NCBI RefSeq assembly: GCF_025753855.1
Contig: NZ_JAOWPT010000010.1
Coordinates: forward strand, 124,001-188,000
Direction: 5' to 3'
Origin: Mesorhizobium sp. ZC-5
GTDB taxonomy: Bacteria > Pseudomonadota > Alphaproteobacteria > Rhizobiales > Rhizobiaceae
DNA length: 64,000 bases
Shown here one piece after another: positions 1 to 64,000 of the stretch. The number at the start of each line of letters is the position of its first letter. Position 1 is the stretch's first letter. Both the position numbers and the translations under genes were made by a program. The notes beneath the pieces were generated by a model. It did not search any database. It saw only the letters and a list, made by a program, of their open reading frames with translations, and was not told the origin of the DNA.

Positions 1-30
1 GTGCGAGATGACTGACGAGGCTGATCGGCG

Positions 31-1923
31 GTGAAAACCTCGATCGCCACCGTCTCGATCAGCGGCGATCTACGCGAGAAGCTTGGCGCAATAGCGGCTG
101 CCGGCTTCGACGGGGTGGAAATCTTCGAGAACGACTTTCTCGCCTTCGATGGTACGCCGGCAGAGGTCGGCCGCATGGTGCGCGACCATGGTCTCGAGAT
201 AACGCTGTTCCAACCATTCCGTGATTTCGAAGGGCTACCTGAACCGCAGAGGTCGCGCGCCTTCGAACGTGCCGAGCGCAAGTTTGATGTGATGCAGGAG
301 CTCGGCACCGATCTCATGCTGATCTGCTCCAACGTCTCGCCCTTGGCTTTGGGCGGCATTGATCGCGCCGCCGCCGATCTCCGCCAACTCGGCGAAAATG
401 CTGGCCGGCGCGGTATCCGTGTCGGCTACGAGGCCCTCGCCTGGGGCCGCCATGTGAGCGACCATCGGGATGCCTGGGAGGTCGTTCGCCGCGCCGACCA
501 TCCCAACATCGGTCTGATATTGGATTCCTTCCATACGCTGGCACGCGGGATCGACGTCGAGACGATCCGCACGATACCGGGCGACCGCATCTTCATCGTA
601 CAGCTCGCCGACGCCCCCCGTATTGACATGGACCTGCTCTACTTGAGCCGACATTTCCGCAACATGCCCGGTGAGGGCGATCTGCCGATCACCGACTTCA
701 TGCGGGCGGTGGCCGCGACTGGCTATGATGGACCGCTGTCGCTCGAAATATTCAACGACCAGTTCCGTGGCGGGTCCCCAAGATCCATCGCCGTCGATGG
801 CCGGCGATCGCTGGTCAACCTGATGGATCAGGTGCGTCGCGCCGAACCCGCTCTGGCGATCGAAGTCGCCGAAATGCCGGACCGTAGCGCAGTGTCGGGC
901 GTCGAGTTCGTCGAATTCGCTGCGAACGAACATGAAGCCCAGGAACTGGCAACCCTTCTCTCGGCAATGGGATTTTCGCTTGCCGCGCGCCACAAGCACC
1001 GTGACGTGACCGTCTGGCGGCAAGGTACCCATCGCGGCATCAACATTGTCATCAACACCGGACATGACGGATTCGCCCATTCGTCCTACGTGGTGCACGG
1101 GACCAATGCCTACGCTCTGGGGCTCAAGGTCGTCGATGCAGCCGAAACGGTCGCGCGGGCGCGGGCGCTGGGAGCCGAAACCTTTGCCGAGCCACGCGGA
1201 TCGGGTGAACTCGTCATTCCAGCCATCCGCGGGGTTGGCGGCGGAGTGATCTATTTCATCGACGATGCACTCGCGACAGTGTGGGACGTCGAGTTCGATC
1301 CGGCGACACCAGCCGGCCTGAGCGATGCGGGCCTGAGCGTGATCGACCATATCGCGCAGACGATGAATTACGAAGAGATGCTGACCTGGCTTCTCTTCTA
1401 CACCTCCATCTTCAAGACGCGGAAATCGCGGATGTTCGACGTCGTCGACCCGGAAGGACTGGTCCGTAGCCAGGTCGTGGAAGGGGAACATGGTGGCCTG
1501 AGGATCACGCTCAACGGCGCCGAAAGCCGCAAGACGCTGGCCGGACATTTCATCGCCGAAAGCTTCGGTTCCAGCATTCAGCATATCGCCTTCGCCTGCG
1601 CCGATATCTTCGCCACCGCGGCTAAACTCAAACATCTTGGCTTCCAGGCGCTGGAGATCTCGCCGAACTACTATGACGATGTCGAGGCGCGTCTCGGCCT
1701 CGATCCGCAGCTGACGGACCGGTTGCGCGCCGAAAGCATTCTTTACGACCGCGACGAGGCCGGCGAGTATTTCCAGCTCTACAGTCAAACCTACGGCGAG
1801 GGTTTCTTCTTCGAGATCGTCGAACGCCGCAACGGCTACAAGGGTTATGGCGCCGCCAACGCAGCGTTCCGCATCGCTGCCCAGAGGCGGTCGATCAGGC
1901 CAAAGGGCATGCCTCGATCATGA
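31..1923 (+). CDS. quiC: 3-dehydroshikimate dehydratase, two-domain QuiC type
   Basis: Converts 3-dehydroshikimate to protocatechuate in the cytoplasm, feeding quinate/shikimate into the beta-ketoadipate pathway. Residues 1 to about 270 form a sugar-phosphate-isomerase-like TIM barrel. Its metal ligands appear as E134 (VGYE), D165 (LILDSFH), Q191 (QLADAP) and E239 (SLEIF), the same arrangement as I recall for QuiC1. Residues 290-610 form an HPPD-like vicinal-oxygen-chelate domain with a candidate metal triad H440, H518 and E595. The length of 630 aa fits the fused QuiC family. The start is GTG, with a GAGG about 11 bases upstream. Only 30 bases of upstream DNA are visible, so its operon cannot be judged. 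The only other ring-pathway gene here is the PcaC-like protein at 40847. AsbF-type enzymes lack the second domain. Confidence 0.88.
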   Translation: MKTSIATVSISGDLREKLGAIAAAGFDGVEIFENDFLAFDGTPAEVGRMVRDHGLEITLFQPFRDFEGLPEPQRSRAFERAERKFDVMQELGTDLMLICSNVSPLALGGIDRAAADLRQLGENAGRRGIRVGYEALAWGRHVSDHRDAWEVVRRADHPNIGLILDSFHTLARGIDVETIRTIPGDRIFIVQLADAPRIDMDLLYLSRHFRNMPGEGDLPITDFMRAVAATGYDGPLSLEIFNDQFRGGSPRSIAVDGRRSLVNLMDQVRRAEPALAIEVAEMPDRSAVSGVEFVEFAANEHEAQELATLLSAMGFSLAARHKHRDVTVWRQGTHRGINIVINTGHDGFAHSSYVVHGTNAYALGLKVVDAAETVARARALGAETFAEPRGSGELVIPAIRGVGGGVIYFIDDALATVWDVEFDPATPAGLSDAGLSVIDHIAQTMNYEEMLTWLLFYTSIFKTRKSRMFDVVDPEGLVRSQVVEGEHGGLRITLNGAESRKTLAGHFIAESFGSSIQHIAFACADIFATAAKLKHLGFQALEISPNYYDDVEARLGLDPQLTDRLRAESILYDRDEAGEYFQLYSQTYGEGFFFEIVERRNGYKGYGAANAAFRIAAQRRSIRPKGMPRS

Positions 1924-2173
1924 AATGATCGGCTGCGTAAAAGGCGGCAACGGGACGGCCATTGCGCAAAACATGACCGGTGGCGTGCCTTCCATAGTCC
2001 TATCAACGTGAAGCCGACCACTCGCAGGCCGTGTACGCCGAGTAGGACTTGCCATCCAGTTCAATGCCAGAGCCAACATTTGGCAAAAGACTAGTCCGAA
2101 TGAATTCGTATGGAAGATTCTAAAATAAAATGCTGTATTCAGGTGGTTGCTCATCTCTTGAGGGCTAGAGATC

Positions 2174-2701
2174 ATGTCCGAGGCCATGCATCCGATGGCG
2201 TCTCACCATTTGCCTGGATTTATCACGCCTCCGGGAGAGACCGATGTCCTGTTCGCGGTGGCCATCATCTTTTTCCTCATATTGGCCATTGCGGTCGGAA
2301 GCTTGTATTTCCGGCTCCATTCGCTGCCTGAACGTATTGCGCATGACGCCAGCCATATACAATTCCAACTGGTCGCGGTTCTTTCGCTTATCGCGCTCGT
2401 TACCCACAACAACGTGTTCTGGATTGCAGCGCTGCTGCTCGCGCTGGTCCCGATTCCCGACTTCTGGACGCCTTTAGCCAACATGGCCGAATCCCTGGCG
2501 GTTTTGGCCGGCCGCAGATTGCGAACAGTCTCTCCGGATGTGCCCGAGGAGGCGATAGAACCCACGAACGACGCTGCACCGCCGGCCGACACGGCCGCGC
2601 GTCAATCGCCGCCAGTGGAAGCCCCAGTAGACGCCCCACCACAGGCCAGCACCGATTCATCCCCGACAATGTCGCGCGATATTGAAAGGCGTGAGCCATG
2701 A
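2174..2701 (+). CDS. Small inner-membrane protein paired with HlyD adaptor
   Basis: I do not recognise a named family with certainty. The 175-aa protein has two hydrophobic stretches, at about residues 25-47 and 66-96. A Pro/Ala/Thr-rich hydrophilic tail follows from about 115 and looks disordered and cytoplasmic or periplasmic. The start ATG has GAGGG about nine bases upstream. The stop overlaps the start of the HlyD-type gene (ATGA), so the two are translationally coupled and probably act together at the inner membrane. Small two-TM proteins next to HlyD-type adaptors are common in proteobacteria, and their role is poorly known. No transport ATPase or outer-membrane channel lies nearby. Confidence 0.7.
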   Translation: MSEAMHPMASHHLPGFITPPGETDVLFAVAIIFFLILAIAVGSLYFRLHSLPERIAHDASHIQFQLVAVLSLIALVTHNNVFWIAALLLALVPIPDFWTPLANMAESLAVLAGRRLRTVSPDVPEEAIEPTNDAAPPADTAARQSPPVEAPVDAPPQASTDSSPTMSRDIERREP

Positions 2702-3930
2702 TCGAGGTGCTGCTGTGCTCGGTTGTCACCATTCTTCCTGATTTCCTCTTTCGACGCTTTGTGCAAGGAAAACAGATCGGACGAGAGATCACACTGTATT
2801 CAGTCTGGTTTGAACTCCGCTATGGAATAACGACATGCCTTCTACTTACCATAGCGCTTTTGACACTTATCCTTTATTTTCACCCATCTACGAAAAGTGC
2901 GATATCATTTTACCGAACGGTCCCTATCCTTCCTGAAGGGTCTGGAAGGGTCGAGGACATCTATGTCGGCTTCAGGGACAAGGTAAAAGCCGGTCAGCGC
3001 CTGTTCAAGCTCGACAGTTCGGAGCAGGAAGCTGCTCTGGAGACCGCCAGACTGCGCGTGTCGGAAATAAGTGCCTTGCTGGAAGCTGCAAAAACCGATC
3101 TGGCAGCCGCCGACGCGCGCATCCAGGAGGCACAAAGCGCGTACCAGCAAGCGGTGGACGAACTTGACACGAAAATCGAACTCCAGAGACGGAATGCCAG
3201 CGTGGTTGCCGTGCGGGACATCGAGAAGCTGCAGAATATTGTCGAGGGGCGCAGAGCCGCGGTGTCTGCCGTTCTGGCGAGCAAGCAGTCGGTCGAGGCC
3301 CAGATTTCGTCCGTGCTGCCCGCTCAACAGGCAACAGCCGAAGCCACATTGGCCGAGGCTCAGGTCGAGTTGGACAAAACTGTTGTCTACGCCGGAGTCG
3401 ACGGAACACTCGAGCAGTTTACCCTGCGCAAGGGCGACATCGTCAACCCGTTCATGCGCCCCGCTGGCGTCCTGATTCCCGTGGAAGCTGGCCGGCAGGC
3501 AGTAGTGGCTGGCTTCGGCCAGATCGAAGCACAAGTGATAAAGGTTGGCATGACCGCCGAAGCCAGCTGCATTTCAAAACCCATGACCATCATACCGATG
3601 GTGGTAACGCAAGTGCAGGAGCTTATCGCGGCCGGTCAGGTCCGGGGATCAGATCAGCTGATCGATCCACAGCAAGTGACAACGCCCGGTACGATCACCG
3701 TATTTCTGGAGCCGCTTTTCAAAGGTGGTATCGACGGTGTGCCGCCGGGCAGCAGTTGTATCGTCAACGCCTACACCAACAATCACGACCTCCTTGCCGA
3801 CGAAGGATTGAGCACCTCGAAATGGGTGTTTCTTCACGTCATAGATACGGTCGGAGTGGTGCACGCGCTGATATTGAGAATCCAAGCCTTGCTTTTCCCG
3901 GTACAGACGCTGGTTCTCTCCGGTCATTGA
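2698..3930 (+). CDS. HlyD-family membrane-fusion (periplasmic adaptor) protein
   Basis: A periplasmic adaptor of the HlyD/EmrA type, expected to link an inner-membrane pump to the envelope. One membrane segment lies at about residues 42-62. A short barrel/lipoyl-like segment follows (GRVEDIYVGFRDKVKAGQ, about 84-101). Next come long Ala/Glu/Gln-rich helices forming a coiled-coil hairpin (about 108-220), and then the second lipoyl half and beta-barrel (TVVYAGVDGTLEQF onward). The C-terminus is hydrophobic (HALILRIQALLFPVQTLVL), which is unusual and may be a second membrane contact. The gene is coupled by ATGA overlap to the small membrane gene. No ABC, MFS or RND partner is visible in the neighbourhood, so the pump is unknown. 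Confidence 0.85.
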   Translation: MIEVLLCSVVTILPDFLFRRFVQGKQIGREITLYSVWFELRYGITTCLLLTIALLTLILYFHPSTKSAISFYRTVPILPEGSGRVEDIYVGFRDKVKAGQRLFKLDSSEQEAALETARLRVSEISALLEAAKTDLAAADARIQEAQSAYQQAVDELDTKIELQRRNASVVAVRDIEKLQNIVEGRRAAVSAVLASKQSVEAQISSVLPAQQATAEATLAEAQVELDKTVVYAGVDGTLEQFTLRKGDIVNPFMRPAGVLIPVEAGRQAVVAGFGQIEAQVIKVGMTAEASCISKPMTIIPMVVTQVQELIAAGQVRGSDQLIDPQQVTTPGTITVFLEPLFKGGIDGVPPGSSCIVNAYTNNHDLLADEGLSTSKWVFLHVIDTVGVVHALILRIQALLFPVQTLVLSGH

Positions 3931-3967
3931 TGCGTTAGGACCTGGATTACAGCTGGGATGGTTGCGG

Positions 3968-4399
3968 CTAGTCCGGTTGCTGGAAAAGCCGCTTCACTTC
4001 GCGAAACTCGAACCGCCATCCGTCAGGGGTCCGCACGTAGCGGTCATGCCATTCGCCCATGCTGAAGGCGCCGCCGAGAGGAAGCGGAAATTTCGGATCG
4101 GGGACACCGGCATCGTGCCGGAACACGATGTAGTATGAGACCGCCGATGCGTGGTTCTCGTCCTGGACGTCAACGACCGTGTTGGCAGTGAAATGGCGGC
4201 TGATCGCCGTCGCCGGGCGCGATGACGACGACAGCATCTGCTGGTGCCCGGTGTAGGGCTTGCCGCCACGGATCCAGGTGCCGTCCGGAACGAAAAGACC
4301 TACCGCTTCCGCAACCTGTCCGCGGTCGGACAAATGGGCATGCCGGTAGAGCAGGTTCCTGCAGTCATGTTCGATCTGTCTGCGCAGATTCTCGTCCAT
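3968..4399 (-). CDS. SnoaL/NTF2-like cone-fold protein
   Basis: A 143-aa protein of the nuclear-transport-factor-2-like superfamily (SnoaL_4 type). It has an N-terminal helix with LLYRHAHLSDRG, a central VAEAVGLFVPDGTW segment, and a C-terminal beta sheet ending WRFEFREVKRLF. Members include small-ring isomerases, dehydratases and the beta subunits of ring-hydroxylating dioxygenases, so the reaction cannot be named. I chose the ATG at 4399 over an upstream extension because GAGG stands seven bases before it and the protein then begins with the family-typical MDENLRRQIEHDCRNLLYR. The gene follows tctC on the same strand. A strong hairpin at 4486-4522 lies between them, so it may be a separate or attenuated unit. 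Confidence 0.8.
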   Translation of the reverse strand: MDENLRRQIEHDCRNLLYRHAHLSDRGQVAEAVGLFVPDGTWIRGGKPYTGHQQMLSSSSRPATAISRHFTANTVVDVQDENHASAVSYYIVFRHDAGVPDPKFPLPLGGAFSMGEWHDRYVRTPDGWRFEFREVKRLFQQPD

Positions 4400-4485
4400 T
4401 AGGTCCTCGCTAGGTTGGATTGCGACGCAGTTGGAATGGTACCTTCCGCCCCGTCTGCATGACGAGTTGCCTAAGCCGCCCCACT

Positions 4486-4522
4486 CCCGGCAAGCGGCCA
4501 ACCGTGACCGCCGCTTGCCGGG
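4486..4522 (-). terminator. 12-bp perfect hairpin after tctC
   Basis: CCCGGCAAGCGG (4486-4497) and CCGCTTGCCGGG (4511-4522) form a perfect 12-bp stem with a 13-base loop. It lies 17 bases past the tctC stop on the minus strand. No T-run follows, so it is either a U-tract-poor terminator or an mRNA-stabilising stem between tctC and the NTF2-like gene. Confidence 0.5.
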
Positions 4523-4538
4523 AGGTTTATGGCTCCGG

Positions 4539-5522
4539 CTACTGAACGGTGAAAACACCGCGATCAACGAGATCCTTCAGCACGGTGGTTTCCCGCTGGA
4601 TCAGCGCCTCGGCTTCCTCAGGCGTGCTGGTCTTGACCATGTTGCCGAACTTGATGAACTTATCCTTGATATCGGCCCGGTTGAGATATGCCACGACCGC
4701 TTCGTTGAGCTTCTTGACGAGTTCGGGTGGAAAGTCCTGCGGCGCGGACAGCATGTACCAGCCGCTCGAGATCGCATTCGGATAGCCGGCCTCGATCACG
4801 GTCGGTGTATCCGGAAGTTCCGGCACGCGCGTGTCTCCCATCACCACCAGCGGCTTGATGCTGCCATCCTGAATGCCGGCCTGGAAGCCGCTCGCGCCAA
4901 TTCCCGTCGAAATGTCGATGGTGCCCGCCATCAGGTCGGCGATGCGCTCGCCAACACCGTCATAGGGGATGGGCGTCAGTTTCGTGCCGGTAGCTTCCTG
5001 CAGGATCACCGTGGACAGGTGCGAGAGGCCGCCGAGACCGGAGACGCCCGCGTTGACTTCTCCAGGGTGCGCTTTCGCGTAATCGACCAGTTCCTGCAAG
5101 GTGTTCGCCGGAAACTTGCCACTTGCGGTCAGCAAGTATGGAGCATCGGCGATCTGGGTGATGGAGACGAGGTCGCCGTCGGGATCGTAGGGCAGCTTCT
5201 GGCCGAACTTCACGTTGACCAGCGGAGCCGGCGACGTGATCAGCAGTGTATACCCATCGGGTTCGGCCTGGGCGACGATGTTGGCGCCGATGGTCCCATT
5301 TGCGCCGGGCCGAAAGTCGACCACGACCGGTTGTCCGAAGGCTTCCTGGATACCTTCCGCCACTGTGCGCGCGACAGGATCGGCGCCACCACCCGCCGCA
5401 AAGGGAACGACGACCGTGATTGCCCGCTCCGGCCACTCCTGCGCCTGTGCTCCGAAACTCGCCAGTGCACCAATGGCGACCGTCGCCATCGCGGCAAATG
5501 TATTTGCCAATTGCTTCTTCAT
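4539..5522 (-). CDS. tctC: Tripartite tricarboxylate transporter substrate-binding protein (Bug/TctC)
   Basis: A periplasmic solute-binding protein of the Bug family that captures a carboxylate for the TctAB pump encoded upstream. The N-terminus is a Sec signal peptide (MKKQL, hydrophobic core, cleavage after AQA before QEWP). The Bug fingerprints follow: ITVVVPFAAGGGADPVAR, the VVVDFRPGANGTIGA loop, AQAEPDGYTLL, and the late LPDTPTVIEAG. The length of 327 aa is typical. The start ATG (MKKQ) has GGGAGGAATGAA upstream. It is third in the minus-strand run tctB-tctA-tctC, a complete TTT system. The ligand is unknown; family ligands include citrate, aromatic acids, dicarboxylates and terephthalate. 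Confidence 0.95.
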   Translation of the reverse strand: MKKQLANTFAAMATVAIGALASFGAQAQEWPERAITVVVPFAAGGGADPVARTVAEGIQEAFGQPVVVDFRPGANGTIGANIVAQAEPDGYTLLITSPAPLVNVKFGQKLPYDPDGDLVSITQIADAPYLLTASGKFPANTLQELVDYAKAHPGEVNAGVSGLGGLSHLSTVILQEATGTKLTPIPYDGVGERIADLMAGTIDISTGIGASGFQAGIQDGSIKPLVVMGDTRVPELPDTPTVIEAGYPNAISSGWYMLSAPQDFPPELVKKLNEAVVAYLNRADIKDKFIKFGNMVKTSTPEEAEALIQRETTVLKDLVDRGVFTVQ

Positions 5523-5590
5523 TTCATTCCTCCCGGTTTATTATCAGTTCCAAATGGTGTGGCTGGCGATGCGGCGGCGGGCCGCGATCC

Positions 5591-7135
5591 TCACGATTCC
5601 GTTTCCACCGCCGGCATCTTCGGCGCCGCGCGCGACGACCTGAAATAGGCGGCAAAGGCCCAGATCAGCACCGCCAGCGACAGTGCCAGCGTGGTCGCGC
5701 TGATCGGCCGTTCAAGGAACAGCCAGAAGTCGCCGCGCGACAGAAGCAGGGCGCGGCGCAGATGCTCCTCCATCATCGGCCCGAGAATGAAGCCGAGGAT
5801 GAGCGGCGCCGCGGAGAGGCCGAGAATGCGCATGAAATAGCCTATCGCGGCAAAGACGAGCACCTGGACGACGTCGAAGCTGCTGTTTTCCACGAAGAAG
5901 GCGCCGGTGCACACGAAGACCAGAATCACCGGATAGAGATAGTGGTAGGGGATGCTGAGCACCTTCACCCACATTCCGATCAAAGGGATGTTGAGGATGA
6001 CGAGGATGACGTTCCCGATCCAGAAGCTCATCACCAGCCCCCAGAACAGGTCAGGGTGGTCGACCACGAGTTTCGGCCCCGGCGTAACGCCGTGGATGAT
6101 GAGCACGCCAAGCACGATGGCCATGGTCGCGCTGCCCGGGATGCCAAGCGTCATGGTCGGTATGAAGGCAGTCTGGTCGGCGGCGTTATTGGCCGCCTCC
6201 GGGGCGATGATGCCCTCGATCGCCCCCTTGCCGAAGCGACTTGGGTCGCGGGCCACCTTCTTCTCCAGGGCATACGCCATGAACGAGGAGACGAGTGCGC
6301 CGGCGCCGGGCAGCGCTCCGAAAAACGAGCCGATGGCAGTTCCCCGCAGCATCGGCGCCCAGGAGCGGCTCATGTCGTCGCGTGTCGGAACCATCGAGCG
6401 ATAGCTGATGCTCCTGGTGACAAAGCTCTCCTTCTTCACGTCGCGAATGGTGGCGATCACCTCGGGCACGCCGAACAGGCCCATGACGATCGACGCCAGG
6501 CTGATACCGTCGTAGAGCGGCAGATAGTCGAACGTGAAGCGTCCGACACCGCTGTTCACGTCGATTCCGACAAGACCGAGCACGATGCCCAGGATCACCA
6601 TCGCAATGCCCTTGGCCGGAGCGCCGGAGGCCATTGTCGACGCCGCGATAAGTCCCAGCAGCATCAGCGAGAAATATTCCCATGGCCCGAAGCGCAGGGC
6701 GTTCTGGGCGATCGTCGGCGAAAACAGCATCATCAGCAGGATGCCGACGCTGGCGCCGACGAAGGACGCGACCGTCGTCATGAAAAGAGCGACGCCCGCC
6801 CGACCCTGCCGGGCCATCGGGTAACCGTCGAGGCAGGTTACGGCACTCGAGGCCTGACCCGGCACGTTCAGCAGGATCGATGCGGTCGAGCCGCCATAAG
6901 CCGTGCCGTAGTAGATGCCGGCCAGCATGATGAGGGCCGACGTCGGCTCGAGATGGAACGTGAACGGGAACAGCAGCGAGATCGCCACCAGCACGCCGAT
7001 GCCAGGCAGCGCCCCGACCAACTGGCCGAGCAGAACGCCGAGGAAACAGTAGAACAGATTGGCCGGCGTCAGGATCGCGCCAAGTCCGATCGCGATGTGG
7101 TCGGCAAGGTCGTAAAAAATGCTCACAGCGGCCAT
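5591..7135 (-). CDS. tctA: Tripartite tricarboxylate transporter large permease TctA
   Basis: The large membrane subunit of a TTT secondary transporter, with about 12 membrane segments over 514 aa. The family signature is clear in the first 110 residues: GALPGIG, GIYYGTAYGGSTASILLNVPG and DGYPMARQGRAG. A second conserved block is FGALPGAGALVSSFMAYALE, and the late IPTMTLGIPGSATMAIVLG repeat matches the inverted repeat of TctA. The gene overlaps the end of tctB by 13 bases and is followed after 68 bases by tctC, so the three are one transcription unit. Transport is presumably driven by a proton or sodium gradient. The substrate is unknown. Confidence 0.95.
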   Translation of the reverse strand: MAAVSIFYDLADHIAIGLGAILTPANLFYCFLGVLLGQLVGALPGIGVLVAISLLFPFTFHLEPTSALIMLAGIYYGTAYGGSTASILLNVPGQASSAVTCLDGYPMARQGRAGVALFMTTVASFVGASVGILLMMLFSPTIAQNALRFGPWEYFSLMLLGLIAASTMASGAPAKGIAMVILGIVLGLVGIDVNSGVGRFTFDYLPLYDGISLASIVMGLFGVPEVIATIRDVKKESFVTRSISYRSMVPTRDDMSRSWAPMLRGTAIGSFFGALPGAGALVSSFMAYALEKKVARDPSRFGKGAIEGIIAPEAANNAADQTAFIPTMTLGIPGSATMAIVLGVLIIHGVTPGPKLVVDHPDLFWGLVMSFWIGNVILVILNIPLIGMWVKVLSIPYHYLYPVILVFVCTGAFFVENSSFDVVQVLVFAAIGYFMRILGLSAAPLILGFILGPMMEEHLRRALLLSRGDFWLFLERPISATTLALSLAVLIWAFAAYFRSSRAAPKMPAVETES

Positions 7136-7572
7136 CTGAAGGCTTGGAAGGGGACGCCCAGAAGCTTCTGGAACAGCAGCACCGTCGTCAGCGCCATGAT
7201 GGCCACAAGGATCAGCGCGCCTTTCACGCTCACCTCGTCGTCGGCCAACACAGCCCCGACCGTAAGGGCGGTAACCGCAGGCACGACGCCAAACGGCTCA
7301 AGCAGAATGGTGAAAGCCCCAATGGACAGAAGCACGATGACAAGTTGTCGAAGCGCGATTTCCGGCATCTCCCCCGAGCGGAACCAGGCGGGGATGCCGA
7401 TGACACATCCAAGAACGCCGAGGATACCGCCAAGTACGGCCGGAAACATCCCCGGCCCCATCCGGGTGATCGAGCCGATCGGATAGGTGAAGAGGGAATA
7501 GATGGTGATCGCGCAACCGAGCACCAGCAAAGCTGCGCCGGACATCACGTCACGGTAATCTCGCGACTGCAT
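7123..7572 (-). CDS. tctB: Tripartite tricarboxylate transporter small subunit TctB
   Basis: The small membrane subunit of the TTT transporter: 149 aa, four predicted membrane segments, and the usual early motif SGAALLVLGCAITIYSL followed by GPGMFPAVLGGILGVLG. I start at the ATG at 7572 (MQSRDY) because GGGGAGG sits five bases upstream. A longer reading would put that site inside the coding region. It heads the minus-strand tctB-tctA-tctC operon, whose promoter should lie in the 7573-7923 gap. Confidence 0.9.
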   Translation of the reverse strand: MQSRDYRDVMSGAALLVLGCAITIYSLFTYPIGSITRMGPGMFPAVLGGILGVLGCVIGIPAWFRSGEMPEIALRQLVIVLLSIGAFTILLEPFGVVPAVTALTVGAVLADDEVSVKGALILVAIMALTTVLLFQKLLGVPFQAFRWPL

Positions 7573-7923
7573 TCCCCTCCCCTTAGTAACCTGCCACCGC
7601 ATGGCGGCGGCTTTTCCTCACCGGCTGGTCCAACGGCACCCGCATGTCTGCACGTCCGTTACGCGGTCGTCCCTACCGCCTCGGGAACAGCGAAGCACCG
7701 ACCCCGGATGGTCCTGGCGGAACACGGGTGACAACCCGGCATCGCCGCATGGACTGTTGGAACCCAGGTGAGATCGCTACACAATTCCTTCGAAATTCGA
7801 TCATCAAGCCATGGCATCGGTGATCAACTTGAGTATAACATTATTTCTTATGGGATGTATGTCAAGCGTGTGCTAGGCATCATCGGAATGCAGTGTGGCA
7901 GCGGCAGCGTGCCGGGAGGAGAC
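7573..7923. promoter_or_regulatory. Divergent promoter region between tctB and the metallo-hydrolase gene
   Basis: A 351-base gap between divergently read genes. The left two thirds are GC-rich and featureless to my eye. The right third (about 7790-7875) is markedly AT-rich and holds the shared motif at 7835-7844. I see no credible coding sequence: an open frame that runs through it into the metallo-hydrolase has no ribosome site and no family similarity in its first 52 codons. Confidence 0.5.
7835..7844 (+). promoter_or_regulatory. Shared AT-rich motif ATAACATTAT, site 1
   Basis: The sequence is TGAGTATAACATTATTTC, with the ten-base core at these positions. The same core occurs on the opposite strand at 18862 and 21081, always in an intergenic upstream region. 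It could be an operator, or a conserved -10 region (rc contains TATACT). Confidence 0.45.
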
Positions 7924-8784
7924 ATGCCCTATCTCAAGGAACCGGAGCCGCTGCGCCGGAAGAGCGAGGTGGTGGTGCCTGGCATCCGGCGCATCGTCGC
8001 CAACAATCCGAGCGTGATGACCTACCATGGCACGAACACCTATCTGATCGACGACGAGCAAGGGACGACGGTGCTTGACCCGGGACCGCTCGACGAAGCG
8101 CACCTCCACGATGTCCTCGAAGCCGTCTCGGGCCGCGTCACGCGAATCCTGCTTACCCACACGCATTCTGACCATGTTGGCAACGCCGCCGCCCTCAGGC
8201 AGGCGACGGGTGCGCCGATATACTCGCACGTCATCAGTGCTGAACCGCATCGGCCGGACGTGCCGCTTTCGGCCGGTGACACCGTTGCCGGGATGACGGT
8301 GGTACACACTCCAGGCCACGCTGCCGATCATGTCTGCTTTGCTCGCGGCGATGGACTGCTCTTCAGCGGCGACCACGTGATGGGCTGGAGCAGTACCGTG
8401 GTCGGGCCACCGCACGGCAACATGAAGGACTACCTGGAAAGCCTGCGCGCCCTTCGCCAGCGTTCGGATCGCCTTTATCTGCCCGGTCATGGACCTGCCC
8501 TGCCCGATCCGCACCCCTACATCGACGATTTGCTACGGCACAGGATCGACCGTGAAACCGAGATCGTGGCCACCTTGCGCAAACGGCCGATGAGCCCGAC
8601 GGACGTCGCCCGGCACCTCTATGCAAAGCTCGACCCGACGCTCAGTCGCGCCGCGGAGAGAAATGTTCTCTCCCACCTGGACAAATTGGCGGCGGAGGGC
8701 CGCGTCGAACAAATCGGCGAACTTTGGCGAAGCGTCGAAGACGAGTGGGAAAGCGGGTCAAGTATGGAGCGGCGCGGATTTTGA
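7924..8784 (+). CDS. MBL-fold metallo-hydrolase, LACTB2-like
   Basis: A metallo-beta-lactamase-fold hydrolase of the LACTB2/glyoxalase-II-like branch, cytoplasmic, binding two zinc ions. The metal motif is H79-T-H81-S-D83-H84. Further ligands are suggested by HTPGHAADH, the SGDHVMGWSS aspartate and LPGHGP. The last 90 residues form a winged-helix-like tail (LRKRPMSPTDVARHLYAKL), as in LACTB2. The ATG at 7924 has GGGAGGAG at the right distance and starts MPYLKEPEPL; upstream codons are ignored. Twenty bases separate it from the AbrB-type gene, so it probably leads a three-gene operon with the double CoA-transferase. A thioester or lactone substrate would fit the context; that is inference. Confidence 0.88.
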   Translation: MPYLKEPEPLRRKSEVVVPGIRRIVANNPSVMTYHGTNTYLIDDEQGTTVLDPGPLDEAHLHDVLEAVSGRVTRILLTHTHSDHVGNAAALRQATGAPIYSHVISAEPHRPDVPLSAGDTVAGMTVVHTPGHAADHVCFARGDGLLFSGDHVMGWSSTVVGPPHGNMKDYLESLRALRQRSDRLYLPGHGPALPDPHPYIDDLLRHRIDRETEIVATLRKRPMSPTDVARHLYAKLDPTLSRAAERNVLSHLDKLAAEGRVEQIGELWRSVEDEWESGSSMERRGF

Positions 8785-8803
8785 TGGCAATGGGCGGGCA
8801 ATA

Positions 8804-9865
8804 GTGGGGCAGATCGTTCCAACATTGATGTCGCTGCTGATTGGTGCGTGCGGTGGCGCGATCTTTGCGTTCCTGCATGCGCCACTGCCTTGGACCTTGG
8901 GTTCCATCACGGCGTCGGCACTTGCGGCGATCCTGTCGAACCGCTGGCCGATGCCGGCTGTCATGCGCATGGTAGCGCGGCCTGTCGTCGGCGTGCTCGC
9001 CGGGTCCGCTTTCACACCGGAAGTCTTCGGCGCAATCGGGGGTTGGTGGAAGGCCCTGATCGTCCTGGCAATCTATTCGCTGATCACCAGCGTCGCTGGA
9101 TACTTCATCTTCCGACGCTACGTGCGGCTTGATCCGGTGACCAGCTATTTTGCCGCTACGCCAGGCGGTCTGGGCGAGTTCACGCTGCTCGGTGGATCGC
9201 TCGGCGGGCGTATGCCAACGATCGTTCTGATCCATGCGACCCGCATCGTGACAATCATCTTCTCCATCCCGATCATTCTGCAGATCATGCTTGGCATGCA
9301 GCCAGGTGGATTCTTGCCGCCCAGCAGCAGTCATTCGCATGAGTTGCTTGACTGGCTGCTGCTTATCGGGGCCGGACTGGTCGGCCTGCTGTTCGGCCGC
9401 TTCAAGTGGTTTCCCGGTGGCCCGATGATTGCGGCGATGTATTGCAGCGCGGTCATCCACGCGCTGGGTCTGACTGATGCTTCGCCGCCTGGCGTCATCG
9501 TCGCCTTCGTGCAGGTCCTTATCGGTTGCGTCGCGGGAGCCCGTTTCGCCGGCATCACCTGGCAGGAAGCCCGGCAGAATGCAGCCTGGGCAATGGCGTG
9601 GTCGCTCGTCTTGCTCGCATCGGCGTTTGCCCTGGCTGCCGCGACGGCGAACATGCTGGATGTGCCCTTTGAGAGCCTGCTGCTTGCCATCGCACCGGGC
9701 GGGGGTAACGAGATGATCATCGTAGCGTACGCGCTGCAAGGCGACGTCGCCTTCGTCGCGTTCTGCCAGGTGGCGCGCGTCTTCCTCGTGCTTTCACTGG
9801 CACCTGTTTTCTTCAAATATGTCGAGCGGCGCACCGCGCGCAAAATGCAGGGCAAGGAGCCATGA
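8804..9865 (+). CDS. AbrB-family membrane protein (duplicated AbrB domain, putative transporter)
   Basis: An integral membrane protein of the AbrB/'ammonia monooxygenase-like' family (PF05145 type). It has about ten hydrophobic helices in two repeated halves. Diagnostic segments are LPWTLGSITASALAAI, MRMVARPVVGVLAGSAFTP, TPGGLGEFTLLGG and, in the second half, IAPGGGNEMIIVAYAL. The two G-rich TPGG/APGGG loops at equivalent places show the internal duplication. The start is uncertain. I use GTG 8804, just past the previous stop, with GGGCGGG upstream; ATG 8828 is the alternative. The gene overlaps the CoA-transferase by ATGA. The physiological role of the family is not well established, and uptake or efflux of a pathway acid is plausible. 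Confidence 0.82.
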   Translation: MGQIVPTLMSLLIGACGGAIFAFLHAPLPWTLGSITASALAAILSNRWPMPAVMRMVARPVVGVLAGSAFTPEVFGAIGGWWKALIVLAIYSLITSVAGYFIFRRYVRLDPVTSYFAATPGGLGEFTLLGGSLGGRMPTIVLIHATRIVTIIFSIPIILQIMLGMQPGGFLPPSSSHSHELLDWLLLIGAGLVGLLFGRFKWFPGGPMIAAMYCSAVIHALGLTDASPPGVIVAFVQVLIGCVAGARFAGITWQEARQNAAWAMAWSLVLLASAFALAAATANMLDVPFESLLLAIAPGGGNEMIIVAYALQGDVAFVAFCQVARVFLVLSLAPVFFKYVERRTARKMQGKEP

Positions 9866-12072
9866 CGGAACCGAAGATACTGGACGGTGTGGTGGTCACC
9901 GAAATCGGCTCCCGGACGGGAGCCTCACTCTGTGGCTCGCTGCTTGCCCAACTCGGGGCAACCGTCATCTTCGTCGAATTGCCCAACGCGGATAGCGGAT
10001 CTGGAAAGGCCCGCCACCGGTCTCAACTTGCGGCTGGCAAGCTAAGCCTCCTGCTGCGCGACGACGCGCATGACCGCCGCCTGCTCGAAGCCGCGCTTCT
10101 GCGTAGCGACATCGTCCTCACGTCGAGTGATGCGGATCCATCGCCGCTGCATGTCGAGCCGCCCAGTGCTCCCGGCAACGTCGTCTGTGATCTCACCGCC
10201 TTCGGCGCTTCCGGTCCGATGAGCGGCCAGCCCTTCAGCGAATTGCAGATCCAGGCCCTGTCCGGCATCATGGACACTACAGGCTTCCCCGACGGTCCGC
10301 CTATCCCCAACGCGGTACCGATCGCCGATGTCCTCGCAGGCACCTATTGCACGACCGCTGTGCTGGCGGCCCATCGCGTCCGGCGGCTGCAGGGTGTCGG
10401 CCAGGCGATCGACATGGCCCTGTTCGACTGCGCGTTTTCCGCGCTCGGGTCATTTCTCTCCAGCGTGCTCACCACAGAAGAAGGCACGAAGTCGCGACTG
10501 GGCAACAGGCATCCGACCGTCGCGCCGTGGAACCTTTATCGATCGAGCGATGGCTGGGTACTCATCTGCGCAGGCAATTTGGGACAGTGGGAGCGCCTGT
10601 GTGCCCTGATGGGCCGACCCGACCTGTCAGCGACATTCATCAGCCAGGCGCAGCGTATCGAGCACATCGTTGAGATCGACCAACTGATCGAGGCGTGGAC
10701 ACAGAGGCAAACAACCGCCGAAAGCGTGCGCCTGCTGATCGATGCGACGGTCGCGTGCGGGCCTATAGCGCCAATCGAGACCTTTCCCCGCGAGGAGAAC
10801 CTCGATTACCGGCGGATGGTCCACGAGATAGAAGACACGGATTCGAGCAGGAAAGTGTTTGTTCCGGGCTCTCCCTTGCGCATGAACGTGTCGAATGGCG
10901 TTGCGCCGACCCGCATCCCGAAGCCGGATGAGGATCGGGACCGGATCGAACACCTCTTTTCCGTGCGTTCATCCTTGCCGTCTGTGCCCTGGTCGTCGAA
11001 ACCAAGGCGCCCACTCGAAGGCGTCCGCATCATCGAGATCGGGCAGTATACCACGGCGCCGCTTTGCGCTCGCCAGTTAGCTCACCTGGGAGCAGAAGTG
11101 ATCAAGGTCGAGCAACCCGGCGGCGATGAATCGCGTACCTGGGTGCCCCACCTCAACGGGCGCTCCGTGTCGTTCCGGCTGAATAATGCCGACAAGCGTA
11201 GCCTGGTGCTGGACCTTCGCAGTCCGTTCGGGATATCGGCGCTGCGCAAGCTGCTCGGGACCGCCGACATCCTTGTCGAGAACCTGAAACCCGGAACCCT
11301 GCGGAAATTCGGGCTGTCGCCCGAAGCGATCCTCGAGCTCAACCCGCGCCTCGTCTATTGTTCGATCACCGGTTTCGGCGCCGACTCGCTCTATGCGCGG
11401 CGGCCAGCCTTCGACATGGTGATCCAGGCCATGTCGGGCTTCATGTCCGCCGTCAGCGCCGGACCCGTGCCGCTGAAATCCGGCATTTCCACAGCCGACA
11501 CGATGGGTGCCGAGATGGCGATGACAGCCGTTCTGGGCGCCCTGGAATTTCGCGATCGTACCGGTATGGGGCAATATATCGATCTTTCGATGCAAGACAT
11601 CTGTGCCTGGCTGACCCAAACGGCGTGGAATGGCGCGGGGGCCGTACAACCTCCATCTGCATTGATTGCCTGCACCGACGGCTATGTGCTGCTGTCACCA
11701 GGCGAGACTGCGGGACAGACAGTTCCCCGACAAACCATCGACCCCCAATTGGCCGACGAAATGAACGTGCTGTCGCGCACCGAGGCTACTTCGCGCCTGG
11801 CTGCACTTGGCATGGACGCCGTCCCTGTCCTGAGCGTACGCGAATCGTCTCTGCTGCCCCAGACGAAACACCGCCGGCTCTGGTTTACGATGGCTGAAGC
11901 AGGCGTCGAGTGGCCTCTCCTTTCAAGTCCAATACGGCTGACAGGCACACCACCGAGGATCTCCCATCTTGCGCCGGCCGTGGACGCCGACGGAGACAGC
12001 ATCCTGCGCGAGCTCGATCTCGCGCGTCCGAGCGAACGCGACCCGGGCCCGGCCAAAGGCTTGGTGGTTTGA
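9862..12072 (+). CDS. Double-domain CaiB/BaiF (class III) CoA-transferase
   Basis: Transfers CoA between acyl groups, presumably to activate the pathway acid. The 736-aa protein is two CaiB-type domains in one chain: residues 1-350, and about 384-715 starting RRPLEGVRIIEIGQYTTAP. Each half keeps the catalytic-type Asp at the family position, D189 (DMALFDC) and D579 (DLSMQDI), so both may be active or form an internal pseudo-dimer. The first half begins with a divergent nucleotide-binding region (VVTEIGSRTGASLCGSLLAQLGA). Family members are usually about 400-aa single domains that interlock as homodimers. The start ATG overlaps the AbrB stop (ATGA). A close paralogue is encoded at 16662-18806. 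Confidence 0.92.
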   Translation: MTEPKILDGVVVTEIGSRTGASLCGSLLAQLGATVIFVELPNADSGSGKARHRSQLAAGKLSLLLRDDAHDRRLLEAALLRSDIVLTSSDADPSPLHVEPPSAPGNVVCDLTAFGASGPMSGQPFSELQIQALSGIMDTTGFPDGPPIPNAVPIADVLAGTYCTTAVLAAHRVRRLQGVGQAIDMALFDCAFSALGSFLSSVLTTEEGTKSRLGNRHPTVAPWNLYRSSDGWVLICAGNLGQWERLCALMGRPDLSATFISQAQRIEHIVEIDQLIEAWTQRQTTAESVRLLIDATVACGPIAPIETFPREENLDYRRMVHEIEDTDSSRKVFVPGSPLRMNVSNGVAPTRIPKPDEDRDRIEHLFSVRSSLPSVPWSSKPRRPLEGVRIIEIGQYTTAPLCARQLAHLGAEVIKVEQPGGDESRTWVPHLNGRSVSFRLNNADKRSLVLDLRSPFGISALRKLLGTADILVENLKPGTLRKFGLSPEAILELNPRLVYCSITGFGADSLYARRPAFDMVIQAMSGFMSAVSAGPVPLKSGISTADTMGAEMAMTAVLGALEFRDRTGMGQYIDLSMQDICAWLTQTAWNGAGAVQPPSALIACTDGYVLLSPGETAGQTVPRQTIDPQLADEMNVLSRTEATSRLAALGMDAVPVLSVRESSLLPQTKHRRLWFTMAEAGVEWPLLSSPIRLTGTPPRISHLAPAVDADGDSILRELDLARPSERDPGPAKGLVV

Positions 12073-12083
12073 GCGGGCGATGC

Positions 12084-12117
12084 AGCTTCGTATCAGCCAA
12101 GAGACTTCATCGAAGCT
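12084..12117. terminator. 7-bp inverted repeat between convergent genes
   Basis: AGCTTCG (12084-12090) pairs with CGAAGCT (12111-12117) in the 46-base gap between the plus-strand CoA-transferase and the minus-strand NUDIX gene. The stem is short, the loop is 20 bases and there is no T-run, so this is a weak candidate. Confidence 0.25.
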
Positions 12118-12118
12118 C

Positions 12119-12865
12119 CTATAACTGAGACTCGTACCGCTTTCCGTGTTTCACGTAGTGAAACGGTACCGGTGCTTCGGGATCGAGTTCCGGGTCATCG
12201 GCAAGGCGCCTCTCCAGATCGTCCAGGATGCGGCGCGTGATCGCCGGCAAGGGGCTGGCGCGCGCCTCGTCGAAGGTCAGCCAGGCCGGGGAAATCAGTT
12301 CGTCCTCCGCCACGGTCACCTCGGCGGCGACCGCATCGGCAAACACCGCAAAGAAGCGCGCATCGTATCTCCGAATGCGGCCGGGCGGCGTGATCGCGCG
12401 GGCGACAAGCCGCAGCCGCGAGAGGCTGGGCAGAACACCCATCTTCAGAAAGGCGGCCCAGTTCTCAGGGACTCGACGCCCGGACGGCGCTATTCCCTTT
12501 TCGCCGATGACGATGCCAACCTCTTCGAACGTCTCGCGAATCGCGGCCAGCGCAATCGAACGTATCGATCCGCGCGCACCGCCGACGCGCAATTTTGCCG
12601 CAACAGCCGGATGGAGTTCGTCGATCGCCGGCGCCAGGCGATCTGAAATGTCCACCCGGCCACCCGGAAATACGACCTTGTCCGGATGAAACACGTGGCG
12701 CGGTGAACGCCGCCCCATCAGCAACCGGACTCCATCGGGATCACCACGCAACACGATCAGCGTTGCCGCGTCCTTTGGCCGAAGGCTTCTTCGTCCCTTG
12801 CCGGCAACCGGTTCTTCCACCGGAGCCGATGTAGCCGGACCGGATTCTGGCGATAAAAGCTCCAT
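12119..12865 (-). CDS. NUDIX hydrolase (NUDT19-like)
   Basis: A NUDIX-fold pyrophosphohydrolase, likely acting on a CoA ester or nucleotide diphosphate. The first half of the NUDIX region reads FPGGRVDISD, and after an insertion of about 45 residues the core RETFEEVGI (REUxEExGU) follows. Such an insertion is typical of NUDT7/NUDT19-type CoA diphosphatases and related bacterial proteins. The length is 248 aa, with a hydrophilic N-terminal extension of about 30 residues. The start ATG is three bases past the stop of a predicted 44-codon minus-strand gene, and its own ribosome site is weak, suggesting translational coupling. A CoA-diphosphatase role would suit the CoA-heavy neighbourhood but is inference. 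Confidence 0.88.
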   Translation of the reverse strand: MELLSPESGPATSAPVEEPVAGKGRRSLRPKDAATLIVLRGDPDGVRLLMGRRSPRHVFHPDKVVFPGGRVDISDRLAPAIDELHPAVAAKLRVGGARGSIRSIALAAIRETFEEVGIVIGEKGIAPSGRRVPENWAAFLKMGVLPSLSRLRLVARAITPPGRIRRYDARFFAVFADAVAAEVTVAEDELISPAWLTFDEARASPLPAITRRILDDLERRLADDPELDPEAPVPFHYVKHGKRYESQL

Positions 12866-12868
12866 CTT

Positions 12869-13003
12869 CTATTGCAGCACCAGCTTGCGGGCTACGGCGA
12901 TAGACGGCGCCACGAGCGCCAATGCCGTCGCGGTAACTCCGAGACGGCAGATCAAATGCATCACCTTCATTGCAATTCCGCGCTTATTCATTTTCACATT
13001 CAT
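12869..13003 (-). CDS. Probable 44-aa hydrophobic peptide upstream of the NUDIX gene
   Basis: A short gene not obvious from length alone. It starts ATG at 13003 with TAGGA eight bases upstream, reads 44 codons, and stops TAG three bases before the NUDIX start. The peptide begins MNVKMNKRGIAMKVMHLIC, followed by a hydrophobic run (LGVTATALALVAPSIAVA) and ends RKLVLQ, so it looks like a single membrane segment or a signal-peptide-only product. It may be a real small membrane protein, or a leader that couples translation of the NUDIX gene. I know no family for it. Inner ATG codons make the exact start uncertain. Confidence 0.42.
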   Translation of the reverse strand: MNVKMNKRGIAMKVMHLICRLGVTATALALVAPSIAVARKLVLQ

Positions 13004-13121
13004 TATAATGTCCTATAGAACTCGATGGGCGTAAAGCCCGACATTTCGGAATGATGCTGAAAAATCAGAATGGAACTCGAACTTTGTTCGCGGCTCCGGC
13101 TAAGGGGGAACAAGAGAGGCC

Positions 13122-13940
13122 ATGAGGACAGCGGATGGAGGCCCGAGCGGTGCGTTCGCCGAAGTGCCGGGCGCGCGCCTCTGGTTTGTCGACACGCGAA
13201 ACGGGGACATTCCTGTTGTCTTGCTGCATGCCAACACCGGAACCAGCGCAAGCTGGCATCACCAGATCGCGGCGTTTGCCGAGGCCGGCTATCGCGTCAT
13301 CGCCTTCGACCGGCGGGGCTGGGGCAGAAGCGTCGCTGTGCCCGCCAGTGGCCCTCAACCGGGGACCATCGCGACGGATCTGGATGCACTGGCTGATCAT
13401 CTCGACCTTCCGTCGTTCCATCTGGTGGCGGTCGCCGGCGGCACGTTCGCTGCTCTCGACTATGCCGCGTGGCGACCTGGGCGCGTCCGCAGCCTCGTCG
13501 CCGCGGTCAGCATGGGAGCCGTGCAGGAACCGGAAATTCAGGACTTCGTTTCCAGAATCGAGATCCCGACATTGCGCGCGCAATCGGCCTTGTACCGTGA
13601 GGTCGGCCCCTCGTTTCGCGGCGCCGATCCGGAAGGAACACAGCGCTGGGTGGAAGTATATGAATCCGCAAAGCAGCCGGATGCAACCATCCAGCCGATG
13701 CGAACGCCTAACACTTTCGCCAAGCTGGCGACCATTTCGGCACCGACATTGGTGCTTGCCGGCGGCGCCGACCTTATCGCGCCACCTGCCCTGATGCGGC
13801 TATGGTCGGCTCACATACCCGGACACGAATGGGCCATCGTGCCTGAAGCTGGACACTCCATAGCGCAGGAAACCCCGGCACAATTCAACGAGATCGTACT
13901 CGCCTTCCTCAATAAGCACACGGCCAAGAACGGCGGTTAA
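13122..13940 (+). CDS. Alpha/beta-hydrolase-fold protein with Ala at the nucleophile position
   Basis: A 272-aa cytoplasmic alpha/beta-hydrolase-fold protein. The oxyanion segment is LLHANTGTSASWHHQ, and the cap and core are complete. The nucleophile elbow, normally GxSxGG, reads AVA105GG, so the catalytic Ser is Ala (GCC at 13434-13436). The acid (D217, LAGGADLIAPP) and the His (H245, PEAGHS) remain. RutD, as I recall its sequence, also has Ala here, so the protein may do non-hydrolytic or spontaneous-reaction-assisting chemistry, or a general-base reaction. The start ATG has GAGAGG upstream. It is followed after 66 bases by a metallo-hydrolase. A similar substitution occurs in the protein at 49183. 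Confidence 0.85.
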   Translation: MRTADGGPSGAFAEVPGARLWFVDTRNGDIPVVLLHANTGTSASWHHQIAAFAEAGYRVIAFDRRGWGRSVAVPASGPQPGTIATDLDALADHLDLPSFHLVAVAGGTFAALDYAAWRPGRVRSLVAAVSMGAVQEPEIQDFVSRIEIPTLRAQSALYREVGPSFRGADPEGTQRWVEVYESAKQPDATIQPMRTPNTFAKLATISAPTLVLAGGADLIAPPALMRLWSAHIPGHEWAIVPEAGHSIAQETPAQFNEIVLAFLNKHTAKNGG

Positions 13941-14006
13941 GGCCTTCCGAAAGCCAAGCAATTGCGCGTTCTACGATGGTAATAACAACATAATAGGAGA
14001 TTTCAC

Positions 14007-14921
14007 GTGAAGTGGTCGAGACGGATCGGCGACGCACTGGTTACCAATATAGTGGAGAGCACCGGCCCAACCCACGACCCCGCGGTTCTTTTCAAGGGGA
14101 TGATGGACGTTGATGAAATGGCGGCCGCGTTAAGCCGGCACGCGAGTTGGCTGGCGCCGCATCACTATATTCCCTCCGTGAACCGGATCGTCGTCACGTT
14201 TCAGCTTTGGGTACTGCAGATCGGCGGCAACGTTGTGATCATCGACACTGCGGTCGGCAACAGCAAGGAACGTCCCAATCCGCGCATGCACATGCTGAAC
14301 TCGCTCGTCATGACATGGCTTGAGGCGATCGGCGCCGGACCCGAGCAGGTCACCCATGTCGTCAACACGCATCTGCATACGGATCATGTCGGCTGGAACA
14401 CACGCATCATCGATGGTCTCAACGTGCCGACCTTCCCGAACGCGCGCTATCTTATGCCGCGAGCCGACTTCGACCATTTCAAAGGACGCCTCGACGCCGG
14501 CGATCGCCAACCGAGCGTCGTGTCGCTGATCGACAGCGTCCTGCCTGTCGTCGATGCCGGGCTCGTCGAATTCATCGATAAACCCTTCGAGTTGATTCCT
14601 GGGTTGTCGGTCGAGATGTCGCCTGGCCATACGCCGGGGATGATCAACCTCTATCTAACATCGAAGGGGGATCGCGGCGTCTTCTGCGCAGACAATTTCC
14701 ACACGCCCCTGCAGATCGCGGTCCCGGAACTGAATTCAGTCAACGACATCCTTGGCGATCAGGCACGTGTCTCGCGCCGGGCTTTCCTCGAGCGGGTCGC
14801 CGACAGCGATATGTTGATAATGCCGATGCATTTTGGCGCACCGCATTGCGGATACATCCGGCGTGGCGGTCCCGATGGCACCTTCTTCTTTCAACCGGAA
14901 AGGTCGCTTCAAAGCGCCTGA
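14007..14921 (+). CDS. MBL-fold metallo-hydrolase, quorum-lactonase-like
   Basis: A 304-aa metallo-beta-lactamase-fold enzyme of the branch that includes N-acyl homoserine lactonases and related esterases. The metal site H122-L-H124-T-D126-H127 is intact, with further ligands in MSPGHTPGM and CADNFHTP. The conserved end MPMHFGAPHCGYI is present. The start is GTG, supported by AGGAG seven bases upstream; the preceding 30 bases are AT-rich. It follows the alpha/beta-hydrolase gene in the same direction and converges, with a 23-base gap, on the GntR gene. It probably opens a lactone or cleaves an ester in the pathway; the substrate is unknown. Confidence 0.88.
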   Translation: MKWSRRIGDALVTNIVESTGPTHDPAVLFKGMMDVDEMAAALSRHASWLAPHHYIPSVNRIVVTFQLWVLQIGGNVVIIDTAVGNSKERPNPRMHMLNSLVMTWLEAIGAGPEQVTHVVNTHLHTDHVGWNTRIIDGLNVPTFPNARYLMPRADFDHFKGRLDAGDRQPSVVSLIDSVLPVVDAGLVEFIDKPFELIPGLSVEMSPGHTPGMINLYLTSKGDRGVFCADNFHTPLQIAVPELNSVNDILGDQARVSRRAFLERVADSDMLIMPMHFGAPHCGYIRRGGPDGTFFFQPERSLQSA

Positions 14922-14944
14922 ACGGCTGCCTCTGCCCTATTGCT

Positions 14945-15706
14945 TCATGTGCCCAATTTCGGATCCGGAGGCGCTTCGAACATCAGGTTGTCGTGCCCAG
15001 GGCGCAGATCGACGGTGAAGCGATAGCGGTCCGGGTGATAGCTAGAGATGGTGAAGCGCACCGGCTTGTCGTCGCTGCTGAGGAAAACCCGCGACGCGTA
15101 CATAATCGGTCGCCCGGCATCGATGCCGAGATGTTTGGCGACAAGAGCACTCGCCTTGGTGGCGGCGAGTTCCTGCTCGGCGCGCGCCACCCGCGGGCCA
15201 AGCCGCGCACCCTCCGTACGTGTCCCGGGCACCGCGCCATTTTCGGTGAGCGTCTCGGGCGTGTAGTGGTCCGTCAGCGTGAACGGCTCGCCATTGCGAT
15301 TCGATGTCGTGCGCCGATGCCGGACTGGAACGCCGGGCTCGATGTGGAGGGCGGCAGCCACGTCCGGTCGCGCCGGCTCGACTTTGTTCACGAACTCGGT
15401 TGTGTCGAACGGCGATGCCTCGTCGAAGAAGCCGCTCAGTCGGAACACCCGCCGGTCGGAGACACGGCGTGTGACGATGGTGCCGACGCCGCGCTTGCGC
15501 GTGACGACGAAACTCGCCGCGAGATCCGCGACCGCGCGGCGCACGGTGATCCGGCTCACGTCATATTCGCGGCAAAGCGCCTCTTCGGTAGGAAGCAGAT
15601 CGCCCGGCTTGAACTCGTTTCCGTATATCCGCTCCAGAAGATCCCGCCGTACCTGCTCGTAAAGGCTGGCAGACGTATCCCGCACGCGGATGTTATCTGT
15701 CTCCAT
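14945..15706 (-). CDS. GntR-family transcriptional regulator, HutC/UTRA subfamily
   Basis: A DNA-binding repressor-type regulator. Residues about 10-75 form the winged helix-turn-helix (LYEQVRRDLLERI, LPTEEALCREYDVSRITVRRAVADL, the RKRGVGTIV wing). Residues about 90-245 form the UTRA effector domain (DHYTPETLTE, ARVFLSSDDKPVRFTISSYHPDRYRF). The 253-aa length is standard. Its upstream gap carries GGTATA at 15803-15808, part of a motif repeated across the window, so autoregulation is plausible. It lies after the oxocamphor-hydrolase-like gene on the same strand, and is the best candidate to control the shared motif sites. The ligand is probably a pathway intermediate. Confidence 0.93.
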   Translation of the reverse strand: METDNIRVRDTSASLYEQVRRDLLERIYGNEFKPGDLLPTEEALCREYDVSRITVRRAVADLAASFVVTRKRGVGTIVTRRVSDRRVFRLSGFFDEASPFDTTEFVNKVEPARPDVAAALHIEPGVPVRHRRTTSNRNGEPFTLTDHYTPETLTENGAVPGTRTEGARLGPRVARAEQELAATKASALVAKHLGIDAGRPIMYASRVFLSSDDKPVRFTISSYHPDRYRFTVDLRPGHDNLMFEAPPDPKLGT

Positions 15707-15855
15707 GAATCATTCCATCTTCACTGCGAGTGCGTTTGGCACAAGGCTGATCGTTATAGACCCTTTTAACCGCAATACGTGGCTGTGGACTACTCTCAAA
15801 ATGGTATATCCTGATCGCCTGATCATAGCGGTTTACCCGCCTTTCCGCGCTTCTG

Positions 15856-16629
15856 CTAGACCCGCTGCACTGCGGCCAATCCCTCCATGGCAAGCCCGTA
15901 GCCGAGCAGATCGTGCATCCGACGCTTCAGGTCCTGCGTGAGCATCACGCGTGTATAGCGCCTCAGCAAGGGCGGCCGCTGCTGCAACTGCCTGGCCAGC
16001 GCCCAGGCGCGAGGCAGCAGTTGATCGCTAGGCAGCACCTCGCTGACAAGGCCAAGTTCAAGAGCCTGCTGCGCATCGAGCACTTGCCCGGTAAGCAGAA
16101 AGTATCGTCCTCGATTGGGTCCCAGCAAGAGCGGAAAGACGACGTGGACGCCGTCGCCCGGCACCAGGCCGCCGTTGAAATGCGCCGAATCCTGGATCGT
16201 CGCGGTCTCTGAGGCCAGCACGATGTCGCACAGCAGCGGAATCTCCGGATGACGGACCGCCGGTCCGTTGATCGCGGCTATCATCGGCACCTCGATGTTC
16301 AGCAAGTTCATCAGGAGGTGCTTGCCCTCCCAATACCAGAGTTTGTCCCACTCCTCCGCCGTCACCGGCTTGCGCGGGTTATGGTGGCCGCCTGCCCCGC
16401 TTGGCAGTACCGCCGGTCCGGCATATTCGTCTCCCGTTCCAGTCAGGATGATGATCTCGTTCTCCCGATCCCGACCGACGTCGAGAAATGCGCGCTCGAG
16501 ATCCTCGTGCGCACCCTTTCCCCAGCGAAGCGAATCGCCCGCGGTATGGAACGTTATTTCGAGAATGCCGTCCTCGCGCCGCATCCGGACGCGTTCGTAA
16601 CGCTTTGAGTAGTCGGCAAAATCAGTCAT
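15856..16629 (-). CDS. Crotonase-superfamily beta-diketone hydrolase, 6-oxocamphor-hydrolase-like
   Basis: The closest match I can recall is 6-oxocamphor hydrolase, which cleaves a C-C bond of a cyclic beta-diketone by retro-Claisen chemistry, rather than an ordinary enoyl-CoA hydratase. Similarity runs along the whole 257 aa: YSKRYERVR, DRENEIIILTGTG, LLNIEVPMIAAINGP, LVPGDGVHVVFP, LLGPNRGRYFLLTG. The residues that match the known catalytic set are H41, H127 (NGPAVRHPEIP), H150 (QDSAHF), D159 (PGDG) and E249 (AMEG). The ATG at 16629 has GGGAGGG nine bases upstream. It follows the double CoA-transferase by 32 bases, so the two are probably one operon. The true substrate may be a related cyclic 1,3-diketone or its CoA ester. 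Confidence 0.85.
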   Translation of the reverse strand: MTDFADYSKRYERVRMRREDGILEITFHTAGDSLRWGKGAHEDLERAFLDVGRDRENEIIILTGTGDEYAGPAVLPSGAGGHHNPRKPVTAEEWDKLWYWEGKHLLMNLLNIEVPMIAAINGPAVRHPEIPLLCDIVLASETATIQDSAHFNGGLVPGDGVHVVFPLLLGPNRGRYFLLTGQVLDAQQALELGLVSEVLPSDQLLPRAWALARQLQQRPPLLRRYTRVMLTQDLKRRMHDLLGYGLAMEGLAAVQRV

Positions 16630-16661
16630 CGAACAGCCCTCCCAATGATAGTCACCCGTGC

Positions 16662-18806
16662 TCAGGCGGCCGGCGTCAGACCCAGTTCGTCCAGGATCGC
16701 TGCACGGTCGTTGTTCATCGGCAAAGCCAGGTGCGTAACCTGAGGCGGCGTTACAGTCAGTCGGAGCGGACTGCCAAGCATCGGGCATTCAACGCCCCCC
16801 TCCTCCATCGTGAACCACAGTTTCCGCTCGATCGTGTGCGGCATCATCGCCGCTTCGCGCACGGTCCGGACAGGGACGGCCCGAAGTCCCGCCTCTGTCA
16901 GCACAGCCGCCAGGCTCTCGCGGTTCATTTGGATCGCCTCTTGCAAGGATGATACGCGGCGCCGCGCTTCCTGCAGCGCCTCCGCGCCAGCCTCTACCAG
17001 CACGTATCCGTCTGATGCCTTGACGACCGTCGGCTCGATGCGACCTTCCAGCGCCCCATTCCAGGTCGTCTGCGTCAACCATGCCGAGATATCCTGCATG
17101 GACAGGTCAATGAACTGGCCCTCGCCTGTCCGATCGGCATGATCGAGCGCTGCCAGGATCGCTGCCATTGCGAACACGGCTCCCATCAGATCGGCTGTCG
17201 ATATTCCCGACTTCAACGGAAAACCGTCCGCGCTGAGAACCGTCATGAACCCAGCCATGGCGGTAATCACCATGTCGAAGGCCGGCCGCTTCGAATACAA
17301 CGAATCGATGCCGAAACCGCTGATCGGACAATAGATCAAGCGCGGATTGATCGCCTTCAGCGCGGCCGGAGTGAATCCGAACTTTGCCAATGTCCCCGGC
17401 TTGAGATTCTCGACCAGCACATCGGCGGTCGCAAGCAGTCGCTTCAGCGCCTCCACATCGAATTCATTGGCCAAGTCGATCGCCATCGTTCGCTTGTCCG
17501 CGTTTGTCATGCGGAAGGACACGCTGGCGTCGGCACGCGACTCAACCGCGCTCGGCTGCTCCACCTTGATGACCTCGGCGCCGAGATGGGCGAGTTCGCG
17601 GGAGCACATCGGAGCTGTCGTGTACTGCCCGAACTCGATGATCCGCACACCTTCCAGCGGTCGCACATTTGAAGGAGGAGGTACCACTGCAGGCGCTGCG
17701 GTAAGGTCTGCCGCAATTCGTGCGACTTCCGCCCTGTCGCCGTCGATGGCAGGAATGCGCGTCAGGTTCGAACCCGGCGTTGCACTCATGTGCAGAGGGG
17801 ACGCCGGCACGAACAGGTCGCGGCCGGAAACCGGATCGGTCGCCTGCCGGATCGTCCTGCGAAAATCGAGATTGGCTTCACGTGGATAATTGTCCACCGG
17901 CACGATTGGCCCGCTGACGACGCCCACCGCCAGCAGTTTTTCCACACACTCGGCGGTGCTGAACTGCTCCGTCCAGCTTTCGATCGCGGGATCGATCTCG
18001 GGTGTGCCGGCGACACGAGATTTCTGCGTCGGGAACTTCGGCGCGATGTCGGGACGGCCTATCAATTGGCAAAGTCGCTCGAACATGGCGAACGTATTGC
18101 CGGCGCAGATCAGTACGAATCCGTCCCTGGAACGGTAGAGATTCCAGGGCCTCACTGTCGGGTGACGGTTGCCGAGGCGCGAGTTGTCGGCATTGTCGCT
18201 GGTCAGCACTGTCGTGAGAAAAGAGCGGAGTGCTGCGAACGCACCATCGAACAGTGCCATGTCGATCAGTTGGCCGAAGCCGCGCTGGCGCCTGACCCGA
18301 TGCGCGGCGAGAACCGCGCTGACGGCGTAGGTACCGGCGATCACGTCGACGATGGGAACGCGAATCGGCACCGGCGGCCCGTCGGGAAAGCCCGTTGTAT
18401 CCATGATCCCCGAAATGGCTTGCACTTCGACTTCGCTGAGAGCCCGACCGGCCAGTGGCCCGTTCCGGCCGAAAGCCGTGATATCGCAAACCACATTGCC
18501 GGGTGATCCGGCATCGGCAAGCTTCAGCCAGTCGGGGTCGAGATCGCTGGAGGTGAGGACGATATCGCTGCAAGCCAGGAGTTTTGCGAGCACTGCTCGA
18601 TCCTCCTCGCTCCTTGGATCGGGTTGAAAACTCAGCTTTCCAGCGGAGTATTGCGCCCGATATACAGCTTTCGCCGATTTGTCCCGGCTCTCGATCGTGA
18701 TGACCGTTGCGCCCATCTGGGCGAGCAGCGAACCGCACACGGCAACAGCGCCACGTCCTCCGGCCTCGACGACGATGACATTCCGCAGCGCCTTCGCTGT
18801 TCCCAT
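16662..18806 (-). CDS. Double-domain CaiB/BaiF CoA-transferase (paralogue of 9862)
   Basis: A 714-aa protein with two class III CoA-transferase domains in one chain, clearly homologous along its length to the protein at 9862-12072 (shared HPTVRPWNLYRS, SGIMDTTGFPDGPP, GVRIIEFGQYTTAP, VENLKPGTL). Catalytic-type Asp residues occur in both halves, in DMALFDG and DLSMQDI. I begin at ATG 18806, where GGAGGATCGA precedes it and the product starts MGTAKALRNVIVVEAGG; a longer open frame upstream lacks family similarity. It heads the minus-strand run with the oxocamphor-hydrolase-like gene and the GntR gene. The divergent gap to the acyl-CoA dehydrogenase carries the shared motif. Confidence 0.92.
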   Translation of the reverse strand: MGTAKALRNVIVVEAGGRGAVAVCGSLLAQMGATVITIESRDKSAKAVYRAQYSAGKLSFQPDPRSEEDRAVLAKLLACSDIVLTSSDLDPDWLKLADAGSPGNVVCDITAFGRNGPLAGRALSEVEVQAISGIMDTTGFPDGPPVPIRVPIVDVIAGTYAVSAVLAAHRVRRQRGFGQLIDMALFDGAFAALRSFLTTVLTSDNADNSRLGNRHPTVRPWNLYRSRDGFVLICAGNTFAMFERLCQLIGRPDIAPKFPTQKSRVAGTPEIDPAIESWTEQFSTAECVEKLLAVGVVSGPIVPVDNYPREANLDFRRTIRQATDPVSGRDLFVPASPLHMSATPGSNLTRIPAIDGDRAEVARIAADLTAAPAVVPPPSNVRPLEGVRIIEFGQYTTAPMCSRELAHLGAEVIKVEQPSAVESRADASVSFRMTNADKRTMAIDLANEFDVEALKRLLATADVLVENLKPGTLAKFGFTPAALKAINPRLIYCPISGFGIDSLYSKRPAFDMVITAMAGFMTVLSADGFPLKSGISTADLMGAVFAMAAILAALDHADRTGEGQFIDLSMQDISAWLTQTTWNGALEGRIEPTVVKASDGYVLVEAGAEALQEARRRVSSLQEAIQMNRESLAAVLTEAGLRAVPVRTVREAAMMPHTIERKLWFTMEEGGVECPMLGSPLRLTVTPPQVTHLALPMNNDRAAILDELGLTPAA

Positions 18807-18861
18807 TCGATCCTCCACAGGGCAGGCCGTCTTCCGCTCTTGACGGTGCTTATCACTAATC

Positions 18862-18871
18862 ATAATGTTAT
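18862..18871 (-). promoter_or_regulatory. Shared AT-rich motif, site 2 (divergent promoter region)
   Basis: On the minus strand the sequence reads TAGGTATAACATTATGAT. It lies 55 bases before the double CoA-transferase start and 150 bases before the acyl-CoA dehydrogenase start, so one bound regulator could control both directions. The ten-base core equals site 1. Confidence 0.5.
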
Positions 18872-19020
18872 ACCTATCTGCTGCCAAGTGACATTGCCGT
18901 TGGAATAGCGACATCGTCGCGGCCGGCGAAATCGAACGAGCAACGAGAGCTGCAAGCGCCGATCGTTCCGCGACGGTCTGCGCATTGTGCTGACTGCTGC
19001 TGACCCTGGGGGAAAACGAC

Positions 19021-20178
19021 ATGGATTTCAAACTGACCAGCGAGCAACGGATGCTCCAGGAGTCGGTCAGGGCGATGGTCGATCGCGACATCGTTCCCAT
19101 TCTGAAGAGAAATGATCCGTTCAAGCCACTGCCGAAGGAAGAGCGTCGAGCCATCGTCAAGGTCGGCGCCGCTCAGGGGCTCACCTCGTGCCGCATTCCG
19201 GAGAAGTATGGCGGCGGCGGCATGTCTGCTTTCGACTACGGCCTGATCCGTGAAATGATGCCCGCGGCAGTCAGCTTCGGCATGGGCGGGCAGGAAGGGC
19301 CAGCCCTTCGCATCTGCATGGGCGGCAACGAAGAACAGATCGAGCGCTTTGTGCCTGCTCTGATCGCCGGCGACATACTGGGCGCGTCGGGCACGACGGA
19401 ACCAGGCTCGGGATCGGATGCTCGCGGCGCCAAGACCCGGGCAGTACAGGACGGCGACGATTGGCTCATTACCGGCCACAAGATGTGGGTCAGCGGCGCA
19501 TATAATTGCGACATCATGCTGACGGCAGCGTCCATCGGCAAGAACGAGAAGGGGCACAACCGCCTGCTCTGGTTTGTCGTCGACCAGCGCGAATCGCCAT
19601 TCTTCACCTCCAAGACCCAGACACTGGGCCTCAAGCAGGGCGCGCTCGGCGAGGCTATTTTCGACAACTGCCGCGTTTCCTCGCGCAACGTGATCGGAGC
19701 CGAGGGTACCGCGTCGCGGGTGTTGCAGAACACCTGGATGCTGCAGCGCCCGGCGCTTGGCCTGACAGCCGTCGGGATGGCGCAGCGCGCACTCGACGCT
19801 GCGACGAAATACGCCGGCGAGCGGGAAATGTTCGGTCGCAAGATCGGCACCTTCCAACTCGTGCAGGAACTTTTGGCCGACTCCGCAGCTGCCGTCGTGA
19901 CCAGCCGCCTCCTCTGCTACAAGGCCATGCAGGCGATCGACAATGACGAGCCCGACAAGGTCCATCTTTCAGCCATGGCGAAGCGCTACGCAATTGCAGC
20001 CTGCACCAGGGCTGTGTCCTTGTGCATGGAGGTCCACGGTGCGATGGGTATCAGCGTCGAGCTCGGGCTGGAGGAGCTCTATCGCGATATTCGCATGCTT
20101 CCCATTCCGGATGGTACAAACCAGATCATGACACTGATCGAAGGCCGCGAGATCACCGGGATATCGGCGATCCGCTGA
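19021..20178 (+). CDS. Acyl-CoA dehydrogenase family protein
   Basis: A FAD-dependent acyl-CoA dehydrogenase of 385 aa that introduces an alpha,beta double bond and passes electrons to ETF. N-terminal helix domain (MDFKLTSEQRMLQESVR), middle beta domain with the ALTEPGSGSDA-type stretch (TTEPGSGSDARGAKT) and C-terminal helices (ALDAATKYAGEREMFGRKIGTFQLVQ) are all present. The usual catalytic-base motif YEGT reads IPDGT, so the Glu is Asp at residue 364. The start ATG is preceded by GGGGGAAAACGAC. It is the first gene of a plus-strand unit with the enoyl-CoA hydratase 36 bases on. The unusual base may mean an unusual substrate (branched or alicyclic) or altered activity. Confidence 0.92.
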   Translation: MDFKLTSEQRMLQESVRAMVDRDIVPILKRNDPFKPLPKEERRAIVKVGAAQGLTSCRIPEKYGGGGMSAFDYGLIREMMPAAVSFGMGGQEGPALRICMGGNEEQIERFVPALIAGDILGASGTTEPGSGSDARGAKTRAVQDGDDWLITGHKMWVSGAYNCDIMLTAASIGKNEKGHNRLLWFVVDQRESPFFTSKTQTLGLKQGALGEAIFDNCRVSSRNVIGAEGTASRVLQNTWMLQRPALGLTAVGMAQRALDAATKYAGEREMFGRKIGTFQLVQELLADSAAAVVTSRLLCYKAMQAIDNDEPDKVHLSAMAKRYAIAACTRAVSLCMEVHGAMGISVELGLEELYRDIRMLPIPDGTNQIMTLIEGREITGISAIR

Positions 20179-20214
20179 CGGCGGCCAGGGGTCTTCGTTT
20201 TAAGGATCGACCGC

Positions 20215-20994
20215 ATGGCATACGAGACAATACTGACTGCCAAGCATGGCGCGACGCATGTCGTCACGTTCAACCGGCCGCATCAAAGGAACGCCGTCAA
20301 CCACCAGATGATGCGCGAAGTGACGGCCGCGCTCCTTGAGGCGGAAGCCGATGCCGACAGCCGCTGCGTGATCATCACGGGCGGGTCGGAATTCTTCTCG
20401 GCAGGCCGGGACCTGAAGGAGTCCTCCCGCAGTTCGCCGGACGAACGGGAAGAGGCCAAGGTGGCGCTGCGGCGCATGACGGACACTATCGAGAACCTGA
20501 AAAGACCGGTCGTGGCGGCGATCGAGGGACATTGCCTAACCGGCGGCCTGGAGCTTGCCCTCACCTGCGATCTCAGGGTCGCAGGTGAAGGGGCGACCTT
20601 CGGGATCACCAGCGCACGGCTGGGAACGATCCCGGGTTTTGGCGGCACCCAGCGTCTGCCCCGCATCATCGGCATGGCCCGTGCGTTGGAGATGCTTTTC
20701 TCCGCAGAGCCCGTCGATGTCGAAGAAGCCTGTCGTATCGGGCTGATCAACCGGAAAGCGGATAAAGGCCGGGCGCTCGCCGAGGCATTGCGCATGGTTG
20801 AGGTTTATGCCGATAGAGCCCCGCTCAGCCTCGCCACACTCAAGCAGGTCGTCCGCCAGGGCATGGATTTGCAGTTCACCGCGTCACTCGACCTCGAACA
20901 GAAGCTTGGCGCCACCCTGACCGGTACCGCCGATAGGGCGGAAGGAATGGCCGCGTTTCTCGAGAAGCGCAAACCGCGATTTCAGGGGCGGTAA
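20215..20994 (+). CDS. Enoyl-CoA hydratase/isomerase family protein
   Basis: A 259-aa crotonase-fold enzyme. The oxyanion motifs are SAGRDL and GHCLTGGLELAL. Of the two hydratase glutamates, the first (E113 in GGLELAL) is kept. The second, in the PEI-LG stretch of rat crotonase, reads ITSARLG (Ser133), so classic hydration by two Glu residues is not assured; double-bond isomerisation or another crotonase reaction is possible. The C-terminal half (TIPGFGGTQRLPRIIG) is canonical. The gene follows the acyl-CoA dehydrogenase and presumably acts on its product. Its start ATG has a weak ribosome site (TAAGGATCGACCGC). Confidence 0.9.
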   Translation: MAYETILTAKHGATHVVTFNRPHQRNAVNHQMMREVTAALLEAEADADSRCVIITGGSEFFSAGRDLKESSRSSPDEREEAKVALRRMTDTIENLKRPVVAAIEGHCLTGGLELALTCDLRVAGEGATFGITSARLGTIPGFGGTQRLPRIIGMARALEMLFSAEPVDVEEACRIGLINRKADKGRALAEALRMVEVYADRAPLSLATLKQVVRQGMDLQFTASLDLEQKLGATLTGTADRAEGMAAFLEKRKPRFQGR

Positions 20995-21080
20995 CCGCCG
21001 ATCACCGGGCGACATTTCCAGCCTTCTAATGTGCCACGAAAGGCAGATCGAGATTGACACTTGCCCAGTGGATGATATGA

Positions 21081-21090
21081 ATAATGTTAT
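21081..21090 (-). promoter_or_regulatory. Shared AT-rich motif, site 3 (before the thiolase/DUF35 run)
   Basis: On the minus strand the sequence reads TTGATATAACATTATTCA. It lies 48 bases before the GTG start of the first DUF35 gene and is the only AT-rich feature of that gap. Flanking GATAT and ATATC (21074-21078 and 21089-21093) add dyad symmetry. Confidence 0.5.
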
Positions 21091-21138
21091 ATCAAAGTCC
21101 CGCTAAGGAAGCGGTGCCTGGAGGAGGCAAAAGCAGCT

Positions 21139-21594
21139 GTGAGTGAGCAAGGTAGTGTCCTTGAGGATCGATGGAAGCCAGTGTTCAGGCATTCGGCCGG
21201 ACGCCTTGGTAGCTACTACCTCACCGCGATCCGGACGCAGAAGCGTCTGTGCGGCTGGCAGACTGTTTCGCCATCGCGGCTGAGCGTTCCGCCCAGGGAT
21301 TTCGGCACCAAGGGAGAATGGACCGATATCGGACCAGGGGCCGAACTGCTTTCCTTTGCGCCCTCCGAATGGGTGGCGGATTCCGGCGAAGCCGTGCTTC
21401 GGGATTTCGTACTCGGCCGCGTGCTGGTCGATGGAGCCGAGGTTCCCCTCTTCGTCCTCGTCAAGTTGAATGGCGCCGACGGAAAGCGTGGACTTCGCCT
21501 GTCCGTGCGATTTGCCAAAGGGCATACCGGAACGGGCGTGGATTTCTGGTTCGAGCCCGTCAGCGCTTCGGCATCCGAAGGTGCCCAATCATGA
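21139..21594 (+). CDS. DUF35/OB-fold protein, zinc-less form
   Basis: A 151-aa protein of the DUF35 (OB-fold, acyl-CoA-binding) type that pairs with thiolase-fold enzymes, as ChsH2 does with Ltp2. The N-terminal rubredoxin-like zinc ribbon has lost its Cys pairs: only C38 remains in the region. The OB-fold part (LLSFAPSEWVADSG, VPLFVLVKLNGADGKRG) is recognisable. The GTG start has GGAGGAGG upstream at a somewhat long distance. Its stop overlaps the start of the following thiolase-like gene (ATGA), so the pair is tightly coupled. A scaffold or substrate-channel role for the partner is inferred from known pairs. Confidence 0.75.
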   Translation: MSEQGSVLEDRWKPVFRHSAGRLGSYYLTAIRTQKRLCGWQTVSPSRLSVPPRDFGTKGEWTDIGPGAELLSFAPSEWVADSGEAVLRDFVLGRVLVDGAEVPLFVLVKLNGADGKRGLRLSVRFAKGHTGTGVDFWFEPVSASASEGAQS

Positions 21595-22625
21595 GACCCG
21601 GCGCCGTGATAGCCGGATGCGGCTGGAAGCTCGGACGGCCCTTCCCCGACCGTCTCGACGTCGTTATCAGACAGGCGGTTCTGGCTGCCCTCGCGGAGAG
21701 CGGCCTTTCCATCGATGACATCGATTCCTTCGTCACGGTGGCCGGCGACACGCTGGACGGCATATCTGTCCCCGGGCGCGCCGAGGTGGCGGGCAATTAT
21801 GGCCGGCGATACCTGAATGTGCCGTCGAGCGCCGGGCACGGACTGGGCGCGGCTGTAACGCAGATCGAGGCGGGAGAGGCAAAAAACCTCATCCTGGTCG
21901 GCTGGGGGGCGGCAACCAAATATGGCGCATTCGATCCGAGGCGCAATCAGGCCGACCCATTCTATGCCCGCCCGATCGGCGCATCGCCACGCGTCGTCGC
22001 CGCCCTGCAAGCAAACGAGATTCTCGATATGCCCGGCATGGAAAAATCCGCGCTGCAGTCCTATGCGGACGCGATGGCCCAGCGCGCCTGGGACGGCACG
22101 GTCGCTCCTGAGGCGGGTGCTGCTCCAGCCTGGGTCAGAACGGGTTTCTGCGATGGTGCGGTGGCTATCGTGCTGCGCCGCGCAAGCGATGGGAAGCCCG
22201 GTGTGGCGGTCAGCGACTTTGCAAGCATATCCCGAGCCTACTCGCCGGAAGACGACCGGCTCGACACGGCGGAATGGGTCAAGGAAGCACTGTCCGCAAT
22301 GTCCGGGCGGGGCTACACCGATGGGACAGAATTTACCGTGATCGAAGCAGCCGCGCCGACGCCGATCGCCGAGGCGCGTGCCCTGTCGGCGCTGGGCTTT
22401 GCTTCAGACACCGACCAAGGCAAATTCAACCCATCGGGCGGTGGCGCCACGGCGCATTTTGGCCAGGCGACGGCGCTTCGCCAGATCGCCGAGACGAGCC
22501 GCAGGCTGGCCGCCGGATCGAAGAGTTCGTCACGGCGTCCCTCAAAGGGGTTGGTTCTGGATCTCACTGGTCCCGCCGGTCAGCATACCACCGCCATCAT
22601 GTTACAAGCGGAGACGGTGCAATGA
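21591..22625 (+). CDS. Thiolase-fold protein 1, Cys-less (retro-aldolase candidate)
   Basis: A 344-aa thiolase-superfamily protein. It has the two-fold thiolase layout, but where thiolases carry the nucleophilic Cys (CxSG), it reads VPSSAGHG (S79/S80), and the C-terminal GHP motif reads NPSGGGATAHFG. These features match the Ltp2-like aldolases of steroid and related side-chain pathways rather than condensing or thiolytic enzymes. The ATG start (MRPGAVIAGCGWK) overlaps the preceding DUF35 stop. The next gene is a second thiolase-like protein that also overlaps by ATGA. An expected reaction is retro-aldol cleavage of a beta-hydroxyacyl-CoA to a ketone plus acetyl- or propionyl-CoA. Confidence 0.8.
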   Translation: MRPGAVIAGCGWKLGRPFPDRLDVVIRQAVLAALAESGLSIDDIDSFVTVAGDTLDGISVPGRAEVAGNYGRRYLNVPSSAGHGLGAAVTQIEAGEAKNLILVGWGAATKYGAFDPRRNQADPFYARPIGASPRVVAALQANEILDMPGMEKSALQSYADAMAQRAWDGTVAPEAGAAPAWVRTGFCDGAVAIVLRRASDGKPGVAVSDFASISRAYSPEDDRLDTAEWVKEALSAMSGRGYTDGTEFTVIEAAAPTPIAEARALSALGFASDTDQGKFNPSGGGATAHFGQATALRQIAETSRRLAAGSKSSSRRPSKGLVLDLTGPAGQHTTAIMLQAETVQ

Positions 22626-23806
22626 CCGGTATCCCTGGTCGCCCGCTCGCCCATGTTCTCGGCACGGCTCAAGTGCCGATGCGTACGCGATTGCCCGACT
22701 ACACCTATGCCGATCTGCTTGGCCGCGTCGCCTACAAGGCGATCGCCGACGCCGAAGTAGAAGCCCGCGACGTCGATGGGCTGATTCTGGCAATGTCGCC
22801 GACCACACCGCTCGGGCTCGACGAACCACAATATTGGGGTATTGCCGGTCTGCCGGGCGCCCACCGCTTTCTCGGCCGCGTCCATATTCTCGCCGCATCA
22901 AGCCTGGCGGCTTTTCGGCTTGCCTGCAGTTATGTCGCCTCCGGCCGCAAGAAGCGGGTGCTGGTTGTCGCTGCGGACCTTGCCGACGAGGTGCCCAGCC
23001 TGACCGGCGCGCTCGGGCAATTGCATGACCCGTTCACTGACAAGCAGGTCGTCCGCAACGCGATCGTGTCGGCGGCCACCCAGATGGCGGTGTACATGGC
23101 AAGGCACAAGCTCAGCGAAAGGATCATGGCCGAAGTCGTGGTCAAGAACCGCGGCAACGGCGTACTCAACGAATATGCGCAGCTTCGCCAGGCCATCACG
23201 CTCGACGACGTGCTCAACTCGCCGGTTATGACCTGGCCGATGAAGCGCCTGGACAGTTCACCACGCTCCAGTGGAGCCGCAGCGATTCTCGTCGGCGACG
23301 AGCCCGTCCAGCCGTCTCGCACCGCCGTCACTGCCACGGGGTTCGGCTCCTACGCCGGCGGCCGCTTCGTCGGTTCGCGCATGGTGCCTGAGGACAGCGC
23401 CTATTTCGATGGATCTGACCTGGCTGAGGCCGCCAACCGCGCCTATGCCACCGCAGGCATCAGCGATCCCGCCGAACAAATCGGTCTGGCCGAGGTTTAC
23501 GCCTCGTTCGGCATCCTTGAGCTTTTGAGCATCGAGGCACTGCGCCTCAATAATGGCGGCAATGCCGCCGAGTTGATCCGCGACGGCCGATTCCATCGCA
23601 ACTCGGCCCTGCCCGTGAACCCGTCCGGCGGCGCCACCTGCGGCAGCCCGATCAGCTCCACCGGGCTGATCCGCGTCATCGAGGCCGTCACCCAACTGCG
23701 CGGCGAAGCCGGCGATCGCCAGATCGACGTGAAGACGCCCCGCGCCGCCGTTTCGGCGATTGCCGGTGCGTTCCAAACCCACGAAGTGGGAATACTCGAA
23801 GCATGA
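22622..23806 (+). CDS. Thiolase-fold protein 2, Cys-less (retro-aldolase candidate)
   Basis: A 394-aa thiolase-superfamily protein in the second coupled pair. The Cys-nucleophile position reads HILAASSLAA (A91/A92/S93), with no Cys. The GHP motif near the C-terminus is replaced by CGSPISSTG, so both classic thiolase residues are missing. The family-like ends VRVLVVAADLADE and NPSGGATCGSP confirm the fold. The start ATG overlaps the previous stop and its own stop overlaps the next DUF35 gene (ATGA), so the four-gene block 21139-24309 is one translational unit. It may form a heteromer with its neighbour or the DUF35 protein. Confidence 0.8.
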   Translation: MTGIPGRPLAHVLGTAQVPMRTRLPDYTYADLLGRVAYKAIADAEVEARDVDGLILAMSPTTPLGLDEPQYWGIAGLPGAHRFLGRVHILAASSLAAFRLACSYVASGRKKRVLVVAADLADEVPSLTGALGQLHDPFTDKQVVRNAIVSAATQMAVYMARHKLSERIMAEVVVKNRGNGVLNEYAQLRQAITLDDVLNSPVMTWPMKRLDSSPRSSGAAAILVGDEPVQPSRTAVTATGFGSYAGGRFVGSRMVPEDSAYFDGSDLAEAANRAYATAGISDPAEQIGLAEVYASFGILELLSIEALRLNNGGNAAELIRDGRFHRNSALPVNPSGGATCGSPISSTGLIRVIEAVTQLRGEAGDRQIDVKTPRAAVSAIAGAFQTHEVGILEA

Positions 23807-24309
23807 GCGAGACAGCTTCAGCCGCACGCGCGAAGGATGCGCCGATCCGCGAGAAACGGCCCGACCCGGAAGGCATCGTCTTCGTCGACGCCGCCTGGGA
23901 CGTGCCGCAGCATTATCGGCCCGATCCGATGATCGAGCGCATGTTCGGGGCGTTCAAGGAAAAGCGCATGCTGGGCGCCCGCGTGGCCGGTGGCGAGCGT
24001 GTGATCTTTCCGCCGCAGAGCTATTGCGAGGTGACGTATCGCGAGACCGACGAGCTTGTCGACGTCGGTCCCGGCGGCACCATCCGTACGTTCACTATTT
24101 CAAACACGAAGTGGAGCGGGCCGCCACCGCCCTACATTATCGTCTTCGTGCAGCTCGACGGTGCCAGCACCGCGACGGGTGGATACCTGCGCAATTTCGG
24201 CACCGATCCGGCCGGCAGTCTCGCCTTGATCGGCGCCCGCTGCCGTGTGGTTTTCAAGGACCAGCCGGTCGGCGAGTGGTCGGACATCTGGTTCGAATTG
24301 GAGGAATGA
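23803..24309 (+). CDS. DUF35/OB-fold protein, degenerate zinc ribbon
   Basis: A 168-aa DUF35-type OB-fold protein, partner-type for thiolase-fold enzymes. The zinc-ribbon region is degenerate: where CxxC pairs are expected it has ARVAGGERVIFPPQSYCEV, with a single Cys. The OB-fold portion (GGTIRTFTISNTKW, PPPYIIVFVQLDG, VGEWSDIWFELEE) is intact. It overlaps thiolase-like protein 2 by ATGA. Eight bases separate its stop from the next CoA-transferase start, and the whole run to 31742 is probably one transcript. Confidence 0.78.
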   Translation: MSETASAARAKDAPIREKRPDPEGIVFVDAAWDVPQHYRPDPMIERMFGAFKEKRMLGARVAGGERVIFPPQSYCEVTYRETDELVDVGPGGTIRTFTISNTKWSGPPPPYIIVFVQLDGASTATGGYLRNFGTDPAGSLALIGARCRVVFKDQPVGEWSDIWFELEE

Positions 24310-24316
24310 CGGCCCC

Positions 24317-25501
24317 ATGACCATAAACGAGACTTCCCTGACGCCCCGCGCCCTCGAAGGTGTGCGCGTCATCGACATGGCCGACACCAGCGCGGTCTAC
24401 GCGACCAAGATCCTTTGCGACCTCGGCGCCGACGTGATCCGGATCGAGCGGCCGCAAGGCGATCCGATGCGCAGTGTGCAGCCTATCGATGAAGAGACCG
24501 GGATCAGTGCGTTCCACGCCTACATGAACACCAACAAGCGTTCGGTGACGATCGACCTCGACACCAGCGATGGCGCCGACCGCTTCAGGAAGCTGGTTGC
24601 CTCGGCCGATGTCGTGGTCGAGAGCGAGGTGCCGGGGCGCCTCGCTGCGCTCGGACTTGCCTATGAAGACTTCGCGGAGCGCCAGCCCGGTCTGGTTTGG
24701 GCTTCGATCACCCCCTTCGGTTCTACCGGACCACGCAGGGAATGGCTGGCCGACGATTTGATCAGCCAGGCCATGGGCGGTTTCATGACGCTGAGCGGTT
24801 TGCCGGAACGGGAACCGCTCAAGCTGTTCGGCGAACAATCCTGCTTCATCGCCGGTCTGCATGCTGCCTCCGGCATCCTGATCGCGCTGTGGCATTCGCT
24901 TGGCAACGGCGAAGGCCAGCATGTCGATGTTTCGGTTCACGAGGCGATCGCCCACACGCTCGAGAGCGCCATCCAGGTCTATACCACCGAGGGTCGGGTC
25001 CGCGGGCGTCTGCCGCGCAGTGACGAAGCCGGCATCGGCATGTTCCCGGCGACGGACGGCGAGATCTTCGTCTATGCCAACATGAACATGATCACCCGCA
25101 GCTGGTTCAATTTAGTCAAGGCACTGAAGCGGGCCGGCATACCAGGCGCCGACGATCTTGACGATCCCAAGTGGCAGGATCCGACCTTCCGCCGGACCCC
25201 CGAGGCCCGCGAGGCCGCCACGCGCATCATCGGCGCACTCACCAAAGACAAGAGCAAATACCAGAATTACAACGAGCTGCAGGGCGCCAATATTCTTTCC
25301 GCGCCGATGAGCCAGATCGGCGATCTGTTCAACAACCCGCAGCTGAAGTTCCTAAACTGGTTCGTCGATCAGCCGATCGGCGAGAAACAGGCGACGTGGC
25401 CCGGGCCGGCCTTCCGACTGTCCGAGACGCCGCGACGCCAGCCTGGACCTGTCAGGGCCGCAGGCGCCGACAACGAAGCCGTATTCGCGGAACTTGGCTA
25501 G
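24317..25501 (+). CDS. CaiB/BaiF CoA-transferase, single domain
   Basis: A class III CoA-transferase of 394 aa. It has the Rossmann-like start (LEGVRVIDMADTSAVYATKILCDLGADVIRIERPQGDP), the NKRSVTIDL segment, and GEGQHVDVSVHEAIAHT, where the usual catalytic Asp position is Glu. I start at the ATG at 24317, with GGAGGAATG upstream. It lies second in the packed plus-strand run and is followed by a related transferase at 25543. Its CoA donor and acceptor are unknown; a pathway acid or its degradation product is likely. It is clearly smaller than the double-domain forms. Confidence 0.92.
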   Translation: MTINETSLTPRALEGVRVIDMADTSAVYATKILCDLGADVIRIERPQGDPMRSVQPIDEETGISAFHAYMNTNKRSVTIDLDTSDGADRFRKLVASADVVVESEVPGRLAALGLAYEDFAERQPGLVWASITPFGSTGPRREWLADDLISQAMGGFMTLSGLPEREPLKLFGEQSCFIAGLHAASGILIALWHSLGNGEGQHVDVSVHEAIAHTLESAIQVYTTEGRVRGRLPRSDEAGIGMFPATDGEIFVYANMNMITRSWFNLVKALKRAGIPGADDLDDPKWQDPTFRRTPEAREAATRIIGALTKDKSKYQNYNELQGANILSAPMSQIGDLFNNPQLKFLNWFVDQPIGEKQATWPGPAFRLSETPRRQPGPVRAAGADNEAVFAELG

Positions 25502-25542
25502 GCCCGGTCGGTACTAAACAGACATTTGAGCGAGGCAGAGCG

Positions 25543-26796
25543 ATGAACGTCCAGACGAGAATTCCCGCCCAGGCCAACGACCGTGCTCGACTCCCCTTGA
25601 GCGGCATTCGCGTGCTCGATTTCACCATCGGCGGTGCTGGGCCTTTCGCTACGAAGGCCATGGCCGACTATGGCGCCGAGGTGATCAAAATCGAGACCCG
25701 GACACACCCGGACTTTCCGCGCACCATGGGTCCCTATGCCGGGGGCATCAAGGATCCCGATCGCAGCGCTTATTTCACCAACCGCAATTCCAGCAAGCTC
25801 AGCCTGACGGTGAACCTCAAGAAGCCCGAGGCAGTCGCCGTCATCAAGAAGCTCGCACCGAGCTGCGACATCGTCATGAACAATTTCCGGGCCGGCGTTC
25901 TCGATCGCCTGGGCGTCGGTTACGATGCCCTGAGCCAGCTCAGACCGGATCTCATTTATGTGGGCATGCCGCTGCAAGGCGCCGGCGGGCCGCAAGGCAC
26001 CTACAGTGGTGTAGGCCACACGCTCAACGTCCTTTCCGGCATCTACGGCGTGACGGGATATGACGACGACATGCTGGTCGGCCCTGGCACCAACTACCCC
26101 GATCACTCCGTCAATCCCGGCCACGCTCTCGTGGCGGTCATGGGCGCATTGATCTATCGCCGGCGCACCGGCAAGGGCCAGTACATCGAGGTGGCGCAGC
26201 TGGAATCTACCATGAACCTGGTTGGTCCCAATGTCGTCGGCTACAGCCTGACCGGCAAGAACCCGAAACCCCTCGGCAACGAAAGCTACGAGTTCTTTCC
26301 CTACGGGCTGTTTTCCTGCGCCGACGACGTGTGGCTGGCAATCTCCGTTCGCCGGGATGACCAGTGGCAGGCGCTTTGCCGTGTCGCCGGGTCGGAGCCC
26401 TTCTGCGGTGATGCGGCGTTTGCCACCAATGCCGGGCGCATGGCCGGCAAGGCGAAACTGAAGCCGATGATGGTCGCCTGGACGAAGAAGCACGACGCCT
26501 TCGAACTGATGAAACAGTTGCAGGAGAGCGGCGTGCCCGCCGGCGTGGTGCAGAACGCCCGTGATCTCGTCGAACGGGACGAGCAGATCGCGGCGCGCGG
26601 AAACTTCGTCACCGTCGACCATCCGGTGATGGGGCCGGTTGTGTACAACGGCTCGCCGAGCAAGCTTTCCAAGACGCCAGGCCGCATTGCTTGTGCCCCG
26701 CTTCTCGGCGAGCACACGGACTACATCCTGAAGGACATGCTCGGCATGGCCGACGACGAAATCGCCAAGCTGCATGAAGTCGGAGCGTTGGAGTAG
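25543..26796 (+). CDS. CaiB/BaiF CoA-transferase, single domain
   Basis: A second class III CoA-transferase, 417 aa. It starts LSGIRVLDFTIGGAGPFATKAMADYGAEVIKIE and shows the SSKLSLTVNLKKPEAV, NFRAGVLDRLG and RAVLPGRN-type segments of the family. The residue at the catalytic position is Glu (IEVAQLESTM). The ATG at 25543 is preceded by GAGG and AGAG, and the first codons fit. It follows the previous transferase after 41 bases. Two different transferases in one run suggest two CoA-exchange steps or heteromer formation, as in BbsEF-type heterodimers; the sequence cannot decide which. Confidence 0.9.
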   Translation: MNVQTRIPAQANDRARLPLSGIRVLDFTIGGAGPFATKAMADYGAEVIKIETRTHPDFPRTMGPYAGGIKDPDRSAYFTNRNSSKLSLTVNLKKPEAVAVIKKLAPSCDIVMNNFRAGVLDRLGVGYDALSQLRPDLIYVGMPLQGAGGPQGTYSGVGHTLNVLSGIYGVTGYDDDMLVGPGTNYPDHSVNPGHALVAVMGALIYRRRTGKGQYIEVAQLESTMNLVGPNVVGYSLTGKNPKPLGNESYEFFPYGLFSCADDVWLAISVRRDDQWQALCRVAGSEPFCGDAAFATNAGRMAGKAKLKPMMVAWTKKHDAFELMKQLQESGVPAGVVQNARDLVERDEQIAARGNFVTVDHPVMGPVVYNGSPSKLSKTPGRIACAPLLGEHTDYILKDMLGMADDEIAKLHEVGALE

Positions 26797-26840
26797 CGCC
26801 AGCGCCTGACATACCCGGTGGAGCGGATGGAGGAGGCAAC

Positions 26841-28037
26841 GTGAACGCACCGCAGACCAAGATCGAGGCAACGTCCGACCGGTCGCTGGACAACATTTCA
26901 GCCGTGGTCGGCATCGGCCACAGCGATTGGCGCGCCGACTACGCGGCCGTGCGCGGCGGCGGCAAGCCGACCGATTCCTACGGCTACGGCGCAGTCTCCC
27001 TCAAGCGTGCCCTGGCCGACGCCGGCATCGACAAGTCGGAGATCGATGGCCTGATCGTCGGTTCGCCGACTTCCTACGAACGCGCCAGCGAGCTTTATGG
27101 GCTGGCGCCGCGCTGGGGCATGCAGGCCGACTCGAGCCAGGCCATTGTCGCGGCGATGATGGCCGTGAAATCCGGCCTTTGCGAGGTTGTGGCCCTGGTC
27201 TACGGCAACGATCAGCAGTCGGCCAAGGTACAGTATGGTGGGCCGCAGGCGATGGGTGGTGGTTCCAACCTTTCCTACGTCTATCACGCGCCCTTCGGGC
27301 TCACGTCTCAGGGTGCGCTTTACGCGCTCATGCAGCGGCGACACATGGAACTGACAGGGGCAACCGAGAGCGATCTCGGCCAGGTCTCTGTCGGCCAGCG
27401 CGCCTGGGCTTCGCACAATCCGGCGGCGATCATGAAGGACCGGCCGCTCAGCCTCGAAAGCTACCTGTCGTCACGCTACATCGCCGAACCGCTTCACCTG
27501 TCGGACTATTGCCTGATCAACGACGGTGGCGTTGCGCTGATCATCATGGAGAAGTCGCGCGCCAAGCGGCAGGGCCGCAAGCCGGTCACGATCAAGACCG
27601 CGGCGCGCTACGACCTGCACGGCGGCTCGACGACGTTGCGACCGAGACTCATGGATTTCTACCACACCGGCCACACGGTGGTTTCACAACAGATCTACAA
27701 CGCCGTCGGCCTCGGTCCGAAGGACATGGACGCGCTGCTCGTCTACGATAGCTTCAGTTGCCATATTCCGTTCGCGCTGGAAGGTTTTGGCTTCTGCGGC
27801 ATCGGTGAAAGCGGCGCTTTCATGCGCGAGACCGGTATCGGTCCCGGCGGCAAGCTACCGATCAACACGCATGGCGGGCACCTATCCGAAAGCTACATGC
27901 AGGGCTGGGCGCACCAGATCGAAGCAGTCCGGCAGCTCCGCGGTGAGGCCGGACTGAACGTCCCGGATTGCCGCAACATCCAGTATATCTCCGATGTCGT
28001 CGGCAGGGTGTACTCGATCATCTATGGAGTGGAATGA
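26841..28037 (+). CDS. Thiolase-fold protein 3, Cys-less (retro-aldolase candidate)
   Basis: A 398-aa thiolase-superfamily protein close to SCPx/Ltp2-like members. At the Cys position it reads MQADSSQAIVAAM (D97/S98/S99), and the C-terminal motif is INTHGGHLSESYMQGW rather than GHP. Conserved early (VVGIGHSDW, ALADAGIDKSEIDGLIVGSP) and late (QIEAVRQLRGEAG) segments support the family. The start is GTG with GGAGGAGG upstream. It overlaps the DUF35 gene that follows (ATGA), as in characterised aldolase pairs. This is the third such pair in the locus, and its zinc-bearing partner makes it the most Ltp2-ChsH2-like of the three. Confidence 0.82.
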   Translation: MNAPQTKIEATSDRSLDNISAVVGIGHSDWRADYAAVRGGGKPTDSYGYGAVSLKRALADAGIDKSEIDGLIVGSPTSYERASELYGLAPRWGMQADSSQAIVAAMMAVKSGLCEVVALVYGNDQQSAKVQYGGPQAMGGGSNLSYVYHAPFGLTSQGALYALMQRRHMELTGATESDLGQVSVGQRAWASHNPAAIMKDRPLSLESYLSSRYIAEPLHLSDYCLINDGGVALIIMEKSRAKRQGRKPVTIKTAARYDLHGGSTTLRPRLMDFYHTGHTVVSQQIYNAVGLGPKDMDALLVYDSFSCHIPFALEGFGFCGIGESGAFMRETGIGPGGKLPINTHGGHLSESYMQGWAHQIEAVRQLRGEAGLNVPDCRNIQYISDVVGRVYSIIYGVE

Positions 28038-28438
28038 TGCTCGGACCGCGCCTTTATTCGCCATTCGACGAGACGATGTGGAAAAGCATCGCCGAGGGCG
28101 GGATGCGCATCCAGCGCTGCGACGAGTGCAGCACCTACCGCTACCCGCCCGGCGCATGTTGTCCCAACTGCCTATCGATCGATTTCGGCTGGGAACCGAT
28201 ATCCGGCAACGCCAAGGTTCTCTCGTGGATCACATACCACAAGCAGTATCTACCGGCCTATCCCGCGCCGACAACGATCGTGGCGGCCATGCTCGACGAG
28301 GGTGAGATATTGATCACCAATATCGACGCCTCCGAGACCGACAAGCTCTCGGTCGACTGTGCGGTACGGGTGGTCTACGGCGATCATCCCGATGGCTACA
28401 AGATCCCGCGATTCACCCTCGCGACCCAGACATCCTGA
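28034..28438 (+). CDS. DUF35/OB-fold protein with intact zinc ribbon
   Basis: A 134-aa protein of the ChsH2-like type: an N-terminal zinc ribbon with two CxxC pairs (CDEC and CPNC, within about 30-55) followed by an OB-fold (AKVLSWITYHKQYLPAYPAPTTIVAAM). It is the only one of the three DUF35 proteins here that keeps all four zinc ligands. The start ATG overlaps the stop of thiolase-like protein 3 by ATGA. ATG 28037 would be an alternative. Known partners form heterotetramers with the thiolase-fold subunit and shape its active site; the same is inferred here. Confidence 0.85.
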   Translation: MMLGPRLYSPFDETMWKSIAEGGMRIQRCDECSTYRYPPGACCPNCLSIDFGWEPISGNAKVLSWITYHKQYLPAYPAPTTIVAAMLDEGEILITNIDASETDKLSVDCAVRVVYGDHPDGYKIPRFTLATQTS

Positions 28439-28457
28439 AGAGAGCACGAGGACGACT

Positions 28458-29333
28458 TTGACCACGTTGCGCCATTACCCAGAGCCGATCGCCGTCTTGG
28501 GCGAGGCGCCGGTCTGGGATCCGGAGGTGGGCCGGATCTGGTGGGTGGACTGCGACCAGAAAAAGCTATTCCGCCGCGATCCAGCGTCGGGAGCCGATAC
28601 AGATACGATCGCGCTGCCGCATTACCCAGGATCCTATGCCTTTCGCAGGAATGGCGGGCTGATCATGGCGTATCGCAACGGGCTTACCCTGCTGGATCCG
28701 GAAACGCTCGAGGATCAGCCGTTCGAGGCGACAGGCGCCGACTTCTCGCAGGAACGCTTCAACGACGGCGCCTGCGACAGGGCGGGCCGTTTCTGGGTCG
28801 GTACGATGGATCGTAAACGGACCGGCCGCAATGGCAACCTGTTTCGGGTAGACCCGGATCTGACAGTCACCCGCATGGTCGGTGACCTGGTCGTGTCGAA
28901 CGGCATCTCGTTCAGCCCCGACGACCGCACCATGTATCACCACGATTCTCGATCCGGGCTGGTCTTCGCCTATGACTTCGACATCGACAGGGGCGAGATC
29001 AGGAATCAGCGTGTATTCGTTGATTTTGCCGGGCGGCCAGGTCGCCCTGACGGCTGTACGACCGATGCCGAGGGAAACCTGTGGATCGCCGAGATCGGCG
29101 CCGGGCGCGTCGTCCAGTTCGATCCTCGGGGCCGCCAGATTCGCGTAATCGAGATGCCGGTGACGCGTCCGTCCAGCGTGATGTTCGGCGGCGAAGACAT
29201 GTCGACGCTGTTCATCACCACGATGCGTGACGGCCTGCCGCCCGAGGAGGCGGAACGACAGCCGCTGGCCGGATGTCTTTTCCACGTCAAGGTAGATATC
29301 CCAGGCCTGCCGGAGCCGCGGTTCGCCGGCTAA
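28458..29333 (+). CDS. SMP-30/gluconolactonase-family lactonase
   Basis: A six-bladed beta-propeller lactonase of 291 aa that hydrolyses a lactone with a divalent metal. Metal residues fit the family: E in LGEAPVWDP, N in NDGACD and D in PDGCTTDAEG. The start is a TTG at 28458, chosen because GAGG lies six bases upstream and the protein then begins directly with LTTLRHYPEPIAVLGE. An ATG within the preceding gene would add 33 unrelated residues. It lies 19 bases after the DUF35 gene. The substrate is probably a lactone intermediate. A second SMP-30 protein is encoded at 38756. Confidence 0.9.
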   Translation: MTTLRHYPEPIAVLGEAPVWDPEVGRIWWVDCDQKKLFRRDPASGADTDTIALPHYPGSYAFRRNGGLIMAYRNGLTLLDPETLEDQPFEATGADFSQERFNDGACDRAGRFWVGTMDRKRTGRNGNLFRVDPDLTVTRMVGDLVVSNGISFSPDDRTMYHHDSRSGLVFAYDFDIDRGEIRNQRVFVDFAGRPGRPDGCTTDAEGNLWIAEIGAGRVVQFDPRGRQIRVIEMPVTRPSSVMFGGEDMSTLFITTMRDGLPPEEAERQPLAGCLFHVKVDIPGLPEPRFAG

Positions 29334-29385
29334 TGAGAATCGCTTGGCGTCTGTCAAGCGTCGAGCCCAACGTGCGGAGGAATTG

Positions 29386-30288
29386 ATGGCGGATCGGATC
29401 GGCTTTATCGGGTTGGGCCGCATGGGCAAGCCGATGGCGACACGCATTCACGAGGCAGGGTTCGCTTTGACGGTGTTCGATGTCGTCGGCGAGACGATGG
29501 ATACGTTTCGCCAGCGTGGTGTCAAAACCGCTTCGTCACCGCGAGAGGTCGCCGACAATGCCGAGATCGTCTTCGCCTGCATTCCGTCGCCGGAGGCCAG
29601 CCTTGCTGTCGCATTTGGCGAAGACGGCATCGCCAGGGGCAGCGCCATCGAGGTCTATCTCGAATGCTCAACCATCGGCCCCGATTACATGGCCAAGATC
29701 GCCGACGGGCTTTCGAAGACCCGCATCAGCTTTCTCGACGCGCCGATCAGTGGCGGCATCCCGGGCGCCGAGCAGGGCACACTGTCCGTCGTCACGGCCG
29801 GCGACGCGGCTGCCCTCGAGCGAGCACGGCCGGCGATGTCGGCATACGCCCGACACATCTTTCATGTCGCCGACAAGCCAGGTCCGGCGCAGATCGCCAA
29901 GCTGATCAACAACATGCTCTCGACGACCGGTACCATTGCTGCTTTTGAAGGCATGGTGTTCGGCGCCAAGGCCGGACTCGACGTCGAGGCCTTGCTCGAG
30001 TTCATCAACGTCAGCACGGGGCGCAACGTCGCGACGATGCAGAAGATCCCTGCCAACATCCTGACCCGAAAATTCGGCGGCAAGATCGATACCGGCGTCA
30101 AGGATCTCGGGCTGTTCGTGCAGCAAGCGGAAAAGTTCGGCATCAAGCCTTACATCGCGCCGCGTGTGCAGGAAGTTTTCCGCGACGCGATAGCCGGTGG
30201 CTACGACAAGGAAACGATGCGTATCATCGAGTTCCTGGAAAGCCGCGCCGGCGAAGGCGTTGTCGTCAAGGGCAAGTCAAAGGCATAG
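29386..30288 (+). CDS. 3-hydroxyisobutyrate-dehydrogenase-family NAD(P) oxidoreductase
   Basis: A 300-aa beta-hydroxyacid dehydrogenase. The N-terminal Rossmann fold reads IGFIGLGRMGKPMATRI, the substrate loop is DAPISGGIPGAEQGTLS, and the catalytic Lys lies in AKLINNMLSTTG. These are family hallmarks, but members act on 3-hydroxyisobutyrate, tartronate semialdehyde, glyoxylate or other short beta-hydroxyacids, so the substrate is open. The ATG at 29386 has GGAGGA four bases upstream. The gene is inside the plus-strand run; a role in oxidising or reducing a released fragment is likely. Confidence 0.92.
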   Translation: MADRIGFIGLGRMGKPMATRIHEAGFALTVFDVVGETMDTFRQRGVKTASSPREVADNAEIVFACIPSPEASLAVAFGEDGIARGSAIEVYLECSTIGPDYMAKIADGLSKTRISFLDAPISGGIPGAEQGTLSVVTAGDAAALERARPAMSAYARHIFHVADKPGPAQIAKLINNMLSTTGTIAAFEGMVFGAKAGLDVEALLEFINVSTGRNVATMQKIPANILTRKFGGKIDTGVKDLGLFVQQAEKFGIKPYIAPRVQEVFRDAIAGGYDKETMRIIEFLESRAGEGVVVKGKSKA

Positions 30289-30344
30289 AACAGTGCCCGT
30301 GGAACGCGGTGCGTCACCGGGCAGGCATGGGAGGATCGACCGTC

Positions 30345-31742
30345 GTGAGTGACATATCGAAGACACAGCAGGCAGACCTTCTTCAGGACCGCATCGCCGC
30401 CTTTGCATCGGAACTCGCCTTCGACGGCCTCGGTGCGGAGGATGTCGAGGCGGCGAAGGCGCGCATCATCGATACCTTCGCCGCCACATATGTGGGCTTC
30501 TTTTCAGAGACCGCACGCACCGCCCGTGCCTATGCCGCATCATTCCGTTCCTCGGATGGTTCGACGATTATCGGCACAAGGGAAAGGACGAGTCCCGAAT
30601 GGGCGGCGTTCGTCAACTCGGCGACCTCTCGCGAGGCGGAATGGAACGACGTCTACATGTCGCGCGGTGCCGGCGGAGCACATCCGAGCGACGTCATCTT
30701 GCCGATCCTGGCGGTCGCGGAACATGTCGGGGCAAGCGGTCGTGAGTTCCTGACGGCTATCGTTGTGGCCTACGAGATTTATCTCGGTATCTCGGACGTG
30801 GTTCAGATCACCGGGTTCGACCAGACCGGACTGGCCGGATTGAGCGTTGCTGCCGGTGCCAGCCGGATTCTCGGCCTGACACCGCAGCAACTCAAGCATG
30901 CGATATCGATCTGCACCGTCGCCAACAACCCGCTCAACCAGACCCGCCGCAACCAGTTGTCGATGTGGAAAGCAGCGGCGGCGGGCCAAGGTGGCAAGGC
31001 CGGTGTTTCGGCCGCCTTCATGGCGCGGGCAGGCATCGAAGGCCCGCATCTCCCTTTCGAGGGGACGGCGGGCTGGAATCAGCATGTCGCGCGCAACACA
31101 TACTCGGTCGACGGTCTCGATCCGAAATCGGGCGTCTACCGCATCCGGGATTCCCTGATCAAGCCGCGAGCCTCCTGTGCCGTCACCATCTCCTCGATCT
31201 TCGCGGCCGAGGATGCAGCACGCAAGGTGCGGGCACCTGAGGTCGAACGTGTGGTCGTCGAGACCTACGCCTACGCCAAGAACGGCGTCGGAACGGGCGA
31301 GCAGCGCTGGAATCCAACTAGCCGCGAGACCGCCGATCACAGCATTCCCTATGTCGTGGCCGCCGCGCTGTCGGACGGCTCAGTCGGGCCGCGCCAGTTC
31401 AAGGACGACCGCCTGTGGGACCCTGATCTGCGCGCCTTGATCCAGAAGGTCGAGGTTTTGGCTAACGACGAGTTCACGGAAGCCTACGACCGCTATCCCC
31501 GCCAGCATTACACACGGGTGACGGTGTACACCAAGGCGGGTGAAGTCGTCGTCGGCGAGGCGGGTGGCCCCGACAGGGAAGACATGGGCCGGGCTAAGTC
31601 GGTCGCCGAGATGGATGCGAAGTTCACGGCGCTGGCGGAAGAATACATCGGGTCACGTCGTGCCCGAGAAGCGCTCGACCGCATGTGGCGTCTCACCGAT
31701 ATCGCGGATGTCAACGAAATACCGCCGCTGTTCACGATCTGA
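30345..31742 (+). CDS. MmgE/PrpD-family protein (2-methylcitrate dehydratase-like)
   Basis: A 465-aa MmgE/PrpD protein, related to 2-methylcitrate dehydratase and cis-aconitate decarboxylase. Recognisable parts are RIIDTFAATYVG, TSREAEWNDVY, AHPSDVILPILAVAEH and NNPLNQTRRNQLSMWKAAAAGQ. The GTG at 30345 is preceded by GGAGG. It is the last gene of the plus-strand run (gap of 56 bases from the dehydrogenase). It converges with the D-2-hydroxyacid dehydrogenase; a short hairpin lies between them. Members often dehydrate tricarboxylic or hydroxy acids; the actual substrate is unknown. Confidence 0.9.
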   Translation: MSDISKTQQADLLQDRIAAFASELAFDGLGAEDVEAAKARIIDTFAATYVGFFSETARTARAYAASFRSSDGSTIIGTRERTSPEWAAFVNSATSREAEWNDVYMSRGAGGAHPSDVILPILAVAEHVGASGREFLTAIVVAYEIYLGISDVVQITGFDQTGLAGLSVAAGASRILGLTPQQLKHAISICTVANNPLNQTRRNQLSMWKAAAAGQGGKAGVSAAFMARAGIEGPHLPFEGTAGWNQHVARNTYSVDGLDPKSGVYRIRDSLIKPRASCAVTISSIFAAEDAARKVRAPEVERVVVETYAYAKNGVGTGEQRWNPTSRETADHSIPYVVAAALSDGSVGPRQFKDDRLWDPDLRALIQKVEVLANDEFTEAYDRYPRQHYTRVTVYTKAGEVVVGEAGGPDREDMGRAKSVAEMDAKFTALAEEYIGSRRAREALDRMWRLTDIADVNEIPPLFTI

Positions 31743-31744
31743 CG

Positions 31745-31768
31745 CCCCGAACAGCGCCTCTGTCGGGG
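31745..31768. terminator. Short hairpin between convergent genes
   Basis: CCCCGA (31745-31750) pairs with TCGGGG (31763-31768), six bases with a 12-base loop, in the 39-base gap between the MmgE/PrpD gene and the minus-strand dehydrogenase. No T-run follows; confidence is low. Confidence 0.3.
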
Positions 31769-31781
31769 GCTCAACCCTGCT

Positions 31782-32750
31782 TCATGAAGCTTCAAGCAAC
31801 CGGATAGGTGCGCCATCCAAAAAAGCGAGCACGTTCTCGACGGACTCGCCATAGAAAGTGCTAAAGTTTTCGCGCACGCAGAATCCTATATGCGGCAGCA
31901 GCAGCATATTCTTTGCACTGCGTAGCGGATGGTCGGAAGGTACGGGTTCGACATCATAGACATCGATCGCCGCGACGATCTTGCCCGCATCGGCGAATTC
32001 GATCAGCGCCGCTTCGTCCACCAGCGGACCGCGCGACGTGTTGATCAGGATCGCGCCTTGCTTCATCAGTTCGAGATCGCGTCGACCAATGATACCCCGC
32101 GTGGCGGGCGCCAGCACCATGTGAATGCTGATCACGTCCGAGCGCACGAGCAGGTCGTCTTTCGCGGCGAATGTCACACCGGCCGCGTTTGCTCGCTCTT
32201 CGGTTAGATTCGGGCTCCACGCCAGCACGTTCATGCCAAGCGCCTTGCAGTATTTCGCCATGGCCGTGCCGAGCCGCCCAAGGCCAATCAGGCCGACCGT
32301 CTTGTTGCGCACGACGAAGCCCAGCGGCACGCCGCCCTGGAACTTGCCGGCATGCATATTCATATCTCCAACGGGCACATGGCGTGCCGCCGCCAGCATC
32401 ATGCCGAGCGCCAGTTCCGCCGCCGCGGTATCGGCGCCGTCGCCGAAACCCGTCTTGGTAGCCGCTATACCGCGCTCCTTCAAAGCGTGAAGGTCAACCG
32501 ACATGTTGCGCGGACCGGTAATGCTCAGGAGGCGGAGTTTGGGAAGCCGGCCGATCAGGCTGGCGGGAAACGGGGTTCGCTCGCGCATCGTCATGACTAT
32601 GTCGAAATCGGCCAACGCCTTCGCAGCCGCATCCTCGGTCGCAAAAGCCTGATCGAAGAAAGTGATCTCCGCGCGTGCTTTAAGCGGTGCCCAATCCGCG
32701 CTTTCCCGCGCCGCGCCCTGCCAATCGTCGATTACCGCAATCTTGGTCAT
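31782..32750 (-). CDS. D-2-hydroxyacid dehydrogenase family protein
   Basis: A 322-aa NAD(P)-dependent D-isomer-specific 2-hydroxyacid dehydrogenase. The coenzyme domain reads VGLIGLGRLGTAMAKYC; catalytic Arg (INTSRGPLVDE) and His (LLPHIGF) are in place. It begins MTKIAVIDDWQGAARESADW, and a second, clearly related protein (VRVAILDDYQNVARRLADW) is encoded at 47658, the two sharing MRERTPFPASL. The start ATG has AGAGGCGGAAG upstream. It is divergent from the racemase-like gene, with the shared motif in the 143-base gap. The substrate is unknown. Confidence 0.92.
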   Translation of the reverse strand: MTKIAVIDDWQGAARESADWAPLKARAEITFFDQAFATEDAAAKALADFDIVMTMRERTPFPASLIGRLPKLRLLSITGPRNMSVDLHALKERGIAATKTGFGDGADTAAAELALGMMLAAARHVPVGDMNMHAGKFQGGVPLGFVVRNKTVGLIGLGRLGTAMAKYCKALGMNVLAWSPNLTEERANAAGVTFAAKDDLLVRSDVISIHMVLAPATRGIIGRRDLELMKQGAILINTSRGPLVDEAALIEFADAGKIVAAIDVYDVEPVPSDHPLRSAKNMLLLPHIGFCVRENFSTFYGESVENVLAFLDGAPIRLLEAS

Positions 32751-32792
32751 CTTCCGCCTCTTCTGCTCGACTTTTCGCTAGACCCATTTGGC

Positions 32793-32803
32793 ATAACTTT
32801 TAT
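32793..32803 (+). promoter_or_regulatory. Shared AT-rich motif, site 4 (TGGCATAAC form)
   Basis: The sequence TTGGCATAACTTTTATAT lies between the divergent dehydrogenase (start 32750) and racemase-like gene (start 32894). It shares TGGCATAAC exactly with the site at 35323. It is related to the ATAACATTAT core by the run length after ATAAC. Confidence 0.4.
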
Positions 32804-32893
32804 ATCATTTGAAGGAGGATTTGGCCGGTGCAGCAAATTGACCGATCAATAGACTGCACCACCTCCACGCAAGCTACCTACAGGGGGTCTTGA

Positions 32894-33568
32894 GTGTCCC
32901 GGGCTAAGGACAGTTCAACCAGACGCATCATACTGGTCCATGCATATCGGCATTCGCTTCCGCCGATAGAAAAGGCTTTCCGCGATCTATGGCCGGAGGC
33001 CGAAGCGCTCAACCTGGTCGACGAGTCCCTCTATGCCGACGTCACACCCGACGGCGTCGTCGACGCCACTGTGCCGTCACGCATGCGCGCGCTCTTCGCC
33101 CATTGTCTGGCTTCGGGTGCGCACGCGATCGTCTTTACAGGCTCCACTTTCGGACCGGTAGTAGAGGAGGCTCGACTTGGCCTTCCGATCCCCATATTCA
33201 AGTCCGATGAAGCGATGGCGGAAGAAGTCGTCGCGCGAGGCGGCAAGGTGCTCCTGGTCTGCACGGCGCGCCGCGCAGCCCCGGTCATCGCGGCAAACAT
33301 CGAGGCTGCCGCGAGGCGGGCCGATGCTACCATCGAACTGGAAACGCTCGTTGTCGACGCCGCAAAGGAAGCCATCAGCAAGGGCGACATCGCGCGGCAT
33401 GATCAGCTGATCGCCGACGCCATCGCCGGTCGCACCGACGTGAGAAGCATCGTGCTCGGACAACTCTCGATGTCGAATGTTCCTGCGCTGGTTCCCGCAC
33501 AGATCGCCGAAAATATCGTGTCGGGCGCGGAGGCTTCCGTCCGCGCACTGCGCTCACTGCTGAGCTGA
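32894..33568 (+). CDS. Aspartate/glutamate racemase-superfamily protein lacking the Cys
   Basis: A 224-aa protein of the Asp/Glu racemase fold. Early segments (IILVHAYRHSLPPIEKAF) and late segments (IVLGQLSMSNVPALVPAQIAENI) fit a subfamily of arylmalonate-decarboxylase-like or maleate-isomerase-like proteins. The first catalytic Cys, which I expect in a TCSxFG motif, reads FTG83STFG, and the second Cys site (LGQLS) also has none. Either the protein is non-catalytic or it uses other residues. The start is GTG 32894, with GGGGG upstream. It is divergent from the D-2-hydroxyacid dehydrogenase. Confidence 0.8.
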   Translation: MSRAKDSSTRRIILVHAYRHSLPPIEKAFRDLWPEAEALNLVDESLYADVTPDGVVDATVPSRMRALFAHCLASGAHAIVFTGSTFGPVVEEARLGLPIPIFKSDEAMAEEVVARGGKVLLVCTARRAAPVIAANIEAAARRADATIELETLVVDAAKEAISKGDIARHDQLIADAIAGRTDVRSIVLGQLSMSNVPALVPAQIAENIVSGAEASVRALRSLLS

Positions 33569-33603
33569 TTCCGTTTGCCATGCTTGCGAACCGCCGAGCG
33601 AGC

Positions 33604-35244
33604 CTATGCCGCGGCGGTGGGCCGACTGTCAGTCGGCCCCACATCCCTTCGAATGAGGTCCGAAGCCTTCTCCCCGATCATCGTTGTCGGCGCGTTGATG
33701 TTGCCCGTTGTCACTATGGGCATTATCGAAGCGTCCGCGACCCGCAGGCCGTCGATGCCATGGACCCGCAGGCTCGGATCGACAACAGCCATGGGATCCT
33801 TGCCCATCCTGCAAGTGCCGGCAGGATGATAGGCCGTGTGGCCTGTCGCACGGATATAGATTTCGATCTCTTCGTCCGACTGAACGGCTTCACCAGGGAA
33901 GACTTCATCGTAGACGTAAGGCGACAGAGCGGGCGCGGAGAAGATGCGCCGGCCGAGACGGAGTCCTGCCTTCAGCGTCTCCATGTCCTCCTGTGCCGTC
34001 AGGTAGCCAGGATTTATGGACGGATGTTCGGAAATGTCGGAAGTCCGCGCACGCAACCGTCCGCGGCTCTTCGGCTTTGCCGCGCTCACCGAAAAGCGGA
34101 TGCCTTTTACGGCTTCGATCCCGATCAGTTCCTTCTTCGATGCACTGCTGCGGGGAAATATCCCGGGCATAAAAAGGAACTGCAGGTCCGGATTTGCGAT
34201 GTCTGGGCGGCTCCTGGCAAATATGGTCACCGTCGTTGAGCCGAAGGTGAATGGGCCAGACGCAAAGAGAGCCCACTGAACAGCCGACGGGGCGAGCCGC
34301 CAGCTGCCGACAAAATCATTCAGCGTCAGGATGTTCCGGGTCTTCTGGGCCACAGTGCAAGCATAGTGATCATTCAGGTTCTCGCCCACGCCAGGAAGGT
34401 CATGCACGACATCGACACCGATCGACTTCAGGTGCTCTGCCGCGCCGATGCCCGACACTTGCAGCAGATGCGGAGACCCGATTGATCCCGCCGAGACAAT
34501 TACTTCGCGGCGGGCGTGAACGGTCTTTTCCGCGCCGTTCTGGCGATAGACCACACCGACGCAGCGGCGTCCTTCGAAAAGGAGGCGCAGCGCCAGCGCC
34601 CCGGTTTCCACCTTGAGGTTGGGACGCGCGGTGACCGGCGCGAGGAATGCGCGCGCGCTGGATGCCCGAAAGCGCCCATTGCGCGCCATCTGGGAATAGC
34701 CGACACCCTCCCCGGTTGCGGCATTGAGGTCGGAGAACAGCTTGAAGCCGGTCTGCTGGGCGGCTTCCGCGAGCCGGTGCGTCACCGGCAGGATGGTCTT
34801 ATAGGATGCCACCCTGAGCGGGCCCATGCGTCCTCTGAACTCGTCAGACCCGCCGTCGAAGCGCTCCATTGACTTGAAGTACGGCAGCACGTCCCTGAAC
34901 GACCATCCGTCGGCACCGGAGGCCGCCCAGTCGTCGAAGTCGGAAGGCAGTCCGCGTACGAAGTTCATGCCGTTGATCGAACTGCTGCCGCCAAGCACCT
35001 TGCCGCGTGTCCACTGGAACGAGCGGCCGGCCGTTTCCTCGTGCTTGTCGGTCACGAACCGCCAGTCGAAGACATTGTGGCCACGGAGCTTCAGCGCCGC
35101 TGCGGGAACGCGCAGCTTATAGTCATTGTCAGACCCACCGGCCTCCAGGATCACGACCCGCTCGGCGCCCTGCGACAAACGGTTGGCGATGACGCAACCA
35201 GCAGATCCGGCGCCTACGATCACGTAATCCGCTTCAGCTTCCAT
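33604..35244 (-). CDS. GMC-family FAD-dependent oxidoreductase (choline/alcohol dehydrogenase type)
   Basis: A 546-aa glucose-methanol-choline oxidoreductase. The FAD dinucleotide motif ADYVIVGAGSAGCVIANRL is at the N-terminus, the GMC signature GKVLGGSSSINGM follows, and the active-site His lies in GHTAYHPAGTCRMG; the end NINAPTTMIGEKASDLI is canonical. It probably oxidises a primary or secondary alcohol with a membrane acceptor or oxygen. I chose ATG 35244 because AGGGGAC precedes it and the FAD motif then starts at residue 6. The shared motif lies upstream at 35323-35341. Confidence 0.93.
   Translation of the reverse strand: MEAEADYVIVGAGSAGCVIANRLSQGAERVVILEAGGSDNDYKLRVPAAALKLRGHNVFDWRFVTDKHEETAGRSFQWTRGKVLGGSSSINGMNFVRGLPSDFDDWAASGADGWSFRDVLPYFKSMERFDGGSDEFRGRMGPLRVASYKTILPVTHRLAEAAQQTGFKLFSDLNAATGEGVGYSQMARNGRFRASSARAFLAPVTARPNLKVETGALALRLLFEGRRCVGVVYRQNGAEKTVHARREVIVSAGSIGSPHLLQVSGIGAAEHLKSIGVDVVHDLPGVGENLNDHYACTVAQKTRNILTLNDFVGSWRLAPSAVQWALFASGPFTFGSTTVTIFARSRPDIANPDLQFLFMPGIFPRSSASKKELIGIEAVKGIRFSVSAAKPKSRGRLRARTSDISEHPSINPGYLTAQEDMETLKAGLRLGRRIFSAPALSPYVYDEVFPGEAVQSDEEIEIYIRATGHTAYHPAGTCRMGKDPMAVVDPSLRVHGIDGLRVADASIMPIVTTGNINAPTTMIGEKASDLIRRDVGPTDSRPTAAA
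33619..33639. terminator. 10-bp perfect hairpin at the 3' end of the GMC gene
   Basis: GGGCCGACTG (33619-33628) and CAGTCGGCCC (33630-33639) are a perfect ten-base inverted repeat separated by one base. It lies inside the last codons of the GMC gene, between two convergent genes, and could stall transcription from either side. No T-run. Confidence 0.4.
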
Positions 35245-35322
35245 CAATGTCCCCTGAAGGTTGATCTCATCCAGACCCATAGGCGGGCCGCAATCGACAT
35301 CGGGTCTCGAGGCAATGAAACT

Positions 35323-35341
35323 ATATTTGTTATGCCATTAT
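35323..35341 (-). promoter_or_regulatory. Shared AT-rich motif, site 5 (before GMC gene)
   Basis: On the minus strand it reads ATAATGGCATAACAAATAT, 79 bases upstream of the GMC start. It shares TGGCATAAC with site 4 and ATAATG with the other sites. Confidence 0.4.
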
Positions 35342-35405
35342 AGTCAACATGCGGCTGAACGCTCCTCGTCAACGTCACGAGTCCTGACCAGCATGGGTGG
35401 CGTGA

Positions 35406-36401
35406 CTATGGGACCTTCGGTGCTTCTCGGTTCGTGGCTCTTGGCGTAGCGTCCAATCCAACCCCGATCAAATGACCGAATAGCGCATGGATCTTCTCGA
35501 TGTCCTCGACCGGCAGCGGAGGCTTCATGATGGAGGCAACATTGCTGTGAACGTGTCGAGGATTTCCCGTCCCGAACACAACCACGTTCATGCCGGCCTG
35601 ATGGCGCGCGAATCGGTAAGCGGCGGCGGCGACGGTCTCGGCGCCTCTGTCGTGGACCAGGAAGTCGAGTGGATTCTCCTTGCCATCGAGCTCCGCCGGC
35701 AATTGCCCCACCGCACAAAGCTCGCTCACCTTTGCGCGCAGCGCCTCACCGCGCGCAAAGATGTTGCGTACCGCATACATTCCCACGGCGCCCGTCTGCT
35801 CGGCTTGAAGTCGGGGGAGCAGTTCGTGGCAAGCGTTCTGATGCATCATGTGGAACGCCAGCAGCATCACCTCGAATTCGGCATGCGCAGTCGCGCGAAG
35901 CAGCAGACGATGATGAATGTCATCGCCTGACTCGGTAAGCCCAATGTGTTGGATCTTGCCGTTCTCCCTGGCGCGCAGCAGGACGGGAAGCACCACCTCA
36001 ATCAGATGATCGAAACTCTCCGGCCGAGGGGCATGCGGCTGGTAGACATCGATGTAGTCCGTCTTCAGCCGCCTCAAGGAGGCATCGATGTTCTGCGCGA
36101 TCTGGTCGGCGGAATAAAGTTCGTCTCGTCGGTGCACGCGCCCCTTGGTGGCTATGACCAGCGTGCCACGATCGCGGCCGCTTATGCCCAGGCCGACGGC
36201 TCCCTCGGTTTCATACGCCTCGGCGGTGTCGATGTAGTTGACGCCGAGATCGAGCGCGGTGCGAACGATATCGGCGGCCTCGGCTTCCGTCTTGCCATGT
36301 GACAGGCCGAGGCGGCTGAAGCCGCCGCAACCAAGCCCCGCGACACTCACTTTGAGGCCCGTCCGTCCTAGGGTCGTGTAGTCCATTCGGTCCGTTTCCA
36401 T
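35406..36401 (-). CDS. Aldo/keto reductase family oxidoreductase
   Basis: A 331-aa NADPH-dependent aldo/keto reductase (TIM barrel). Early TTLGRTGLKVSVAGLGCGGFSRLG, the catalytic-type D and Y in YIDTAEAYETEG, Lys in IATKGRV and His in YQPHAPRP fit the family tetrad. Its most likely work is reduction of a ketone or aldehyde intermediate, or the reverse. The ATG at 36401 has GGGGAAG upstream. It is 161 bases before the GMC gene on the same strand, so the two could be one unit. The shared motif is in the gap upstream (36425-36434). Confidence 0.9.
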   Translation of the reverse strand: METDRMDYTTLGRTGLKVSVAGLGCGGFSRLGLSHGKTEAEAADIVRTALDLGVNYIDTAEAYETEGAVGLGISGRDRGTLVIATKGRVHRRDELYSADQIAQNIDASLRRLKTDYIDVYQPHAPRPESFDHLIEVVLPVLLRARENGKIQHIGLTESGDDIHHRLLLRATAHAEFEVMLLAFHMMHQNACHELLPRLQAEQTGAVGMYAVRNIFARGEALRAKVSELCAVGQLPAELDGKENPLDFLVHDRGAETVAAAAYRFARHQAGMNVVVFGTGNPRHVHSNVASIMKPPLPVEDIEKIHALFGHLIGVGLDATPRATNREAPKVP

Positions 36402-36424
36402 CGCTTCCCCGAAATCAGTATAGC

Positions 36425-36434
36425 ATATTGTTAT
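36425..36434 (-). promoter_or_regulatory. Shared AT-rich motif, site 6 (divergent promoter region)
   Basis: On the minus strand it reads TCATTATAACAATATGCT, one mismatch from the core. It sits 24 bases before the aldo/keto reductase start and 153 before the divergent Bug gene. Confidence 0.45.
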
Positions 36435-36586
36435 AATGAGCTAGACAGCATGACCAGTGCTGTAGCATGGTGAACTCCACGGAGGATCCCACCACGCATC
36501 GACCGATGCGGAGGAAAGAGGTTCGTTGAACGAGCATTTCCGAGGCTGAACGGCTGGTAAGGAAGAGAATTCGTAGGGAGGACCAA

Positions 36587-37630
36587 ATGACTGGACTGAA
36601 ATCCGCACTCTCCACTCTGAGCCATTTTGCGGTATCCTGTCGGAGATTTCCCACCGGACGTCTCCGCGCCGCTTTGCTGGCGCCTGTTCTTGGTGTTGCC
36701 ATCGTGATGGCGCTGCCGACGCTGGCCGGTGCTCAGGATTACCCGACCGGGCCAATCAAGATGACTGTCGGCTACGGAGCAGGCGCGACGACCGATTTGC
36801 TGGCGCGCATCGTGGCCTCCGACATGTCGAAAATACTCGGCCAACCGATCCCCGTGGAGAACAAGCCGGGCGCGAATTCGGCGATCGCCGGGCGGCTGAT
36901 CGCCCAGGCTGACGCCGATGGCTACAACCTGCTGTTCGGCGCGTCGGCGATGGTGTCCAACATCTACGGCATGTTGGATCCAGGTTACAAGATGTCGGAC
37001 TTCGAGGTGGTGGGGGGCCATACCTTCTCTCCCTTCGTCCTCGTTATCAATTCTGCCTCCTCTGGCGCCAAGACCCTTGCCGACCTGATCGCATACGGCA
37101 AGGCAAATCCCGGCAAGCTGACATATGCATCGCTCGGCCCATCGAGCCCGGCGAATCTCGCATCCCAACGTCTTCAGGCACTCACGGGTATCGGATGGAG
37201 CGAGGTCCCATTCAAGGGCAGCGCCGATGCTGTCACGGCTCTGACGGCAGGCACTATCGACGCCTATTTCTCTGCACCTGCGTCGGTCACTTCTGTTACG
37301 GAGCGCCCTGACCTCCATATCGTTGCGACGAGCGGCAAGCAGCGTGTCAGCAGCTTTCCCGAGGTGCCTACCTTCGTGGAACTGGGCTACGAAATCACGG
37401 ATGATTTCTCGTACGGCGTCCTGGTCCGCACCGGCACACCGGAGCCCATTCTGCAGAAGCTGAGGGACGCATTCGCTGAAGCAAAGCGGTCTCCGGAGGC
37501 GCGCAGCAAGATCGAAAGCGCGGGGCTTCAGGTCTATGAAGGAACCCCCGAGCAATATGCCGCCGAGCTTGGACAGCAAGGTGTGGTCTTCGAAGCCGAC
37601 TTCAAGAAGCTTGGCATCGAACCGCAATAA
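36587..37630 (+). CDS. Bug-family periplasmic solute-binding protein
   Basis: A TctC-type periplasmic binding protein of 347 aa with a long N-terminal region (about 43 residues) before cleavage at LAGAQDYP. Bug hallmarks are VGYGAGATTDLLARIVA, NKPGANSAIAG, AQADADGYNLLFG and late FPEVPTFVELGYE. The ATG at 36587 has GGGAGG upstream. It starts a run with the zinc alcohol dehydrogenase and an SMP-30 lactonase, so its ligand is probably metabolised by them. No TctAB is adjacent. It is one of four Bug proteins in the window. Confidence 0.92.
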   Translation: MTGLKSALSTLSHFAVSCRRFPTGRLRAALLAPVLGVAIVMALPTLAGAQDYPTGPIKMTVGYGAGATTDLLARIVASDMSKILGQPIPVENKPGANSAIAGRLIAQADADGYNLLFGASAMVSNIYGMLDPGYKMSDFEVVGGHTFSPFVLVINSASSGAKTLADLIAYGKANPGKLTYASLGPSSPANLASQRLQALTGIGWSEVPFKGSADAVTALTAGTIDAYFSAPASVTSVTERPDLHIVATSGKQRVSSFPEVPTFVELGYEITDDFSYGVLVRTGTPEPILQKLRDAFAEAKRSPEARSKIESAGLQVYEGTPEQYAAELGQQGVVFEADFKKLGIEPQ

Positions 37631-37690
37631 CAATCGGCGCCGGCCGGTGCCGCAACGGACAATTTCTTCGACAACAGCAGGTAAGACAAA

Positions 37691-38737
37691 ATGCGTGGAT
37701 TGAGCTTTGGCGGCAGCAGCACGATCGAGTTTCTCGATGTTCCAGATCCGACCCCCGGCGAGGGCGAGGTGGTTCTCGAGATGAAGGCCTCTGGAATGTG
37801 CGGCAGCGACCTCAAGATGTACAAGGCGCCGCGCGGCAGCTTGACGATTGCTCGCGTGGTAATGACCAAGCCGGTTATCGCAGGTCATGAGCCCTGCGGC
37901 GTGGTCGCGGCTATCGGGCCGGGCGTCTCGCCTCGACAGGCACGGATCGGCGACCGCGTGATGGTTCATCACTACGCCGGCTGCACCGTCTGCGATCATT
38001 GCCGCTCCGGCTGGGAACAAATGTGCGATCAAGAGAATCCGGTGGTCTACGGGATTGGCGCCGATGGCGGCCACGCGCCCTACATGAAGGTGCCGGCCCG
38101 CACGCTTGTGCCGTTACCGGACGAACTCAGCTTCGAAGCCGGCGCAGCCATTTCCTGCGGCACCGGAACAGCCTTCCAAGGGCTGAAACGCGCCAGTCTC
38201 ACCGGCGACGACACCATCGCCATCTTCGGACAGGGTCCTGTCGGACTGGCTGGCACCCAGCTCGCTGCGGCCATGGGTGCCCGCGTGATAGCCCTCGATA
38301 TCACCAAGGAACGACTGGACAGGGCTAAGGAACTCGGCGCGCATCACGTCGTGAACCCAAAGGACGAAGATCCCGTTGCTGCAATCAAAGAACTCACCAG
38401 GGGCAAAGGTGTGCGCGTTGCGATGGAAGCGTCAGCTTCTCCTGATGCGCGGGCGGCTGCACTGGCCTCGCTCGCGCCGTGGGGTACGCTTCTGTTCATC
38501 GCCGGCGGTACAGCATTCAGTTGCGACAACGTGAGCACCATCACGCAAAGGCAGCTGACCTTCATCGGTTCGTGGACCTTCTCCAAGGTCGGTCAGGCCA
38601 GCTTTGCACGCTATGTCGCCGACCGTGGTATCCCAGTCGACGCCGTCTTTACCGATCGCTGGCGCCTCGAGCAGGGCGACGAGGCTTACAAGAAGTTCGC
38701 ATTGCAAAGCGGCGGCAAGGGCGTGTTCTTGATGTAA
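37691..38737 (+). CDS. Zinc-dependent alcohol dehydrogenase (MDR superfamily)
   Basis: A 348-aa medium-chain dehydrogenase. Catalytic zinc residues fit C38 (GMCGSD) and the GHEPCG motif. The structural zinc lobe reads CTVCDHCRSGWEQMC. The Rossmann motif is FGQGPVGLAGTQLA. Substrates of close relatives are sugar alcohols, threonine or other secondary alcohols. The start ATG follows AGACAAA without a strong ribosome site, 61 bases after the Bug gene. It is followed after 18 bases by a lactonase; a dehydrogenase plus lactonase pair suggests oxidation of a cyclic hemiacetal or hydroxy-acid-derived lactone. Confidence 0.92.
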   Translation: MRGLSFGGSSTIEFLDVPDPTPGEGEVVLEMKASGMCGSDLKMYKAPRGSLTIARVVMTKPVIAGHEPCGVVAAIGPGVSPRQARIGDRVMVHHYAGCTVCDHCRSGWEQMCDQENPVVYGIGADGGHAPYMKVPARTLVPLPDELSFEAGAAISCGTGTAFQGLKRASLTGDDTIAIFGQGPVGLAGTQLAAAMGARVIALDITKERLDRAKELGAHHVVNPKDEDPVAAIKELTRGKGVRVAMEASASPDARAAALASLAPWGTLLFIAGGTAFSCDNVSTITQRQLTFIGSWTFSKVGQASFARYVADRGIPVDAVFTDRWRLEQGDEAYKKFALQSGGKGVFLM

Positions 38738-38755
38738 GTCCGCAGGAGCATCGGC

Positions 38756-39667
38756 GTGCGAGTTCTTGCCTCAGGCCTCAAATTTCCCGAAGGTCCTGTT
38801 GCGCTGTCCGACGGCAGCCTGATCCTCGTCGAGATACACGCCGGCACCGTAACCCGTGTCGCCCCAGACGGTGCCGTCACCTCTATGGCCCGTCTTGGCG
38901 GTGGCCCGAATGGCGCCGCTTTCGGCCCCGACGGCGCTCTCTATGTCTGCAATCATGGCGGTTATCTGTGGACCGAAGGCCCGCGCGATGCCTCACCCGC
39001 TCGCCCTGTCACCTACACCGGCGGCCGTATCGAGCGCATCGACATTGAGACGGGCGAAATGACATTGCTCTATGTCGGATGCGGTGGGCGGCAACTCAGC
39101 GCGCCCAACGATCTGGTATTCGACCGGCACGGTGGCTTCTACTTCACCGATCTCGGCAAATCGACGCCGGACCATATCGTGCACGGCGCCGTCTATTATG
39201 CGCTGCCGGACGGCTCGAGCATCCGCGAAGTGGCATTCCCGATGCAGCGACCGAACGGTATAGGCCTGTCACCCGACGAAGCGACGCTCTATGTCGCGGA
39301 GATGCCGACCGCGCGGCTGTGGTCTTTTTCGATCGAGGAGCCTGGTGTGCTGAGGCGCGACGATTCTCATGCAGCCCCTCATGGCGGCCGCTTCCTCGGC
39401 GGGTTGGGTGGGCTGCAGAAATTCGACAGCCTGGCGTTAGAAGCCAGCGGGAATATCTGCGTGGCAACGCTCGCGAGCGGCGCCATAACCGTCGTCAGCC
39501 CCTCTGGCGAAGTCGTCAGGCAGGTAGAGACCGGCGACGCGATGACCACCAACATCTGTTTCGGTGGTGCCGGCATGCGTACCGCCTATATCACGCTCGC
39601 CGGTCGTGGCGAACTGGTCGAGATGGACTGGCCGAGCCCCGGACTCAGGCCGAACTTTTCTCGGTAG
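38756..39667 (+). CDS. SMP-30/gluconolactonase-family lactonase
   Basis: A 303-aa beta-propeller lactonase-type protein. LKFPEGPVALSDGSLILVEI, NDLVFDRHGGFYFTD and PNGIGLSPDEATLYVAE are family segments holding the metal residues (E, N, D). It differs clearly from the protein at 28458, so the window holds two SMP-30 branches. The start is GTG with AGGAG upstream. It follows the zinc alcohol dehydrogenase in a dehydrogenase-lactonase pair. Confidence 0.9.
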   Translation: MRVLASGLKFPEGPVALSDGSLILVEIHAGTVTRVAPDGAVTSMARLGGGPNGAAFGPDGALYVCNHGGYLWTEGPRDASPARPVTYTGGRIERIDIETGEMTLLYVGCGGRQLSAPNDLVFDRHGGFYFTDLGKSTPDHIVHGAVYYALPDGSSIREVAFPMQRPNGIGLSPDEATLYVAEMPTARLWSFSIEEPGVLRRDDSHAAPHGGRFLGGLGGLQKFDSLALEASGNICVATLASGAITVVSPSGEVVRQVETGDAMTTNICFGGAGMRTAYITLAGRGELVEMDWPSPGLRPNFSR

Positions 39668-39723
39668 CCAAGCCGCCCTGATAACCAAGGCGCACGACGC
39701 GATTGTTAATTGACCTCTTAATA

Positions 39724-39737
39724 TGTCATGACATTAT
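39724..39737 (+). promoter_or_regulatory. Palindrome plus shared-motif variant before the Bug gene
   Basis: TGTCATGACA (39724-39733) is a perfect ten-base palindrome, overlapping ATGACATTAT (39728-39737), a variant of the shared core. It lies 32 bases before the Bug gene start. The TATAGTATAATAA stretch right after could hold a -10 region. Confidence 0.45.
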
Positions 39738-39768
39738 AGTATAATAAGAAAAACAACGGGAGGACGTA

Positions 39769-40740
39769 ATGGTACTGCGAGCGCTTGCATCGTTTACTCT
39801 TCTTGTAGCCCTGCTGGCCATGCAAGGCGCGGCCGTGGCACAAGAATGGCCCGACCGTCCGGTCACGGTCATCGTGCCGGTCAACGCCGGCGGTGGCGCG
39901 GACCCGCTGGCCCGTGTGATCTTCGACGGGTTAAGCAAGAAGTTCGGCCAGAATTTCGTACTCGATTTCCGCCCCGGCGCGTCGATGATGCTCGGTGGCA
40001 ACGTTGTCGCAAAAGCCGATCCCGACGGCTACACCATCATGTTCTCCGCCAAAACCGCGATCGTTAACGCGTCGCTGAACGCGAACGTCCCTTATGACCC
40101 GGTCAAGGACCTGGTGCCGGTGGTGCGCACAGCGGGAGCGCCTAACTTCGTCACCGCCAACGCCGCTGTGCCCTATAATAACTTCGACGAGTTCATCGCC
40201 TACGCGGTGGCAAATCCGGGCAAGGTAAACGGTGCCGTCTCAGGCCTCGGCGGTGGTGCCCACGCGGCTTTGGCCGTAATCCAGTCCAAGACCGGTATCC
40301 AGGTCAATCTCGTTCCCTATGCCGGTTCCGGTGGAATCCTGCCCGACCTGATGGGCGGCGCCGTCGACATTACCTTCGGGTTCTCGACAGCCTACGCGTC
40401 AGGCGTCGAGGCCGGCAAACTCAAATACCTGGCGGTGATGGCACCCGAACGTCTCCCGCTGATGCCGGATATCCCGTCGACCGACGAGAGCAGCCACAAG
40501 GGCCTCTACAGCGACAGTTGGTACCTGATCTCGGTACCGAAGGAGACGCCGCGCGCGATCCTCGAAAAACTGAACGCGGCAGTGATTGAGGTGATGAAGA
40601 CGCCCGAAGCCGAAAAGAAGATCAACGATCTCGGTTTGATCGTAATCGGTGACACACCGGAGCAAGCCGCCAAAATCATCTCGGAGGAAATTGTCGAGAT
40701 GAAAGGCTGGGTCGATGCGGGGCACTTCCAGGTGAACTGA
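39769..40740 (+). CDS. Bug-family periplasmic solute-binding protein
   Basis: A TctC-type binding protein of 323 aa. The signal peptide ends AAVAQEWP, matching the Bug cleavage pattern. VPVNAGGGADPLARVIF, LDFRPGASMMLGGNVVA, ADPDGYTIMF and MPDIPSTDESSHKG follow. The start ATG has GGGAGG upstream. It is followed after 106 bases by a PcaC-like gene and faces the convergent Bug gene at 41376. The proteins at 39769 and 41376 share the DESSxKG loop, so they may be recent paralogues. Confidence 0.93.
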   Translation: MVLRALASFTLLVALLAMQGAAVAQEWPDRPVTVIVPVNAGGGADPLARVIFDGLSKKFGQNFVLDFRPGASMMLGGNVVAKADPDGYTIMFSAKTAIVNASLNANVPYDPVKDLVPVVRTAGAPNFVTANAAVPYNNFDEFIAYAVANPGKVNGAVSGLGGGAHAALAVIQSKTGIQVNLVPYAGSGGILPDLMGGAVDITFGFSTAYASGVEAGKLKYLAVMAPERLPLMPDIPSTDESSHKGLYSDSWYLISVPKETPRAILEKLNAAVIEVMKTPEAEKKINDLGLIVIGDTPEQAAKIISEEIVEMKGWVDAGHFQVN

Positions 40741-40846
40741 ACGCCATCCAGCAAATGCGAAACAGAGCGGGCATCAGGATGCGCGCGCTTGCAAAGCCTG
40801 TCGAGATCGACGGGACCACACTTAGTTAGCCAGAGGAAATACGACC

Positions 40847-41236
40847 ATGGATCACGAACAGAAGCTTGCGCTGGGCAAACAGATCAGAACCGAGGTTCTC
40901 GGCCAGGCTTATGTCAGCCAGCCAGGCCCGGCCCCTTCGAACTTCAAGAAGGCGTTCCAGGAATTCACCGTCGAGCATTGCTGGGGGAATGTCTGGGTCC
41001 GCCCTGGACTGGAGCGCAAGACGCGGAGCATGCTCAACCTAGCGATGCTGGCCGCGATGGCGCGATGGCATGAATTCGAGATCCATGTCCGCGGTGCCCT
41101 GAACAATGGCGTGACGGAAGACGAAATCATCGAGGTGGTGTTGCAGGCCGGCGTCTACGCCGGCGTTCCGATCGCGTCGGAAGGAATGAAGGTCGCCGAA
41201 CGCGCCGCCACCGCATGGCGTGAAGAAGCAAAGTAA
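40847..41236 (+). CDS. Carboxymuconolactone decarboxylase family protein (PcaC-like)
   Basis: A 129-aa, all-helical protein of the PcaC type, small and cytoplasmic, usually hexameric. Segments match 4-carboxymuconolactone decarboxylase: IRTEVLGQAYV, WGNVWVRPGLERKTRSMLNLAML and HVRGALNNGVTEDEIIEV. The full length and end fit PcaC rather than the AhpD peroxidase branch, since no CxxC is present. It may decarboxylate carboxymuconolactone from protocatechuate or a pathway lactone. The other protocatechuate genes (pcaGH, pcaB, pcaD) are absent here. The start ATG has AGAGG upstream. A bidirectional terminator follows. Confidence 0.9.
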   Translation: MDHEQKLALGKQIRTEVLGQAYVSQPGPAPSNFKKAFQEFTVEHCWGNVWVRPGLERKTRSMLNLAMLAAMARWHEFEIHVRGALNNGVTEDEIIEVVLQAGVYAGVPIASEGMKVAERAATAWREEAK

Positions 41237-41270
41237 AAACGCGACCAGTCAGCCGATCGCATAAAGAAAA

Positions 41271-41300
41271 GGCGCCGCATGCAAAATTGCGGCGCCTTTT
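41271..41300. terminator. Bidirectional intrinsic terminator
   Basis: GGCGCCGCA (41271-41279) and TGCGGCGCC (41288-41296) form a 9-bp stem with an 8-base loop. It has TTTT after it on the plus strand and AAAGAAAA before it, which reads as TTTTCTTT on the minus strand. It lies between the convergent PcaC-like and Bug genes and can serve both. Confidence 0.85.
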
Positions 41301-41326
41301 GTGCTCACCAGTTCGTCCCTGGACCT

Positions 41327-41361
41327 GCAAGCGAGGACCGGCACCGCCGGTCCTCGCTTGC
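41327..41361 (-). terminator. 16-bp perfect hairpin 3' of the minus-strand Bug gene
   Basis: A 16-base stem with a 3-base loop (41343-41345), made of 41327-41342 and 41346-41361, lies 14 bases past the Bug gene stop. There is no T-run on either strand. It could be a terminator-type stem or a 3' end protector. Confidence 0.55.
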
Positions 41362-41375
41362 CCTTGGGAGGGAGC

Positions 41376-42362
41376 CTATTCAAGCTTGAAGACGCCGGCG
41401 TCGACCAGTTTCTTCATGTTCTCGACATCGGCCTTGATGAGGTTGGCTGCGTCTTCGGGAGACCCGATCGTCACCGTATAGCCGAGTTCGTTGATCTTCT
41501 TGGCGATCTCGGGCTTGGCCACGCTCACCCGCAGTTCGGCGTTCATCTTGTCGATGATTTCGCGCGGCGTGCCCTTCGGCGCGAGCGCCATGAACCAATT
41601 GCCGCGATAGACGCCCTTGTACGAACTTTCGTCGGTAGCCGGTACATCGGGCATCAGCGGATCCCGCTTGTCCGACATTGCGGCGATGTATTTCAGCTTG
41701 CCGCCATTGACGCCCGGCATGAAACCCGCCGCGAAGCCGAAGCCGATATCGACGACGCCGCTCATCAGGTCCGCCTGCTGCGCGCCGGAACCCGTGTAAG
41801 GAACGACGTTGAACTCAACGCCTGTCATGTATTGGACAGTGGTGACGGCGAGGTGGCTGTTGCCGCCAACGCCGGAAAATGCGGCGTTGACCTTACCGGG
41901 GTTTGCCTTCGCGTAGTCGATCAATTCCTGGAACGTGCTGAAAGGCGTGTTGACATTCGCCGTCAGGAAGGTTGGCGAGTCTGTGACCTGCGCAACCGCA
42001 ACGATGTCGGTCTTCGGATCATACGCCACGTTGGGCATGAAATTGGCGTTCACTGCCGGCGCACCGGACGTGAAAAGCATAGTGTAGCCGTCCGGGTCCG
42101 ATTTCGCGGCGGTGTTCGCTCCAATGGTGCCCGCGGCTCCAGGCCGGAAATCGAGGACGAAAGGCTGTCCCAGCCGCTTGCTCATGTCGTCAAAGATGAG
42201 CCGAGCGAGCGGGTCGGTACCGCCGCCTGCGGCCCACGGAACGATCACGATGACGGATCGGCTTGGCCAATCCGTTTGAGCATTCGCCGCATTTGTGGTG
42301 ATGCCGGCCAGAAGGCCTAGGCCGATTAAGGTCGCTTTGAAAAGGCTGCTTCGTAGTTTCAA
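41376..42362 (-). CDS. Bug-family periplasmic solute-binding protein
   Basis: A TctC-type binding protein of 328 aa. The signal peptide ends NAANAQTDWP. VIVPWAAGGGTDPLARLIF, VLDFRPGAAGTIGANTA, DPDGYTMLFTSGAPAV and MPDVPATDESSYKG are diagnostic. The start ATG has GGGAGGATAAATTG-type spacing. It stands alone on the minus strand, divergent from the CoxL-like gene (gap 42363-42605, with palindromic sites). The ligand is unknown, and the nearest TctAB (45651) lies on the same strand upstream, so it may serve that pump. Confidence 0.93.
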   Translation of the reverse strand: MKLRSSLFKATLIGLGLLAGITTNAANAQTDWPSRSVIVIVPWAAGGGTDPLARLIFDDMSKRLGQPFVLDFRPGAAGTIGANTAAKSDPDGYTMLFTSGAPAVNANFMPNVAYDPKTDIVAVAQVTDSPTFLTANVNTPFSTFQELIDYAKANPGKVNAAFSGVGGNSHLAVTTVQYMTGVEFNVVPYTGSGAQQADLMSGVVDIGFGFAAGFMPGVNGGKLKYIAAMSDKRDPLMPDVPATDESSYKGVYRGNWFMALAPKGTPREIIDKMNAELRVSVAKPEIAKKINELGYTVTIGSPEDAANLIKADVENMKKLVDAGVFKLE

Positions 42363-42537
42363 TTTATCCTCCCACTTCAGACTTTTTATCAGGTGACGAT
42401 TGCAAGCCTTGTCTTCCCACGTCAGTCAACGTGCGGATGCGGAGCGCGGCGAGAATATTCGCCGACGCTGACCCAAGAATGGCGCATTTGCAGGGGCATG
42501 CAGTTGCCAAATGTGTGGAAGGCAATCGTCAAAGATT

Positions 42538-42566
42538 ATAATGTCATTTCTTTCTATGACATGTCA
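42538..42566. promoter_or_regulatory. Shared-motif variant plus TGACATGTCA palindrome, divergent promoter region
   Basis: The minus strand of 42538-42547 reads ATGACATTAT, as at 39728. Ten bases on, TGACATGTCA (42557-42566) is a perfect palindrome. Three to four TGTCA/TGACA half-sites within 35 bases suggest a dimeric regulator. The gap separates the Bug gene (minus) from the CoxL-like gene (plus). Confidence 0.45.
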
Positions 42567-42605
42567 ATGTCGCCCTTCGAGACACAGAACCAGAAAGGAT
42601 GAGGA

Positions 42606-44918
42606 ATGGCGGAGTTGCGGTTTGGCCGGTCGTTGACGCGACGCGAGGATGAACGTCTCATGCGCGGACAAGGCACTTATACGGCAGACGTGACCCTTCC
42701 AGGAATGTTGCACCTTGCGATGGTGCGATGCCCGCATCCATGCGCCCGGATCGTCGGCATCGAGGCCGAAGAAGCTCTTGCATTACCAGGAGTGATCGCG
42801 GTCCTCACTGGAGCGGATGCTGCGGCTGATGGCTTCGAAAGCGTTCTTTTCGCGGTGACGGTCAAGAGGAGCGACGACCGGGATGCCGCCAGAACCCCAC
42901 GGCCGTTTCTGGTTTCCGATAGGGTTCGTTTCATCGGCGAGCCGGTTGCGCTGGTTATCGCCGAAACCGCCGAGATCGCGCGCGACGCCTCCGAACACGT
43001 GGCGGTCGAGTACGAACAACGCGACTCGGTGGCAACGGTGGCGGACGCGATCGACCCGTCCGCCACCGCCGTATGGGATGACGCGCCGGACAACGTCGCC
43101 TTCCACTGGACGCACGGCGACGTTGCGGGCGTCGACGCGGCTCTGGCGCGCGCTCATCATGTCACCAAGCTGGAAACACATGTGTCGCGCGTGGCGGCAA
43201 TGCCGCTGGAGCCTCGCGCGGCAATCGGCATGGTCGACGAAGACGGTGTTCATACGCTCTACATGAGCCACCAGAGCCCCTATGCAATGCGAGGGCCGCT
43301 AGCCAAATCGCTCAATATCGAACCGGCCAAGATGCGGATCATCGTCAAGGATGTCGGTGGTTCGTTCGGAATGAAGTCGGGCTTCCTGCGCGACGAAGCC
43401 CTGACCCTCTGGGCGGCCAGGCGAACAGGAAGGCCTGTCCGCTGGGTGTCGGACCGGAGCGAGGCCTTCCTCTCCGACGAACATGGCCGGGACGTTCTGA
43501 TCAAGGCCACCTTGGGACTCGACGAACGGGGCAACTTCACCGCTCTCAAAGTCGGCTACCGAATTAATATCGGCGCCTACCTGTCCGGTCGTTCCACCTC
43601 ACATTTGCTAAACATAGGCGGGATCGCGGGGGTTTACAGAACGCCGCTCATCGCCGCCGATGCTTACGGCATTTTGACCAACACCCAGCCGACGGCGCCA
43701 TACCGCGGCGCCGGTCGGCCGGACGCAACCTACGCGATCGAGCGTGTAATTGACGTCGCCGCGGCTGAACTGGGGATCGACCCGTTCGAACTTCGCCGCC
43801 GCAACCTGATCCCGATGGACGCCATGCCGTTCCAAACCGGTTTTCTCTACAAATATGATTGCGGCGACTTCGCCCAGAACATGGACAGGGCGGCGGAAAT
43901 CGTGGACTATGAGGGCTTTGCGGCGCGGCGTGAGGAATCCAAGCGCCGAGGCCTTTTGCGAGGTATCGGCATTTCGAACCCTATCGAGGTCGCAGCGGGT
44001 CCCTTCCGGGCCATTAGCACAGATTACGGGCGCGTCGAGGCGGAAACGGATGGCACGGTAACAATATATTCCGGGACGATGTCGACCGGTCAAGGCACCG
44101 AGACGACGTTCACGAGCATCGTTTCACAGTTGCTTGAAATTCCGGTCGAGAACATTCGCTACCGCCAGGGTGATACGAATGCGCTCCATAACGGCAAGGG
44201 TAATGGCGGATCGGCCGCTCTGACCATCGGCGGTTCGGTGATGACGCTGTGCGTCAAGCAGTTGATCGAACGCGGCAGCCAACTTACGGCCGACCATTTC
44301 GACGTGCCTGTCGAAGACATCGAGTTCTCCGCCGGGGTATTCAAACGGCTGCGTACCAACCAGTCGCTGTCACTGGCCGAGACGGCGCTACTGGCGGCGG
44401 AGAAAGATCAAGAAGAACGCACTCTGTTCGGGCAAAGCGCGTTTACACCTCCCAATCCGACCTACCCGAACGGCTGTCACGTCTGCGAAGTCGAGATTGA
44501 CCCGGAGACGGGCCTGGTCGACGTGCTGAACTATGTCAGCGTCGAGGATGTTGGCCGCGTTCTCAACCCGCTCCTGGTCGAGGGGCAGATTCATGGCGGC
44601 GTCGCGCAAGGCATCGGCCAGGCGATAAAGGAGCATATCGTCCACGACGCGTCCGCACAGCTCGTGACCGGTTCGTTCATGGACTACGGAATGCCGCTGT
44701 CGACTGACATACCGCAGATCGTTTGCGCCAGCGTGGAAGTTCCGACCGCCATGAATCCTCTTGGCGTCAAGGGTGTCGGCGAGGCTGGGGCTGTCGGCGG
44801 CCTCGCCGCAACGATGAATGCAGTGTGCAATGCCCTTGCCCCGCTCGGTATTCGGCACCTTGATATGCCGGCGTCACCAGGCCGCGTTTGGGAAGCCATT
44901 CAAAACGCCAAGGGATAG
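42606..44918 (+). CDS. Molybdenum hydroxylase large subunit, CoxL/xanthine-dehydrogenase family
   Basis: A 770-aa molybdopterin-binding subunit of the xanthine oxidase family. It has the N-terminal FGRSLTRREDERLMRGQGTYTAD start, mid-protein YRGAGRPDATYAIERVID (form II, not the CO-dehydrogenase AYRCSFR type) and the catalytic Glu in GVGEAGAVGG. It should hydroxylate an aldehyde, aromatic or heterocyclic compound. The FeS and FAD subunits are usually next to it and neither is in the window, nor is a CoxD/CoxG-type maturation gene. The start ATG at 42606 has GAGGA upstream. It stands alone in a plus-strand unit that ends at a large hairpin. Confidence 0.92.
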   Translation: MAELRFGRSLTRREDERLMRGQGTYTADVTLPGMLHLAMVRCPHPCARIVGIEAEEALALPGVIAVLTGADAAADGFESVLFAVTVKRSDDRDAARTPRPFLVSDRVRFIGEPVALVIAETAEIARDASEHVAVEYEQRDSVATVADAIDPSATAVWDDAPDNVAFHWTHGDVAGVDAALARAHHVTKLETHVSRVAAMPLEPRAAIGMVDEDGVHTLYMSHQSPYAMRGPLAKSLNIEPAKMRIIVKDVGGSFGMKSGFLRDEALTLWAARRTGRPVRWVSDRSEAFLSDEHGRDVLIKATLGLDERGNFTALKVGYRINIGAYLSGRSTSHLLNIGGIAGVYRTPLIAADAYGILTNTQPTAPYRGAGRPDATYAIERVIDVAAAELGIDPFELRRRNLIPMDAMPFQTGFLYKYDCGDFAQNMDRAAEIVDYEGFAARREESKRRGLLRGIGISNPIEVAAGPFRAISTDYGRVEAETDGTVTIYSGTMSTGQGTETTFTSIVSQLLEIPVENIRYRQGDTNALHNGKGNGGSAALTIGGSVMTLCVKQLIERGSQLTADHFDVPVEDIEFSAGVFKRLRTNQSLSLAETALLAAEKDQEERTLFGQSAFTPPNPTYPNGCHVCEVEIDPETGLVDVLNYVSVEDVGRVLNPLLVEGQIHGGVAQGIGQAIKEHIVHDASAQLVTGSFMDYGMPLSTDIPQIVCASVEVPTAMNPLGVKGVGEAGAVGGLAATMNAVCNALAPLGIRHLDMPASPGRVWEAIQNAKG

Positions 44919-44943
44919 CAACAAACTTGTCTGCGGCCATTAC

Positions 44944-44997
44944 TTCGCGGCGTCCAATCCGGTCTGAGGATCAGACCGGATGTGCCGACGCCGCGAA
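44944..44997. terminator. Double-stem inverted repeat between convergent genes
   Basis: The outer stem pairs 44944-44954 with 44987-44997 (11 bp); the inner stem pairs 44957-44967 with 44971-44981 (11 bp, 3-base loop). The two stems are nested and interrupted by short unpaired stretches. It overlaps the stop of the minus-strand GST gene and follows the CoxL-like gene by 25 bases. No T-run. Confidence 0.55.
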
Positions 44998-45576
44998 ACT
45001 TGGAACGGCTGCCGCAAAACCATCAAGCCAGTCCACCAGATCGGGATAGCCCACGCGCCAGTACCCGTCGAAGCGATAATCAAGGTAGGCGAGCGCGCAG
45101 GCGAGTGCGATATGGCCGACATGCGGCGTGCCTGACAGCATCTCCCTGTGGGACATGACGAACGCAAGCGATCGTGTAACCTTCTCGCGCTGATAGTCCA
45201 TCCAGATCTGGCTGAGTGCCGATCCTTCATGATGTCGCCGTTCCGACATTTGCTGGACGCTTGCGTCCATCATCCCGTCGCCAACCGCCTGCAGCCGCAG
45301 CGCCTCAAAATGGTGCTCGCCTGTAGGAATGATTCTGCCCCCACCCGCTTGCGCGTCGAGCCATTCGAGGATGACCCGTGAATCGAACAGGGCCGATCCG
45401 TCCTCGAGCACGAGCGTCGGCAGTTTGCCCAGCGGATTGAGTTGCCGAACGGGGTCTGCCGGATCGCGTGGAACGCTGGTCACCATCCGAATACGATCGG
45501 AGAGGCCGCAAAGCCCAGCGCCAACCGTTATTTTCCGGCCGAAAGGCGAGGAGGTCGATGATCGAAGTATCCACAT
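44971..45576 (-). CDS. Glutathione S-transferase family protein
   Basis: A 201-aa GST. The thioredoxin-like N-terminal domain reads MWILRSSTSSPFGRKI, with the NPLGKLPTLVLEDGSALFDSRVILEWLD segment holding cis-Pro and Glu/Asp-Ser-type glutathione contacts. The helical C-terminal domain ends with YLDYRFDGYWRVGYPDLVDWL. It begins at ATG 45576, the family-typical N-terminus; earlier Met codons add residues without similarity. It lies 74 bases after tctA on the same strand. It could process thiol conjugates or act as a detoxifier of pathway electrophiles. Confidence 0.88.
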   Translation of the reverse strand: MWILRSSTSSPFGRKITVGAGLCGLSDRIRMVTSVPRDPADPVRQLNPLGKLPTLVLEDGSALFDSRVILEWLDAQAGGGRIIPTGEHHFEALRLQAVGDGMMDASVQQMSERRHHEGSALSQIWMDYQREKVTRSLAFVMSHREMLSGTPHVGHIALACALAYLDYRFDGYWRVGYPDLVDWLDGFAAAVPSFAASAHPV

Positions 45577-45650
45577 CGGATTTACATCCAAGCTGCTTCC
45601 GCGCTGCATACCAGACCCGGCTATCACTGCCGGTCTGATATAAGGGAGGA

Positions 45651-47156
45651 TCACTCGTCCTCGACGAAGACTTCCTCGCGCTTTTTCTTGATGGCCGGCA
45701 TCACGATGAGCCCGAGTACGACTACCGCCAGCAGCAGCAGAACGCCGCTGATCGGCCGTGTCACGAAGACACTTGGATCACCGTGCGACAGGATCATCGC
45801 GCGGCGCAATTGTTCCTCGAACATCGGGCCAAGGATGAAGCCGAGGAGGAGAGGTGCTGGCTCGCAGCCGAGCTTGATCAGCAGGTAGCCGAGAATGCCG
45901 AAGATCGAGATTGAATAGAGGTCCAGTGCGTTGCTGTTCACTGAATAGATGCCGATCGCCGAAAAGGTGATGATCGCCGGAAAGAGCATGTAGTACGGGA
46001 TCCTGAGCAGCCGCACCCATAGGCCTACCAGCGGCAAGTTGAGCAGGACCAGCATGAGATTGCCGACCCACATCGACGTGATAAGCCCCCAGAAAAGTTC
46101 CGGCCGTTGGGTCGCCACGTTAGGCCCCGGGACGATCCCCTGCAGGATCATCGCGCCGACCATAAGCGCCATGACCGCGTTGGAAGGAATGCCCAACGAC
46201 AGCATCGGAATGAACGACGTCTGGGCGCCAGCATTGTTGGCGGCTTCCGGCCCGGCAACGCCCTGGATGGCGCCTTTTCCGAACTTGTGCGGCGTCTTCG
46301 AGATTTTGCGTTCAATCGTGTAAGAGGCGAACGACGACAGTGTGGCTCCGCCGCCAGGCAGGATTCCGAGGAACGACCCGACAGCCGTGCCCCTCAGGAC
46401 AGGCCCGACGGAGTCGCGAATATCCTGCCTGGAGGGCATCAGACTGGTGATTTTCTGGATCACCATCTCGCGCGTTCGTTCGTCCTCGAGGTTACGCAGA
46501 ATCTCTGAGACACCGAACACGCCGACGGCGATGGAGACGAAATTCACCCCATCCGCCAGTTCGGGCAAGCCGAGTGTGAAGCGCATCGACCCCGTGTAGA
46601 TGTCCGTGCCGATGCTGCCTAGCAACAGACCGACGCCCACCATCGCCAGGGCTTTGAGAATTGAGCCATGCGCCAGTGCGACCGACGAGATGAGACCCAG
46701 CACGATCAGAGAGAAATATTCCGCTGGCCCGAACTTTAGCGCCATCTCGGTCAGTGGCGGCGCGAACAGCGCGATGACGAACGTTGCCACCGTGCCGGCG
46801 AAGAACGAACCGAGCGCTGCGATCGCCAAGGCTGGCCCGCCACGACCTTGCCGAGCCATCTGGTATCCGTCTATCGCCGTGACCGCCGCAGCGGATTCGC
46901 CCGGCAGATTGATCAGGATAGCCGTCGTCGACCCGCCATATTGCGCGCCATAGTAGATGCCGGCAAGCATGATGAGCGCCGAATCCGGTGACAGCGAAAA
47001 TGTGATCGGCAGCAGCATCGCGATGGTGGCACTGGGGCCAATGCCGGGCAGCACGCCGATGAACGTACCCAGCAGTGCGCCGATGAAGCAGTAGAAGATG
47101 TTGATGGGCTGAAGCGAAGTCTGCAGGCCAAGCAATAGATCCGAGAAAAGTTCCAT
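45651..47156 (-). CDS. tctA: Tripartite tricarboxylate transporter large permease TctA (second system)
   Basis: A 501-aa large TTT permease with about 12 membrane segments. The signature GVLPGIGPSATIAMLLP, GIYYGAQYGGSTTAILINLPG and DGYQMARQGRGG, plus the later LGILPGGGATLSSF and LGIPSNAVMALMVG, are clear. It is only distantly similar to the tctA at 5591. It lies 10 bases downstream of tctB. No tctC is adjacent; the Bug gene at 41376 (same strand, 3.3 kb on) or others in the window are candidates to serve it. Confidence 0.95.
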   Translation of the reverse strand: MELFSDLLLGLQTSLQPINIFYCFIGALLGTFIGVLPGIGPSATIAMLLPITFSLSPDSALIMLAGIYYGAQYGGSTTAILINLPGESAAAVTAIDGYQMARQGRGGPALAIAALGSFFAGTVATFVIALFAPPLTEMALKFGPAEYFSLIVLGLISSVALAHGSILKALAMVGVGLLLGSIGTDIYTGSMRFTLGLPELADGVNFVSIAVGVFGVSEILRNLEDERTREMVIQKITSLMPSRQDIRDSVGPVLRGTAVGSFLGILPGGGATLSSFASYTIERKISKTPHKFGKGAIQGVAGPEAANNAGAQTSFIPMLSLGIPSNAVMALMVGAMILQGIVPGPNVATQRPELFWGLITSMWVGNLMLVLLNLPLVGLWVRLLRIPYYMLFPAIITFSAIGIYSVNSNALDLYSISIFGILGYLLIKLGCEPAPLLLGFILGPMFEEQLRRAMILSHGDPSVFVTRPISGVLLLLAVVVLGLIVMPAIKKKREEVFVEDE

Positions 47157-47166
47157 GATGTGCCCT

Positions 47167-47622
47167 CTAGACGTGGAGCCAGGGTCCGAAAACCTGAATC
47201 GGCAGCCCCAGACCGTAGTGGAAGACGCCGAGGCAGAAGACGGTCAGTACGGCGGTGATGGCCAGGGCTTGAACGAACCCGACCTTGTAGCTGGCGAAGC
47301 ACGTGATCATCGATGCCAGTGCAATTGTCGGACCGAGCCCCAGGCCGCGAATGCATATGCCGAAGACAATGGGAGCGAGGCTGATCAGAATTGCGCCACG
47401 CCACGGCACCGATCCGAAAGGCGTCGTCTCGTGACCGAAGCCGCTGATGATGATGAAAAGTCCGAGCACCACCACGAGAATCCCCGCGATGAATGGAAAA
47501 TACCCCGGTCCCATGCGCGACGACGTTCCCATTGTCAGCGTGGTCCAAGCAATCACGCAAAAAGCCGTACCGATCGCGATAAAGATCAGGCCGGCAGCCA
47601 CGTCCTTTCCATTCACCTGCAT
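47167..47622 (-). CDS. tctB: Tripartite tricarboxylate transporter small subunit TctB (second system)
   Basis: A 151-aa four-segment TctB. Typical pattern: GLIFIAIGTAFCVIAW, then SSRMGPGYFPFIAGILVVVLG, then two further hydrophobic stretches. The start ATG has GGAG seven bases upstream. It is the first gene of the second TTT unit, tctB-tctA, which continues into the GST gene. The gap to the D-2-hydroxyacid dehydrogenase upstream is only 35 bases, so this run may include that gene. Confidence 0.9.
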   Translation of the reverse strand: MQVNGKDVAAGLIFIAIGTAFCVIAWTTLTMGTSSRMGPGYFPFIAGILVVVLGLFIIISGFGHETTPFGSVPWRGAILISLAPIVFGICIRGLGLGPTIALASMITCFASYKVGFVQALAITAVLTVFCLGVFHYGLGLPIQVFGPWLHV

Positions 47623-47657
47623 TCACTCAGCTCCAATTGATGGATGGGCTAGCAATC

Positions 47658-48611
47658 TCATTCAGCGACAAGCACGCGTATGGGTGAGTGCCGCAGGAAG
47701 GCGGCGATGTCCTCGACGGCGTCCTCGAAGAACACGCGATAGCCCTCCTCGGTAGCGTATCCGACGTGCGGGGTGAGCAACGTGTTGGGCGCCTTGACCA
47801 GTGGGTGAACATCGCTCAGCGGTTCGTCGTCGAAGACGTCGAGGGCAGCGCCTGCAATCACGCCCTTTTCGAGGGCGTCGACCAGTGCGTCCTGCTTGAT
47901 AATCGGTCCACGCGACGTATTAACGATGATCGCACTCGGCTTCATGGAAGCCAGTTCTTTCTCGCCGATCAGTCCTCTCGTCGTCTCGCTCAGCACTATG
48001 TGGATGGTGACGATATCGGATTGGCCAAGCAGATCAGGAAGTGCAACCCGCCTCGCCCCCACGGCACGTGACCGTTCGTCGGTCAGGTTCGGGCTCCAGG
48101 CGATGATGTCCATGCCGAAGGCCTTGGCATAACCTGCCACCTCGGTTCCTTTCCTGCCCAAGCCGATGATGCCGATCGTCTTGCCCTTGAGACCGCGCCC
48201 GAGCGTCGTCTGCCAGCGACCCTCGCGGATTGCGCGGTCTTCGGTCGCGACCTGGCGCATGTGCGCCATGATCAGCGCCCAGGTGAGTTCCGACGTTGGA
48301 TACCCCAGCCCCCCGGTCCCGCACACCACGATGCCCTGTGCCCGAGCGGCCTGCAGGTCGATCGCGCTGTTACGCGAGCCGGTCGTCACCAGCAACCGCA
48401 GGCTCGGAAGACGTTTCAGCAACGATGCCGGGAAAGGGGTCCGCTCGCGCATCGCAACGATGATGTCGAAATCGCCGAGCCGGGCGACGAGGCTGGTTTC
48501 ATCGGCCAGATGATCGCTGAATGCGGCAACCTCGCAACCGGATAGCGAATTCCAGTCCGCCAACCTCCGCGCGACATTCTGATAGTCATCCAGAATGGCG
48601 ACTCGGACCAA
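47658..48611 (-). CDS. D-2-hydroxyacid dehydrogenase family protein
   Basis: A 317-aa NAD(P)-dependent D-2-hydroxyacid dehydrogenase, related to the protein at 31782. IIGLGRKGTEVAGYA, VNTSRGPIIKQDALV (Arg) and LLTPHVGYATEEG (His) are in place. I begin at a TTG at 48611, since GGGGAGGG lies six bases upstream and the product then starts LVRVAILDDYQNVARRLADW, matching the paralogue; the longer reading has no such similarity. It is the first gene of a minus-strand run with tctB-tctA. The substrate could be the acid imported by that transporter. Confidence 0.88.
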   Translation of the reverse strand: MVRVAILDDYQNVARRLADWNSLSGCEVAAFSDHLADETSLVARLGDFDIIVAMRERTPFPASLLKRLPSLRLLVTTGSRNSAIDLQAARAQGIVVCGTGGLGYPTSELTWALIMAHMRQVATEDRAIREGRWQTTLGRGLKGKTIGIIGLGRKGTEVAGYAKAFGMDIIAWSPNLTDERSRAVGARRVALPDLLGQSDIVTIHIVLSETTRGLIGEKELASMKPSAIIVNTSRGPIIKQDALVDALEKGVIAGAALDVFDDEPLSDVHPLVKAPNTLLTPHVGYATEEGYRVFFEDAVEDIAAFLRHSPIRVLVAE

Positions 48612-49182
48612 TATCTGCCCTCCCCGGCAAGCCCCCCGACCGTATCGCCGGATGTTGATTTCTTCACACGCAGCATGCCCTAGAACCAGAGCCAGCCGAT
48701 CGCTAAACATCAGGACATCACAGGCTGCATAAAAAAACAATACACTTTCTCCAGTTTTCGTCTACATAAAACCCCTTCCGTGGCTTTAATGCGAGCCATG
48801 ATACCGCTCTATCTGCGGCCATTACTACAAGTTTCGACACGTTAATACGTGCACATTTCCGAGAATTGATCGAGTATACATATAAGGTATAATGAAGTAG
48901 ACTTAAGTCTGTGAAAAACATGTGTGAAGTTTGATATTGTATACTTTCTGCTTATCTTCATAAAAATGGGAGTATCGATGCCATTCCTGATGCAAAGAAA
49001 CGTTATTTGGCCTCTTGAATGGCCTCGTCGCATCTATGTTGGGGTCGATCCATTGAATGTATTCTGATGTATACGGCATGACGCTTGCTGGGAAAAAGCG
49101 GAGCGTGCTCTACGGGCGATGTTGGTCACACGGCTGACCGTCCATCGGCATGGCACCCGGTTGATGATGGAAGGGAAGTCGA
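48612..49182. other. 571-base AT-rich intergenic region
   Basis: Between divergent genes (D-2-hydroxyacid dehydrogenase and alpha/beta-hydrolase). The middle (about 48700-49000) is strikingly AT-rich, unlike the GC-rich genes on either side. It has TATACATATAAGGTATAATG near 48875-48894, which resembles the shared motif half (GGTATAA). I find no convincing gene; a 67-codon minus-strand open frame at 48718-48921 lacks a ribosome site and family features. Promoter/operator DNA or remnant sequence are both possible. Confidence 0.5.
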
Positions 49183-50001
49183 ATGCCTTGGATCGAAATC
49201 AACGATACGATCTTGCGCTACCGGAAAGACGGCACCGGCCGCCGCACCCTGCTGCTCGTGCATGAAATGGGAGGGACACTCGAGAGCTGGGATTTCCTTG
49301 TCGAGCATTTACAGGACGACTTCGCTGTCCTGCGGTTCGACATGCGCGGCTGCGGGCTTTCGGAATGGAAGCCGGGCGGCATTGCGATCGCCGATCTGAG
49401 CGGGGACATAGCGGCGCTCCTCGACGCACTGGCCATCGACATGCCATGTGCCGTCATCGGCTGCGCGGTTGGCGCGGCAGTGGCGATCCACTTCGCGGCA
49501 CACCATGCGGACCGAACTGCCGCCCTTGTCGCCATGGCGCCATCAGTCGGCCTGCCGCCTGAACGCCGCGCCGGCGCGCACGCACGGGCGGCGCAACTGG
49601 AATCGGAGGGTTCGCGTCCCAGCGTCGACGAACAACTCGCAAAAACTTATCCGAACGTCCTGCGGCGCGACATTGAGCGGTTCGAAGAGATTCGCCGTCG
49701 CCGCCTCGCAGCCAATCCTTTCTCGTCCGCAGCATTGGGGCGAATGCTCGCCGAGCTCGACCTTACCGAAGAACTGGCGCGCATCGCATGTCCCACCCTT
49801 GTCCTTGCCGGTCGCCATGACGCGGTGCGTAACCCGGAAGGGGTTGCTGAAACAGCGCGTCTCATTCGCGGCGCCGAGATGAACGTGCTGGAGTCCGGGC
49901 ATTTCATGCCGCTGCAGACCCCCGATCTGGTGGCAACGGCAATAGCTGATTTCCTTGCGGCGAACTGGCTTCCCGACGCAACGCAGGGTGTTGGTGCCTG
50001 A
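49183..50001 (+). CDS. Alpha/beta-hydrolase-fold protein with Ala at the nucleophile position
   Basis: A 272-aa alpha/beta-hydrolase-fold protein. LLLVHEMGGTLESWDF is the oxyanion segment. The nucleophile elbow reads GCA95VG: Ala (GCG, 49465-49467) replaces Ser. D213 (AGRHDAVRNP) and H240 (ESGHFMP) keep the rest of the triad. E. coli RutD, as I recall, carries GHALG at the same place, so this may be a RutD-like or otherwise non-nucleophilic catalyst. The start ATG has GAAGGGAAG upstream. It is alone on the plus strand, followed by a hairpin and a convergent GMC gene. This is the second Ala-type member in the window (see 13122). Confidence 0.85.
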   Translation: MPWIEINDTILRYRKDGTGRRTLLLVHEMGGTLESWDFLVEHLQDDFAVLRFDMRGCGLSEWKPGGIAIADLSGDIAALLDALAIDMPCAVIGCAVGAAVAIHFAAHHADRTAALVAMAPSVGLPPERRAGAHARAAQLESEGSRPSVDEQLAKTYPNVLRRDIERFEEIRRRRLAANPFSSAALGRMLAELDLTEELARIACPTLVLAGRHDAVRNPEGVAETARLIRGAEMNVLESGHFMPLQTPDLVATAIADFLAANWLPDATQGVGA

Positions 50002-50072
50002 GGATTGGTTCCTTCAAGCCGTGATTGGCCGCAAACGGGACGTTTGCACCGTGATCATTGGTCTGGCTGCAT

Positions 50073-50099
50073 TTTCGCTGCCTGACCAATGCAGCGAAA
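50073..50099. terminator. 9-bp hairpin flanked by T and A runs
   Basis: TTTCGCTGC (50073-50081) pairs with GCAGCGAAA (50091-50099), nine bases with a 9-base loop, in the gap between the convergent alpha/beta-hydrolase and GMC genes. A second overlapping repeat, CATTGGTC (50056-50063) with GACCAATG (50084-50091), gives an alternative fold. Confidence 0.5.
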
Positions 50100-50147
50100 C
50101 CGTTCAAAAATGTCCCCGCTGCGCTGCGAAAGCGGCGTTTGCGGACG

Positions 50148-51740
50148 CTATCCGGACAGAATGAAGTCGGCTGCCTTTTCCGCGATCATCAGGGTTGGCG
50201 AATTGGTATTGCCGGAGACGATCGAGGGCATGATAGAGGCGTCGGCGATCCGCAGCCGCGCTATTCCCCGCACATTGAGCCTTTCGTCGACGACCGAATC
50301 CGGGTCGGCACCCATACGGCAGGTTCCGACGGGATGGAATATGGTCGTTCCGATCTCGCCAGCAGCGCGCACGAGATCCTGCTCGGTCTGATAGTCCGGT
50401 CCAGGCTTGAATTCCTGTGGAGCATAGGGTGCCAGAGGGGCCTGACTGACGATACGACGGGTCAATCTTATTGAGTCGGTGGCGACGATCCGGTCAGTCT
50501 CGGACGCCAGATAGTTCGGCCTGATTGCCGGCTGTTTGCGGAAGTCGCTGGAAACCGCGTGAATCGAACCCCGGCTTTCCGGCCGCAAGTTACACACGCT
50601 GGCTGTAAAGGCAGGAAACGGGTGAACCGCATCGCCGAATTTTTCCAGGCTGAGCGGCTGCACATGGTATTGTAGATTCGGCGTCTCATAGGCCGCCGAG
50701 GAACGGGTGAAGAGGCCTAACTGGCTCGGCGCCATGGCCATAGGTCCCGACCGCTTCAGCAGATACTCAAGCCCGATCGCCATCTTGCCAGCCAAACGGC
50801 TGGCCTGCTCGTTGAGCGTGCGGATGCCCGACACCTTGTAGGCCAGTCTCAGTTGCAGATGATCCTGCAGGTTTTCACCCACCTGGTTCCGCTCGAGTAC
50901 GACCGGGATGCCGGCCTTCTGCAGGATCGCGCCCGGGCCGATGCCGGAAAGCTCGAGAAGATGAGGGGAGCCGACAGCGCCAGCGGAAAGGACAACCTCG
51001 CGGCGCACCCGCACTGTTTGCTGCACCCCGTCTCTGGTGAATTCAACGCCACGCGCAATCCGATCCTCGATCAGTAGCCTGTGGACATGCGCGTTGGTTT
51101 CCACAATCAGATTGCTGCGCCCGGCCACAGGACGGAGGAAGGCCTTGGCGCCGTTGACCCGCACCCCGCCGCGCTGATTTACCTTGAAATAAGAGGACCC
51201 TTCGTTGTCACCGCGGTTGAAGTCTGCGGTGCGGGGAATACCGACGGCCTCGGCGGCGGCCTGAAATGCGTCGAGAATATCCCAATGTACGCGCATTTCC
51301 TCAACACGCCATTCGCCGCCGGCCCCGTGCATCTCATCGGTACCCGCGAAATAGTCCTCGGACTTGCGAAAGTAGGGGAGCACGTCGTCCCAGCCCCAGC
51401 CGACGCAACCCATCTGTCTCCAGAGGTCGTAGTCCCTTGCCTGGCCGCGCATGTATATCATGCCATTGATCGACGAGCAGCCGCCGAGCACCTTGCCGCG
51501 CGGATAGGCAAGCGAACGGCCATTCAGGCCGGCTTCCCTATCGGTGGTGAAGCACCAATCGGTGCGTGGATTGGAGATGCAGTAGAGGTAACCGACCGGA
51601 ATCTGGATCCAGAGATAGTTGTCCCGCCCACCGGCTTCCAGTAGCAGAACCGTCACATTAGGATCACGGGAAAGCCTATTCGCCAGGGCGCAACCCGCCG
51701 TGCCGGCGCCGACAATGACATAATCCACCTCGGCGAGCAT
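50148..51740 (-). CDS. GMC-family FAD-dependent oxidoreductase
   Basis: A 530-aa GMC oxidoreductase. VDYVIVGAGTAGCALANRLS (FAD), GKVLGGCSSINGMIYMRG (signature), IFHPVGTCRMG (active-site His) and NTNSPTLMIAEKAADFI (end) are canonical. Choline-dehydrogenase-like members oxidise alcohols. I start at ATG 51740, right after the livM stop (51742); AAGGA lies upstream. It is the last gene of the liv operon, so it probably oxidises the compound that the transporter imports. It is a paralogue of the GMC gene at 33604. Confidence 0.93.
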   Translation of the reverse strand: MLAEVDYVIVGAGTAGCALANRLSRDPNVTVLLLEAGGRDNYLWIQIPVGYLYCISNPRTDWCFTTDREAGLNGRSLAYPRGKVLGGCSSINGMIYMRGQARDYDLWRQMGCVGWGWDDVLPYFRKSEDYFAGTDEMHGAGGEWRVEEMRVHWDILDAFQAAAEAVGIPRTADFNRGDNEGSSYFKVNQRGGVRVNGAKAFLRPVAGRSNLIVETNAHVHRLLIEDRIARGVEFTRDGVQQTVRVRREVVLSAGAVGSPHLLELSGIGPGAILQKAGIPVVLERNQVGENLQDHLQLRLAYKVSGIRTLNEQASRLAGKMAIGLEYLLKRSGPMAMAPSQLGLFTRSSAAYETPNLQYHVQPLSLEKFGDAVHPFPAFTASVCNLRPESRGSIHAVSSDFRKQPAIRPNYLASETDRIVATDSIRLTRRIVSQAPLAPYAPQEFKPGPDYQTEQDLVRAAGEIGTTIFHPVGTCRMGADPDSVVDERLNVRGIARLRIADASIMPSIVSGNTNSPTLMIAEKAADFILSG

Positions 51741-51741
51741 G

Positions 51742-52719
51742 TCAGTCCTTCGAACTGCCCGCCGGATGGAAAACCCGCGCGTAAATCTCTCCGACGATGC
51801 CGCGGCGGAAGACGAGAACACAGACCATGAAGATCAGTCCGGTGGCTATGGTGACCGGGAAATCGGAGGTGGCGAGCATGTTCTGCAGCGCGACGACGAG
51901 GCCGGCGCCGACGATCGGACCGACCATGGTGCCGATGCCGCCCAGAAGCGTCATCAGGATGACCTCCCCCGACATCTGCCAGGCGACGTCGGTAAGCGTC
52001 GCGAACTGAAAGACGATCGCCTTGACCGAACCGGCCAGCCCCGCCAGCGCCGCCGACATGACGAAGGCGGCGAGCTTGTAGTTGGCGACCGAGTAGCCGA
52101 GCGAGGTGGCGCGGTTCTCGTTCTCGCGGATTGAGCGCAGGATCATGCCGAACGGCGAGTTGACAATGCGCCAGATGGCGAAGACGCCAATGAGGAACAC
52201 CGCCAGCACCACATAGTAGATGTTGAGTGGCACATGCAGGTCGATGAGGCCAAAGAGGAAGCCGCGCGGCACGCCCTGGATGCCGTCCTCGCCCTCGGTG
52301 AACTCGGCCTGGACGCAGAAGAAAAAGAACATCTGCGATAGCGCCAGCGTGATCATGGCGAAATAGATGCCCTGCCGGCGGATGGCGAAGAAGCCGATGA
52401 CGAGGCCGAGCAGCGCAGCACCTGCGACGCCGAGCAGGATACCGGCCTCGGGCGGCCAGCCCCACACCTTGATCGAATGCGCGGTGAAGTAGGCGGCGCC
52501 GCCGAAGAAGGCGGCATGACCGAACGACAACAGGCCGGTGTAGCCGAGCAACAGATTGAAGGCGCAGGCGAAAAGCGCGAAGCACAGCATCTTCATCAGG
52601 AAGATCGGATAGACGAAGAAAGGCGCGGCGACGAGCGCCAGGATGCCCAGCGCCACCAGCATCCATTCGAGCCGACTGGAAGATTTGCCGCGCGCCTCAC
52701 GAAGCGTCAGGTCGGTCAT
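51742..52719 (-). CDS. livM: Branched-chain-amino-acid-type ABC transporter permease (LivM)
   Basis: A 325-aa permease of the HAAT family with about eight to nine membrane segments. Family segments LFACAFNLLLGYTGLLSFGHAAFFGGAAY and MMTLLGGIGTMVGPIVGAG-type motifs (ILMTLLGGIGTMVGP) are present. I start at ATG 52719 (MTDLTLREARG), two bases before the livH stop; an ATG nine bases upstream is the alternative. It works with LivH, LivG, LivF and the binding protein encoded in the same operon. The substrate need not be an amino acid; amide or aromatic ligands are known for the family. Confidence 0.92.
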   Translation of the reverse strand: MTDLTLREARGKSSSRLEWMLVALGILALVAAPFFVYPIFLMKMLCFALFACAFNLLLGYTGLLSFGHAAFFGGAAYFTAHSIKVWGWPPEAGILLGVAGAALLGLVIGFFAIRRQGIYFAMITLALSQMFFFFCVQAEFTEGEDGIQGVPRGFLFGLIDLHVPLNIYYVVLAVFLIGVFAIWRIVNSPFGMILRSIRENENRATSLGYSVANYKLAAFVMSAALAGLAGSVKAIVFQFATLTDVAWQMSGEVILMTLLGGIGTMVGPIVGAGLVVALQNMLATSDFPVTIATGLIFMVCVLVFRRGIVGEIYARVFHPAGSSKD

Positions 52720-52720
52720 A

Positions 52721-53608
52721 TCAGGCATCCTTCCCGAACAGGCCGGCGGGGCGGACAAGAAGCACGATGGCCATGATGACGAAGATGACGATGTTGGAAG
52801 CCTCCGGGTAGAACACCTTGGTAAGGCCCTCGGCGAGACCGAGCATATAGCCGGTGACGATGGCGCCGAGGATCGAGCCCATGCCGCCGACCACGACGAC
52901 GGCGAAGACGACGATGATGAGATTCGACCCCATCAGCGGGCTGACCTGGTAGACCGGCGCGGCGAGGATGCCGGCCAGGCCGGCAAGTGCGGCGCCGAGG
53001 CCATAGGTAAGCGTCAGGAGCAGCGGGACGTTGACGCCGAAGGCCTGGACAAGGCTCGGATTCTCGGTCGCCGCGCGCAGATAGGAGCCGAACTTGGTCT
53101 TCTCGATCGCCAGCCAGACGCCGATGCAGATGACGAGGGAGGCGACAACGACCCAGCCGCGATAGATCGGCAGGAACATAAAGCCGAGATTCGTGCCACC
53201 AGCCAAGAGTGGCGGCACCGGGTAAGGATTGCCCGAGACGCCGAAATAGTAGCGGAAGACCCCCTCCAGGACCAAGGCGAGGCCGAAGGTGAACAAGAGC
53301 CCGTAGAGCGGATCAATGTCGTAGAGGCGCGACAGCGCCAGGCGCTCGATGATGATGCCGGTGACGCCGACGATGAGCGGCGCGAGGATCAGCGCCGGCC
53401 AGTAGCCGATGCCGAGATGGGCGAGCAGCAGATAGCCGGCGAAGGCCCCCAGCATGTATTGCGCGCCATGGGCGAAATTGATGACGCGCAGGAGGCCGAA
53501 GATGATGGCCAGCCCCAAGCTCAAAAGCGCGTAGAACGATCCGTTTATGAGGCCGACCAGCAACTGGCCGAGGAACGCCTGTATCGGGATGCCGAAGATC
53601 ATTGTCAT
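52721..53608 (-). CDS. livH: Branched-chain-amino-acid-type ABC transporter permease (LivH)
   Basis: A 295-aa LivH-type permease with about eight membrane segments. Start MTMIFGIPIQAFLGQLLVGLINGSFYALLSLGLAIIFG, RVINFAHGAQYMLGAF and GGMGSILGAIVTGYMLG are diagnostic. It overlaps or abuts LivF (53615) and LivM (52719) by a few bases, as usual in these operons. ATG 53608 is preceded only by a weak ribosome site (GTATGATCCGAC), so coupling to LivF is likely. Confidence 0.93.
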   Translation of the reverse strand: MTMIFGIPIQAFLGQLLVGLINGSFYALLSLGLAIIFGLLRVINFAHGAQYMLGAFAGYLLLAHLGIGYWPALILAPLIVGVTGIIIERLALSRLYDIDPLYGLLFTFGLALVLEGVFRYYFGVSGNPYPVPPLLAGGTNLGFMFLPIYRGWVVVASLVICIGVWLAIEKTKFGSYLRAATENPSLVQAFGVNVPLLLTLTYGLGAALAGLAGILAAPVYQVSPLMGSNLIIVVFAVVVVGGMGSILGAIVTGYMLGLAEGLTKVFYPEASNIVIFVIMAIVLLVRPAGLFGKDA

Positions 53609-53614
53609 GTCGGA

Positions 53615-54325
53615 TCATACACCCAAAACATCGTGCAGCAGCGTCATGCGCTCGTTGAGTTCGCCGACCGGGAATTCGGCCATGACCTTGCCGTGCTCCA
53701 TCAGATAAAAACGGTCGGCGACGCGGCTGGCGAATCGGAAGTTCTGCTCGACCAGCAGGACCGTCATGCCGCGTTTCTTCAGCGCCGCCAGAAGTTCGCC
53801 GATGCGCTGCACGATGACCGGCGCCAGCCCCTCGGTGGGCTCGTCGAGCAGCAGAACCTTGACGCCGGTGCGCAGGATGCGGGCGATCGCCAGCATCTGC
53901 TGCTCACCGCCGGAGAGTTTCGTGCCAGGACTGTTGCGCCGCTCCTTCAGATTGGGAAAGAGGTCGAAGATCTCCTCGACGCTCATGCCGCCGGGGGCCA
54001 CGACGGGCGGCAGGATGAGGTTCTCGTCGACGGTCAGCGTGGCGAAGATGCCGCGCTCCTCCGGCACGAAACCGATGCCGGCATGCGCGGTGCGATGCAG
54101 AGGCAGGCGCATCAGATCCTTGCCGTCGAAGTCGATCCTGCCGGTGCGCTTGCGGATGAGACCCATGATGGCGCGCAGGGTAGTGGTCTTGCCGACGCCG
54201 TTGCGGCCAAGCAGCGTCACTGTCTCGCTCGGAAAAACGTCGAGGTCGACGCCGTGCAGCGCGTGGCTCTCACCATACCAGGCGTTGAGGCCCCGGACCG
54301 AAAGAAGCGGGGCGGCGCTATTCAT
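53615..54325 (-). CDS. livF: Branched-chain-amino-acid-type ABC transporter ATPase (LivF)
   Basis: A 236-aa ABC ATPase. Walker A GRNGVGKTT, signature LSGGEQQMLAIAR, Walker B VLLLDEPTEGLAP and the His switch (LLVEQNFRFA region) are in order. I start at ATG 54325 (MNSAAPLLSVRGL), eight bases inside the LivG end, because the ABC domain starts at once. It is cytoplasmic and pairs with LivG to drive LivHM. Confidence 0.94.
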   Translation of the reverse strand: MNSAAPLLSVRGLNAWYGESHALHGVDLDVFPSETVTLLGRNGVGKTTTLRAIMGLIRKRTGRIDFDGKDLMRLPLHRTAHAGIGFVPEERGIFATLTVDENLILPPVVAPGGMSVEEIFDLFPNLKERRNSPGTKLSGGEQQMLAIARILRTGVKVLLLDEPTEGLAPVIVQRIGELLAALKKRGMTVLLVEQNFRFASRVADRFYLMEHGKVMAEFPVGELNERMTLLHDVLGV

Positions 54326-55118
54326 GTTCCGTCCCCATGTACGCGATCCTGACGCGCTCATCGCGGCTGACCGTGTCGTAGTCGCCAGCGGCAAGGATCT
54401 CGCCGCGCTGCATGACAGTGATCCAGTCGCAGAGGTCGGCGACCACGGTGAGATTATGCTCGACCATCAGCACCGCACGGTCCTTCGCGACCGTGCGGAT
54501 GATCTCGGACACCGTACCGACATCCTCGTGGCCCATGCCGGCCATTGGCTCGTCGAGCAGCAGAACCTTCGGATCAAGTGCCAGTGTGGTGGCGATCTCG
54601 AGCACGCGCTTGCGCCCGTAGGAAAGGTCGCCGGCCAGCCGGTCGCGTGCATCGTCGAGACCGACCTGGTGCAGCAGTTCCTCGGCGCGGGGCGTCAAGG
54701 CGTCGAGGGAAGAGAGCGAGCGCCAGAACTGGACGGCAAGACCGCCCGGTCGTTGCAGCGCGACGCGGACATTGTCGAGAACGGTCAGATGCGGGAAGGT
54801 CGCCGAAATTTGGAACGATCGGACAAGCCCCATGCGCGCCACCTTGGCCGGCGGCAGGCGAGTGATGTCCTGGCCGAGCAGTTCGATCGTGCCTGCGGTC
54901 GGCGTCAGGAATTTGGTCAAAAGGTTGAAGACGGTGGTCTTGCCGGCGCCGTTCGGGCCTATCAGCGCGTGGATCTTGCCGTCATGCACGTCGAGGTCGA
55001 CATTGTTGACCGCGACGAAACCCGCAAAATCACGACCGAGGCCACGGGCGGATAGAACCGCCCGCGCCTCTCCTTCACTGGCGACCGGCGCCGTTGCAGC
55101 GGCCGGCGATGCCGTCAC
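54318..55118 (-). CDS. livG: Branched-chain-amino-acid-type ABC transporter ATPase (LivG)
   Basis: A 266-aa ABC ATPase. Walker A GPNGAGKTT, signature region DLSYGRKRVLEIA (the LSYGR form common in LivG), Walker B VLLLDEPMAGMGHED, and H-switch MVEHNLTVVADLCD. The start is GTG 55118, overlapping the stop of the binding-protein gene (GTGA). An Ala-rich N-terminal extension of about 20 residues precedes the ABC core. Confidence 0.94.
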   Translation of the reverse strand: MTASPAAATAPVASEGEARAVLSARGLGRDFAGFVAVNNVDLDVHDGKIHALIGPNGAGKTTVFNLLTKFLTPTAGTIELLGQDITRLPPAKVARMGLVRSFQISATFPHLTVLDNVRVALQRPGGLAVQFWRSLSSLDALTPRAEELLHQVGLDDARDRLAGDLSYGRKRVLEIATTLALDPKVLLLDEPMAGMGHEDVGTVSEIIRTVAKDRAVLMVEHNLTVVADLCDWITVMQRGEILAAGDYDTVSRDERVRIAYMGTEHE

Positions 55119-56323
55119 TTGGCGACCAGCGGGCAGCCGCTTTCCGCTGGCTTGATGTAGGCTTCGTCGCCCGGAATAGTGGCCAGCACCTTGTAGTAGT
55201 CCCAGGGCTGGGTGCTTTCCGACGGCTTCTTCACCTCCATCAGGTACATGTCATAGATCATACGCCCGTTCGCCCCGACCTTGCCCCCGCGGGCGAACAC
55301 GTCCTCGACCGGCATTTCGTGGAGGTTCTTGGCGACCGCTTCGGTCTCGTCGGTGCCAGCCTTGTCGATCGCCTTCAGATATTGCGTGACCGCCGAATAA
55401 GTGCCCGCCTGGATCATGTTGGGCATGCGGCCGGTGCGCTCCATGAACTTCTTCGCCCATTCGCGCGACTGGTCGTCACGGTCCCAGTAGAAGCCTTCGG
55501 TCAGCGTCAGGCCCTGCGCCGCCTCGAGGCCGAGGCCATGGACTTCGGCGAGCGTGAACAGCAGCGCCGCGAGGCGTTGGCCGCCGGCGACGAGGCCGAA
55601 TTCGGCCGCCTGCTTGATCGAGTTGGCCGTGTCGAGGCCAGCATTGGCGAAGCCGACGACCTTGGCACCCGACGACTGCGCCTGCAGCAGGAAGGAGGAA
55701 TAGTCCGTCGTGGCGAGCGGGTGTCGCACCGCGCCGACGACCGTGCCGCCCTGCGACTTCACGAAGTTTGACGTCTGCTCCTCCAGCGAATAGCCGAAGG
55801 CATAGTCGGCGGTCAGGAAGAACCAGCTGTCACCGCCCTGCTTGACCAGCGCACCGCCGGTGCCGACTGCCAGCGCATGGGTGTCATAGGCCCAATGGAA
55901 GCCGTAGGGCGAGCACGCCTTGCCGGTGAGATCGCTGGAGGCCGCACCGGTGACGATGTCGATTTTCTTCTTCTCGGCCGAGATGCCCTGCACGGCCAGC
56001 GCCACCGACGAAGTGGTCAATTCCATGATCGAATCGACCTGCTCGGTGTCGTACCACTGGCGGGCAATGTTGGAGGCGATATCCGGTTTGTTCTGGTGGT
56101 CGGCACTGATGACTTCAATCGGCGCGCCCTGCACTGTGCCGCCGAAATCCTCGACGGCCATCTTGGCCGCCTCGAAAGACCATTTGCCACCGAAATCGGC
56201 ATAGACACCCGACTGATCGTTCAGGATGCCGATTTTGACCTTGCCGTCCGAAATCTCTGCGGCGTGAACGGGGATCGCGGTAGCGGCCAGACAGGCAGCA
56301 GATAAGAGGTACGATAGCCTCAC
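55115..56323 (-). CDS. livK: ABC transporter periplasmic binding protein (Leu/Ile/Val-type, LivK-like)
   Basis: A 402-aa type I periplasmic binding protein. An N-terminal signal peptide ends HAAEISDG; VKIGILNDQSGVYADFGGKWSFEAAKMAVEDFGG starts the mature fold. The protein is longer than E. coli LivK but typical for alphaproteobacterial amide/urea/branched-chain-type binders. It is the first gene of the liv operon; a LysR gene is divergent across 242 bases. The ligand is unknown. Confidence 0.92.
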   Translation of the reverse strand: MRLSYLLSAACLAATAIPVHAAEISDGKVKIGILNDQSGVYADFGGKWSFEAAKMAVEDFGGTVQGAPIEVISADHQNKPDIASNIARQWYDTEQVDSIMELTTSSVALAVQGISAEKKKIDIVTGAASSDLTGKACSPYGFHWAYDTHALAVGTGGALVKQGGDSWFFLTADYAFGYSLEEQTSNFVKSQGGTVVGAVRHPLATTDYSSFLLQAQSSGAKVVGFANAGLDTANSIKQAAEFGLVAGGQRLAALLFTLAEVHGLGLEAAQGLTLTEGFYWDRDDQSREWAKKFMERTGRMPNMIQAGTYSAVTQYLKAIDKAGTDETEAVAKNLHEMPVEDVFARGGKVGANGRMIYDMYLMEVKKPSESTQPWDYYKVLATIPGDEAYIKPAESGCPLVAK

Positions 56324-56531
56324 TGGTAATTTCCTCCCTTGTCGGCAACCTGCCGGGCGAAATGTCGACGGCTGCCTGCGACGGCTCGAATAGCCGACTG
56401 AACCCGATTGCTTTCAGGTAGCGGCCGCTCCTCCGCGAAACGCTTCCATAGCGCATAGTGACACGGACGCGCCGCGCACAAATATGCACACCAATAGACC
56501 GTAACATTGACGCAGGATCGAGAGAACGGTT

Positions 56532-56558
56532 ATTTTTGTACAAGTCGCGTACAAAAAT
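56532..56558. promoter_or_regulatory. 10-bp inverted repeat at the LysR gene start
   Basis: ATTTTTGTAC (56532-56541) and GTACAAAAAT (56549-56558) form a perfect inverted repeat with a 7-base spacer, partly overlapping the first candidate start codons of the LysR gene. The layout fits an operator for self-control and for the divergent liv operon. Confidence 0.6.
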
Positions 56559-56565
56559 GCACAGG

Positions 56566-57486
56566 ATGATGCGCCGCTTTACCTGGGACGACCTCCAGTT
56601 CTTCCTCGCTGTAGCGCGCAACGGCCAGTTGTCTGCCGCGGCACGCCAGTTGCGCACCAATCACGCCACCGTCTCGCGTCGGATTGACCGGCTCGAGCAG
56701 GCCTTGGCGACGCGGCTGTTCGAGCGCAACCCGCGCGGCTATATGCTTACTGCGATTGGTGAGCGGCTTGTCGAATCGGCCGAATCGATCGAGCGGGAAG
56801 CCACCAACTTCCGCTCCGAAGCGTCGAGCGGTGCCTCTCAGGTGGCTGGTGTCGTGCGCCTTAGCACGCTTGAAGGATTTGGAAATTTCTTCCTGGCTGA
56901 CCGGCTCCCACGCTTCGCGCGCTCGCACGCAAACCTGGCAATCGAACTCGTGACGATCCAGCAGATCGTGTCGCTCTCGAGGCGCGAAGCGGACATGTCA
57001 ATCACGCTGACTTCGCCGCGAACAGATTTCTACCACTATGAGAAGATCACCACCTACCGGCTCTTCATCTATGGCTCTCGTGCCTATCTCGAAAGCCATC
57101 CGCCGATCGAAAGGCGCGAGGATCTGCTCGCGCATCGTCTTATCGGCTACATCGAGGATATGATCTTCACCCCGGGCCTGGACTATCATCGGGAGATTAT
57201 GCCCGGCCTGCGCGCCTCATATCAGAGTTCGAGCATTCACGCACAGCTTCACGCGACATTGAGTGGTATCGGCCTGTGCGTACTGCCCAATTTCATCGCA
57301 TCTCCCTATCCCGACCTGGTGCCGGTGATGGCGCGCGAGGTCTTTCTCGAGCGCGATTATTGGTGCGTATGCCACCAGGATCTGGCCACTGCCCCTCGTA
57401 TCCAGGCGCTTACCGATTTCATCAAGATGGAAGCAAGAAGCGCCCAGAGCGAATTCCTGGGCGATTTGGTTCTGGATAGAGGTTGA
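56566..57486 (+). CDS. LysR-family transcriptional regulator
   Basis: A 306-aa LysR regulator. Residues about 5-65 form the winged HTH (FTWDDLQFFLAVARNGQLSAAARQLRTNHATVSRRIDRLEQAL), followed by the effector domain. It should control the divergent livKGFHM-GMC operon in response to the imported compound. The start is uncertain: ATG 56566 or 56569 has AGG just upstream, while an in-frame ATG at 56557 lies inside the inverted repeat. The family-typical N-terminus (MRRFTWDDLQ) favours the two later ones. Confidence 0.9.
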   Translation: MMRRFTWDDLQFFLAVARNGQLSAAARQLRTNHATVSRRIDRLEQALATRLFERNPRGYMLTAIGERLVESAESIEREATNFRSEASSGASQVAGVVRLSTLEGFGNFFLADRLPRFARSHANLAIELVTIQQIVSLSRREADMSITLTSPRTDFYHYEKITTYRLFIYGSRAYLESHPPIERREDLLAHRLIGYIEDMIFTPGLDYHREIMPGLRASYQSSSIHAQLHATLSGIGLCVLPNFIASPYPDLVPVMAREVFLERDYWCVCHQDLATAPRIQALTDFIKMEARSAQSEFLGDLVLDRG

Positions 57487-57525
57487 TGCGCATATCCGAG
57501 TTGCGCGGACAGGGTCATAATGACC

Positions 57526-58398
57526 CTACAGAGGCTCGCGGCGAGCCTCGCGCAACAGCAACAGAAGCGCAACCAGGATTAGCCCGCCGCCCAGCAATGT
57601 GCCGGAATCGATAGGCTCGGCAAACAACATCATGCCAAGCATCAGCGACAATGGCAGTCGCACGAAGTCGACAACAACCAGCGACGATGCGTCTGCCAGC
57701 CGCAGCGCCTTGGTGACGGAAAGCTGCGCCAGCAAGCCGCCAATGCCCTGCAAGGCCATAAGACCGAGAGCAGGCAAACTGGGCCACGACCAGAAGGGCA
57801 GGCAGAGGGCCAACGCCGTCGGAACGATGATCACCAGATTCAGCCACACGACCCGCTTGCCTTGGTCGCGGCTGGACGAAACCTTCAGCAGGAGCATCAC
57901 CGCGGAGAGGGCAACCGCCGAAGCAAGAGCCAGCACGGCGCCGATGCCCAGTGCCATCGAAGTTGGCCGCACGACGACGACCACACCGAGAAAGCCCAGC
58001 ACAAGACCGACCAGCCGGGCGATCTTCGCGGGCTCCCTGAGAAGCAGGATCGAGCCGAGCACCGTGAAGATGGGCGTGGTGAATGCGATGGCTGTCGCGG
58101 TGGCAAGCGGCAATTGCGCTACAGCGAAAAAGGCTGCCGCGAGAGCGAAGAGCTTCAGCCATGCGCGCGCAATATGGTAGCCCCACAGCCCATTTCCGCT
58201 GAGGCTCCATTCGCCACCACGCAAAATCAGCATCAAGGCAAGCATGCTGAAGAGATTGCGGAAGAAAACAATCTCGAACGGATGAACCTCACCGGCGATC
58301 AGCTTGACCACGACAGCGTCGAAGACAGCGGCGACCGAGGCAACCAGCATCAGCAAAGCGCCGGTCAACATCCGCCGCTGGCTGAAACCCATCGGCAC
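57526..58398 (-). CDS. EamA/DMT-family transporter
   Basis: A 290-aa drug/metabolite transporter with ten predicted membrane segments and two EamA repeats (FDAVVVKLIAGEVHPFEIVFFRNL in the first, ALGLMALQGIGGLLAQLSVTKALRLADASSLVVVDFVRLP in the second). It may carry a sugar acid or an end product in either direction. It overlaps the Ldh-type gene stop by one base; GTG 58398 or ATG 58392 is the start. It belongs to the sugar-acid cluster. Confidence 0.9.
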   Translation of the reverse strand: MPMGFSQRRMLTGALLMLVASVAAVFDAVVVKLIAGEVHPFEIVFFRNLFSMLALMLILRGGEWSLSGNGLWGYHIARAWLKLFALAAAFFAVAQLPLATATAIAFTTPIFTVLGSILLLREPAKIARLVGLVLGFLGVVVVVRPTSMALGIGAVLALASAVALSAVMLLLKVSSSRDQGKRVVWLNLVIIVPTALALCLPFWSWPSLPALGLMALQGIGGLLAQLSVTKALRLADASSLVVVDFVRLPLSLMLGMMLFAEPIDSGTLLGGGLILVALLLLLREARREPL

Positions 58399-59435
58399 TA
58401 CAGCCAGTTCACATTGAGTGCGCTCGCCCGCTTGCTGAGTTCGGCGATCACGGCGTCGTCGACGACGACGCCGTCGGCCTCGGCTCGGCGGCGAAGGTTC
58501 GCCGCGCTGTCTCCCGGAACGCGCACGCCCTTCACACCCGGCGCGGGCGGATTGTCACGGCATAGTTCAGCCGTGTGCGTGGACTGGCGAATGAACTCCT
58601 CCGGGCCTGCGAATGCCGCGGGATCGATCACCTGGATGAAGACGGATAACGTCATGGGCGACTGCTTGTCGGCGCGGCCCACTCCCGACAGTCCCTGGCT
58701 CAGAATATCCACTCCAAGCGCCAGGCCAAATCCCTTGTAGCCCTTGTCTGAGCCGCCCAGCGGCATCAGCGTGCCGCCGCGCGAGACGACCTCCTGCGGA
58801 TCGTCGGTTGGCTCGCCCTTCGCGGTCAGGCCCCACTTTTCCGGGTAGCGTTTGTTCGCATCGGCCAATTGGCGGGTCATCGTCGTCGTCGTAATCGACG
58901 CGCTTACGTCAATCACGATCGGATCCGTGGCTGTCGGAAACGCGATCGCCATCGGATTGGGCGTCAGGACCGGCGTCGTTCCGCCGAATGGCGCCATCCG
59001 CGCCGCCGACGCCGTCGAGCAACTTATCTGTGCGATCAAGTTTTTGTCCGTGATGCGTTTCATGTAGGCACCGAGCGCTCCGGTGTGGTGGCTGCGCCCG
59101 ATCGCGACGGTCACGACGCCATGCATCTTGACCCGTTCGCATGCCAGATCGAGGGCTTCACGCACCAGCCATGGACCAGGCAGCTTGTTGCCGTCCCAAG
59201 TGATGCAAGCGCCCCTGTCGGCGACAACCTTCACGTTGCCGGCACCGAGCATCTCGCCTGATTTCAAGGCATCGATATAGCTGGCGGCCAGCCCGGTGCC
59301 ATGGGTCGTATGCCCGATCTTGTCGGCCTCGATCAGCACTTCGGCGACGACGGAGGCTTTGTCGGCCTCCATTCCGGCGGCCGTAAAGAGATCGGCAAGC
59401 GACCGATACAGAGTGGTTTCAGGTATCCGGGCCAA
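58398..59435 (-). CDS. Malate/L-lactate dehydrogenase-family (Ldh2/type-2 MDH) oxidoreductase
   Basis: A 345-aa NAD(P)-dependent dehydrogenase of the LDH2/MDH2 family, unrelated to classic malate dehydrogenase. HTTHGTGLAASYIDALKSGEM, the His in GRSHHTGALGAYM and GSDKGYKGFGLALGVDIL are family marks. Substrates may be ureidoglycolate, 2-keto sugars, (S)-2-hydroxyacids or pyrroline-2-carboxylate. I start at TTG 59435 with GGAG six bases upstream; the open frame extends upstream but adds no similarity. It lies in the sugar-acid cluster, before the EamA gene. Confidence 0.85.
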   Translation of the reverse strand: MARIPETTLYRSLADLFTAAGMEADKASVVAEVLIEADKIGHTTHGTGLAASYIDALKSGEMLGAGNVKVVADRGACITWDGNKLPGPWLVREALDLACERVKMHGVVTVAIGRSHHTGALGAYMKRITDKNLIAQISCSTASAARMAPFGGTTPVLTPNPMAIAFPTATDPIVIDVSASITTTTMTRQLADANKRYPEKWGLTAKGEPTDDPQEVVSRGGTLMPLGGSDKGYKGFGLALGVDILSQGLSGVGRADKQSPMTLSVFIQVIDPAAFAGPEEFIRQSTHTAELCRDNPPAPGVKGVRVPGDSAANLRRRAEADGVVVDDAVIAELSKRASALNVNWL

Positions 59436-59464
59436 GTTCAACTCCGATAGTCGTTTGCGTGAAA

Positions 59465-59568
59465 CTGGCTTCTGATGGGTCTGCTGATCCGTCGGAAGCC
59501 AGGCGGAAGGCGGCGAGGTCAGCCCACAATCGAGTCCTTGCAGGACCAACACGGCTGTGTGCTGGTCC
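59465..59568. terminator. Two hairpins in the 213-base gap before the Ldh-type gene
   Basis: CTGGCTTC (59465-59472) pairs with GAAGCCAG (59495-59502). GGACCA (59543-59548) pairs with TGGTCC (59563-59568), extended by CAC/GTG. They lie between the aldehyde dehydrogenase stop and the Ldh-type start on the minus strand. Attenuation or partial termination between the genes is possible; no T-run. Confidence 0.35.
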
Positions 59569-59648
59569 CCCCGGTTCATCTGCGCGTGCCTCTTCAAAGA
59601 TGCGCATCGGCGCGATCAGGCGGCTTGCGCCACTGCCGGTCCGCCGCC

Positions 59649-61103
59649 CTAACCCGCCGCTGTGTAGGCTGTTTTGACGATGGTGAAGAATTCGGCGGCA
59701 TATTTGCCCTGCTCGCGTGAGCCGTAGCTCGATCCCTTGCGGCCGCCGAACGGCACGTGAAAGTCGACGCCGGCGGTCGGCACATTGACCATGACCATGC
59801 CGGCTTCCGCATTACGCTTGAAATGCGTTGCATATTTCAGTGAGGTGGTAACGATGCCGGCCGAAAGGCCGAATTCGGTATCGTTGGCGGTCGCCAGAGC
59901 CTCTTCGTAGTCTTTCACCCGAATGATGGATGCGACGGGCCCGAAGATTTCCTCCCGGCTGATGCGCATATCGTTGGTTGCCTCGGTGAAAAGCGTTGGC
60001 TGCAGGTAGAAACCTTCCGTATCCCGCTTCAGCAGTTCACCACCGGCCACCAGTCTGGCGCCTTCCTTTTTGCCGATTTCGATATAATCGGTGTCCTGTT
60101 TCAGCTGGCTTGCATTCACGACGGGCCCGATCTCGGTATCCTTGGCGAGCGCATCACCGACCCGGAGCTTTTGCGTCCGCTCCGCCAGGGCGGCCACAAA
60201 TCTGTCGTGGATTGCCTCAGTGACGATCACGCGCGAGGAGGCAGTGCAGCGCTGGCCGGTCGAGAAGAATGCCGACTGTGCGACGGTCTCCACCGCAATG
60301 CCCAGATCCGCGTCATCCAGCACGACGGTGGGGTTCTTGCCACCCATCTCCAGTTGGAACTTGCGCCCGACTTCGACAGAGGCAAGCGCAACCTGCTTTC
60401 CCGTGCCGACCGAGCCGGTGAAGGTGATAGCATTGATGTCCTTGCTGTCGAGCATCTGTTGCCCGACGACAGATCCGCGGCCCATGACCAGATTGAGGAC
60501 GCCCTTGGGCAGGCCGGCCCGCTGCAGGATGTCAACGACCGCCCAGGTGCAGCCAGGCACCAAGTCCGCCGGCTTGATGACGACGGTATTGCCGTAGGCC
60601 AGCGCCGGAGCGATCTTCCAACTCGGTATGGCGATCGGAAAATTCCATGGCGTGATGATGCCGACAACGCCAACCGGTTCACGGGTGATCTCGACGCCGA
60701 CGCCTGGCCGCGTGCTCGGCAGTACCTCGCCCGCCAGCCGCAACACTTCGCCGGCGAAGAAATCGAAAATCTGCGCGGCGCGCGTCACCTCGCCGATTCC
60801 CTCAGCGAGTGTCTTGCCCTCTTCCCGGCTCAGCAATTCGCCAAGTTCCGTCTTGCGCTCGAGGATTTCGTCCGCCGTTTTGCGCAGGATGGCGTGGCGC
60901 TCGAGTATGCCGCTGCGCGACCAGGCCGGAAAGGCAGCCTTTGCTGCGGCAATGGCTTGTCTCGTTTCGTCGGCGGTGGCGCGAGCGTAGATGCCCACGA
61001 CCTCCGCGGTATTCGACGGATTTATGTTTTCGGCCCCATCACTGCCGATCCATTCACCGCCGACAAAATTCTGGTGAAGTTTTGCTGATGTCTGAGCGAC
61101 CAC
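59649..61103 (-). CDS. Alpha-ketoglutarate semialdehyde dehydrogenase-type aldehyde dehydrogenase
   Basis: A 484-aa NAD(P)-dependent aldehyde dehydrogenase that would turn 2,5-dioxopentanoate (alpha-ketoglutarate semialdehyde) into 2-oxoglutarate, the last step of arabinonate and glucarate routes. Catalytic C286 (STGQRCTASSR), E252 (LEMGGKNP) and NAD-binding K177 (VIKPAD) are in place, and the end VDFHVPFGGRKGSSYGSREQG is diagnostic of the family. Context (KdgD-type and IlvD-type dehydratases) supports the substrate. It is divergent from the FCD-type GntR gene, with a palindrome in the gap. Confidence 0.9.
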   Translation of the reverse strand: MVAQTSAKLHQNFVGGEWIGSDGAENINPSNTAEVVGIYARATADETRQAIAAAKAAFPAWSRSGILERHAILRKTADEILERKTELGELLSREEGKTLAEGIGEVTRAAQIFDFFAGEVLRLAGEVLPSTRPGVGVEITREPVGVVGIITPWNFPIAIPSWKIAPALAYGNTVVIKPADLVPGCTWAVVDILQRAGLPKGVLNLVMGRGSVVGQQMLDSKDINAITFTGSVGTGKQVALASVEVGRKFQLEMGGKNPTVVLDDADLGIAVETVAQSAFFSTGQRCTASSRVIVTEAIHDRFVAALAERTQKLRVGDALAKDTEIGPVVNASQLKQDTDYIEIGKKEGARLVAGGELLKRDTEGFYLQPTLFTEATNDMRISREEIFGPVASIIRVKDYEEALATANDTEFGLSAGIVTTSLKYATHFKRNAEAGMVMVNVPTAGVDFHVPFGGRKGSSYGSREQGKYAAEFFTIVKTAYTAAG

Positions 61104-61122
61104 TATCGCCTCCTTCTATGTT

Positions 61123-61134
61123 CTAATATATTAG
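61123..61134. promoter_or_regulatory. CTAATATATTAG perfect palindrome, probable GntR operator
   Basis: A 12-base perfect palindrome in the 70-base gap between the divergent aldehyde dehydrogenase and GntR genes. Short palindromes of this type are usual sites for FCD-type GntR regulators, and this one is 39 bases from the GntR start. Confidence 0.6.
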
Positions 61135-61173
61135 TTTTTCTAGCACGGCCTGGTGGCCGGAACAGGGAGCAAT

Positions 61174-63504
<2,331 letters not shown>

Positions 63505-63513
63505 CTACTCCGA

Positions 63514-64000
63514 TCAGAATATATCTGGTTCGCCGGCGGTCTTGCCGAAGGTGGGGGCGAGGTAGTCGAAATCGCAGCCTTTGTCGGCCTGGCTCACATG
63601 CTTGCCGAACATCCAGCCATAACCGCGCTCGAATTTGTCCGGTGGCCGGATCCAGGCGGCACGGCGGGCGGCGATCTCCTCTTCGCTTACCAGCATGTCG
63701 ATGCGCCGTTCCGGCAGGTTGATCGACACCATGTCGCCAGTTTTAAGCAGCGCCAACGGTCCGCCGATATGCGATTCCGGCGAGACGTGCAGAACACAGG
63801 CGCCATAGCTGGTGCCGCTCATGCGGGCATCTGAAATACGCAACATGTCGCGGTGGCCCTGCTGCACCAGTTTCTTCGGCATCGGCAGCATGCCCCATTC
63901 CGGCATGCCCGGCCCGCCCAGCGGGCCGGCGTTGCGCAGCAACATCACATGGTCCGGTGTCACGTCGAGGTTCTCGTCGTCGATTGCTTTTTTCATTTCA
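63514..64000 (-). CDS. IlvD/Edd-family dehydratase, C-terminal part (cut by window end)
   Basis: The C-terminal 160 or so residues of a dihydroxyacid/6-phosphogluconate dehydratase-type enzyme; its start lies beyond 64000. LRNAGPLGGPGMPEWGMLPMPKKLVQQG, ISDARMSGTSYGACVLHVSPES and GGPLALLKTGDMVSINLPERRIDMLVS are clear matches, typical of L-arabinonate or other sugar-acid dehydratases (AraC/AraD branch). With the KdgD-type and KGSADH-type enzymes it would build a route from a sugar acid to 2-oxoglutarate. Confidence 0.93.
   Translation of the reverse strand, partial: EMKKAIDDENLDVTPDHVMLLRNAGPLGGPGMPEWGMLPMPKKLVQQGHRDMLRISDARMSGTSYGACVLHVSPESHIGGPLALLKTGDMVSINLPERRIDMLVSEEEIAARRAAWIRPPDKFERGYGWMFGKHVSQADKGCDFDYLAPTFGKTAGEPDIF

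Follow-up and report, generated by a model that had tools for sequence, protein, structure and literature searches.

A shared AT-rich inverted repeat as the predicted operator of a UTRA-domain GntR regulator in a 35-kb catabolic gene cluster of Mesorhizobium sp. ZC-5

Genes of the cluster and a recurrent motif in its gaps

The window analysed here is a 64-kb stretch (64,000 nucleotides) of the Mesorhizobium sp. ZC-5 genome. Over 35 kb of it, about 25-30 genes code for transport binding proteins, CoA-transferases, beta-oxidation-like enzymes, lactonases and oxidoreductases. The sole regulator found by Pfam inside this cluster is a UTRA-domain (HutC-type) GntR protein, encoded at 14945..15706 on the minus strand. 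It has the domain order of the HutC subfamily, an N-terminal GntR-type helix-turn-helix (PF00392, 65.4 bits, cut-off 27) followed by a UTRA domain (PF07702, 66.6 bits, cut-off 23.8), and its recognition helix reads SRITVRRA. None of the 21 NCBIfam models listed was matched above its cut-off (the best, HutC TIGR02018, gave 101.9 bits versus 220), and the family matches are too general for naming a substrate.

A sequence-only reading of this DNA had quoted nine AT-rich sites between genes of the cluster. All nine sequences were found, and all were intergenic against the gene list made in this analysis. TATAACATTAT is present at 7834 (plus strand), 18862 (minus) and 21081 (minus); these three cores are identical as claimed, and they are 11-mers, not ten-mers. 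The site at 36425 (minus) reads TATAACAATAT. ATGACATTAT is present at 39728 (plus) and 42538 (minus), AGGACATTAT at 13005 (minus), and CATAAC at 32792 (plus) and 35329 (minus).

The motif is real and beyond chance. The 6.34-Mb genome contains three matches to TATAACATTAT, all in the window and within 13 kb, while the reversed pattern has none. With up to one mismatch, ATAACATTAT gave 45 rows genome-wide versus 31 for the reversed control; 6 rows lie in the window, and there are none elsewhere on its 222-kb contig. At the same tolerance, ATAATGKYATA was found 37 times (reversed control 40), including 9 inside the 35-kb cluster, and ATAWTGDYATAHC 28 times (reversed control 22), including 8 in the cluster, among them all three perfect ones. 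The crude gene caller placed a perfect ATAATGGCATA at C9:61929 between genes; it is read here as lying inside a permease frame. Equal frequency in unrelated gaps of the genome, which the sequence-only reading had named as a refutation, was not seen: the motif occurs in 6 of 26 gaps in the window versus 11 of 375 in the background, a comparison biased against the window, because a ATAACATTAT-type match falls in 16 of the 37 background stretches, most of which were included on purpose. A blind search on 17 gaps of the cluster returned the motif as its top result with a score of 69.3, compared with control maxima of 46.3 (100 length-matched background gap sets) and 51.9 (100 dinucleotide shuffles).

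Promoters of related GntR genes

At up to one mismatch, the motif is present upstream of the regulator in 11 of the 29 GntR loci compared, the same 11 that score highest among the foreign loci. The promoter of locus L116 and the 18862 site have GGTATAACATTAT in common. A 14-base matrix was trained on foreign GntR promoters only, with no window sequence included. Training promoters were chosen by at least 48% identity of their GntR to that of L008, a cut set after the motif occurrence in the 29 loci was known; the set includes two promoters that lack the motif (L121, L122) and omits one that has it (L016). When upstream regions of distant GntR genes were searched blind without sorting, several operator types came out mixed and no useful matrix resulted.

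The top seven matches of the foreign matrix in the 64-kb window were six of the nine quoted sites and one site upstream of the window UTRA-GntR. The seventh-place score was reached seven times in 64 kb versus twice in 714,595 bases of background (Fisher 7.9e-7), and none of 200 column-permuted matrices reached seven. Two 18-base matrices performed poorer than the 14-base one, mixing the sites with other matches and ranking 35328 low. Since a matrix trained elsewhere ranks the six quoted sites and the GntR upstream site highest, a single UTRA-GntR regulon of seven to eight predicted sites is well supported in silico, which is in line with the earlier proposal of this GntR as the likely regulator.

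The window GntR is the protein of the genome most similar to the L116 GntR (2.1e-26), whose promoter carries the operator; the next protein gave 3.0e-23, a modest margin. In a tree, the window GntR and its ortholog fell outside the motif-carrying clade, on a branch with two long rows (support 84/92). The motif is present in 14 of the 17 rows of that clade, and the group L123-L133, which has another sequence in place of the motif, is closer to it than the window GntR is. GntR matches in plasmid records were all below 60% identity. No site was found before the GntR gene in the Erythrobacter relatives L035 and L036.

Candidate operators and alternative readings

The highest match in the window is the predicted operator at 21077..21094 (plus; 22.87), a score without equal in the 714,595 background bases, and it lies upstream of the genes at 21139-31742 (thiolase-like, CoA-transferases, SMP-30, MmgE/PrpD). 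A second candidate (18858..18875, plus; 17.63) separates the double CoA-transferase (minus) from the acyl-CoA dehydrogenase (plus). Eighteen bases identical to it stand in the same gap of the relative G069, and no exact ATAACATTAT occurs in that genome outside this conserved block. Another string there, ATAACAATAT in C294, was rejected as an intergenic site, as it is inside an open frame. The candidate at 7831..7848 (minus; 15.56) has the core ATAATGTTATA, a perfect 11-mer, and lies between TctB of the TctCAB genes (minus) and a metallo-hydrolase gene (plus). Upstream of the GMC oxidoreductase gene (minus), the site quoted as 35323 scored 15.44 at 35328..35345 (minus), so it passes the matrix in a register other than the one first given; its better core is TATAATGGCATA at 35331-35342 on the minus strand. 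The predicted operator at 36421..36438 (plus; 13.87) lies between the aldo/keto reductase (minus) and TctC-ADH-SMP30 (plus) genes, and that at 39724..39741 (minus; 13.75) upstream of TctC and a carboxymuconolactone-decarboxylase-like gene (plus). The lowest of the top seven, ATCAGGATATACCA at 15802..15819 (minus; 13.05), would be the operator of the GntR gene itself. This site, where the sequence-only reading had noted GGTATA at 15803, was also picked in the blind window search. A weaker, probable double site at 42534..42574, between TctC (minus) and a CoxL-like gene (plus), scored 9.62 at 42538 and 11.49 at 42557.

The nine quoted sites thus stand as one set only in part: six hold, 42538 is weak, and 13005 and 32793 are unsupported as operators. 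It is doubtful that all nine are operators, these two included. Both are intergenic like the others, and the blind window search did pick 13004 as well as 32784/32801; in the independent matrix, however, 13004..13015 (plus) stayed below 9.5, and 32784..32812 (plus), which has TGGCATAAC in common with 35329-35337, reached only 7.79 at 32798, a level at which 3.85 matches are expected per 64 kb. In G069, the stretch that corresponds to the 32793 gap by synteny lacks such a site, although other genes lie on its far side.

Could the motif be a byproduct of AT-rich sigma-70 promoters, with their TATAAT-like -10 boxes, in GC-rich DNA? A simple consensus scan found promoter-like sequences over several candidates: TTGGCA-17-TATGAT at 18858..18875, TTGACT-16-TATAGT at 35328..35345, and both TTGACC-16-CATTAT and TTAATA-16-TATAAT at 39724..39741. 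Overlap occurred in eight of nine cases in 32600-42700 and in one of four in 7500-22300, and many sites contain TATAAC or TATAAT. Promoter-like matches showed no excess in 7500-22300 (4 versus 3.6 in shuffles); in 32600-42700 there were 9 versus 2.9, an excess that AT-rich sites alone favour. We consider this explanation very improbable, because gaps of the same genome and dinucleotide shuffles stayed far from the score of the motif in the blind search, the 11-mer is found nowhere in the genome outside the cluster, and the 18-base block is conserved in G069. It is also unlikely, in our view, that the sites are real operators bound by another protein, be it a GntR homologue at C5:436016, an FCD-type GntR or an unlinked factor. 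That homologue is nearly as close to the L116 GntR as the window protein is, and ACATAATGTTATGT occurs at C5:432053, about 4 kb from it; FCD-type GntR genes lie in the window (61153-61872) and nearby (L042:7480-8226); the position of the window GntR outside the motif clade points the same way. Against this, the window GntR is encoded inside the cluster, has the top score against the L116 GntR, and its gene is itself preceded by a site. The one relative found with an ortholog of it also retains the motif; no site stands before the ortholog's gene in G069. The operator class was found before UTRA-type and not FCD-type genes, in a search of UTRA-type genes. Taken together, the motif sites are probably operators of the UTRA-GntR at 14945-15706.

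The proposed regulon and known HutC-type systems

The predicted operator, an inverted repeat of 18 bases, approximates TGRTATAA-CA-TTATAYCA. A GntR dimer would occupy it, over or between the -35 and -10 boxes, and would repress seven or more promoter regions, among them that of its own gene; the other repressed operons would be those for transport, CoA-transferase, acyl-CoA dehydrogenase, thiolase, oxidoreductase and TctC. An intermediate of the pathway, probably a carboxylic acid or a derivative of one, would act as inducer by binding the UTRA domain, which would free the GntR from the operator. The scattered catabolic genes thus look like a single switchable unit, and co-regulation together with gene content suggests one shared pathway or substrate. 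Such a regulon would make the genes of the 35 kb testable as one unit under a named regulator; with one regulator over the whole unit, the substrate could be sought through what relieves repression at a single promoter.

In the related GntR genes with the helix SRITAKRA (L106-L114, L116, L117), the same operator core lies upstream of the regulator gene. Among 12 regions of 11-20 kb examined for such relatives, 11 had just one site, at the regulator, with no comparable cluster around; in contrast, the window has seven or more over 35 kb. The chances are about even that a HutC-type branch uses the operator class TGRTATAW-N2-WTATAYCA mostly for a single self-controlling site, and that in this lineage the operator has spread to about eight operons in 35 kb, which would make a local switch the master of a catabolic island. 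In our literature search, no paper was recognised as describing this operator. For GntR proteins in several genera of the order, the analysis predicts a specific operator whose spacing departs from the usual HutC one.

According to PMC4494728, the usual HutC operator, found for most but not all members, is NyGTMTAKACNy, whose GT and AC are spaced by four bases. GTMTAKAC with that spacing is not what we found. In foreign operators such as TGGTATATTGATATACCA, ten bases separate GT from AC, and the window sites, like that of L007, follow the same frame with a CA/TG centre. The same source lists HutC-type exceptions to the consensus, namely NagQ and FarR (direct repeats) and SdhR (extended palindrome). 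Their operators differ from the window operator in sequence and symmetry, the shared trait being a HutC-type protein with a non-consensus operator. Some other GntR genes (L014, L020, L021, L029) are preceded by SdhR-like letters, which are absent at the window sites. The window GntR resembles solved chains of DasR and YvoA, which ranked after the putative regulator 2ra5. The GntR/HutC (UTRA) repressors NagR/YvoA, DasR, PhnF and HutC combine a winged helix and a UTRA domain with a palindromic operator over promoters, as is predicted here.

Genes and motif sites of the catabolic cluster

The window (C10:124001-188000) belongs to a genome of 6.34 Mb in 68 contigs. Its catabolic cluster encodes TctA, TctB and TctC for transport, two fused double class-III CoA-transferases, an acyl-CoA dehydrogenase, enoyl-CoA hydratases, thiolase-like and OB-fold proteins, SMP-30-like proteins, MmgE/PrpD, a racemase-like protein, GMC, an aldo/keto reductase, an alcohol dehydrogenase, and carboxymuconolactone-decarboxylase-like and CoxL-like proteins. 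Each fused protein has two class-III CoA-transferase units (9862-12072 plus, 16662-18806 minus; about 55% alike across the two genomes compared). Among the regulators found in the window, only the UTRA-GntR at 14945 lies inside the cluster, and a LysR (56458) and an FCD-GntR (61153) lie outside. Upstream of the cluster, an AP-endonuclease-2/HPPD fusion (31-1923) has shikimate-dehydrogenase-like and TRAP transporter genes nearby (L041:11578-19576); this neighbourhood perhaps serves the quinate/shikimate pathway.

A sequence-only reading had reported nine AT-rich sites here, and all nine sequences were found within a base or two of their reported positions. Its motif also ranked best at widths 10, 12, 14 and 18 in a blind expectation-maximisation search of the 17 gaps from 7.5 to 43 kb. 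The score at width 12 was 69.3, compared with 36.9 ± 3.2 (mean ± sd; maximum 46.3) for 100 length-matched gap sets of the same genome and 39.7 ± 3.8 (maximum 51.9) for 100 dinucleotide shuffles. The blind search also chose a site at 15797, before the GntR gene. The site at 35323 is present, but its register had been misread: the blind search reads TATAATGGCATA at 35331.

In genome-wide pattern searches, TATAACATTAT matched three times, always within the window, and the reversed control never matched. With at most one mismatch, ATAACATTAT gave 45 rows versus 31 for the control (6 of the 45 in the window), ATAATGKYATA gave 37 matches versus 40 (9 in the 35-kb cluster, including four of the five perfect matches), and ATAWTGDYATAHC gave 28 versus 22. 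Eight of the latter, including all three perfect ones, fall in the cluster; the 20 outside are not above the control level.

Sites recovered from foreign GntR genes

The motif is also found upstream of other GntR genes. It was present with at most one mismatch at -300 to +20 in 7 of the 33 GntR loci of a first survey, including the window's own. Of 29 foreign loci retrieved with a profile, three (L106, L120, L126) repeat genes of that survey. The 11 top-scoring loci carry the motif upstream at the same tolerance, with the helix SRITAKRA or SRITARRA; four of them (L108-L111) are near-copies. It was absent upstream of the remaining 18 at this tolerance, among which L118 has almost no upstream DNA. 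The L116 upstream sequence is TGGTATAACATTATAACA, and GGTATAACATTAT is common to L116 and the 18862 site. At eleven loci (L123-L133, helix SRVTIRRA), ATTGTATCATAG stands in place of the motif and is a candidate operator of that group. Palindromes of the TCTTATATAAGA type upstream of the GntR homologues L014, L020, L021 and L029 resemble the SdhR operator as quoted in PMC4494728.

A 14-base matrix was trained on 15 foreign upstream regions without any window sequence; they were selected by their identity to the L008 GntR, with a cut-off chosen after the foreign survey had been seen, and two motif-less members were retained. Its top seven matches in the 64-kb window were 21081, 18862, 7831, 35328, 36425, 39724 and 15802, all at least 13.05. 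Only 2 matches reached 13.05 in 714,595 bases of same-genome background (Fisher 7.9e-7, the threshold being the score of the seventh window match itself). At thresholds of 11 and 9.5, the window gave 8 versus 14 (p 2.3e-4) and 10 versus 20 (p 9e-5). When the columns were permuted, none of 200 matrices had as many as seven window matches exceeding the third-best score of the background (maximum four). The next match was 42557 (11.49), and lower ones were 2898 (10.51, inside an open frame) and 42538 (9.62). In two 18-base versions, the operator sites were intermixed with a match at 2823-2826 in the same open frame and 35328 ranked low; in the palindromic one, 15802 was absent from the best 16. 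The sites at 13005 and 32793 were not prominent in the window scan.

These comparisons predict that the motif is a real operator with seven or eight sites. The core of the proposal of one regulon from nine sites was right, but some details were wrong: 13005 and 32793 are unsupported, and one site is weak.

The regulator and its ortholog

The GntR at 14945, already named as the probable regulator, is most likely the protein acting on these sites, judging from protein similarity and from 15802 being among the top seven. Within this genome, the window GntR is the best match to the L116 GntR (E 2.1e-26), followed by C5:436016 (3.0e-23) and C4:74220 (4.3e-21). The main weakness of the assignment is the tree, in which motif-bearing foreign proteins make up 14 of the 17 rows of one clade, with the window GntR and its ortholog outside it. 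The operator is therefore common to neighbours of the window GntR rather than to a proven clade of its own. Elsewhere in the genome, ACATAATGTTATGT at L052:12053 (C5:432053) lies upstream of a TctC-like reading frame (12358-13350, assigned without Pfam), about 4 kb from a GntR homologue (L052:16001-16762 minus); this is possibly a second system of the same kind.

An ortholog with 74% identity turned up in a single relative, on the Rhizobiaceae MAG contig L034, which is identical to G069:C136 and is marked as belonging to the same family; the genome of the window is therefore assigned to Rhizobiaceae. The search covered 394 other genomes of the family, with this one match, and 397 others drawn from the phylum, with none. 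Synteny between G069 and the window covers 16673-19187 (L060) and 22545-32738 (L077). The gap that separates double CoA-transferase from acyl-CoA dehydrogenase has AGATAGGTATAACATTAT unchanged in both genomes, and the surrounding DNA has otherwise drifted, except for a second common block, CACCGTCAAGA. ATAACATTAT occurs exactly only once in G069, in this gap; with at most one mismatch it gave 4 rows versus 13 for the control. No site was found before the G069 GntR gene, which comes after SMP-30-like, decarboxylase-like and dehydratase-like genes of the same orientation, or alongside the dehydrogenase end of L077, where other genes come next. The SMP-30-like and carboxymuconolactone-decarboxylase-like kinds at L034:650-3134 also occur in the window cluster; the dehydratase-like gene is the third there.

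Proposed working and known HutC-type systems

Promoter-like sequences overlie four sites (18887-18859 minus, 35347-35320 minus, 39710-39745 plus, 42567-42538 minus), and the palindrome covers their spacer or -10 box. A GntR dimer on the palindrome would block RNA polymerase. We scanned 12 foreign regions, each 11-20 kb long and containing a GntR gene; all 12 were matrix training loci. In 11, the sole site scoring at least 11 was at the regulator; the twelfth, L147, had four. None held a site cluster like the window's; single distant matches occurred to TctC, TctA, GMC, CoxL and 3-hydroxyisobutyrate-dehydrogenase-like genes. In the simplest history, the operator of a self-controlling repressor would later have been recruited by many operons across a catabolic island.

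By its domains, the window GntR belongs to the HutC subfamily; among the named solved structures it is close to DasR and YvoA, and it falls under the cut-offs of all 21 NCBIfam models listed. No description of this operator was recognised in a literature search, which is weak evidence because operator sites often appear only in figures. In the usual HutC operator, as described in PMC4494728, four bases separate GT from AC, although exceptions are documented; in the window operator their spacing is ten.
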